From assembly GCA_021821045.1 (NCBI GenBank), contig JAKACW010000042.1, forward strand, positions 1-36,245: a stretch of 36,245 bases of DNA, in the 5' to 3' direction. Below, in pieces: positions 1-36,245 of the stretch; position 1 is the stretch's first letter; every line of letters starts with the position of its first letter. A program made the position numbers and the translations under genes. This DNA is from Pseudomonadota bacterium (GTDB lineage Bacteria > Pseudomonadota > Gammaproteobacteria > JAADHS01). The notes beneath the pieces are model-generated. The model was not told where the DNA came from and searched no databases. It saw only the letters and a list, made by a program, of their open reading frames with translations.

Positions 1-15
1 GCGCTTTTTTTTAAC

Positions 16-140
16 AATCGCGGTAGGAAACCGCTCCCACAACGAACCCAGGCTGATCTGTGGGAGCGGATCATTCCGCGATGGGAATCAACGCCGCCGT
101 CGCATCAGACGAAGAATCGCGGTTGAAACCGCTCCTACAG
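16..140. repeat. REP element followed by a REPIN (paired inverted REPs)
   Basis: An inverted REP at 16-41 (reads CCGCTCCCACA at its end) is followed by a facing pair: TGTGGGAGCGG starting at 59 and its inverted partner ending CCGCTCCTACA at 140. The arms flank CCGCGAT/ATCGCGG, the usual REP stem, and the pair can fold into one long hairpin. The same family recurs near 29.5, 32.3, 33.5 and 36.1 kb. The pair ends 7 nt beyond the stop codon of the HIT gene at 148. The architecture matches the REPINs known from Pseudomonas, which are mobilised in trans by RAYT transposases; no RAYT gene is in this window. Confidence 0.85.
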
Positions 141-147
141 CGATGGC

Positions 148-492
148 TTAACCCGGCGGCCAATCCATGCTCCGCCCGCCGAGCACGTGCAGGTGGATAT
201 GGAACACCGACTGCCCCGCGTCCCGATTGCAATTCATCACGGTGCGGTAGCCGCTTTGCGCGATGCCGTCTTGTGCGGCAATGTGCTTGGCGGCGAGAAA
301 CATTTCGCTGACGAGCGCGCCGGTTTCCGCGGTGAGATCGTTCAGCGTGGCAACATGCTGTCGGGGAATCACCAAGACATGGGTGGGCGCTTGCGGATTG
401 ATATCCCGAAATGCCACCACTGAGTCATTCTCATACACACAGTTGGCTTTGATCTCGCCGCCGGCGATCTTGCAGAACAAACAGTCTTTCAT
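148..492 (-). CDS. hinT: HIT-family nucleotide-binding hydrolase (HinT-like)
   Basis: A 114-residue protein of typical HinT length. The histidine triad HIHLHV is visible with H98, H100 and H102, and the C-terminus MDWPPG is like that of bacterial HinT. Family members hydrolyse nucleoside 5'-phosphoramidates and acyl-adenylates in the cytoplasm, with the central triad histidine as nucleophile. The N-terminal CLFC (C4, C7) may help bind a metal, as in some HIT proteins. Start ATG at 492 has an AAAGG Shine-Dalgarno 7 nt upstream. It lies 13 nt after the lipoprotein gene (506-961), itself 8 nt after the TPR-barrel gene, so the three may be cotranscribed; no functional link is implied. Confidence 0.95.
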   Translation of the reverse strand: MKDCLFCKIAGGEIKANCVYENDSVVAFRDINPQAPTHVLVIPRQHVATLNDLTAETGALVSEMFLAAKHIAAQDGIAQSGYRTVMNCNRDAGQSVFHIHLHVLGGRSMDWPPG

Positions 493-505
493 CGACTAGC
501 CTTTC

Positions 506-961
506 TCAGTCCACCTTTTCCACGTCCGAGGCCAACCAAATCTTCTCGAACGTGCGCCCGAGACTCGAGCTGGCGAAATTCTCCATCTGCAACGCGCCAG
601 CGCCCACTTTAACTTTGTCGCCCGCTTTGACGTCGATGGCCTGAGATGCCACCCATTCGCGCTTGCCGTTGACGTCGAGTTCGAGGTACATGGTCTTGGA
701 CTGGGCGACGTCGATGGTGCTGACGACCACGCCGGTCCACGCCTGCTCGGCCTCCTGAGCGTTCTCCGTGAAAACCGATGGCGGCGCCGGCGCTGGCATC
801 GGGCTTTGCGGTTGGGCGGAGGTTGGCGCTTGCGGAACAGTGGACTGAGCAGGGGCGCTTGCGGCGGGCGCGGCCGATTCGTCCGGCGGTGCTGAACTCT
901 TCGAGCAGGCCCCCAATGCTGTGAGTGCGATGACGAATAGAGTCGTTTTAGCGAGATGCAT
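506..961 (-). CDS. NrfJ-like small lipoprotein
   Basis: A 151-residue exported lipoprotein. The signal peptide ends in a lipobox, LGACS (Cys at about residue 19), followed by a Ser/Ala/Pro/Gln-rich linker to about residue 65. The remaining ~85 residues resemble the small beta-barrel domain annotated as NrfJ-like: a Gly-Val-Val strand, WVAS, VKAGDKV, then MENF..S..LGRTFEKIW. Such proteins are often found near multiheme cytochrome genes, but their biochemical role is not established. Start ATG at 961 has a strong AGGAG 5 nt upstream. It follows the TPR-barrel gene by 8 nt, which suggests an envelope role with that outer-membrane protein. The lipoprotein call is strong; the family match is from memory of the motif order. 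Confidence 0.75.
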   Translation of the reverse strand: MHLAKTTLFVIALTALGACSKSSAPPDESAAPAASAPAQSTVPQAPTSAQPQSPMPAPAPPSVFTENAQEAEQAWTGVVVSTIDVAQSKTMYLELDVNGKREWVASQAIDVKAGDKVKVGAGALQMENFASSSLGRTFEKIWLASDVEKVD

Positions 962-969
962 GTTTGCTC

Positions 970-3900
970 CTAGAACATCCAGCGATAGCCGGCGCTGCCG
1001 AACGTCCGATCCGTGTCTTGGTTGTTGGTTGTTCCGCCGTAGCGGGAAAATTCAATGCCGGCTTCTATCTCGAACGTGAGCTTGCGCTTCCACGAGTAGG
1101 TGAGTTTCGCCGACGGCCGAATGCGCGTCAACTCTTCACCGCTGGTCTGACTGCGCAAATCCAAACGCAGCCGCGAGTCGATGCTCCAGCCCTCGCCGAA
1201 CGGTGCGCGGTTTTGAATGCTGAACGAGGTGTTGTCGTAGGATTCGGCAGCGGTATACCCCAAGGAAAGTATCGAGATCTCCCGCGGCCACAACAGACCG
1301 TTGGTCGTCAGGCGACCGTTCCATTGAATGGAATCCTCGCTCACCAACGCATCCGGCGAATTGGCCAGCATGTCCGCGATCTGCGCGTCGCTGTAGGCCG
1401 TGTTGGTCCAAGTAAAGTCGTTGCTGAGCTGAATCGCCTCGCTGAACGAATAGTTCACGCCGAAAGTGGCGATAGTGGACTTGCCGGTGCGCTCCTCGGC
1501 CTCGGCGCGAATCTCATCCTCAGTGAAATCCTCCTGCAAGCTTTCCAGATCGAGATACGGCTGATTGGTCACGGGATTGATGTTGCTGATAAGCGCATTG
1601 CGCGTGGTCAGCACCGGACTGTTGCGATAGTCCAGGTTGAAGTGCACCGAACTGTTGGTGCCGAAATTCAACTGGCCGTGCAGCAGAAAAATATTCAAAC
1701 TGCCGTAAGACGCATCGTAGTCGAGCAAGTTGAAAAAGCTGCCTTTAGGGCTGAAATAGCGGATTTCCTCGCCAATGGCCAGTCGATCCAACAGACCTTC
1801 CGATTGCTGCGCCATGATGAAAGGAATGACATCGAGATTCTTGATCCAATCGTCGAACTCGACGTTGAAGCCGAGGAAGCTCGTTTCGGTAGCGATAGAG
1901 TCCTTGCGATTAAGATCGACGGGGAACCCGGTTGCCATATTCACGCGCACTTTCGGGACAATATCCAACCCCAGTTGCATGCCGTCGAAGCGTCCCAATA
2001 CGCCGGGCGTGTTGCTCGACTGGCGGCCGATGCGCCCGGACAAGCCGATTCGACTGTCCTTGCCGTCGAAATACGCCGTGCTGATTTCGATCCGGTTGGC
2101 CTTCTCCTTGTCTTCCTCATCTTCAGCGAGAAAGTCCTTGGTGTGCGTGCCATAGAAGAAGCTGCGCAAATCGAAGCGTTCGTTTCGGCTGCGGCTGTTA
2201 ACCGTCATATAGGAGATCAAACTGGACTGGTCCTCGCGATCATCTTGGAATGTTTCGATCGACGTGATGCCGTAGTAGTAGTACTGGGACAGACTGCCGA
2301 ACACATCATGGCGGAACGCGCCCTGTTCCGGCGCTTTGCGGCCTTCCTGCGACAACGGCGTCTTAGGCCGCATTTGCGAGCTGATGAGTTCCGCCAGTCG
2401 CTGCTTGACGCGCACCGCATCCTCGCCGTCGGGGTATTTCTCGATAAATTGCTGATAGATCGCCTTGGCATGGGCCAGTTGATTATTGCGTTGGCGCGCC
2501 ACACCCAACATCTCCAGCGATTCCTTGCTGTGCGGGTGCTCGGGAATGGTGGTGAGCTTGGTGAAAATCACGATGGCGCGATTGAAGTCGCCCTCGGTGA
2601 TCGCCAATCTGCCCTGCTCCACCATGCGCACGACGTCATCGAGCGTGGTGGGATCGCCAATAACGGGCGCGCGCAAATCGGTCGACCGTTCGCTCGCTTG
2701 GCGCGTGGCTTGACGCAACAGGCGCTCCGCCTCGGGCATGAAAGGATGCACCGGCAGATTGAGCACTTGAGAGAAAATCCGCGCCGCTGTTTCCATGTCG
2801 TTGCGCTTCATGGCCTCGCGGCCCGCCGCCATGAGCGCGGCCGGATCCTCGGGCGGTTCTGACGGCGCAACAGGGGGGGCTGCTGTCAGCGATTCCTCGG
2901 CGGGCTCCTCGACGGCGGGCTCGGCGGCACTTGGCCCCGGCATCGTTGCCGCGGCGATCCGCGCTTGATCGAGCATGCGCTGCGCTTCGAAACTCAACGC
3001 GTGGCCCGGTGTTTCGATCACTTTCTCCAACAGCGTGATCGCCGTTGCCGCATCGCCCGCGGTCAACGCCGCTTGCGCTTGGTCCAGCCACTGCGTGGCT
3101 TGCTCCTCGGCCGAAATGTCGGGCGCCGGCTCCGGCTCACTCGGCACCGGAGGCGGCGACGGCGGCGCGGCGGGCTGCAGCGCGGCTTCATTGATCTTTT
3201 GCTCCGTCTCGACGAGCAGCTTCTGCGCTTCGGCCTTGAACGGATGATCCTCCGGCGCGGCGAGCACCAACGAAAAGATTCGCATCGCGGCGCGGAAGTC
3301 ACCTTTGGAGAGCGCCATGCGGCCAAAATCCAACTGCCGCTCATACTGGCTGGCGACTTCACTGCGCGGACGGGGCTGAAACGGCGCCTCGGCGGCAGGC
3401 GGGGGCGGGGGTTCCACGGGAACGGCAACCTCGGGCGTCGGAACAGGGACAACGGGCGGCGCTTCAGGCTCCGCGACGAGTTCCGGCTCTGGGTCTTGGA
3501 GAGGTACAAGCGCGGGCTCAGGCGCCGCAGCCTCTTCCGGTGCAGCCTGTTCGGCGATCGCGCGCGCGCGCTTGCGCGTGTCGATCAGCAAACGCTCGGC
3601 CTCGTCGCGCAGACTGTGGTCGGGCAGATCGAGCACGTCACCAAACGACTTGAGCGCATCATTGAAACGTTCCGCGGCAAGCGCTGCCTTGCCCTGCTCC
3701 AACAATGCCGCGGCTTCTTCATCATTCGATGCGGTCATGTCTTCCAGGGTAAGTAGTTGCCCGGGCGCGCGCAGCGTGCCGCTGTCGGTCAGCGGCGTTT
3801 GATATTGAATGCGCGGCAGTTCGATCAACAGCGCGCGTTGGTTGTCCGCGACTTTGATCTGGTAGTCCACTGCTTCGGAAAAGCGCACGATCAGCACCGG

Positions 3901-4266
3901 ATTCTCCGGGTCGGTTTCATCGTAGGTTACGCCGACCAACGGTATGCCCTTCACTTGCGGTGCCAGGAGCACTTCCGTCGCAATGACCGCTTCATCCTCG
4001 CCCGCGTCCGCCGTCGTGTCGACAAGCCCCAAGCTGACATCGATGGTGATGCCCTGCTTAAGCGGGAAGTGTTTGCGGTAGCCTATGAGCCTGTCGAAGT
4101 TCACGCGAATTACCGCGTGCCCCGCGAAGGACAGATACTCGATGCTCTCCAGTACGCGATCGCTCTGCGCCAGCGACGGGGGCGACACGCTGAACAGGAG
4201 CATCAACGCGGATATCAACCAGGGATAAGTCGCGGACGCTCGGCGATTTTTCGGACAAGTGTTCAT
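970..4266 (-). CDS. Exported TPR protein fused to an outer-membrane beta-barrel
   Basis: 1098 residues. A Sec signal peptide (about 1-33) is followed by an AMIN-like beta-rich region (about 40-165). Next come five TPR-like units of the form GKAAL..G.F..A...F..VL..P.H....EAERLL, separated by Pro/Glu/Ala-rich linkers (about 185-640). The last ~420 residues show alternating amphipathic strands and end in Trp-Met-Phe, a C-terminal aromatic typical of BAM-assembled barrels. TPR-barrel fusions are known from polysaccharide export (PgaA, BcsC, PelB types), but no glycosyltransferase or polymer gene is nearby. The neighbours are giant multiheme cytochromes, so a role as outer-membrane sheath or docking partner for them is plausible, though inferred. 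Start ATG at 4266 has only a weak AGAG Shine-Dalgarno. Confidence 0.8.
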   Translation of the reverse strand: MNTCPKNRRASATYPWLISALMLLFSVSPPSLAQSDRVLESIEYLSFAGHAVIRVNFDRLIGYRKHFPLKQGITIDVSLGLVDTTADAGEDEAVIATEVLLAPQVKGIPLVGVTYDETDPENPVLIVRFSEAVDYQIKVADNQRALLIELPRIQYQTPLTDSGTLRAPGQLLTLEDMTASNDEEAAALLEQGKAALAAERFNDALKSFGDVLDLPDHSLRDEAERLLIDTRKRARAIAEQAAPEEAAAPEPALVPLQDPEPELVAEPEAPPVVPVPTPEVAVPVEPPPPPAAEAPFQPRPRSEVASQYERQLDFGRMALSKGDFRAAMRIFSLVLAAPEDHPFKAEAQKLLVETEQKINEAALQPAAPPSPPPVPSEPEPAPDISAEEQATQWLDQAQAALTAGDAATAITLLEKVIETPGHALSFEAQRMLDQARIAAATMPGPSAAEPAVEEPAEESLTAAPPVAPSEPPEDPAALMAAGREAMKRNDMETAARIFSQVLNLPVHPFMPEAERLLRQATRQASERSTDLRAPVIGDPTTLDDVVRMVEQGRLAITEGDFNRAIVIFTKLTTIPEHPHSKESLEMLGVARQRNNQLAHAKAIYQQFIEKYPDGEDAVRVKQRLAELISSQMRPKTPLSQEGRKAPEQGAFRHDVFGSLSQYYYYGITSIETFQDDREDQSSLISYMTVNSRSRNERFDLRSFFYGTHTKDFLAEDEEDKEKANRIEISTAYFDGKDSRIGLSGRIGRQSSNTPGVLGRFDGMQLGLDIVPKVRVNMATGFPVDLNRKDSIATETSFLGFNVEFDDWIKNLDVIPFIMAQQSEGLLDRLAIGEEIRYFSPKGSFFNLLDYDASYGSLNIFLLHGQLNFGTNSSVHFNLDYRNSPVLTTRNALISNINPVTNQPYLDLESLQEDFTEDEIRAEAEERTGKSTIATFGVNYSFSEAIQLSNDFTWTNTAYSDAQIADMLANSPDALVSEDSIQWNGRLTTNGLLWPREISILSLGYTAAESYDNTSFSIQNRAPFGEGWSIDSRLRLDLRSQTSGEELTRIRPSAKLTYSWKRKLTFEIEAGIEFSRYGGTTNNQDTDRTFGSAGYRWMF

Positions 4267-4526
4267 ACTCTAGAAACGTTTCGTCCCGTAGCGGTTTTCC
4301 CTTATGCCGTCTCCGCGCTCGCACTGTGGAAAACGAGACTCGCATCGCACAGTGATGTCGACGGTTCGAGCGCCACAAACCGGAGAGTTGCCACATCGCG
4401 GCAGGGACTATGAGTCGTGCCGCGTGACACCGTGGCGGGAACGAAAACGACGCAGTGTATTGTTATTTTTTTCCGGCTCGTCGCACTGGTGCGTTAGTGC
4501 AAACCATGCAATGTGTGAGCCACTTT

Positions 4527-4554
4527 TTTATAATGAATACAATCAATTAATTAA
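4527..4554 (-). promoter_or_regulatory. Candidate sigma70-like promoter for the TPR-barrel gene
   Basis: On the minus strand TTAATT and TATAAA are separated by 16 nt within an AT-rich block that stands out from the GC-rich surroundings. The position is downstream of the cytochrome terminator and upstream of the gene starting at 4266. The match is weak in the -35 box, so this is only a candidate. Confidence 0.25.
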
Positions 4555-4635
4555 CGAATCGCTAGTCGTCGCCGGCCCAAAACCCGCGCTGGGTTGTCAA
4601 CTTTCTCGACAGGCGGATCATGTCCCGCCGCAATG

Positions 4636-4661
4636 AAAAGGGGCCTACAGACTGGCCCCTT
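4636..4661 (-). terminator. Rho-independent terminator of the 37-heme cytochrome gene
   Basis: Perfect 8-bp stem AAGGGGCC/GGCCCCTT with an 8-nt loop. On the minus strand the stem is followed directly by a T tract (TTTTC). It lies about 120 nt past the stop codon at 4783 and would separate the cytochrome transcript from the TPR-barrel gene. Confidence 0.65.
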
Positions 4662-4710
4662 CGTTGTGCTCGCTTTAGCGCGCCTATGATGCCCCTGCGG
4701 GTGCATTTTC

Positions 4711-4730
4711 AAAATCTGTACTAATACCTA
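4711..4730 (-). promoter_or_regulatory. Shared motif TAGGTA-N9-ATTTT (copy 1)
   Basis: Read on the minus strand, TAGGTA, nine bases, ATTTT. It matches the copy at 7795-7814 at 17 of 21 positions when the adjoining base is included. It lies 445 bp upstream of the TPR-barrel gene start, between the cytochrome stop codon and the terminator. The function is unknown; the repeated occurrence at fixed spacing suggests a regulator binding site. Confidence 0.45.
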
Positions 4731-4782
4731 ACTTCCTTCGCAGTATGGATTTTTTGGTTCCGAGGCGGACCGACCTGCGAGC

Positions 4783-7698
4783 TTAGTGCCCGCCACCGTG
4801 ACCACCCCCGCCTCCTCCGGCCGCTGGCGGCGGCGGTGGGGGTGGTGGCGGCGGAGGCGGCGGAGGCGGCGGTGGAGTGCCTCCGCCCGGTGGGCGTGGA
4901 ATGGTGCCGCCTGGCGGTGGTGGAGCCGTCCCCGGGGGCGGTGGCGGCGCGGGTGGCGCAACCGTCGCTGCGCAGTCGCCGAACTCATTGCCCCAGGTGT
5001 TGGTGAAGTGGCAAGCATTGCAGTCCAATGCCGTCGCGCAGTGACCGCCCGGCAATGCGTGACAGCTAACGCAGGACCCCAACACTTCATTGTGATCGAC
5101 GGTCGTCTCCGGCGACCAAGTCGTGGTGCTGTGGCACGCCTCACACACGTTGGTGCTGGCGATGTGGCTCGCCGACTTGCCCGTCGCGGTGGTGCCGTTG
5201 TGGCAGCTCGAGCAGCCGCTCACGATGCCCGTGTGGTCAAAGCCCGCCGGTGTCCAGGCCAGCGTGGAATGGCAGCGCTCGCACTCCAGGGTCGTCGGAA
5301 CATGGTTCGGCGTTTTGCCTGTGGCAACGATGCCGTTGTGGCAACTCGAACAGACGCCGACGACTTGACCGTGATCGACGTTGGCCGGTTGCCAGGCTGT
5401 CGTCAGATGGCAGCTCTCGCAGACGTTGGTGGTGTTGATATGGGTGGCGTTTTTGCCGGTCGCCGTGGTGCCGTTGTGACACGTCGAGCAGCCGGAAACG
5501 ATGCCGGCGTGATCGAAGCCGGCAGGCAGCCAAGCGGTCGTCAGGTGGCAGAGATTGCACTCGGACGTCGTCGGCACGTGATTGGCCGGCTTGCCCGTCG
5601 CCTGCACGCCGTTGTGACAGGTCGAACAACTGCCAAGCACCTCGGCGTGATCGACGCGAATCGTCGGCGCCCAGCCAATGGTGTTGTGGCACGCTTCGCA
5701 GACGTTGGTGCTGGAAACGTGAGTCGGCCCCTTGCCTGTCGCAGTCGTACCGTTGTGGCAACTGGCGCAGTTGCCGGTAATGCCGGTGTGATCGAACAAC
5801 GCTGGTATCCAGCCGGTGACTTGGTGACAAACGCTGCATTCCTGGGTAGTGGGCACGTGAGTGGCGGGTTTGCCGGTGGCCGCCACGTTGTTGTGGCAAC
5901 TGGAGCACACGCCCGTCACTTGAGTGTGATCGACCCGCACGGTCAGCCAGGAACTGGTGAGATGGCACGAGTCGCACAGGTTGGTCGATGCGATGTGGGT
6001 CGGATTCTTGCCCGTCGCCGTGGTCCCGTTGTGGCAACTGAAACAGGTTCCCTGCACTTGAGTGTGGTCGACGCGCACCGTCGGCATCCACGCCGTGGTG
6101 CTGTGGCAAGCCTCGCAGACGTTGGAACTGGTAATGTGTGTCGGCGTCTTGCCGGTGGCTTGGGTGCCGTTGTGACAACTTGCGCAATTTCCCGTGACGC
6201 CCGCGTGATCAAAATTGGCCGGAATCCACGCCACGGTGCTGTGGCAGGTGCTGCACTCTTGCGTCGTCGGCACGTGGGTCGGCGATTTGCCCGTTGCCGT
6301 CGTGCCGTTATGGCAAGTGGAACAGACGCCGTTGACTTGCGTGTGATCGACGCGCACGACGGGAACAAAGGCCGTAACGTTGTGGCAGGTCTCGCACACG
6401 TTACTGGTGTTGATGTGCGTCGGCGATTTGCCGGTGGCTTGCGTGCCGTTGTGACAACTGAAACAGTTGTTGGTAATGCCGGTGTGATCGAACAGCGCGG
6501 GAATCCAGCCGGTGGTGTTGTGGCAGTTGCTGCACTCCGCGGTTGTGGGAACGTGCGTCGCGGACTTGCCGCCGGCGGTCACGCCGTCATGACACCCGGA
6601 ACAAACCCCCAGCACCTGGGTATGATCCACCCTCAAGACGGGCACGAACGCCGTGGTGCTGTGGCACGCGTCGCACACGTCGCTGGTCGGCATGTGGGTG
6701 GCGGGTTTGCCGACCGCGAACAGCGACACGGATGCGCCCTCGTTGTGGCAACTGGCGCAGGTTCCAATGACGTGGTCGTGATCGACGTCGTAAGTAGGCA
6801 CCCACACATTGTTGGTATGACACGCCTCGCAAACGTTGGACGTGCGAATGTGCGACAGCGCTTTACCCGTCGCCTGCACCCCGTTGTGGCAGCTGGCGCA
6901 ACTGGCGGTCACGCTGTCATGGTCGAACTGAGCCGGAACGAAGCGGATTGTGTTGTGGCAAACATCGCAGGACGCGCTGGTCTGAATGTGGGTGGGCGAT
7001 TTGCCGACGGCGATGACGTTGTTGTGGCAACTTTCGCAACGGCCCGGTATTTCGCCGTGATCGACGGCGATAGTCGGCACCCATACCCGGTTGCTGTGGC
7101 ATGCCTCGCAGTTGTTCGTGGTCTGGATATGGGTCGTGTTTTTGCCGGTGGCATCACGGCCGTTATGGCAAGTGAAACAGGCGGCGGTGGTGTTGCTGTG
7201 ATCGAATCGCGCCGGCACCCACGCCACGGTCACGTGACATAGATCGCACGCCGCAGTAGTTGGAATATGATTGCGCGACTTGCCGGTGGCTTGCACGCCA
7301 TTGTGACAGCTGGCGCAACTCGCCATGATCGTTGAGTGATCAAAAAACCCAGAGAAACTCCACGCTAAGCCATCATGGCACAGGTCGCACTGGGCAGCGG
7401 TCGGTATGTGAGTAGCGTTCTTTCCCGAAGCAAGCGTACCGTTATGGCAATCGCGGCAAGTGTTTGGTGTGCCGATAAAATCGGACCGCTTATGACACGC
7501 ATCGCAGTTGAGCTGAGCGTGGGCGTTGGTCAGCGGAAAACCGGTACTGAAGTGATCGAACGCTTGGTCCTGAGCGGCCAAACCGGCGGTGGGCATCAGC
7601 ATTAGCAGTACGACAAGAAAACAACCGAACGCCCCGGTACATTTCCGCGCAAAAAGCGCTGCCACATCCATGGTCATAAGAGTAAGAATGCCCGCCAT
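4783..7698 (-). CDS. Giant decorated multiheme cytochrome c, 37 CxxCH motifs, poly-Pro tail
   Basis: About 971 residues from ATG 7698. A Sec signal peptide ends near PTAGLAAQ; in-frame ATGs at 7677 and 7671 are also possible, and none has a clear ribosome site. It opens with a class III-like module (FDHFSTGFPL then CDACH and CRDCH). It continues with a repeated two-heme unit of the form C.ACH.T.AW.P..FDH.G....C.SCHNG..ATGK..TH. I count 37 CxxCH. Each unit also has two further conserved histidines (in the DH and TH positions) that could be the sixth ligands. The C-terminus is a long proline run ending in GGGHGGGH, shared with the adjacent paralogue at 7926. The protein is exported and expected to carry electrons over long distance; periplasmic or surface location is not settled by sequence. 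Confidence 0.9.
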   Translation of the reverse strand: MAGILTLMTMDVAALFARKCTGAFGCFLVVLLMLMPTAGLAAQDQAFDHFSTGFPLTNAHAQLNCDACHKRSDFIGTPNTCRDCHNGTLASGKNATHIPTAAQCDLCHDGLAWSFSGFFDHSTIMASCASCHNGVQATGKSRNHIPTTAACDLCHVTVAWVPARFDHSNTTAACFTCHNGRDATGKNTTHIQTTNNCEACHSNRVWVPTIAVDHGEIPGRCESCHNNVIAVGKSPTHIQTSASCDVCHNTIRFVPAQFDHDSVTASCASCHNGVQATGKALSHIRTSNVCEACHTNNVWVPTYDVDHDHVIGTCASCHNEGASVSLFAVGKPATHMPTSDVCDACHSTTAFVPVLRVDHTQVLGVCSGCHDGVTAGGKSATHVPTTAECSNCHNTTGWIPALFDHTGITNNCFSCHNGTQATGKSPTHINTSNVCETCHNVTAFVPVVRVDHTQVNGVCSTCHNGTTATGKSPTHVPTTQECSTCHSTVAWIPANFDHAGVTGNCASCHNGTQATGKTPTHITSSNVCEACHSTTAWMPTVRVDHTQVQGTCFSCHNGTTATGKNPTHIASTNLCDSCHLTSSWLTVRVDHTQVTGVCSSCHNNVAATGKPATHVPTTQECSVCHQVTGWIPALFDHTGITGNCASCHNGTTATGKGPTHVSSTNVCEACHNTIGWAPTIRVDHAEVLGSCSTCHNGVQATGKPANHVPTTSECNLCHLTTAWLPAGFDHAGIVSGCSTCHNGTTATGKNATHINTTNVCESCHLTTAWQPANVDHGQVVGVCSSCHNGIVATGKTPNHVPTTLECERCHSTLAWTPAGFDHTGIVSGCSSCHNGTTATGKSASHIASTNVCEACHSTTTWSPETTVDHNEVLGSCVSCHALPGGHCATALDCNACHFTNTWGNEFGDCAATVAPPAPPPPPGTAPPPPGGTIPRPPGGGTPPPPPPPPPPPPPPPPPAAGGGGGGHGGGH

Positions 7699-7788
7699 AC
7701 CCCTGCCGCTTTGCCCGTTGACGAACCCGCTCGAACGCCTGCGGGAACGCTCCCGCGACGTAGCAGCAATCTTTACATTCCACGGTGG

Positions 7789-7814
7789 GGTACAAAAATC
7801 TGTATTTGTACCTA
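7789..7814 (-). promoter_or_regulatory. Perfect palindrome overlapping shared motif (copy 2)
   Basis: GGTACAAA-N8-TTTGTACC (7789-7812) is a perfect inverted repeat with 8-bp arms, typical of a dimeric regulator's operator. It overlaps a copy of TAGGTA-N9-ATTTT (7795-7814, minus strand). It lies about 95 bp upstream of the proposed cytochrome start at 7698, in the 227-bp gap between the two giant cytochrome genes. The same gap also holds a GC-rich hairpin, GCGGGA-ACGC-TCCCGC (7741-7756), which would be in the mRNA leader. Confidence 0.5.
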
Positions 7815-7925
7815 ACGAAAAATCTCGGTTATTCACGCTGTGGAATAGCGCTTAGGGAGACACCCTACCGCTGTACGAACGCGCAGATGGCAACGGCGCG
7901 TTATGCCGCAAAAGCGCGCTCCCTG

Positions 7926-10900
7926 CTAGTGCCCGCCGCCGTGACCACCACCACTGCCTCCAGCTGCCGGAGGTGGCGGAGGCGGAGGCGGTGGTGGTGG
8001 TGGCGGCGGCGGATTGGGCGGCCGCGGTATCGTGGGCGGCGGCGCCGTTCCCGGCGGAGGCGGCGGAGCCGGCGCGGGCGGCGGCGGTACGGCCGCTGCA
8101 CAGTCACCAAACTCGTTACCCCAGGTGTTGGTGAAGTGGCAGGCGTTGCAATCCAATGCAGTCGAACAGTGACCGCTCGGCAAGGCGTGACAGCTCACAC
8201 AGGATCCCAACACCTCGTTGTGGTCGACGGTTGTCTGCGGCGACCAAGTCGTCGTGCCGTGGCATGCCTCACATACATTGGTGCTGGCGATGTGGTTGGC
8301 CGACTTGCCCGTCGCGGTGGTGCCGTTGTGGCACGACGCGCAGTTGGTCGTAATGCCCGTGTGATCGAAGCCCGCCGGCGTCCAAGCAACGGTGGAATGG
8401 CAACGATCGCATTCCAACGTGGTGGGCACGTGGCCGGGTGGCTTGCCCGTCGCCGTGGTGTTGTTGTGGCAGCTCGAGCACACACCAATCACTTGCGCGT
8501 GATCCACATTGGCCGGCATCCACGCCTGCGTCAAATGGCAGCTCTCGCAGGTATTGGTCGAGTTGATGTGGTCGGCGGGCTTGCCTTGCGCCGTCGTGCC
8601 GTTGTGACAGCTGAAGCAGTTGTTCACGATGCCGGCGTGGTCAAACCCGGCCGGCGTCCAAGCAACCGTCGTATGGCAAAGGTCGCACTGAGCCGTGGTC
8701 GGAATGTGGTTGGCCGGTTTGCCGGTCGCCACGCTGCCGTTGTGACAGCTTGAACACACGCCCAACACCTGGGCGTGATCCACTTGCGCGGGTGTCCAGG
8801 ATGTCGTCAAGTGACAGACATCGCACAGCGCCGTGCTGCTGATATGGCCGGCGGTCTTCCCGGTGGCCGTCGTGCCGTTGTGGCAGGTTGCGCAACTGCC
8901 CAACACTTGGGCGTGGTCAACGCGAATCGCCGGCGACCAGGCCGTGGTGGTGTGGCAAGCTTCGCACGTATTGGTGCTGGAGATGTGTGTCGGCGACTTT
9001 CCGGTCGCCGTGGTGCCGTTGTGACAACTCAGGCAGTTGCCGGTGATTCCCGTGTGATCGAAGCCGGCCGGCAGCCAAGCGGCGGTGGTATGGCAAACAT
9101 CGCACTCTTGGGTGGTCGGCACATGGTTGGCCGGTTTGCCCAAGGCGACGGTGCCGTTATGGCAGCTTGAGCACGTACCGATTACTTGCGTGTGATCCAC
9201 TCTCAGCACCGGCACCCAAGCGGTGATGCTATGGCACGCGTCGCAAACATCGCTGGACGGGATATGAGTCGGCGGTTTGCCAACGGCAAGGATGCCTACC
9301 GCACCGCCACCGTTGTGACAGCTGATGCACGTTCCGATGACATGATCATGGTCCACCGTCACCACCGGCACGAACGCCGTGGTGCGATGGCAGGCTTCGC
9401 ACATATCCATGGTGTTGTAGTGGGTCGGCGACTTGCCGGTGGCTTGAATACCGTTATGGCAGCTCACGCAGTTCGCAACGATACCCGCATGATCGAACAC
9501 CGCGCCGACGAAGGATGCCGTGTTGTGGCAAATGTCGCAGGCTTGCGTGGTGGCAATGTGGTTCGCCGATTTGCCGGTGGCAATCACCCCGTTATGGCAA
9601 CTTTCGCAGGTGCCCGTGACCTGTGAATGATCGACCGAAATCACCGGCACGAAGGCTGTGGTGTTGTGGCACGCGTCGCACACCGTCGTCGAGGTGATAT
9701 GGGTCGGCGAACGTCCCGTCGCCGTGGTACCGTTGTGGCAGCTCGAACAAGTACCGGTGACCTGCGTGTGATCGACGGTGACCGTCGGCGCCCAGGCGGT
9801 GAAATTGTGGCAGGCCTCGCACGTCTCGGTGCTGCGGATATGCACCGCGGATTTGCCGGTCGCCTGGGTGCCGTTGTGGCAGGTCACACAGTTGCCCGTC
9901 ACGCCGGCATGGTCGAACACCGCAGTGAGCCAGGTGGCCGTCGTATGGCAGGTATCGCACTCGGCGGTCGTCGGAATGTGATTGGCGGATTTGCCGGCTG
10001 CGAGCGCGCCGTTATGGCAGCTCGAGCAAGTCCCGATGACTTGGGCGTGATCCACGCGCAACACGGGCACGAATCCCGTCGTGCTATGGCAGGTGTCGCA
10101 GGCGTCCGTGCTGGGAATATGGTTTGCCGGTTTGCCAATGGCCGCCGTGGTCACCGTTCCGCCGCCGTGGCAGCTCACACAGGTGCCGATCACGTGCGCG
10201 TGATCGACCGTGACCACCGGCACGAACGCCGTGGTGCGGTGACAGGCCTCACACATATCCATGGTGTTGTAGTGGGTTGGCGACTTGCCGGTGGCCTGAA
10301 TACCGTTATGGCAGCTCACGCAATTGGCAACGATTCCGGTGTGGTCGAACACCGCGCCGACGAAGGACGCCGTGGTGTGGCAGACGTCGCAGGGCTGAGT
10401 GGTCGCGATGTGATTCGCCGATTTGCCGGTGGCGACAACCCCGTTGTGGCAACTTTCGCAGGTGCCGCTGACTTGTGAATGATCCACGGTAATCACCGGC
10501 ACGAACGCCGTAACGTTATGACACGCGTCGCATACCGTCGTCGACGTAATATGCGTCGCCGAGCGCCCCGTCGCCGTGGTGCCGTTGTGACAGCTCGAGC
10601 AGATTCCCGTCACTTGAGTGTGATCGACCGTAATCGTCGGAACCCAGGCGGTGACGTCATGGCACGCTTCGCAGGTATTGCTGCTGCGGATGTGCACCGC
10701 GGACTTGCCGGTCGCCGTCGTGCCGTTGTGGCAGCTGGCGCAATTGCCCGTAATACCCGCGTGATCGAATATCACCCCCAACCAGGTGGCTGTGGTGTGG
10801 CAGGTATCGCACTCCGCGGTCGTCGGCACGTGGTTTGCCGATTTGCCGCCGGCCAGCGTGCCGTTGTGACATCCGGAACACGTGCCAATCACCTGGGAAT

Positions 10901-13352
10901 GATCCACCGAGGTGACGGGAACAAATCTCGCAGTCGTATGACAGGTGTCGCACACGTCCGTCGACGGAATGTGGTTGGCCGGCTTGCCGATCGCGGCCGC
11001 ACCGGTGCTGCCGCCATGGCAACTGACGCAGGTGCCGATGACATGAGCGTGATCCACTGTCACCACCGGAATCCACAAATTCGTGTTGTGGCAGGCTTCG
11101 CAGGTGTCAGTCGTGTTGTAGTGAGTCGGTGTCTTGCCCGTCGCCTGAACGCCGTTGTGGCAACTGGCGCAGTTGGCCGTAATGCCGACGTGATCGAACC
11201 GGGCCGGAAGCCATGCCGCCGTCGTGTGGCACGCATCACAGGCCTGGGTGGTCGGAACATGATTCGCGTCCTTGCCGGTCGCAATGGTGCCGTCGTGGCA
11301 GCTTTCGCATGTTCCCAACACCTGGGAGTGATCCACCGTGATGGTCGGCGCCCAAGCGATGGTGTTGTGGCAGGTGTCGCACACCGCGCTGGAGCTGATG
11401 TGGGTGGCGCTCTTGCCGGTGGCGGTGGTGCCGTTGTGGCAGCTCGAACAGACGCCCTGGACTTGGGAGTGATCGACCGCCGATGCCGGCACCCATGCCG
11501 CGACGATATGACAGGCCTCGCACGTGTTGGTGCTGCGAATGTGAACGGCAGACTTGCCCGTCGCTTGGGTGCCGTTGTGGCAGGAAACGCAATTGCCGGT
11601 GATGCCCGCGTGATCAAATATCGCCGGCAGCCATGCCGCCACGGTATGGCACACGTCGCACTCCGCGGTGGTCGGCACGTGGTTGGCCGCTTTGCCCGTG
11701 GCCTGCGTGCCGTTGTGGCAGCCCGAACAGACGCCCAGCACTTGGCTGTGGTCCACCGTCCGCGCCGGCACCCAGCCGGTGGTCAGGTGACACGCCCCGC
11801 AATCGTCGGTGGTGGGAATGTGCGTCGCCGGCTTGCCGATGGCCAACGGGTTAAACACCGGCAGCTCGTTGTGACACGTGCTGCAGGCGCCGAACACATG
11901 GTCGTGATCAACGGTGACAACCGGCACCCAGGCGTTGATCGCGTGGCACGCTTCGCAGACGTCGGTGGTGTTGTAGTGGGTAGGTGCCTTGCCGACGGCC
12001 TGCACGTTGTTGTGGCACGAGGCGCAGTTGCCGACGATCCCGCTGTGGTCGAAACCGGCGGGAATCCACGCGTTGGTGCTATGGCAGGTATCGCACTCCT
12101 GGGTGGTCGGAATATGGGCAACGGATTTGCCCGTAGCAATGATGCCGTCATGACAGCTCGAACAGGTTCCCAATACGTGCTGATGATCGACGTTGCCCGG
12201 AATCCACATCGTGGTCAGATGGCACGCCTCGCACGTATCGGTGGTACGCAGGTGATCGATCGACTTCCCCGTGGCCTGCGCGCCGTTGTGGCAGCTCGCG
12301 CAATTGCCGGTGATGCCGGCGTGATCAAACGTCGCCGGCACCCAGGCCACGGTGGTGTGACACTGATCGCACTCGGCGCTGGTCGGAATATGGCTCGGGG
12401 ATTTTCCGATAGCCTGCCGCCCGTCGTGGCAGCTCGAGCATGTGCCGCTGACTTCTTGGTGATCGACCGTAACAGCCGGCAACCACGTCACCGAGGTGTG
12501 ACACGCCTCGCACCGCGGCGTAGTACGAATATGAGTGGAGGATTGCCCCGATGCCTGCACGCCGTTGTGGCAGCGGGCGCAGTTGTCGGTGATGCCCTGG
12601 TGATCGAAGCGTGCCGGAAACCACGCATTCACCGTATGACACGTGTCGCAGGACGCGGTCGTGGGAATATGGTTGGGCGCCTTGCCCACGGCGTTGATGT
12701 TGTTGTGGCAACCCTCGCAGGAGCCGATGGCCTCCGCGTGGTCGAATCGCGTTGACGGAATCCAGCCCACGGTGTTGTGGCAAGCATCGCAGCGATTGGT
12801 CGTTGGGAGATGCCGCACGGACTTGCCGCTGGAAATGACCGAATTGTGACAACTCACGCAGGCATCTGTTGTGGTGCCGTGATCGAATTCCGCCGGCACC
12901 CACGCGATCGTCAAATGGCACAGATCGCAAGCGGCTATGGTCGGCAGATGGTTGGCCGGCTTGCCCGTGGCCTGCACGCCGTTGTGGCAAGTGGCGCACG
13001 GCGCCGTGACTGCGGCATGATCGAAAAGCGCGATAAATGAAAAACTCACCGCGCCATGACATAGGTCGCACGCGCCGCTGGTCGGAATATGGTTGGGCGA
13101 TTTGCCCACCGCCATGACGCCGTTGTGGCACTGCTGGCATTGAGTCGGTGTCCCGGCGAAATTCTCATCGCGATGACAATCGCCGCAGGGCACGGTCGCA
13201 TGGGCGTTGGTCAGCGGAAATCCGGTGCTGAAATGATCGAAGCTGTCTTTGATGTTGTGTTCGACCGCCGCGACCAGATGGGAGAAGCCAAGCAAAAGAA
13301 ATAGAACGACCCACCCGGCGAACCCGCCTACAGCCCGCGAACTGCCGGACAT
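7926..13352 (-). CDS. Giant decorated multiheme cytochrome c, 73 CxxCH motifs, poly-Pro tail
   Basis: About 1808 residues from ATG 13352; a TTG at 13424 would extend it, but the signal peptide (MSGSSRAVGG... to VAA) starts naturally at 13352. I count 73 CxxCH motifs, nearly all in the two-heme unit described for its neighbour, with matching DH and NH/TH histidines that could make every heme bis-His. A higher-order repeat of 12 hemes is visible: CEACH motifs preceded by THYNT recur as hemes 19, 31, 43 and 55. The following heme in each case has an insertion before its GKP. The C-terminus is Pro-rich and ends GGGHGGGH. No lipobox is present, so it is soluble or held by its tail. The family is decorated or doubled-CXXCH cytochromes; the role in extracellular or trans-envelope electron transfer is inferred. 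Confidence 0.92.
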   Translation of the reverse strand: MSGSSRAVGGFAGWVVLFLLLGFSHLVAAVEHNIKDSFDHFSTGFPLTNAHATVPCGDCHRDENFAGTPTQCQQCHNGVMAVGKSPNHIPTSGACDLCHGAVSFSFIALFDHAAVTAPCATCHNGVQATGKPANHLPTIAACDLCHLTIAWVPAEFDHGTTTDACVSCHNSVISSGKSVRHLPTTNRCDACHNTVGWIPSTRFDHAEAIGSCEGCHNNINAVGKAPNHIPTTASCDTCHTVNAWFPARFDHQGITDNCARCHNGVQASGQSSTHIRTTPRCEACHTSVTWLPAVTVDHQEVSGTCSSCHDGRQAIGKSPSHIPTSAECDQCHTTVAWVPATFDHAGITGNCASCHNGAQATGKSIDHLRTTDTCEACHLTTMWIPGNVDHQHVLGTCSSCHDGIIATGKSVAHIPTTQECDTCHSTNAWIPAGFDHSGIVGNCASCHNNVQAVGKAPTHYNTTDVCEACHAINAWVPVVTVDHDHVFGACSTCHNELPVFNPLAIGKPATHIPTTDDCGACHLTTGWVPARTVDHSQVLGVCSGCHNGTQATGKAANHVPTTAECDVCHTVAAWLPAIFDHAGITGNCVSCHNGTQATGKSAVHIRSTNTCEACHIVAAWVPASAVDHSQVQGVCSSCHNGTTATGKSATHISSSAVCDTCHNTIAWAPTITVDHSQVLGTCESCHDGTIATGKDANHVPTTQACDACHTTAAWLPARFDHVGITANCASCHNGVQATGKTPTHYNTTDTCEACHNTNLWIPVVTVDHAHVIGTCVSCHGGSTGAAAIGKPANHIPSTDVCDTCHTTARFVPVTSVDHSQVIGTCSGCHNGTLAGGKSANHVPTTAECDTCHTTATWLGVIFDHAGITGNCASCHNGTTATGKSAVHIRSSNTCEACHDVTAWVPTITVDHTQVTGICSSCHNGTTATGRSATHITSTTVCDACHNVTAFVPVITVDHSQVSGTCESCHNGVVATGKSANHIATTQPCDVCHTTASFVGAVFDHTGIVANCVSCHNGIQATGKSPTHYNTMDMCEACHRTTAFVPVVTVDHAHVIGTCVSCHGGGTVTTAAIGKPANHIPSTDACDTCHSTTGFVPVLRVDHAQVIGTCSSCHNGALAAGKSANHIPTTAECDTCHTTATWLTAVFDHAGVTGNCVTCHNGTQATGKSAVHIRSTETCEACHNFTAWAPTVTVDHTQVTGTCSSCHNGTTATGRSPTHITSTTVCDACHNTTAFVPVISVDHSQVTGTCESCHNGVIATGKSANHIATTQACDICHNTASFVGAVFDHAGIVANCVSCHNGIQATGKSPTHYNTMDMCEACHRTTAFVPVVTVDHDHVIGTCISCHNGGGAVGILAVGKPPTHIPSSDVCDACHSITAWVPVLRVDHTQVIGTCSSCHNGTVALGKPANHVPTTQECDVCHTTAAWLPAGFDHTGITGNCLSCHNGTTATGKSPTHISSTNTCEACHTTTAWSPAIRVDHAQVLGSCATCHNGTTATGKTAGHISSTALCDVCHLTTSWTPAQVDHAQVLGVCSSCHNGSVATGKPANHIPTTAQCDLCHTTVAWTPAGFDHAGIVNNCFSCHNGTTAQGKPADHINSTNTCESCHLTQAWMPANVDHAQVIGVCSSCHNNTTATGKPPGHVPTTLECDRCHSTVAWTPAGFDHTGITTNCASCHNGTTATGKSANHIASTNVCEACHGTTTWSPQTTVDHNEVLGSCVSCHALPSGHCSTALDCNACHFTNTWGNEFGDCAAAVPPPPAPAPPPPPGTAPPPTIPRPPNPPPPPPPPPPPPPPPAAGGSGGGHGGGH
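9414..11969 (-). repeat. Higher-order coding repeat: three ~850-bp, 12-heme units
   Basis: The reverse-strand codons for the HYN motif fall at 9414, 10266, 11115 and 11970, giving periods of 852, 849 and 855 bp, all multiples of three. Each period spans 12 CxxCH motifs. The heme immediately after each HYN-CEACH heme carries a variable insertion (for example NELPVFNPLAIGK, GGSTGAAAIGK). This points to tandem amplification of a 12-heme block inside the gene, followed by divergence. Confidence 0.8.
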
Positions 13353-13726
13353 CGGCTCGTTGCCAAGCGCGCGGCGTCGCTTCGCAGGACGCTCAAGACG
13401 CAATGAAGTCCACTTTCGCAGCAAGGACTACCCCGACTTTCGATGGTTGAGTCATTTCCGCGCGCCCCCCTCGAACTGCCCCTCGCGACGCCATTAACGT
13501 TACGCGCTGTGAAATTGCCAAAAAATTCGGTTCGTTACCTAGACCATTGCGGGGGAATGGAGTAGTCCATGTCTATTTAATACGAGGATGAAACGCCGCT
13601 AAGGGTGAACGACGAAACCGCTGGCCAACATGTCGTGGCGCGGAGTGGCTTCACGCCGCGCGTGCAACGTGACCCGAGCGGTGTCGCAATATAAAATGCC
13701 GACGGATATCTGGAGACCTGCTCCCT
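13353..13726. other. Divergent intergenic region
   Basis: 374 bp between the divergently transcribed 73-heme cytochrome and L,D-transpeptidase genes. It should contain promoters for both. I see a copy of the shared TAGGTA motif (13522-13541) but no clear sigma70 boxes and no small gene. Confidence 0.5.
13522..13541 (-). promoter_or_regulatory. Shared motif TAGGTA-N9-ATTTT (copy 3)
   Basis: On the minus strand TAGGTA, nine bases, ATTTT, 170 bp upstream of the 73-heme cytochrome start at 13352. The fixed parts and spacing equal those of the copies at 4711 and 7795; the inner bases differ more. It could instead serve the divergent L,D-transpeptidase gene. Confidence 0.4.
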
Positions 13727-15379
13727 TTGAAGGTATTGTTGCTTTGCGCAGCCCTGCTCTTGTCGAGCACCGCGGGAGTGGCTACGCCGAAGGCCGTCGA
13801 CCCCGTCTTGCTTGCAGATATTAAGGATGAGATTGTCGATAGACTGACGGGTCCGCGCGCCCATGAGACGCCCGCCCAGCCTCACCGGACGTTTCGCGCC
13901 TTGGCGTCGATGGCGATCTTCTATCAGCGACGGGACTACACCCCGCTGTGGCACACTGCTGATGGCCAACTTACTGACGCCGCGCTCAGCTTCATTGACC
14001 ATCTCCCCGACGTGGTCAGCGACGGCCTTGTTCCCGACGACTATCACGTCGCGGGCATTAAAGCCCTCTCTTCATCCAGGTGGCCCTCGGCCGGCCTCAT
14101 CGCTCAGCGCGAACTCCTGCTATCCGACGGATTTCTCCTGCTCGCCTTACACTTGCGCGACGGGCGTGTGAAACAGGATACGTTCGAACCACGGTTGCGC
14201 ATCAGCGGCGTTGCGCCAAACCTGCTGCGCCTGCTCGATGAGGCGGTGCAGTACGAGCGCGTCGTCCAAACCCTGGACGCGCTGCGTCCCGCTCTGGAAG
14301 GCTATTGGCTGTTGCGGCGAGCGCTGCCGCAGTACTACGCCGTCGAGGCCGTCGGTGGTTGGCCCGCGCTCGATATCGACTTCAGTTTGCGGGAAGGAGA
14401 TGAGGGACCGGCGGTTACTCGATTGCGTCAACGGTTGGCGGCCGAACCCGGCCTCGGGGTCGCGGTGGAGGAGTCCTCCACGGTCTTCGACTCGAACCTG
14501 GCGCGTATCGTAAAAAGTTTTCAATCGCATCACGGATTGGCCCGCGATGGCGTGGTCGGTCCCGCAACGCGCGCCGTGCTCAACGTCCCCGCTCATGCGC
14601 GCATTCGCCAAATCGAGGCCAACCTCGAACGTTGGCGCTGGCTGCCGCAAGATCTCGGATCGCGTTTCGTGGTGGTCAATATCGCTAACTACAGCTTGAC
14701 CGCCCATGTCGATCATGAAGTCGTGCTCACCATGAAAGTCGTGGTGGGCAAACCCTATCGGCGCACGCCGGTGTTCATCGATGAGATCGAGCACCTTGTG
14801 CTCAACCCATCGTGGGAAGTGCCCAATACGATCCTCTACGAGGACATCATTCCGGGGTTGCGCAGAGATCCTGGCATGCTCGCACGGCAGAACTTTCGCT
14901 TGTTTGGCACCACCAACGGCGAATTGCGGGAGGTCGATCCGTCCACAGTCAACTGGTCCGCGGTGCTTGCGCCCGGCCGCCCCTTTCCCTTCCGGCTGCG
15001 CCAACTCCCCGGCGCGACCAATCCGCTGGGCAAAATGAAATTCATGTTTCCGAATAAGTACGACGTCTATCTTCACGATACGCCGGCGCGGGAATTGTTC
15101 AAACGGCGGGTGCGCGATTTCAGCTCCGGCTGCATACGGGTTGAAAACCCCACCGAACTCGCCTTGTTCCTGCTCGACGGCGATGCGCGATGGACCCCCG
15201 AGACGTTGCAGGCCGCCGTCGAAATGGAAAAGGAACGCTATGTGCCACTGGCGCAGACCGTACCGATCTACATTCAGTATTTCACGGTCTGGAACGGGCG
15301 CGACAATGTGATGCAGTTTCGCGAAGACATCTACGGCCGCGACGACGCTCTGGCCGAAGCCTTGGCGCTGCGATCCTAG
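13727..15379 (+). CDS. ldtD: L,D-transpeptidase, YcbB/LdtD type
   Basis: 550 residues, close to the ~600 of E. coli YcbB. A signal peptide (1-19, ending GVA) is followed by an N-terminal scaffold domain. A peptidoglycan-binding domain comes next (about 210-290; FQSHHGLARDGVVGPATR), and then a YkuD catalytic domain. The active-site signature is present: H450 in YLHDTP and C469 in FSSGCIRV. Such enzymes form 3-3 cross-links between meso-diaminopimelate residues in the periplasm. The start is TTG at 13727, with GGAG 11 nt upstream; no in-frame ATG fits better. It is divergent from the 73-heme cytochrome and converges on a MepK-like endopeptidase 13 nt away. E. coli likewise has ycbB next to ycbK. 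Confidence 0.93.
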   Translation: MKVLLLCAALLLSSTAGVATPKAVDPVLLADIKDEIVDRLTGPRAHETPAQPHRTFRALASMAIFYQRRDYTPLWHTADGQLTDAALSFIDHLPDVVSDGLVPDDYHVAGIKALSSSRWPSAGLIAQRELLLSDGFLLLALHLRDGRVKQDTFEPRLRISGVAPNLLRLLDEAVQYERVVQTLDALRPALEGYWLLRRALPQYYAVEAVGGWPALDIDFSLREGDEGPAVTRLRQRLAAEPGLGVAVEESSTVFDSNLARIVKSFQSHHGLARDGVVGPATRAVLNVPAHARIRQIEANLERWRWLPQDLGSRFVVVNIANYSLTAHVDHEVVLTMKVVVGKPYRRTPVFIDEIEHLVLNPSWEVPNTILYEDIIPGLRRDPGMLARQNFRLFGTTNGELREVDPSTVNWSAVLAPGRPFPFRLRQLPGATNPLGKMKFMFPNKYDVYLHDTPARELFKRRVRDFSSGCIRVENPTELALFLLDGDARWTPETLQAAVEMEKERYVPLAQTVPIYIQYFTVWNGRDNVMQFREDIYGRDDALAEALALRS

Positions 15380-15392
15380 GAAACGAGAACAA

Positions 15393-15953
15393 TCATCCGC
15401 GCCAGCGGCGGACGCGACCGATATCGAGATGTACGAAATTGGACTTCGCGTAGTAGCCCACTCCGCCCGCTTGCATTGCCAGCGCGGCATCGTAGACCTG
15501 ATCCAATGGCCGGTTCGGCACACGAATGTCGATGGCGCGGCCTTCCATGTGGAAGCTCTTTTTCGCTACGCCGCCGCCCTTCTGGCGCAGAGCCGCGTTG
15601 GTTTTGGGGCTGCGATACCCCGAGATGATCATGAAAGGCTTGCCGCCGATGTCGAGCCGTTGCTGCAAGCGCCATAACGCATCCAACAGCTTGGGATCGA
15701 TGGGATGGACGTCACCGCTGCGATGATCGCGCAGAACGCGGTCGATGGCAGCCCGCTCGTCGGCGATGTAAACGCCCTTCTCCCAATACGTCGCCAGGAC
15801 CTTCTCGCCGGTGTGCAGGTTGTGCAGTCGCAAATGTCGTGCACCTTCTTCCGGCCTGGCCAGCGCGCTCGGCGCAGCCAATGCGAGGCCAAGGCAACCG
15901 CAGGCGCGCAGGAATGCGCGTCGGGATGAGTCGGGATGGAGCTGCTTTTTCAT
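15393..15953 (-). CDS. mepK: YcbK/MepK-like murein endopeptidase (DUF882, peptidase M15-like)
   Basis: 186 residues. A Tat-type signal is visible (SRRAFLR, then a hydrophobic stretch ending SALA). The catalytic domain shows SGYRSPKTN, SFHMEGRAIDIR and FVHLDIGRVRRW, which hold the His/Asp/His zinc ligands of LAS-type peptidases. E. coli MepK cleaves the 3-3 cross-links made by L,D-transpeptidases, which fits its position tail-to-tail with the LdtD-like gene. The start is ATG 15953, chosen because GGAGG lies 4 nt upstream; an ATG at 15974 is less likely. The substrate is assigned by family and context. Confidence 0.9.
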   Translation of the reverse strand: MKKQLHPDSSRRAFLRACGCLGLALAAPSALARPEEGARHLRLHNLHTGEKVLATYWEKGVYIADERAAIDRVLRDHRSGDVHPIDPKLLDALWRLQQRLDIGGKPFMIISGYRSPKTNAALRQKGGGVAKKSFHMEGRAIDIRVPNRPLDQVYDAALAMQAGGVGYYAKSNFVHLDIGRVRRWRG

Positions 15954-16070
15954 TCGGCCTCCGCGAACGTTCAACGATGCCCGCTCAATTGGTTACGGCA
16001 CAAAGTGGGTGGATTTTAGCCTAAGAGCCTTGTTGGAGGCGAAAACGGCGTCGAGGGTTCCGCAACAATG

Positions 16071-16125
16071 CGAATTTGTTCACAAATTCGGCTTTGAGAC
16101 ATACACAGCCGCGGTATATTCCGCG
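16071..16125. promoter_or_regulatory. Two small palindromes between MepK-like gene and 33-heme cytochrome gene
   Basis: CGAATTTG-TTCA-CAAATTCG (16071-16090) and CGCGG-TATATT-CCGCG (16110-16125) are perfect inverted repeats. They lie just past the cytochrome stop codon at 16141 and upstream of the MepK-like gene. Neither is followed by a T tract, so they may be a weak terminator region or an operator for the downstream gene; the sequence does not decide. Confidence 0.35.
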
Positions 16126-16140
16126 AGCACAGACAGGGCT

Positions 16141-18735
16141 TTAGTCCCAGTTGGCATCACGCGCGCGATGCTGGGCGTTGCGTTGGCGCGCGATGGTGGT
16201 GAGCGTCGTATCAGTGTACACATGGCAAGGCCCCGAACAGTCCTTGAGTTCCGCCACGGTATAGTCGGTGGCAGGCGTTTGCGTCTTGTCGTGCGGACCG
16301 GCGCGGTAATCATTGGCATGACAGCCGGCGCAGTCCGGTTTATATGCCGCCGTCGTCCACGTCGCAACCTCGGTGTTGTTGGTATGGCAGTCTCGGCAAG
16401 TCACGCCAGGATTGTGATCGCCCGGAAACGCGGCCGAGTTGTGGACGAACGGTACTAACGGCGTCCAGCCATTGAAGGTATGGCAATCCCGGCAGTCTTG
16501 CGTGGTCACGAAGTGGCCGGGCGTTTTACCGCTGGCGATCGACCCGTTATGGCAGCTGTCGCAACGCGCGTTGCCGATTTGGCTGTGGTCGAACTGGGTC
16601 GGCACCCACGCCATTGTGCTATGGCAGATGTCGCATTCCTGGGCCGTGACAATGTGGTTCGCGCTCTTGCCGGTGGCGGTGGTGCCGTTGTGGCAACTGC
16701 TGCAGGTGCCAAGCACATCGGCGTGATCGACGTTCGCCGGCATCCAAGCGCTGGTCAAATGGCAGTTTTCGCAACGATTCGATGTATTGAGATGCGCCGG
16801 ATTCTTGCCGGTGGCTTGCACGCCGTTGTGGCAGCTGACGCAATTGTTTGTGATCCCCGCATGGTCGAACCCGGCCGGCGTCCACGCCGCGGTGGAGTGA
16901 CACACGTCGCACTCCGCCGTCGTAGCAACGTGGGTCGGTCCTTTGCCGGTGGCGATGGTGCCGTTGTGGCAGCTGCTGCATGTTCCGAGAACTTGACCGT
17001 GGTCGACGTTGGCCGGCACCCATACCGTCACCAGATGGCACGCCTCGCAGACGCTGGTGGTCGTGATGTGGGCGGGGTTCTTTCCGGTGGCCGTCGTGCC
17101 GTTGTGGCAGCTCGCACAATTATTGGTGATGGTGTCGTGATTGAAGTTGGCTGGTGTCCAGGCCACCGCGCTATGACACAAATCGCACTCGCCGTTGGTC
17201 GCGATATGGGTCGGACCCTTGCCGCTGGCCGTCGTGCCGTTGTGGCAACTGGAACACGCTCCGAGCACCTGCTGATGATCGACGGCCATCACCGGCACCC
17301 AGGCGATGGTCGCGTGGCAGGCGTCGCATTGATTGGTTGTCGTGAGGTGTGTCGGCCCTTTGCCGGTGGCGATCACGCCATCGTGACAGCTCGCGCAGCT
17401 GCCGCGCACCTGGTTGTGGTCCACCGCGACGGTGGGCGTCCAGACGGTGGTGTTGTGACAACTCTCGCATAGATCGGACGACTGAATGTGGGTCGGCGTC
17501 TTGCCGGTGGCCTGCACGCCGTTGTGACAGGTAGCGCAAGCAGCGGTGATCCCCGCATGGTCGAAGATCGTCGGCGTCCAAGCGGTGGTGGTATGACACG
17601 TATCGCACTGTGCCGTGGTCGGAATATGGTTCGCGTCCTTGCCGGTGGCGGTGGTGCCGTTGTGACAGCCATCGCATACGCCGATGACCTGGGTATGATC
17701 GACGGCGATGGTCGGCGTCCACACTGTCGTGTTGTGGCAGCTCTCGCACAGATTCGAGGTCGGAATGTGGGTCGGCGTCTTGCCGGTGGCTTGCACGCCG
17801 TTGTGACACGTCGCGCAGCCGGACGTGATGTTGTCATGGCTGAATGCCGCCGGCGTCCAAGCGGTCGTGTTGTGGCAAACGTCGCAGGCCGCGGTCGTAA
17901 CCACGTGAGCCGGCCCCTTGCCGGTCGCCAACACGCCATTGTGACAGCTCTCGCACGAACCGATCACTTCGCCGTGATCGACGTCGATGGTCGGAACCCA
18001 GCGAACGCTGTTGTGGCAAGCGTCGCAGGCATTGGTTGTTCGAATATGGCCGGGCGGCTTGCCCTCCGCCGTGGTTCCATTGTGACAGCCCACGCACGCG
18101 CCGACGACCTGACTGTGGTCAACGGCAATCACCGGCACCCAGGCGGTGTTGCGATGGCACGCCTCGCAGGCGTCGCTGGTGCGAATGTGGTTGATGGATT
18201 TGCCCGTCGACAAAATACCGTTGTGGCACCCGGCGCACGGTCCGAGGCCTTGGGTGTGGTCCATCATCGCCGGCGTCCAGGCGGCGGTCAGGTGACAGGC
18301 ATCGCAGGCGTTGGTGGAAGGAATGTGGCTGGCGGTTTTGCCCGAGGCCTGCACCCCATTGTGGCAAGTAGCGCAGGGACCGGTGACGGTGCTGTGATCG
18401 AAAAGCTGCGCGCCCATGGACCAGCCGACACTGGTGCTGCCATGACAAATATCGCACTCGGCGCTGGTGACAATGTGATTAGCCGGCTTGCCGGGCGCCA
18501 TGACGCCGTTATGACAGGCTCGGCAACTGTTCGGGGTGCCGGTGAACATCCCCCGCACGTGACACGATTCACAAGCCACGGTGGCATGGGCCCCGGTGAG
18601 CGGAAAACCGGTGTCAAAGTGATCGAAAGCTGGCTTCGAATCGGTTTGAGCGTGACCAAGGGTCGTCATCAACAGCGCGACAAAAAACACAAATAGTCGC
18701 GCGGGCGACAATCCCGGCCGCTTGGCATAATTCAC
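16141..18735 (-). CDS. Giant decorated multiheme cytochrome c, 33 CxxCH plus one CX3CH
   Basis: 864 residues with a Sec signal peptide ending GHAQ. The start is GTG at 18735, with AAGG 9 nt upstream; no ATG is in frame before the signal. It begins with FDHFDTGFPL-CESCH-CRACH, then the two-heme unit repeats (C.ACH...W.P...DH....C.SCHNG..ATGK...H). I count 33 CxxCH. The C-terminal ~130 residues differ from the poly-Pro cytochromes: FPGDHNPGVTCRDCH, CAGCHANDY, then CSGPCH, a CX3CH that may be an unusual heme site, and a basic tail (QRNAQHRARD). It is a close tandem paralogue of 18919-20814. A periplasmic or exported electron carrier role follows from the family; partners are unknown. Confidence 0.9.
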   Translation of the reverse strand: MNYAKRPGLSPARLFVFFVALLMTTLGHAQTDSKPAFDHFDTGFPLTGAHATVACESCHVRGMFTGTPNSCRACHNGVMAPGKPANHIVTSAECDICHGSTSVGWSMGAQLFDHSTVTGPCATCHNGVQASGKTASHIPSTNACDACHLTAAWTPAMMDHTQGLGPCAGCHNGILSTGKSINHIRTSDACEACHRNTAWVPVIAVDHSQVVGACVGCHNGTTAEGKPPGHIRTTNACDACHNSVRWVPTIDVDHGEVIGSCESCHNGVLATGKGPAHVVTTAACDVCHNTTAWTPAAFSHDNITSGCATCHNGVQATGKTPTHIPTSNLCESCHNTTVWTPTIAVDHTQVIGVCDGCHNGTTATGKDANHIPTTAQCDTCHTTTAWTPTIFDHAGITAACATCHNGVQATGKTPTHIQSSDLCESCHNTTVWTPTVAVDHNQVRGSCASCHDGVIATGKGPTHLTTTNQCDACHATIAWVPVMAVDHQQVLGACSSCHNGTTASGKGPTHIATNGECDLCHSAVAWTPANFNHDTITNNCASCHNGTTATGKNPAHITTTSVCEACHLVTVWVPANVDHGQVLGTCSSCHNGTIATGKGPTHVATTAECDVCHSTAAWTPAGFDHAGITNNCVSCHNGVQATGKNPAHLNTSNRCENCHLTSAWMPANVDHADVLGTCSSCHNGTTATGKSANHIVTAQECDICHSTMAWVPTQFDHSQIGNARCDSCHNGSIASGKTPGHFVTTQDCRDCHTFNGWTPLVPFVHNSAAFPGDHNPGVTCRDCHTNNTEVATWTTAAYKPDCAGCHANDYRAGPHDKTQTPATDYTVAELKDCSGPCHVYTDTTLTTIARQRNAQHRARDANWD

Positions 18736-18881
18736 GTTGGAAAGCCTTCTTCACCCGATCGCCCCTGGGGCAATCACGCGCTGGTTATTTTCGTTTCTCG
18801 GCGCACCCCTATGGATCGGCGCCGTTTCCTTAGATGCGCCTCGTACTTTACCGGATGTGATGTGGCGGAGATATTAGGAGG

Positions 18882-18900
18882 TTTCCCTAAAACCGGGAAA
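18882..18900 (-). terminator. Possible terminator hairpin after the 23-heme cytochrome
   Basis: TTTCCC-N7-GGGAAA forms a 6-bp stem about 18 nt beyond the stop codon at 18919 on the minus strand. No clear T tract follows, so termination is uncertain; it could be an attenuating or mRNA-protecting hairpin between the two paralogous cytochrome genes, which are 183 bp apart. Confidence 0.3.
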
Positions 18901-18918
18901 AACCACCGCAAAAGCCGC

Positions 18919-20814
18919 CTACCAATCGCCATCCCGCGCCCGGTGTTCCGCGTTACGCTGCCGTGCGATGGTCGTAAGTGTGGCGTCCGTGTAGGTGTGA
19001 CAAGGTCCGGCACAGTCGCGCAGTTCAGCCACGGTGTAGTTTGTCGCCGGGGTCTGCGTCTTGCGGTGCTCCCCGGGATCGTAATCGTTGGCGTGACAAC
19101 CGGCGCAATCGGGCCTGTAGGCCGCTGATGTCCAAGTCGCCGCCTCGGTGTTGCCGGTATGGCAGTCACGGCAGGTTACACCCGGATTGTGGTCGCCCGG
19201 ATAGGTCGCCGAGGTGTGCACGAACGGGGCCAGAGGCGTCCAGCCGGTGGTACGGTGGCACGCGTCGCAATCCTGCGTAGTAACAAAGTGATTGGCGGGT
19301 TTGCCGCTGGCTTGTATGCCGTTATGACAAGAATCGCAGCGGGCGTTGCCGATCTGGCTGTGGTCGAACTGCGTCGGCACCCAGGCCGCCGTGCTATGGC
19401 AGAAGTCGCACTCCTGGGTGCTGGGAATGTGGTTCGGCCCCTTGCCCTCGGCGAGAACGTTGTTGTGGCAGCTGCTGCATACCCCTTGCACCTGGGTGTG
19501 ATCGACAGTGGAAGGCACCCAGGCTGTCGTCAAGTGGCAGTTTTCGCACAGGTTCGAACTGAGAATGTGATTCGGGTTCTTGCCCGTGGCATTGGTGCCG
19601 TTGTGGCAAGAGAAACAGTTGTTGGTGATGCCGTCGTGGTTGAATGCCGTGACGATGTCCCAGGCTTGGGTGACGTGGCAGGCGTCACATTCGGCGTTGG
19701 TCAACGGGTGATTCGGCGTCTTGCCCGATGCGATGACCCCGTTGTGGCAACTGGAGCAGGTTCCGAGCACCTGATCGTGATCCACCCGAATGACTGGATC
19801 GAACGCGCTGGTGGCATGACACGTCTCGCACCGATCCGTGGAACGAATATGGGTGGCGGGCTTGCCTTGCGCGGAGCCGCCCTGCACATGGCAGCTCACG
19901 CAGTTGTCCACGATACCGGTGTGGTCGAACGAGGATGCCGGCACCCAAGCCACCGTGCTATGGCACACGTCGCACTCCGACTGTGTGGGCACGTGGTTGG
20001 CAGTCTTTCCCGTGGCATCGCGACCGTTGTGACACGTGGAGCACGTTCCGATGACTTGATCGTGATCGACCCGGATGACCGGCCTAAACGCGACCGTGGT
20101 GTGGCAGGTTTCGCACAATGCCGTGGACCGAATATGCTGAATGTGCTTTCCGGTAGCCTGCACGCCGTTGTGACATCTGGAGCAGCCGTCGACGATGCCG
20201 GTGTGGTCGAAGCCGGCCGGCAGCCAGGCGATGGTCGAATGGCAGGCGTCGCATTCTTGGGTCGTCGCGACGTGCCCGGCGTTCTTTCCGGTGGAGATCA
20301 CACCATTGTGGCAACTGGAGCAGCGGCCCAGCACTTGCGAATGATCCACGCTGGCCGGGCTCCACAGGTTGGTGATGTGGCAGTCCTCGCACACGTTGGT
20401 GCTGTTGATATGTCGGGGAGATTTGCCGGTCGCCTGCACGCCGTTGTGACAGCTCACGCAACTGCCCGTGACCGTCGCATGATCGAAGGTGCCGGCGGTG
20501 AGCCAGGTTCGGCTGTTGGTGTCGTGACAGATATCGCACGACGCCGTGGTCACGATGTGGTTGGCCGGCTTGCCGTTGGCGATCACGCCGTTGTGACAAC
20601 CCGCGCAGGTCTTGGGCGTTCCCCTGAACACGCCGCGCACATGGCATGATTCGCACGCCACATTGGCATGGGCGCCGTCCAAAGGAAAGCCGGTGGAAAG
20701 GTGATCGAACGGCGCCGGATCGTCGGTCTGGGCAACCGCGGTAACGGCAAAGCACATCAGCGCGGCAAAAAAAACGCGCACGATGGCATTGGTGGCGGAC
20801 GTTAACGCGTTCAT
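18919..20814 (-). CDS. Decorated multiheme cytochrome c, 23 CxxCH plus one CX3CH
   Basis: 631 residues, ATG at 20814, signal peptide ending AVAQ. It has the same plan as the adjacent 864-residue paralogue: an opening FDHLSTGFPL-CESCH-CAGCH module, about ten two-heme units, and the same C-terminal domain (FVH..A.YPGDHNPGVTCRDCH, CAGCHANDY, CAGPCH). I count 23 CxxCH and one CX3CH. It is about five two-heme units shorter than its paralogue, while both ends are conserved, so the number of internal units has changed by expansion or loss. It is expected to be exported; the function is long-range electron transfer by family. It lies 213 bp downstream of the four-gene membrane operon on the same strand. 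Confidence 0.9.
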   Translation of the reverse strand: MNALTSATNAIVRVFFAALMCFAVTAVAQTDDPAPFDHLSTGFPLDGAHANVACESCHVRGVFRGTPKTCAGCHNGVIANGKPANHIVTTASCDICHDTNSRTWLTAGTFDHATVTGSCVSCHNGVQATGKSPRHINSTNVCEDCHITNLWSPASVDHSQVLGRCSSCHNGVISTGKNAGHVATTQECDACHSTIAWLPAGFDHTGIVDGCSRCHNGVQATGKHIQHIRSTALCETCHTTVAFRPVIRVDHDQVIGTCSTCHNGRDATGKTANHVPTQSECDVCHSTVAWVPASSFDHTGIVDNCVSCHVQGGSAQGKPATHIRSTDRCETCHATSAFDPVIRVDHDQVLGTCSSCHNGVIASGKTPNHPLTNAECDACHVTQAWDIVTAFNHDGITNNCFSCHNGTNATGKNPNHILSSNLCENCHLTTAWVPSTVDHTQVQGVCSSCHNNVLAEGKGPNHIPSTQECDFCHSTAAWVPTQFDHSQIGNARCDSCHNGIQASGKPANHFVTTQDCDACHRTTGWTPLAPFVHTSATYPGDHNPGVTCRDCHTGNTEAATWTSAAYRPDCAGCHANDYDPGEHRKTQTPATNYTVAELRDCAGPCHTYTDATLTTIARQRNAEHRARDGDW

Positions 20815-20914
20815 CTTTACCCAGGCGTGTTGTTAGTTGATTCTGGTTTGGATCTGCGCTGCGCTTCGCTTCGGCGCATCGACGGCTGATAACGTCCCTT
20901 TACAAAAACCGTCG

Positions 20915-20965
20915 AAAAAACTGTCGCCTAGTTTATAGGCTGGTGGAAGGCTTATCAAAAGCCTT
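20915..20965 (-). terminator. Hairpin pair after the 21-heme cytochrome operon
   Basis: AAGGCTT-N5-AAGCCTT (20947-20965) and GCCTA-GTTTA-TAGGC (20926-20940) follow the stop codon at 21028. On the minus strand the second hairpin is followed after 5 nt by six T residues (20920-20915). Together they may end the four-gene operon transcript, at least in part. Confidence 0.4.
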
Positions 20966-21027
20966 TTCTTACGGATTTGTGAGCGGATATACGTATTATC
21001 CCTTGCCCGTACCTCGACAGTCCTCCG

Positions 21028-22608
21028 CTACTTTTGCCAGCGGGGGCGGAAGTCCTTAAAGGACTCCGTATTGTGGCAACGGTTGCACAGCCGGCCATAA
21101 CTGCCATGGTGCGCGTCATCCTTCTCGTGACAGCTGAAGCAATCCATGGGAAGTTCCAAGTCATCCTTCACCGCGCTCTTGTGGCAGCGCTCGCAGTGAA
21201 TCTTCTTGTGGGTTCCCTCCAATTTGAAATCAGTGTCCTTGTCGTGATCGAACTCCCACAGTTTCCAATCCACGCTGTTGTGGCACAGTGAGCACTCCTC
21301 GCCCATCCGCTGCTTGTGCACGTCGTCCGGCTTGTGGCAGCCGATGCACTTGATGCCGGCATCCTTGAACGACGTGGTGGTGTGACACTCCTCGCAGGCC
21401 ACCGTGGCATGGGAGCCGAGCAACGGAAACCGGGTTAGATCATGGTCGAAGTCGACTTGCTTGATCCATCCGTCTTCACTGTGGCACTTGCCGCAATCCT
21501 TGCCCTCCTGGCCGTCATGGACGTCGTCCTGGCGGTGACAGTCGTAACACTTTTCCGGTGCGTCGTCTTCGTATAGATCTCCCGGATGGCAGTCGGTGCA
21601 CGCGACTTTCTTGTGTTTGCCCTTGAGCGGCCACTCGGTGTCCTTATCATGATCGAAAACGATTTCGGGCCAGCCTTTGGCGGTGTGGCAATCCTCGCAC
21701 TTCTTGCCATACTGACCCTTGTGCTCGTCCTTGAATTTGTGGCACGAGTAACAATCCTTCTTGAGGTCTTCCTTATAGATGTCCTCACCGGTGTGACATT
21801 GACCGCAGGTCACCAGTTTGTGCTGCCCCTCCAGCTTGTACTCGGTGTCCTTGTCGTGGTCGAACTTGACCTGATGCCAGCCCTGCTCGACATGGCAGTC
21901 CTCGCACTTCTGGCCGTATACGCCCTTGTGCTTGTCGTCGAGCTTGTGGCATACGGCGCACTTGGTCGGGATGCCCTTGTAGCGCTCGTTAACGTGGCAG
22001 TGGCCGCAACTGACCCCGACATGTTTGCCCTTCAAATCAAACTCGGTCTTTGAGTGATCGAACACAAATACGGGCCAACTCACCTCGTTATGGCAAATCT
22101 CGCACTTTTTGCCCAACTTGCCCTTGTGCGGTTCGTCCTTCTCGTGGCATTCGACGCACTTGCCGGGCGCTTCGCGGTATTTTTTCTTCGGCTTGTGGCA
22201 GCTCTCGCACTTCACCCGGGTGTGGCTGTCACGCAATTTGAAGTCGGTCTGGTCGTGGTCGAAAGTCGCTTGATCTAACAACACAATATTGAAGTCGCGG
22301 CCCTTGTGGTCCGTATGGCACACCTTGCACGGACGCGTGTCGACGTTGGTCAAACGACCGTGGAACCCTTCTTTCTTTTGGATATCGGCGCGCACTTCCT
22401 TGTGGCAGTCGAGGCACTTATCGTTTTGCTTCTCGCGCTGGAACCGGACGTGGCATTTCTCGCAGTCGTTTTCGTATTTGGCGTGCCCCTCTATGACCGG
22501 CCCGGGCATCATGGCCCGTTCGAAGGCGCTCAAGGGCGATTGCGCCAACGCCACGCCGCCCGCGAACGCAAGCAGCCAACCCAAGACAATGCGAAAGGCC
22601 CAACTCAT
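21028..22608 (-). CDS. 21-heme cytochrome c, class III-type repeats
   Basis: 526 residues from ATG 22608, chosen because a clean signal peptide (MSWAFRIVLG... ending ALAQ) begins there and it lies 8 nt after the b-type cytochrome gene. I count 21 CxxCH motifs. The repeat is a tri-heme module, FDHDKDTEF.L.G.H....C..CH.......P..C..CH..DD.H.G..G..C..CH...W, repeated about six times. The sequence is rich in Lys and Asp/Glu, unlike the Thr/Ser/Asn-rich giant cytochromes, so the surface chemistry differs. It is the last gene of a four-gene operon with a membrane b-type cytochrome and a flavin/Fe-S protein. It probably accepts or donates electrons at the periplasmic side of that module. Confidence 0.93.
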   Translation of the reverse strand: MSWAFRIVLGWLLAFAGGVALAQSPLSAFERAMMPGPVIEGHAKYENDCEKCHVRFQREKQNDKCLDCHKEVRADIQKKEGFHGRLTNVDTRPCKVCHTDHKGRDFNIVLLDQATFDHDQTDFKLRDSHTRVKCESCHKPKKKYREAPGKCVECHEKDEPHKGKLGKKCEICHNEVSWPVFVFDHSKTEFDLKGKHVGVSCGHCHVNERYKGIPTKCAVCHKLDDKHKGVYGQKCEDCHVEQGWHQVKFDHDKDTEYKLEGQHKLVTCGQCHTGEDIYKEDLKKDCYSCHKFKDEHKGQYGKKCEDCHTAKGWPEIVFDHDKDTEWPLKGKHKKVACTDCHPGDLYEDDAPEKCYDCHRQDDVHDGQEGKDCGKCHSEDGWIKQVDFDHDLTRFPLLGSHATVACEECHTTTSFKDAGIKCIGCHKPDDVHKQRMGEECSLCHNSVDWKLWEFDHDKDTDFKLEGTHKKIHCERCHKSAVKDDLELPMDCFSCHEKDDAHHGSYGRLCNRCHNTESFKDFRPRWQK

Positions 22609-22616
22609 GATTGTTC

Positions 22617-23546
22617 TTATATTTCGCTCACTGAATACATGTGGACATACACGACGTGAAAAACACCGGCGATGAACAACAAAAACAGCAGAGGGACGTG
22701 CACCATGCGCCACAGCATGAACATTTGGTCATAGGCGCGAAAGCGGGCAACGGTCTTCACCGCCGTGACGTATTCCCTGAGCATGGATTTGACCTGACGT
22801 TCGGCGATCGCCAGATCCTTGGGATCCCACTGCTGCTGCGCCGCGATAGGCGCGAGGTGGGCGCGCAGTCCCCTTGTCATCCGGTGGTAGGCGGCGATGC
22901 CCGCGATTCGCGCTTGCCAGGAAACGCGCAGGCTTGTCCATACGCCGTGCTGCTTGAATGTAACCAGTTTCTCCAGGCGATCGAGCTCCTCCTTCACGCC
23001 GGGAATAACCGCGAACACCGACTGCTGGTCCTTGGCATCCAATCCCAGCATGCGCTGCAGCTCGCCGAGTTGGGCCCGCTTGCCGTCGAGACCGAAATGC
23101 ACCCGCGAATACAAGTACCGGCCCACGACACCGCTGAGGAAAACGGCCACCATCGAATAGAACGCGTACTTTGCGTTTTGCGATTCGAGCCGGAAACCGG
23201 TGTGAATGATGATCAGATAGGGCCCGACAATGCCCAGCCAGATATGGATCCGCAGCCAGTGGGAGAGAATGCCGCTGAAGCGCAACCACTTCATGTGCTT
23301 GCGCATCGAGTAGATGTACGCCAGCAGCATCATCACGCCACCGACCAAGCCGATCCAATAGCCAAACCCCTCCTCGGGCTTGTAAAGCGAATCGTCGTAC
23401 CAATAGTCGCCGGACATGTACAAACCGAGCGAGGTGAATACCAGCAGGAATGCCTTGGCCAATTCTCCCTTGCCGCCGAGGCTTTTGCCGTTCTTGCTGA
23501 CCGGATCGGCATTACGCGCGGTCACGGGTTGTGCTGGTGCGCCCAT
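22617..23546 (-). CDS. b-type cytochrome-like inner-membrane protein
   Basis: 309 residues with about five predicted membrane segments (about 30-48, 60-80, 97-118, 127-147, 281-303) and a ~130-residue soluble loop between the fourth and fifth. Membrane histidines H96, H101, H115, H283, H297 and H302 are placed as in diheme b-type cytochromes or ferric-reductase-like proteins, which suggests quinone-linked transfer across the membrane. The start is ATG 23546. It lies 21 nt after the flavin/Fe-S gene and 8 nt before the 21-heme cytochrome gene, so the three likely form one electron-transfer module. I do not recognise a named family; heme binding is inferred from the histidines. Confidence 0.75.
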   Translation of the reverse strand: MGAPAQPVTARNADPVSKNGKSLGGKGELAKAFLLVFTSLGLYMSGDYWYDDSLYKPEEGFGYWIGLVGGVMMLLAYIYSMRKHMKWLRFSGILSHWLRIHIWLGIVGPYLIIIHTGFRLESQNAKYAFYSMVAVFLSGVVGRYLYSRVHFGLDGKRAQLGELQRMLGLDAKDQQSVFAVIPGVKEELDRLEKLVTFKQHGVWTSLRVSWQARIAGIAAYHRMTRGLRAHLAPIAAQQQWDPKDLAIAERQVKSMLREYVTAVKTVARFRAYDQMFMLWRMVHVPLLFLLFIAGVFHVVYVHMYSVSEI

Positions 23547-23567
23547 ATCGGTTTCCGCTACCTCAGG

Positions 23568-24893
23568 TTAGACCGTACCGAATTTCGTTTCGACCAATAC
23601 CCCGATCTGCTTCAGGAAGGGCGTGGGAAGCACGCCGCCGGCATTGACAATCACAATATCGTTCTCGACCTCGATAAGTTGACCTTCCTGATCAAGAACG
23701 ATGGAATCGGGTTTGATCTCCTTGATCACCGATTTCAACATGACCTTCAGCTGACCCTTCTTCTCCGCCGCCGTCAATTTGTCGCGGTTCTTTTTGTTGG
23801 CGCTGGAAAACGAATTGCTGCGATGAGAAAGAATGACCTGCGTGCCAGGTTCTTCGGATAGGGAAACCGCGGCCTCCAAGGCACTGTTGCCCCCGCCCAC
23901 CACACAGACCTTTTGACCTCGATACAGTTCCGGATCGCGCAGAATATACACAACCTTTGGCGAACCTTCCTCGCCGGGAACGCCCAGTTTGCGCGGCGTG
24001 CCACGGCGCCCGATGCACAACAGCACCGTCTTGGCGGGGTACTGGGCCTTGGAGGTGGTCACAATGAAGCCGTTATCCGACGGTTGGATGTTGTCCATCT
24101 TCTCCTTGTAACGAATATTCACGCCGGACTGCTCTTCCACCTTCTTCCAGACTTCGAGCAGTTCCTCCTTGCTCACCTCGCGAAAATTGAACTTGCCCAC
24201 GCCGGGCAGCTCGAAAGGCGCCGTCATGACGATCTTGCCGCGGGGGAAGTGAGCCACCGTGCCGCCGAGACACTCCTGTTCCACGGTGACGTAACGCAAC
24301 CCGAGTTGCTTTGCCGCCAGCGACGCGGTCAAACCGGATGGTCCGGCGCCCACGATGACGCAATCGTACATGTTTGGGTCTTTCAGCCCGGGACGGCGGG
24401 AGATCGCCTCCATGGCCTGCCGGCCCTGAGACACCGCGTTGCGAATCAGGCCCATGCCGCCCAGTTCGCCGGCGATATAGATGCCGTCCACCGTGGTTTG
24501 AAAATGCTCGTCCACGGTGGGAATGTCCATGCCGCGCTTGGACGTGCCGAAAACCAGCGTGATGGCGTCCATCGGACAGGCCGCCTTGCACGCGCCATGT
24601 CCGATGCACTGCGTGGGATTCACCAGGTGCACCTTGCCATCGATCATGCCCAGCACATCGCCCTCGGGGCATGCCGGCACGCAGACGCCGCAGCCGATGC
24701 ACAAATTCTGATCTATCAAGGGATGCAATGAAGGCGGCTCGGTCAATCCGGCCTCGACATTCTCGCGCATGACTACGCGATTGTGTTCCCAGGCACGGCG
24801 CTTTTTCCACACCATATAGCTGATCGCGCCCAATACGGGGAGCGCATAAACAGCGAAGGCGTAAAACGATGTGGATGTAGCGACGGAACTCAT
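23568..24893 (-). CDS. Membrane-anchored ferredoxin-flavin oxidoreductase with permuted domain order
   Basis: 441 residues. One N-terminal membrane helix (about 9-29) precedes two Fe-S motifs. Cluster 1 has C65, C68, C71 and C75; cluster 2 has C96, H99, C102 and C106, with His replacing the second Cys. A linker (137-163; GIYIAGELGG...) resembles the C-terminal FAD segment of thioredoxin-reductase-like enzymes. Then come a FAD Rossmann motif (VGAGPSG, 181-187) and an NAD(P) motif (VGGGNSALEAA, 332-342). No redox CxxC is present in the NAD domain, so it is not a thioredoxin reductase. It probably moves electrons between NAD(P)H or another cytoplasmic donor and the adjacent b-type cytochrome. 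It starts 6 nt after the ankyrin gene and lacks an obvious Shine-Dalgarno, so translation may be coupled. Confidence 0.85.
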   Translation of the reverse strand: MSSVATSTSFYAFAVYALPVLGAISYMVWKKRRAWEHNRVVMRENVEAGLTEPPSLHPLIDQNLCIGCGVCVPACPEGDVLGMIDGKVHLVNPTQCIGHGACKAACPMDAITLVFGTSKRGMDIPTVDEHFQTTVDGIYIAGELGGMGLIRNAVSQGRQAMEAISRRPGLKDPNMYDCVIVGAGPSGLTASLAAKQLGLRYVTVEQECLGGTVAHFPRGKIVMTAPFELPGVGKFNFREVSKEELLEVWKKVEEQSGVNIRYKEKMDNIQPSDNGFIVTTSKAQYPAKTVLLCIGRRGTPRKLGVPGEEGSPKVVYILRDPELYRGQKVCVVGGGNSALEAAVSLSEEPGTQVILSHRSNSFSSANKKNRDKLTAAEKKGQLKVMLKSVIKEIKPDSIVLDQEGQLIEVENDIVIVNAGGVLPTPFLKQIGVLVETKFGTV

Positions 24894-24899
24894 GACTGT

Positions 24900-27719
24900 T
24901 TAGAAGAAAAAGCCCTTCTTGTCTCCCTTGTTCTTGATTGTATCCACGACATTCTGGTAACCCTTGGCCTGCGCGACGCTCAACGCGGTCTCACCGAATT
25001 TGTTCTTGGTGTTCGATTTCGCCCCGGCAGCCAACAGTTGCTCGACCACCTTCAAATGATTGTTGCGCGCGGCGAAGATCAAAGCCGTGTTGCGCAGTTC
25101 ATTCCGCTCGTTGACGTCGGCGCCGGCGGCCAACAAGCGCTTGACGATTTCAAGATGCCCCGCCTCGGCCGCCAAGTGCAACGCCGTGTTGCCGTCGTTG
25201 CTCTTGCTGCCGGCCTGGGCGCCGGCGGTCAGCAGAATATTGACCACTTCCTCGTGACCATACTGCGATGCAGCCATCAGCGGCGTTTCGCCCCGCTCGT
25301 TCGTCGCTTGCGCCGACGCGCCGGCCCGCAACAGGTGGCGCACCAGGGCGGCCGCGCCGTAACGCGACGCCAACCAAATCGCCGGATGCCCGGCGCGATC
25401 CACCGCCGTGAGGCTGGCTTTGGCCTTGACCAAATCCACGGCGACGTCATCCAAACCAAACTGCATGGCCAAACTCAGCGCGCTCTCGCCCGCCTTGTTG
25501 AATACGTTCAGATCGACCCCTTGCCCGATCAACAACGCGATCGTCCGCGGCTCGCGCTGGGTGATGGCCCACATCAGTGGCGTCACCCCCTGCTCGTCCG
25601 CCTTGTTGACGTCCGCGCGACCTTTAATCAACGCGTCCACCGCCGCGGGCTGCCGCTCCCGGATCGCCAGGATCACCGCGGTGTGCCCTTTCTTCGTCTG
25701 CGCATCGGCTTCCGCCTTGGCATCGAGCAGCATGTTGATGATGCGAATGTGTCCTTTCATGGCCGCCGCCATCAACGGCGTTTTCCCCTCGTCATCGCGG
25801 ACGTTGACGTTGACACCCTTGGCCAACTCGTCGGAAACCACGCGCTCGCGGCCTTCCCAAGCGGCGATCATTAAAGCGTCCCAGCCCCGGTACAGCGTGG
25901 TGGTGTCTTTCTCCTCATCCCGTTTGCCGAGCGCCTCGAGCGAAAACTTTTCCCGCCGCGCGCTCACCCCGCTGGCGCCCTTTTCCATGAGCACCGCCGC
26001 GGTGTCCACGTGCTTGCCGGCCCGGGCCAGCGACAACGCGGTATCCCCGCCGCGGCGTTGGATATTCGCATCAGCGCCCGCGCGCAGCAGGAACTCCACC
26101 GTTTCGATATAACCCTTCTCCGCCGCCAGCATGAGCGCACTGGTGCCCATGTTGTCGACGCTGTTGACCGCGGCGCCGCGCGCGATCAGTTCGCGCACAA
26201 CGGCGTCGTGGCCGCTCTTGGCAGCGAACATCAACGGCGTCCAGCGCTGCTTGTTGATCGCCTCGATGCGCGCTTGCTCATCCAACAGCAGCCTGACCGC
26301 GCCGACGCGGCCGGAGGCGGCCGCGATCATCAACGCCGTGTCGCCGTAATCATTGTGCAAGTCGACCTTGGCGCCCCCGCGCAACAGTGCTTCGATCACC
26401 TTCTCTTGTCCCGCTCGCGCCGCGCGCATCAGCGCCGTCCAGCCGCGCTTGTCGGTAGCGTCCACATCCGCCCCCGCCCGCAGCAACCCCGACGCGGCCG
26501 ATGCATTGCCGACATCCGCGGCAATCATCAGCAGCGTCAGATTCTCGGGATCGCGAAACGCCAAATCCAATTTGTGCCCCAGCAAAGCGGCCACGGCGTC
26601 GTCGAGCTTCTCCATCACCGCGTAAGCCACCACATTGTAGCCGTGATCGTCCTTGGCATTGGGATTGGCGCCGCCTTTGATGAGCCGATCGATGACCGCT
26701 TTCATCTCCTTGCTGGCGCTGCGCGCCGCCATGAGCAACGCGCCGCGGCCGTCTTTGTCCACCGCGTTGGGATCGGCGCGACGGGCCAGCAACGCGTCCA
26801 CGACGGCAACCTGGCCTTTTCCCGCCGCTTCCATCAAGGCCGTGCGCTTGAATTGATCCGCCTTGTTGACGTCCGCGCCGCGCTCGATCAATTTCTGAAC
26901 CACCACATCGTGCCCGCCGCGCGCCGCCAGCAGCAACGCGGTTTCGCCCAACTCGTTGCCGTGGTGAATATCCGCGCCGGCTTCCAACAACATATCCACC
27001 ACGCCGCGGTGACCCTTTTGGGCGGCAAGCAGCAACGGCGTGTTGCCATACTTGTCCGCCGTGTTCACTTGCGCGCCGCGATCCAGCAATGTCCGCACCG
27101 CCGCGGTGCGTCCGGCGCGGGCTTCGAACAGCAACGCTTCCTCGAAGTCGGTCGTTTCCTCAAGCAGCTTGGTGGCGTTGAACGTGCGGTCCGCGCGCAC
27201 GTCGCCTTCGCGCAATTTCTTTAAGTGATCCGCCGCTTCGCGATGCTCCTGCGCCGCCGCCGCTTCAAACCACTTCTCCGCCTTGCCCAGATCGCGCACG
27301 ACACCCCAGCCGTTTTGATACATTACCGCCAGACTGTACTGGGCGACCGCGTAACCTTGCTCCGCCGATTTTTCGAACCACTGGCCGGCTTTTTCCAAGT
27401 CGCGGCGTACGCCTTTGCCGACGCGAAACAACCGCCCGAGATTGTATTGGGCTTCCGGCAGTCCCTGCTTGGCGGCGGCTTCATACCAGCGAAATGCCGC
27501 GTCGAAATCACGCTCCATGCCTCTACCGGTGCGCGCCATCTCACCCATCTGGTACTGCGCGCGCGCGTCGCCCTCGTCGGCGAGTCGCGACCAGATCTCG
27601 ATGGCTTCTTCGTACTTGGCCGCGTCGTAGGCGCGCTTGCCATCGTCCACGGTCTGACCATGGACAGTGGCGAATCCCAACAACAGGGCGAGTCCAACCC
27701 CAAGACGAATAATCGTCAT
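24900..27719 (-). CDS. Exported Sel1-repeat and ankyrin-repeat protein
   Basis: 939 residues from ATG 27719, chosen because AAGGA lies 5 nt upstream; an upstream ATG at 27752 has no ribosome site. A signal peptide (MTIIRLGVGLALLLG... to HGQ) indicates export. About three and a half Sel1 repeats follow (AQYQMGEM...GRGM.RDF..A..WYEAAA). Next come about 22 ankyrin repeats of 33 residues (G.T.LM.AA..G....V..LL..GA.VN..D) to the end, with one ~20-residue charged interruption after the twelfth. Such repeats bind proteins; no enzyme domain is present. It heads a four-gene operon whose other products carry electrons, which suggests a periplasmic assembly scaffold. The C-terminus ends in three Phe after a Lys-rich stretch. 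Confidence 0.88.
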   Translation of the reverse strand: MTIIRLGVGLALLLGFATVHGQTVDDGKRAYDAAKYEEAIEIWSRLADEGDARAQYQMGEMARTGRGMERDFDAAFRWYEAAAKQGLPEAQYNLGRLFRVGKGVRRDLEKAGQWFEKSAEQGYAVAQYSLAVMYQNGWGVVRDLGKAEKWFEAAAAQEHREAADHLKKLREGDVRADRTFNATKLLEETTDFEEALLFEARAGRTAAVRTLLDRGAQVNTADKYGNTPLLLAAQKGHRGVVDMLLEAGADIHHGNELGETALLLAARGGHDVVVQKLIERGADVNKADQFKRTALMEAAGKGQVAVVDALLARRADPNAVDKDGRGALLMAARSASKEMKAVIDRLIKGGANPNAKDDHGYNVVAYAVMEKLDDAVAALLGHKLDLAFRDPENLTLLMIAADVGNASAASGLLRAGADVDATDKRGWTALMRAARAGQEKVIEALLRGGAKVDLHNDYGDTALMIAAASGRVGAVRLLLDEQARIEAINKQRWTPLMFAAKSGHDAVVRELIARGAAVNSVDNMGTSALMLAAEKGYIETVEFLLRAGADANIQRRGGDTALSLARAGKHVDTAAVLMEKGASGVSARREKFSLEALGKRDEEKDTTTLYRGWDALMIAAWEGRERVVSDELAKGVNVNVRDDEGKTPLMAAAMKGHIRIINMLLDAKAEADAQTKKGHTAVILAIRERQPAAVDALIKGRADVNKADEQGVTPLMWAITQREPRTIALLIGQGVDLNVFNKAGESALSLAMQFGLDDVAVDLVKAKASLTAVDRAGHPAIWLASRYGAAALVRHLLRAGASAQATNERGETPLMAASQYGHEEVVNILLTAGAQAGSKSNDGNTALHLAAEAGHLEIVKRLLAAGADVNERNELRNTALIFAARNNHLKVVEQLLAAGAKSNTKNKFGETALSVAQAKGYQNVVDTIKNKGDKKGFFF

Positions 27720-28280
27720 CGCGTTCCTTGGATTTGCCAATTTGTAACTCATTGAGGGTAAACACTATCCAAAAAAGTCGCGTCCGCAGTTGTGCGGATG
27801 ATTCTCGCGGCGACAAACGACGAAACCTGCTTGTATAGCGTCGCCACCGCTGTGATACTTGCCTGCTTAGGCCAAAAAATGTGGATTAAAACGTAAATTT
27901 AAACAATGCCTTCTTATCATTCTCGTTCGATTCCGAGGCGTGGGCCGAGAGCAGCGCAAAACGCTCGGGGCGAAAATTTTATCGGCGCCGCGGGAGCTTT
28001 CTCCATACAAGAAAAAGGTGCTAACTCATTAGATTATTTTCAAAAGCGTAGAAAATACCCTTACTACCCGAAAAACTAAATCGGGCCTACTACCTACCGA
28101 TCACGCTAACCTACGATAATTCAAGGAAAAAGCTGACACAACTGGACCCTCTGGCTATCTTGCGGCTGACGTCCTATCCTGTTGCCCATTAAAACAAAAG
28201 TCGCGATAGGGAACGCCGTGGATGGCGCAACCCCGCCGCGGCGAACGCTTCACCGGCATATAACCCGCAGGATGATGACC
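27720..28280. other. Divergent AT-richer intergenic region
   Basis: 561 bp between the ankyrin-led operon (minus) and the alcohol dehydrogenase gene (plus). It is visibly AT-richer than the coding flanks at about 27880-28130 and should hold promoters for both. It contains a copy of the shared TAGGTA motif (28077-28096) and a small CCCGA/TCGGG inverted repeat (28067-28085). No gene is evident. Confidence 0.5.
28077..28096 (-). promoter_or_regulatory. Shared motif TAGGTA-N9-ATTTA (copy 4)
   Basis: Read on the minus strand, TAGGTA, nine bases, ATTTA, the same spacing as the copies beside the giant cytochromes. It lies 358 bp upstream of the ankyrin-led operon and 185 bp upstream of the divergent alcohol dehydrogenase, so its target is ambiguous. 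Confidence 0.4.
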
Positions 28281-29480
28281 ATGCCATTTTCGTTCAATGT
28301 CGCCCCGCTGCCCGAAATTCGCTTCGGCGCCGGCCGCATCGCCGAACTCGCCCCCATTCTGTCCGAGCGCGGCGTCCGCCGTCTGTTGCTGGTCACCGGC
28401 GCTCGTTCATTCGTGCAAACGGCCCACTGGACCGCCCTTCAGACGCAGTTGGGCGGCCGGGGAATCGAATGGGAACACACTGTCGTTTCCGGCGAGCCTT
28501 CGCCTGAGCTGATCGATGAAACCGTGAGCCGCTTCCACGGCCGCGGCATCGATACGGTGGTCGGCATCGGCGGCGGTTCGGTGCTGGATGCGGCTAAGGC
28601 GATCGCGGGACTGTTGCCGTTCGGCAATTCGGTTTTGGATCACCTCGAAGGCGTCGGCAAAGGCGTCGAGTATGTCGGTCCGGCCATGCCTTTCATCGCG
28701 GTTCCGACCACGGCCGGCACCGGCAGCGAAGCCACCAAGAACGCGGTGCTGAGCGTGCAAGGTCCGCAAGGTTACAAGAAGTCCTTTCGCCATGACACGC
28801 TGGTGCCCAAGGTCGCCTTGATCGACCCCGATTTGCTGGCCACCTGCGCAGCGGAACAGATTGCCGCCAACGGCATGGACGCGTTCACCCAACTGCTCGA
28901 GTCGTACGTCTCCACCAGTGCCAGCCAATTTACCGACGCCTTGGCGTGGAGCGGGATGACCCAGGTTCGCGACAGTTTGATCCCGTGCTGGAACGGCGAA
29001 GAACCGCAAGCGACGGCGGCGCGGGCCGGCATGGCCTATGGCGCGCTGATGTCGGGCATCACCTTGGCCCAAGCCGGTCTGGGCGCGGTGCATGGTCTCG
29101 CCTCGCCTTTGGGCGCGTTCTTTCCCATTCCCCACGGGGTGGCGTGCGGCAGCGTGCTTGCGGCGGCGACGGAAATCAATATTCGGGCGTTAAAGCGCCG
29201 GGCGCCGCACCATCCCGGCCTGGCCAAATACGCTCAGGTTGGTCGCCTGCTCAATCCGGCGCTCACCCCCGGCGAGGACCACGAGGATGCGCTGACCGGA
29301 TTGCTGGACGTGTTGAACGGATGGACCCAGTGGCTCGATATGCCCCGCTTGCGCGAGTATGGCGTGACGGAGGAGTATTTTCCGAAGATCGTCGCCAACA
29401 GCCGTGGCAACAGCATGAAGACCAACCCTGTCGTGCTGACGGATAACGAGATTACGCAGATTTTGGAAAAGGTGGTTTAG
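28281..29480 (+). CDS. Iron-containing (group III) alcohol dehydrogenase family protein
   Basis: 399 residues from ATG 28281, with AGGA 8 nt upstream; longer in-frame starts (TTG 28182, ATG 28272 and 28275) lack good ribosome sites. Family signatures include the nucleotide motif GGGSVLDAAKAIA (97-109), GTGSEATK, and VHGLASPLGAFFPIPHG. At the four metal-ligand positions it has D200, Q204, H271 and H285. The second ligand, His in FucO-type enzymes, is Gln here, and the relay His in AHPLG is Ser275. It is therefore a divergent subgroup whose metal use may differ. The substrate cannot be read from sequence. It is a monocistronic-looking gene followed by two REPINs. Confidence 0.88.
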   Translation: MPFSFNVAPLPEIRFGAGRIAELAPILSERGVRRLLLVTGARSFVQTAHWTALQTQLGGRGIEWEHTVVSGEPSPELIDETVSRFHGRGIDTVVGIGGGSVLDAAKAIAGLLPFGNSVLDHLEGVGKGVEYVGPAMPFIAVPTTAGTGSEATKNAVLSVQGPQGYKKSFRHDTLVPKVALIDPDLLATCAAEQIAANGMDAFTQLLESYVSTSASQFTDALAWSGMTQVRDSLIPCWNGEEPQATAARAGMAYGALMSGITLAQAGLGAVHGLASPLGAFFPIPHGVACGSVLAAATEINIRALKRRAPHHPGLAKYAQVGRLLNPALTPGEDHEDALTGLLDVLNGWTQWLDMPRLREYGVTEEYFPKIVANSRGNSMKTNPVVLTDNEITQILEKVV

Positions 29481-29489
29481 CCGACCCAA

Positions 29490-29632
29490 TGTGGGAGTGG
29501 ATGATTCCGCGAATGAGCTAACGATGAATCGCGGTAGGAAACCGCTCCCACAATGGACGCGCAGACGCACGGTGGGAACGGATCATTCCGCGATCGGGCT
29601 GACGAAGAATCGCGGTAGGAAACCGCTCCCAC
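29490..29632. repeat. Two REPINs in tandem
   Basis: REPIN 1 spans 29490-29552 and REPIN 2 spans 29571-29632. Each is a left arm (GTGGGAGTGG or GTGGGAACGG) facing a right arm ending ACCGCTCCCAC, with CCGCGA/TCGCGG in between. They lie between the convergent alcohol dehydrogenase and NfeD genes, and the second ends 11 nt beyond the NfeD stop codon. Confidence 0.88.
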
Positions 29633-29643
29633 GATCCGGGCGG

Positions 29644-30096
29644 CTACGCTGTCTCGCTCTCCATCACGGCGACTTTGAGATTCGTTCCATCGACGCCGAC
29701 GACTTTCACTTGCACGCCGGCGGCTATGTTCGGCCCCTCGATGCGCCAGGTCGTGTCATCGACGCGCAGCTTGCCCACGCCATTGACGATGGGCGTTTCC
29801 AGCGTGAAGGTTCGACCGACATACTGCTCGCCGCGCCGATTCAGCGTCGGCTGATCGGTGGGAATCGGGTTTTTCTTGAAATAGCGCTGGCCGACCAAAA
29901 TGGCGACGATGGACAGCACCGCGAACCCCATCAGTTGATAGGCAAACCCAAGCTTCGGTGCAACGAACAACGCCGCCGCGATCAGCGCGGCGGCAACGCC
30001 CATCATCAAGAAATAAGCACCGCCGGTGAGCAACTCGATGATCACCAGCACCGCGGCGAAAATAAACCAATGCCAGTGGCTGACGTCTTCGATCAT
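29644..30096 (-). CDS. NfeD-family membrane protein
   Basis: 150 residues. Membrane helices near the N-terminus (about 8-25, 28-47 and 53-68) are followed by a ~75-residue soluble domain (GEQYVGRTFTLETPIVNGVGKLRVDD..W.IEGP...G..VKVVGV), the OB-fold typical of short NfeD proteins. Its ATG overlaps the 3' end of the SPFH gene by 4 bp, so the pair is translationally coupled. This is the conserved stomatin-NfeD pair (E. coli qmcA-ybbK), thought to organise membrane microdomains or assist membrane protein quality control. Confidence 0.92.
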   Translation of the reverse strand: MIEDVSHWHWFIFAAVLVIIELLTGGAYFLMMGVAAALIAAALFVAPKLGFAYQLMGFAVLSIVAILVGQRYFKKNPIPTDQPTLNRRGEQYVGRTFTLETPIVNGVGKLRVDDTTWRIEGPNIAAGVQVKVVGVDGTNLKVAVMESETA

Positions 30097-31046
30097 GGGT
30101 TCGCGCCTTTTTTGTCCCGAAACGCGGCTTTCGCCAATTCCCCGATTCCGCCAATGGCGCCGATTACGCTCGACGCCTCCAGCGGCATGAGCACCAACTT
30201 CTGGTTCGGCGAGGTGGCGATGCTCTGCAGCGCTTCCACGTATTTCTGCGCCACGAAATAGTTGACCGCTTGCACGTCGCCCTTGGCGATGGCCTGGGAC
30301 ACCATGTGGGTCGCCTTAGCTTCGGCTTCCGCCAAGCGCTCGCGAGCTTCGGCGTCACGAAACGCCGCTTCCTTGCGCCCCTCCGCTTCGAGTATCGCCG
30401 CCTGCCGTTCACCCTCGGCCTTAAGAATTGCCGATTGCTTATCACCCTCGGCTTCCAAGATCGCCGCCCGCTTGTCGCGCTCGGCTTTCATCTGACGACC
30501 CATGGACTCCACCAGATCCTTCGGCGGCGCGATGTCCTTGATCTCGATGCGGGTGACCTTCACGCCCCACGGCGTCGTTGCGTCATCCACCACATGCAGC
30601 AACTGCGCATTGATGCGATCGCGTTGCGACAGCAGTTCGTCCAAGTCCATGGATCCCATCACCGTGCGCACATTGGTCATGGTCAGGTTCAGGATCGCCA
30701 GTTCCAGGTCATTCACCTCGTAAGCCGCTTTGGCCGCATCGAGAATCTGAAAGAACACCACGCCGTCGACCCGCACCATGGCGTTGTCTTTGGTAATCAC
30801 CTCCTGCGACGGCACATCCAAAACGCTTTCCATCATGTTGAGTCGCCGCCCAACCCGCTCCATCACCGGCACAATCCAGTGAAACCCCGGGCGCAGCGTG
30901 CGCGTGTAGCGCCCGAAGCGTTCGACCGTATACTCCATGCCCTGCGGCACGACCTTGACGCCCATGATGGCGAGCAGCAGCACGCCACCGACGAAAAAGG
31001 CGACAAAGAGTCCGAATGGCGACGTGAAAAACGTAAAGAAACCCAT
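30093..31046 (-). CDS. qmcA: SPFH/Band 7 (stomatin-like) protein, QmcA type
   Basis: 317 residues from ATG 31046 (E. coli QmcA is about 305); an ATG at 31100 would add a charged leader before the membrane helix and is less likely. One N-terminal membrane helix precedes the Band 7 domain (VKVVPQGMEYTVERFGRYTRTLRPGFH... SQRDRINAQL). A long Ala/Glu/Arg coiled coil (AERDKRAAILEAEGDKQSA...) and a C-terminal hydrophobic segment (LVLMPLEASSVIGAIGG) follow. Family members assemble into large ring or cage structures at the inner membrane, often around proteases such as FtsH. It overlaps the NfeD gene by 4 bp. Confidence 0.93.
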   Translation of the reverse strand: MGFFTFFTSPFGLFVAFFVGGVLLLAIMGVKVVPQGMEYTVERFGRYTRTLRPGFHWIVPVMERVGRRLNMMESVLDVPSQEVITKDNAMVRVDGVVFFQILDAAKAAYEVNDLELAILNLTMTNVRTVMGSMDLDELLSQRDRINAQLLHVVDDATTPWGVKVTRIEIKDIAPPKDLVESMGRQMKAERDKRAAILEAEGDKQSAILKAEGERQAAILEAEGRKEAAFRDAEARERLAEAEAKATHMVSQAIAKGDVQAVNYFVAQKYVEALQSIATSPNQKLVLMPLEASSVIGAIGGIGELAKAAFRDKKGANP

Positions 31047-31145
31047 GGCAGCCCCCGTACATTGCTTGCGCGCCGCAACCGGCTTGGCCGGCGGGCGCAT
31101 CCTGACGATGTAACGGACGGGCTGGCGAAGGAATAAGGCCGGCGG

Positions 31146-31499
31146 CTATTCAATAGCCTCGATATGGGTTACGTCCACCGGCGTACCCCACATCTGGATG
31201 GTCATGACGTCTTTGAGAAGGCGAAAGTTACCCTGTACCTTGAGGCCGTCTCGCTGAACCTCTTCGGGCAACGTCATCGGCAGGAGTTGCTTGCCCTGGG
31301 CGGTTTCGATTCCCCAGAAGCCGCCTTCGAGTTCCAGCCACCGCACTGTGCCGCTGAACGATTCCACATCAACCTCCGCGACCGCTTGCGAGCCGCCGTC
31401 CGTGCTTGCCGGCGACGCTACAACGCAAGCCGTCGCACCGAACAGTAAACCGATCACTATCACAGTATTACGCGCTGGATTTAATGCTAGAGCGAGCAT
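31146..31499 (-). CDS. Small lipoprotein of unknown function
   Basis: 117 residues from ATG 31499. The signal peptide ends in a lipobox-like GATAC (Cys at about residue 25), followed by a Ser/Thr/Gly linker. The mature ~80 residues contain a compact beta-rich pattern (FSGTVRWLELEGGFWGIETAQGKQLLPMTLPEEVQRDG), reminiscent of small OB-fold periplasmic proteins. The longer frame back to 31595 overlaps the carbonic anhydrase gene and lacks a signal at its start, so it is rejected. It begins 4 nt after the carbonic anhydrase stop codon, with GGAG 10 nt upstream, and so is probably cotranscribed with it. No function can be assigned. Confidence 0.7.
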   Translation of the reverse strand: MLALALNPARNTVIVIGLLFGATACVVASPASTDGGSQAVAEVDVESFSGTVRWLELEGGFWGIETAQGKQLLPMTLPEEVQRDGLKVQGNFRLLKDVMTIQMWGTPVDVTHIEAIE

Positions 31500-31503
31500 G
31501 AGA

Positions 31504-32151
31504 TTAGGTCTCCGGCTTGATGCGATAGACCTCGGGTATTTCGCGCTGCTTCTTGATGGCGATACCGAGGTCCTTGATGATCCCGTCACCGACACCGTAA
31601 ATCCACCCGTGCACCTGTACCGGTTGGCCGCGATTCCAGGCGTTTTGCACGATGGCGGTGTGACAAAGATTAGCCACTTGGCGTTCGACGTTTAGCTCGC
31701 ACAAGCGGTCCGCGCGCTTTAGCGGGTCGCTGATCGTGTTGAGCTCGGTTTCGTGCTCCAACGCAATGTCTTTTATCAGACGCAGCCAATTGTCCAGTAA
31801 GCCGTAATCCCGATTATCCAACAACGCGGCCCGCACGCCGCCGCAGCCGTAATGACCGCAAACGATGACGTGCTTCACTTTGAGAATCTCCACCGCGTAT
31901 TGGAGAACACACAGCAGGTTCATGTCCGTGTGGGGCACTTGGTTGGCCACGTTGCGATGGACGAACATCTCGCCGGGCAGCAGGCCGACGATTTCATTGG
32001 CCGGGACGCGGCTGTCGGCGCAACCGATCCACAGATAGTCCGGCGCCTGCTGCTGGGAAAGTTTCTTGAAAAACTCCGGGTCGCGCTGGGTCATGCCCGC
32101 GGCCCACATTTTGTTCTGATCCAGCAAAAACTGTAAGGGATGATTTTTCAT
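31504..32151 (-). CDS. can: Beta-class carbonic anhydrase
   Basis: 215 residues from ATG 32151, matching the ~220 of E. coli Can. It interconverts CO2 and bicarbonate in the cytoplasm. Zinc ligands and the catalytic dyad are visible: C44, D46 and R48 in CADSR, then H100 and C103 in GHYGCGG. The start at MKNHPLQFLLDQNK matches the family N-terminus; the frame upstream to 32223 is unlikely coding. It is followed by a small lipoprotein gene 4 nt away. Nothing in context ties it to carbon fixation, since no RuBisCO or carboxysome genes are present. Confidence 0.96.
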   Translation of the reverse strand: MKNHPLQFLLDQNKMWAAGMTQRDPEFFKKLSQQQAPDYLWIGCADSRVPANEIVGLLPGEMFVHRNVANQVPHTDMNLLCVLQYAVEILKVKHVIVCGHYGCGGVRAALLDNRDYGLLDNWLRLIKDIALEHETELNTISDPLKRADRLCELNVERQVANLCHTAIVQNAWNRGQPVQVHGWIYGVGDGIIKDLGIAIKKQREIPEVYRIKPET

Positions 32152-32225
32152 GTCGCTCTCGATGCAAAAGCCAATCGCGGGCGGGATTATGCCATGACAT
32201 CGATGCTTGCTTGTAGATCGCATGC

Positions 32226-32331
32226 AGTGGGAGCGGATTATTCCACTCCCACTGGGATCAGCACCCTAGGTGGGAGCGGTTTCTTACCGCGATTCTTCGT
32301 CCAGTCGATCGAGGAATAATCCGCTCCCACA
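32226..32331. repeat. Short REP palindrome and REPIN
   Basis: AGTGGGAG...CTCCCACT (32226-32253) is a compact palindrome related to the REP arm. A full REPIN follows at 32270-32331 (GTGGGAGCGG... to CCGCTCCCACA). It lies between the carbonic anhydrase start and the YeiH-type gene and ends 2 nt from the latter's stop codon (32334). Confidence 0.85.
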
Positions 32332-32333
32332 AC

Positions 32334-33353
32334 CTAAACCAGCGCCACGACCAATCCATAGCCCGCGACGCTCAGCACGGCAAACAAAAACGCCGCCAGG
32401 ACAAATGTCGCGCTGCTCATGCCGCGCAAATGCTCGAGACGTGTTTCCAAGCCCAACGCGGTCATCGCCATGGTTAGGATGAACGTATCCGCCAGCACGA
32501 TGTGTTGCACAGTCTCGGTCGGCAGCCAAGCGGCGGAGTTCACACCGACCATGGCGAGAAATCCCAACGCAAACCAGGGCACGGGGATGGCGGCCTCGCC
32601 CGCGTCGGCGCCTTTGCGCAGGCGCAGCAGCAACACGATGCCCAGCAACACCGGCACCAGCAGCAGCACGCGGGTCATCTTCACCACCACCGCGGTATCG
32701 CCCGCCGCCGTTCCCGCCGCATTGCCGGCCACGACCACCTGCGCGACTTCATGCACCACTGCGCCGACGTAAACGCCGTAAGCATGTTCATCGAGCGGTA
32801 GCCATCCCGCGTTGTAAATCAACGGATACAGCAACATGCCCAACGTGCCGAACAGCACCACGGTCGCCAGCGCTGCGGTGGTCTTCTGCGGGACGGAGCG
32901 GACCACGCTTTCCACCGCCACCACCGCCGCCGCGCCGCAAATCGCGCTGCCCGCCGCCGTGAGCAGCGCCGTGGTGCGATCGAGCTTGAGCAGGCGTGTT
33001 CCAACCAGATAGCCCAGCGACAGAATGGCGGCGACCACGCTCACCGCGATGAGCACCGCACTTAGACCAACCGACGCGACTTCCTGGAAGGTGATGCGAA
33101 AGCCGTAGAACACAATGGCGATGCGCAACAACCCTTTCGCGCAGAAGATAATGCCGGGATCGTAGGCCGACACCCAGCCGCGCCGCAGCGTATTGCCGAC
33201 GACCAATCCGGCAAGCAGCCCGATGACCAACGGGCTGAGGCCCAGACCCGCGACAACCGGCTGCATCGTGAGATACATCGCGCAGACGGCCAGCACGGCC
33301 AGACCCATTAGGATTCTAAATGTGTGAGTGCGAAACTCAGTCGCAAACGGCAC
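32334..33353 (-). CDS. YeiH-family putative sulfate exporter (UPF0324)
   Basis: 339 residues with about ten hydrophobic segments. Conserved features include GLLAGLVVGN, the GFRITFQEV region, AAGSAICGAAAVVA and VHEVAQVVVAGNAAG, all typical of YeiH/UPF0324 proteins. The family is annotated as putative sulfate exporters, but transport is little tested. The start is GTG at 33353, supported by AGGA 7 nt upstream; an ATG at 33308 would remove the first residues only. It is flanked on both sides by REP elements. Confidence 0.9.
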   Translation of the reverse strand: MPFATEFRTHTFRILMGLAVLAVCAMYLTMQPVVAGLGLSPLVIGLLAGLVVGNTLRRGWVSAYDPGIIFCAKGLLRIAIVFYGFRITFQEVASVGLSAVLIAVSVVAAILSLGYLVGTRLLKLDRTTALLTAAGSAICGAAAVVAVESVVRSVPQKTTAALATVVLFGTLGMLLYPLIYNAGWLPLDEHAYGVYVGAVVHEVAQVVVAGNAAGTAAGDTAVVVKMTRVLLLVPVLLGIVLLLRLRKGADAGEAAIPVPWFALGFLAMVGVNSAAWLPTETVQHIVLADTFILTMAMTALGLETRLEHLRGMSSATFVLAAFLFAVLSVAGYGLVVALV

Positions 33354-33460
33354 GCGCGTGTCCTCTCGCCGATGCTTTTGTTATTTCGCCTTTGCGTTCG
33401 CACCCCCCGTGCGGGCGCAGGGCGCGGCCATTATACAGGGAAGCCGGGCCGGACATGCAT

Positions 33461-33799
33461 TGTGGGAGCGGTTTCCTACCGCGATTCTTCGCCCGAATCG
33501 CCGCCCGCGCCAACTCTCATCGCGGAAGGATCCGCTCCCACAACTTAAGAAACGCCGTTCTACTGTGGGAGCGGTTTCCTACCGCGATTCTTCGCCCGAA
33601 TCGTCGCCCGCGCCAACTCTCATCGCGGAAGGATCCGCTCCCACAACTTAAGAAACGCCGTTCTACTGTGGGAGCGGTTTCCTACCGCGATTCTTCGCCC
33701 GAATCGCCGCCCGCGCCAATTCTCATCGCGGAAGGAACCGCTCCCACAACTAAGAAGCGCCGTTCTCCTGTGGGAGCGGTTTCCTACCGCGATTCTTCC
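33461..33799. repeat. Tandem REPIN array, 103-bp period, three units plus one REP
   Basis: TGTGGGAGCGG begins at 33461, 33564, 33667 and 33769, giving periods of 103, 103 and 102 bp. Each of the first three units contains a left arm (ending TTCTTCG), a central CCCGCGCCAA segment and a right arm ending GCTCCCACAA, followed by a conserved AAGAAACGCCGTTCTAC-like spacer. Units 1 and 2 differ at a single position over most of their length. The fourth has only the left arm and runs into the Na/Pi cotransporter gene, supplying its stop codon. Near-identity points to recent tandem duplication. Confidence 0.92.
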
Positions 33800-35466
33800 G
33801 CCGGCGCTGCGGCGGCGGGTTTGGTCTCGGTCTGCGGCGACGCCAGCCACGGCCCCAGAGCGCGGAAGTGATCAGCGGCTTTATAAGCTTGCTCAGCAAG
33901 ACGACGTATGTTGCTGAATGCATCCAGATAATCCACCATGCGCCGCACCGGCAGTCGGGCTTCCGCGCCGGCCCGCAAATAATGCGACTTGAGGGATTGA
34001 TAGGCCTTCTGCAATGCCGCCATTTCCGCCTCCAGTTCGGGCCACTTGGCGGCGTCCACGGGAGAGCAGGCATGGCCCAACAGACTCACCACCGTCGCCC
34101 GAAAACGCGCGCTCTCATCCTCCAGCGCCGGTATTTCGAGGGGCGGTAAATTACTCAATGCTTCCGCGGTAACCTGGGCCAACTCGGCCTGCTCGAAGTG
34201 ATAGCGCACCACGCGCAACGCCCGCTCCAACGCCACGACGGCATCGTCGGATAATTTCGCCGCCTGCAATTGCAGACTGTATTCGCCCACCGCGTCGACC
34301 AGGCGATCGACAATGGCTTTATCCACCGCGAGCCGCGCGCCCGGCGTCAGCTCCGCGCTCAACGCGCCCTGCCCCATCCGCCGGACGATATCCCCGATAC
34401 GGGTGATCTCCAACGCCAAGGCGCGTAGCGCCAACGCCGGTGTGGCGATGACGTGGCGATCAAGATACTTGGGTCGAGCCTCGTCTTCCTCGGCGGTTCG
34501 AAACCAGCCATCGAGCAACGCCACGAAGCGGTTGGTCAGCGGCCACATCAGCACAACGCCCAACACATTAAATACCGTGTGGAACGCCGCCAGCACCGGC
34601 GCGGGTGCGCCATCGAGGCCGAGCAACGCACGCGCATCCACGATCATCTCGACGAGCCACGGCAAAAGGATCAATGCGACCACGCCGGTAATGAGATTGA
34701 AGCCGACGTGCGCCGCGGCGGTGCGCTTCGCGTTGGGCGTGGCGCCGATTACTGACAGCGCGGCCGACACTGTCGTGCCGACATTGGCGCCGATCACCAT
34801 GGCCGCGGCTGGCGCCAACGGCAACAGTCCGCCGGCGCTGGCGGTCAGCACGATCGCAGTCGAGGCGGTCGACGACTGCATCAACACTGTGATCACGAAA
34901 CCGAGCGCCAGAAAGAACAGCGCGCCGCCCACGCCATTACCGTCGATGGTGTTGCCGGCCAGCAGCGCGCCGAAATCCGCGAACGTCGTTTTCAACAGCT
35001 CGATGCCGAGAAAAAACAATCCGAACCCTGCAACCGCCTCCCCCAGCGCGCCCCACTTGTTGCGCGCCGCGGTGACGCGCAACAACATGCCCAGACCGAT
35101 CAGCGGCAGCGCCGCCGCCTTGAGATCGAAGTTGATACCCACCAGAGCCACCAGCCACGCGGTGATGGTCGTGCCGACATTGGTGCCGTAGATCACGGTG
35201 ACCGCTTGACGCAAGCTCATCACGCCCGCATTCACGAAACCGATGGTGGCAATGGTGACCGCCGCCGACGCCTGAACCAGCGAGGTCAGCACGATGCCAG
35301 ACAGCACACCGCGCAACGGCGTCTTGGTGCCCTTAGCCAGAACACTGCGCAAGCCGGGCCCCGCGGCGCGCGTCAGACCCTCGGTCATCAGATGCATCCC
35401 GACGAGGAACAACCCCAACCCGCCCAACAAGACACCGAAGGTTTCCCATGTAAACAAACTGTTCAT
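33784..35466 (-). CDS. Na/Pi cotransporter family protein with PhoU-like C-terminus
   Basis: 560 residues. The N-terminal ~310 form the duplicated PNaS transport domain, with the paired motifs SLVQASAAVTIATIGFVNAG and VLMQSSTASTAIVLTASAGG, followed by a C-terminal ~200-residue helical region of PhoU type. Relatives (YjbB, NptA) move inorganic phosphate with Na+; E. coli YjbB is associated with phosphate export. ATG at 35466. The last four codons and stop (33784-33798, encoding EESR) lie inside a REP element, so the natural C-terminus has been replaced or extended by repeat sequence. The core domains are intact, and function is probably unaffected. Confidence 0.93.
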   Translation of the reverse strand: MNSLFTWETFGVLLGGLGLFLVGMHLMTEGLTRAAGPGLRSVLAKGTKTPLRGVLSGIVLTSLVQASAAVTIATIGFVNAGVMSLRQAVTVIYGTNVGTTITAWLVALVGINFDLKAAALPLIGLGMLLRVTAARNKWGALGEAVAGFGLFFLGIELLKTTFADFGALLAGNTIDGNGVGGALFFLALGFVITVLMQSSTASTAIVLTASAGGLLPLAPAAAMVIGANVGTTVSAALSVIGATPNAKRTAAAHVGFNLITGVVALILLPWLVEMIVDARALLGLDGAPAPVLAAFHTVFNVLGVVLMWPLTNRFVALLDGWFRTAEEDEARPKYLDRHVIATPALALRALALEITRIGDIVRRMGQGALSAELTPGARLAVDKAIVDRLVDAVGEYSLQLQAAKLSDDAVVALERALRVVRYHFEQAELAQVTAEALSNLPPLEIPALEDESARFRATVVSLLGHACSPVDAAKWPELEAEMAALQKAYQSLKSHYLRAGAEARLPVRRMVDYLDAFSNIRRLAEQAYKAADHFRALGPWLASPQTETKPAAAAPAEESR

Positions 35467-35494
35467 TTGGCGTCCATTGTAATGGATTCCGTTG

Positions 35495-35539
35495 GGGGTC
35501 AGACCCCGAACCGAATCGATTAATCGGGGGTCTGACCCC
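35495..35539. repeat. Imperfect palindrome pair GGGGTCAGACCCC / GGGGTCTGACCCC
   Basis: GGGGTCAGACCCC (35495-35507) and GGGGTCTGACCCC (35527-35539) are each nearly self-palindromic and inverted relative to each other, separated by 19 nt with ATCGAT at the centre. This type of GGGGTCAGACCCC repeat is common in environmental bacterial genomes and is a second palindromic family beside the GTGGGAG REPs. It lies between the divergent Na/Pi and LprI-like genes. Confidence 0.7.
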
Positions 35540-35605
35540 TTAGCATCGGGCTGACAGATGCGCGCACCGGGGCTAGACTGTCGTTACTTAAGCGAGGGCC
35601 TGCTT

Positions 35606-36055
35606 ATGATTCCCACCATCGCCTCAATGTATTTCGCAATGGCGCTTAGCAACGCTGGCGCGGAATCCGCCGCCGCCATCGAGATGCGCTGCGGCGCGCA
35701 ATTCGTTCAACCTGCCGAAATCGTCGACTGTCTCTCCCGCGCCGCGGATCAAGCACAGCGCGACCTCACCGCAACGGAAACGCGCTTGTTCCGGCACTTG
35801 CGACAGGTGCAGAACCGCTACCCTGAATTAGGGGAGCTGAATGTGGGCGCGATCGAACCCGCCTGGCAGCAGGCTTCCCAGTCCTGGCAAGTATTCAAGA
35901 ACGACAGCTGCGCGTACTACACCCAATTGCACAGCGCCATCGGCGAAGGCGATTTGGAACGCGCCGCCTGCGAACTGCGCGCGGTGAAGCGACGCCTTGA
36001 TGACGTCGCGGCCGACGAGGCGTTTTGGCGGGAGAAGTTTCCCGTCGGCGATTAA
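35606..36055 (+). CDS. LprI-like (DUF1311) small secreted protein
   Basis: 149 residues from ATG 35606, with GAGGG 7 nt upstream; the in-frame start at 35558 has no ribosome site. A short signal-like N-terminus (MIPTIASMYFAMALSNAGAES) is followed by four cysteines in the spacing of the DUF1311/LprI domain: RCGAQF, VDCLSRAA, SWQVFKNDSCAYY and ACELRAVKRRL. The family includes lysozyme inhibitors, but most members are uncharacterised. It is a monocistronic-looking gene, followed 20 nt later by a REP. Confidence 0.75.
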   Translation: MIPTIASMYFAMALSNAGAESAAAIEMRCGAQFVQPAEIVDCLSRAADQAQRDLTATETRLFRHLRQVQNRYPELGELNVGAIEPAWQQASQSWQVFKNDSCAYYTQLHSAIGEGDLERAACELRAVKRRLDDVAADEAFWREKFPVGD

Positions 36056-36075
36056 CCAACCGCGGTACGGCTGCC

Positions 36076-36105
36076 GTGGGAGCGGATTCCTTCCGCGATC
36101 CTTCC
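36076..36105. repeat. Single REP element
   Basis: GTGGGAGCGG followed by ATTCCTTCCGCGA, the left arm of the REP family found elsewhere in the window. No facing right arm is seen downstream, so it is a solitary REP. It lies 20 nt past the stop codon of the LprI-like gene. Confidence 0.75.
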
Positions 36106-36113
36106 CTCCCCCG

Positions 36114-36141
36114 TTGCATCCCCCCCCCGCTGGGCTAAAAT
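36114..36141 (+). promoter_or_regulatory. Candidate promoter reading out of the window
   Basis: TTGCAT and TAAAAT are separated by 16 nt. The -10 box matches sigma70 at five of six positions, the -35 at three. A leader with a small GCCGA/TCGGC repeat (36210-36221) follows and the window ends before any gene, so the target is unknown. Confidence 0.28.
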
Positions 36142-36245
36142 GCACACCACAAAAATAGGCGACACCCAGAGCGCCACAGGCAGGCAAGCCAAGCGAAGTT
36201 AGATCATCGGCCGACATCGGCTCCTTCTTTCTTCCTCTAAGACAC

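Follow-up and report, generated by a model that had tools for sequence, protein, structure and literature searches.

A PCC3-type gene cluster with four giant surface-type cytochromes, probably an expanded electron conduit, in a gammaproteobacterial genome

The window, by which we mean the whole stretch of 36,245 nucleotides analysed here (contig JAKACW010000042.1 of assembly GCA_021821045.1), carries five multiheme cytochrome (MHC) genes on its minus strand, together with genes for an outer-membrane protein, an inner-membrane protein (IMP) and an FeS-FAD oxidoreductase. The features of the locus are the following.

970..4266, minus strand: outer-membrane protein with an N-terminal domain, a TPR/proline-rich region and a C-terminal barrel; putative PCC3 porin from AlphaFold2, Foldseek and its neighbours in relatives
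4783..7836, minus strand: 37-heme surface-type MHC with a poly-Pro and GGGGGGHGGGH tail; likely start ATG 7698
7926..13424, minus strand: 73-heme surface-type MHC with a 12-heme super-repeat and a poly-Pro/Gly-His tail; likely start ATG 13352
13727..15379, plus strand: L,D-transpeptidase (YkuD, PG_binding_1; Pfam PF03734, PF20142, PF01471)
16141..18735, minus strand: 33-heme surface-type MHC with the canonical C-terminal cap (33 CXXCH and 1 CX3CH)
18919..20814, minus strand: 23-heme surface-type MHC with the canonical C-terminal cap (23 CXXCH and 1 CX3CH)
21028..22608, minus strand: 21-heme periplasmic MHC of seven triheme modules; open frame to 22713, likely ATG 22608
22617..23546, minus strand: IMP with two predicted b hemes (WX3HX13H twice, SGXXG)
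23568..24893, minus strand: membrane-anchored FeS-FAD pyridine-nucleotide oxidoreductase (Pfam Pyr_redox_3, Fer4; N-terminal hydrophobic segment)
24900..27752, minus strand: Sel1 and ankyrin-repeat protein with a signal-like N-terminus (Pfam Sel1, Ank)

The starts at ATG 7698 and ATG 13352 were read from the sequence, and both lie inside the listed open reading frames (ORFs). In order of transcription, the genes encode the ankyrin/Sel1 protein, the FeS-FAD protein, the IMP, the 21-, 23- and 33-heme cytochromes and then, past the oppositely oriented transpeptidase gene, the 73-heme cytochrome, the 37-heme cytochrome and the porin. The first four genes are separated by gaps of 6, 21 and 8 bases, and because they almost abut, they probably form a single operon. 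Spacing is looser downstream of the 21-heme gene, where the transpeptidase gene, which probably lies outside the electron system, interrupts the cytochrome array. A minus-strand ORF at 14147-15523 was considered and rejected, as the real gene there is that of the plus-strand transpeptidase. Promoter-like sites showed no excess over chance, and terminator-like sites were fewer than chance. Beside the electron-transfer locus, at window positions 31504-33353, lie genes for a beta-carbonic anhydrase and a PF03601 membrane protein.

The original prediction had counted, by hand, 37, 73, 33, 23 and 21 CXXCH motifs and two CX3CH motifs in the five cytochrome genes. Six-frame translation returned exactly these numbers: 187 CXXCH motifs (37+73+33+23+21), and beyond them one CX3CH in the 33-heme and one in the 23-heme protein. 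All other open frames of the window longer than 150 aa contain no CXXCH, the five genes are GC-rich at codon position 3 like the other genes, and histidines outside the motifs exceed the motifs in every protein (82 to 73, 40 to 37, 37 to 33, 27 to 23 and 28 to 21); together these observations exclude a chance origin of the motifs. There would thus be enough non-motif histidines for bis-His ligation in all five cytochromes. The residue-to-heme ratio is low (25-27), and signal peptides were assessed by eye. Each CX3CH is located in the C-terminal cap, and because it is retained in 31 of 31 relatives with the cap, it is probably a genuine heme site, which would make 189 in all. We considered whether 73 hemes might be a record and rejected the idea: the S-layer MHC of Ca. 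Methanoperedens manganireducens, the published record in 2020, has 113 (PMC7082337), and a PCC3-type giant in another locus (L202:6022-18234, G213:C17) has 133 CXXCH in a single ORF of 4071 aa. This last ORF directly follows genes for a 24-heme periplasmic MHC and an IMP-sized protein.

The 21-heme protein has a three-heme period, corresponding to seven triheme modules. Across 47 sequences, its 21 CXXCH motifs and exactly 21 other histidines are invariant, and this one-to-one match suggests that every heme is bis-His ligated. Its sequence weakly matches the Geobacter dodecaheme wire of the GSU1996 type (PDB 3ov0; E 0.0013), and its structural model has no match among solved structures.

How electrons could cross the outer membrane is a point on which the original prediction was only partly right. 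It had held that the window lacks an MtrB-like porin gene, and indeed neither the window nor the rest of the genome contains a match to MtrB_PioB (PF11854). However, the protein encoded at 970-4266, the TPR-barrel protein of the original prediction, appears itself to be a porin. In the AlphaFold2 model, its C-terminal part (residues 652-1097) forms a 22-strand beta barrel with pLDDT mostly above 90, Foldseek matches this barrel to porins (E 8e-11), the last residue is Phe, and homologues adjoin a giant MHC gene in relatives. On this modelling evidence we take it to be the porin-type barrel of PCC3, which corrects the reading of the giant-cytochrome locus as porin-less. Membership of the Mtr/Mto group was rejected, as there is no PF11854 match and no protein in the genome reaches the curated DmsE/MtrA cut-off (the best window protein scores 148 bits against 192). 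The prediction of a dedicated multiheme system for electron transfer, distinct from MtrA/MtrB/MtrC, is borne out.

The idea that the layout has no described counterpart did not hold, as the gene set matches that of PCC3. As defined by He et al. in 2017 (PMC5566968), PCC3 has four parts: a porin, an extracellular MHC of giant size, an MHC in the periplasm with a median of 21 hemes, and an IMP whose signature is two WX3HX13H motifs and SGXXG; in published examples the periplasmic MHC has 21-24 hemes and the extracellular one 10-85 (PMC5566968, PMC10734462). An IMP of this type is expected to be about 300 aa long and to have five transmembrane helices. The IMP in the window, of 309 aa, carries WX3HX13H at residues 97 and 279 with SGXXG between them, and this pattern recurs in 60 of 60 IMP homologues. 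The gene that begins 8 bases past it encodes a periplasmic MHC with 21 CXXCH motifs and is conserved in relatives. Four further proteins are built of two-heme repeats as expected of the giant MHC, with a predicted extracellular location, and the barrel protein supplies the porin. The order FeS-FAD, IMP, 21-heme MHC, giant MHC, porin is conserved in relatives and recurs in dozens of loci; organisms with the cluster include Gallionella, Sideroxydans, Thiobacillus, Thiodiazotropha and tubeworm symbionts. Our alignments cover homologues and fetched loci, with the S. lithotrophicus ES-1 reference clusters standing outside them. The original prediction had named, as the finding that would count against it, a match to a described porin-cytochrome system that shares the gene order; this is largely what we found, with the exception of the four surface-type cytochromes. 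Records named Nitrospira, outside the Proteobacteria, also contain PCC3-like periplasmic MHCs of 24 or 30 hemes (L096, L102, L110, L113 and L115).

The number of giants sets this locus apart. Sixty-eight loci have the periplasmic MHC, the porin and one or more uncut giants; 63 of them have one giant and five have two, and even with cut genes counted, none of the 129 fetched loci has three. Some of these 129 are the same place taken from two collections, the ORF caller was simple, and genes farther out than the flanks of about 10 kb may have been missed; despite these limits, a cluster like that in the window would still have displayed three giants. The largest heme total in the complete clusters examined was 113, compared with 187 here. 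The repeat unit of all four giants is two hemes long (about 47 residues), and there are higher-order periods in addition; in the 73-heme protein there is a 12-heme super-repeat, with 81% DNA identity across the complete unit, and four-heme blocks are up to 94% identical in protein sequence. In a tree of the N-terminal regions, the four grouped together with an orphan 51-heme gene from another contig (C136) with modest support (86/70), the 33-, 37- and 73-heme proteins together at 99/89, and the 37- and 73-heme proteins at 100/98. This joint grouping indicates that the four giants were most likely born by duplication within the lineage. The canonical cap is present in the 23- and 33-heme proteins. 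In its place, the 37- and 73-heme proteins have a terminal segment that looks, by eye, like those of L042, L043 and L046, and beyond it poly-Pro and GGGHGGGH; among the other giants of loci L024-L118, a pattern search detected this tail in none.

PCC3 is widespread: of the 369 gammaproteobacterial genomes sampled, 41 have a strong IMP match. Homologues of the FeS-FAD protein (E ≤ 1e-60) are encoded in 40 of these 41 and in two of the 328 others, a co-occurrence with a Fisher p of 5e-50 whose independence is overstated by the shared ancestry of the genomes. Five genomes with two IMPs also hold two FeS-FAD genes. The main text of the two PCC3 papers searched makes no mention of the FeS-FAD component or of the ankyrin protein as parts of PCC3; the Sel1/ankyrin protein is present in 28 of 45 judged PCC3 loci. 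The second cluster motif of the FeS-FAD protein is CX2HX2CX3C, with His replacing the second Cys, in all 55 pattern-fitting homologues, and several other homologues have CXGSXXC in the first motif too. Because the IMP motif resembles the membrane domain of ferric reductases and NOX (PMC5566968), the FeS-FAD protein may link the IMP to NAD(P)H, and its near-perfect co-occurrence with PCC3 suggests that the inner terminus of PCC3 is NAD(P)H-linked, beyond the published model.

The genome (4.5 Mb, 98% complete) holds more of this machinery. Another contig carries a second PCC3 cluster, whose giant has 41 hemes, and there are orphan PCC3-type giants of 51 (L169, C136), 35 (L170, C91) and 14+10 hemes (L171, C19), with no IMP or porin gene near them in the stretches examined. 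The two clusters and the orphans amount to at least 338 PCC3-type CXXCH motifs. A Uet-like locus in the same genome (L175, G000:C14:40000-57000) encodes an 11-heme cytochrome, three triheme c7 proteins, a tetraheme protein, a peptidylprolyl isomerase, an NHL-like protein and an unassigned ORF of 606 aa; both members of its family have the undecaheme protein at 75-77% identity. The genome also encodes a heme-copper oxidase and gives four RuBisCO large-subunit matches, of which one is a fragment. These genes suggest that the host is a lithoautotroph, one that seems heavily committed to exchanging electrons outside the cell, and we slightly favour uptake of electrons from outside over release.

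Our main reading, to which we assign a probability of roughly 80%, is that the locus encodes an expanded PCC3 conduit made up of the IMP/FeS-FAD pair, a 21-heme wire, the barrel and four duplicated giant surface cytochromes, and that this conduit probably lets the cell trade electrons with external material. The IMP and, on the cytoplasmic side, the FeS-FAD protein would exchange electrons with the 21-heme cytochrome, which would span the periplasm as a wire and pass electrons through the barrel to the giant surface cytochromes; these would carry them to an external partner or bring them in from it. The four wires (23, 33, 73 and 37 hemes) arising from lineage-specific duplication could be interchangeable or stacked. 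Docking to the porin seems likelier for the two giants with the canonical cap than for those with the tail, which may serve as extensions. Of all this, the analysis establishes gene content and order, motifs, the modelled barrel fold, duplication and co-occurrence, while the surface location, the route of the electrons and the docking roles are deductions.

Several points weigh against this conduit reading: the array is split by the transpeptidase gene, one porin faces four surface MHCs in a stoichiometry that is unexplained, and in Sideroxydans ES-1 both PCC3 clusters were down on Fe(II) (PMC8788666). In strain CL21, PCC3 genes were expressed above the mean (PMC12442390). The ES-1 result, a lack of induction by Fe(II), would fit giants that act chiefly as an electron capacitor or a heme/iron store, a capacitor role having been suggested before (PMC10734462), and a cell-surface unit with hundreds of hemes would have room for charge. 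We nonetheless consider storage improbable, as the porin, the IMP and the 21-heme protein that spans the periplasm are conserved and make up a full envelope path that storage would not need. Less probable still is an assembly artefact that joined two PCC3 clusters or misplaced repeats, even though the genome is a draft of 140 contigs, the genes are repetitive and the transpeptidase gene sits inside the array. The super-repeats of the 73-heme gene are only 76-81% identical in DNA with no identical run longer than 26 bases, which makes an artefact in this gene unlikely; moreover, IMP, 21-heme and porin genes each occur once in the window, with the second set on another contig, and the four MHCs cluster together in the tree.

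He et al. proposed that PCC3 is quinone-linked, which the likeness of the IMP to quinone-active di-heme cytochrome b supports (PMC5566968); the FeS-FAD protein would then be an unrelated or regulatory neighbour. We regard this as a serious contender at somewhat below even odds, given that FeS-FAD and IMP genes co-occur almost perfectly and match in copy number. The broader proposal that PCC3 is an NAD(P)H-linked circuit of the NOX kind across the envelope, with the FeS-FAD protein as its inner end and here driving exchangeable giant wires that include a tailed class absent from the other loci examined, is tentative and, taken whole, rather unlikely. Even so, the near-obligate FeS-FAD partner provides a concrete handle on how PCC3 connects to metabolism, and a lineage with multiplied surface-type cytochromes offers a natural experiment on the role of such wires.

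Compared with known systems, MtrCAB, MtoAB and PioAB would be analogous in using a porin and multiheme cytochromes as a conduit across the outer membrane, but this genome has no homologue of their MtrB/PioB porin and no DmsE/MtrA decaheme protein above the cut-off. The GSU1996-type wire of Geobacter resembles the 21-heme protein in its row of c7-type triheme modules, but has twelve hemes and no porin or IMP partner. The cytochrome of Ca. Methanoperedens manganireducens shares an extreme heme count in a secreted protein, but is an archaeal S-layer fusion, with 113 hemes against 73 here. The closest system is PCC3 (PMC5566968; Gallionellaceae survey, PMC10734462), which has the same IMP motif, 21-heme MHC, giant low-complexity MHC, large porin and gene order. 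However, the other clusters examined have one or two giants and this one has four, two of them with a poly-Pro/Gly-His tail in place of the canonical cap; a transpeptidase gene is inserted here, and the FeS-FAD and ankyrin partners fall outside the published definition.
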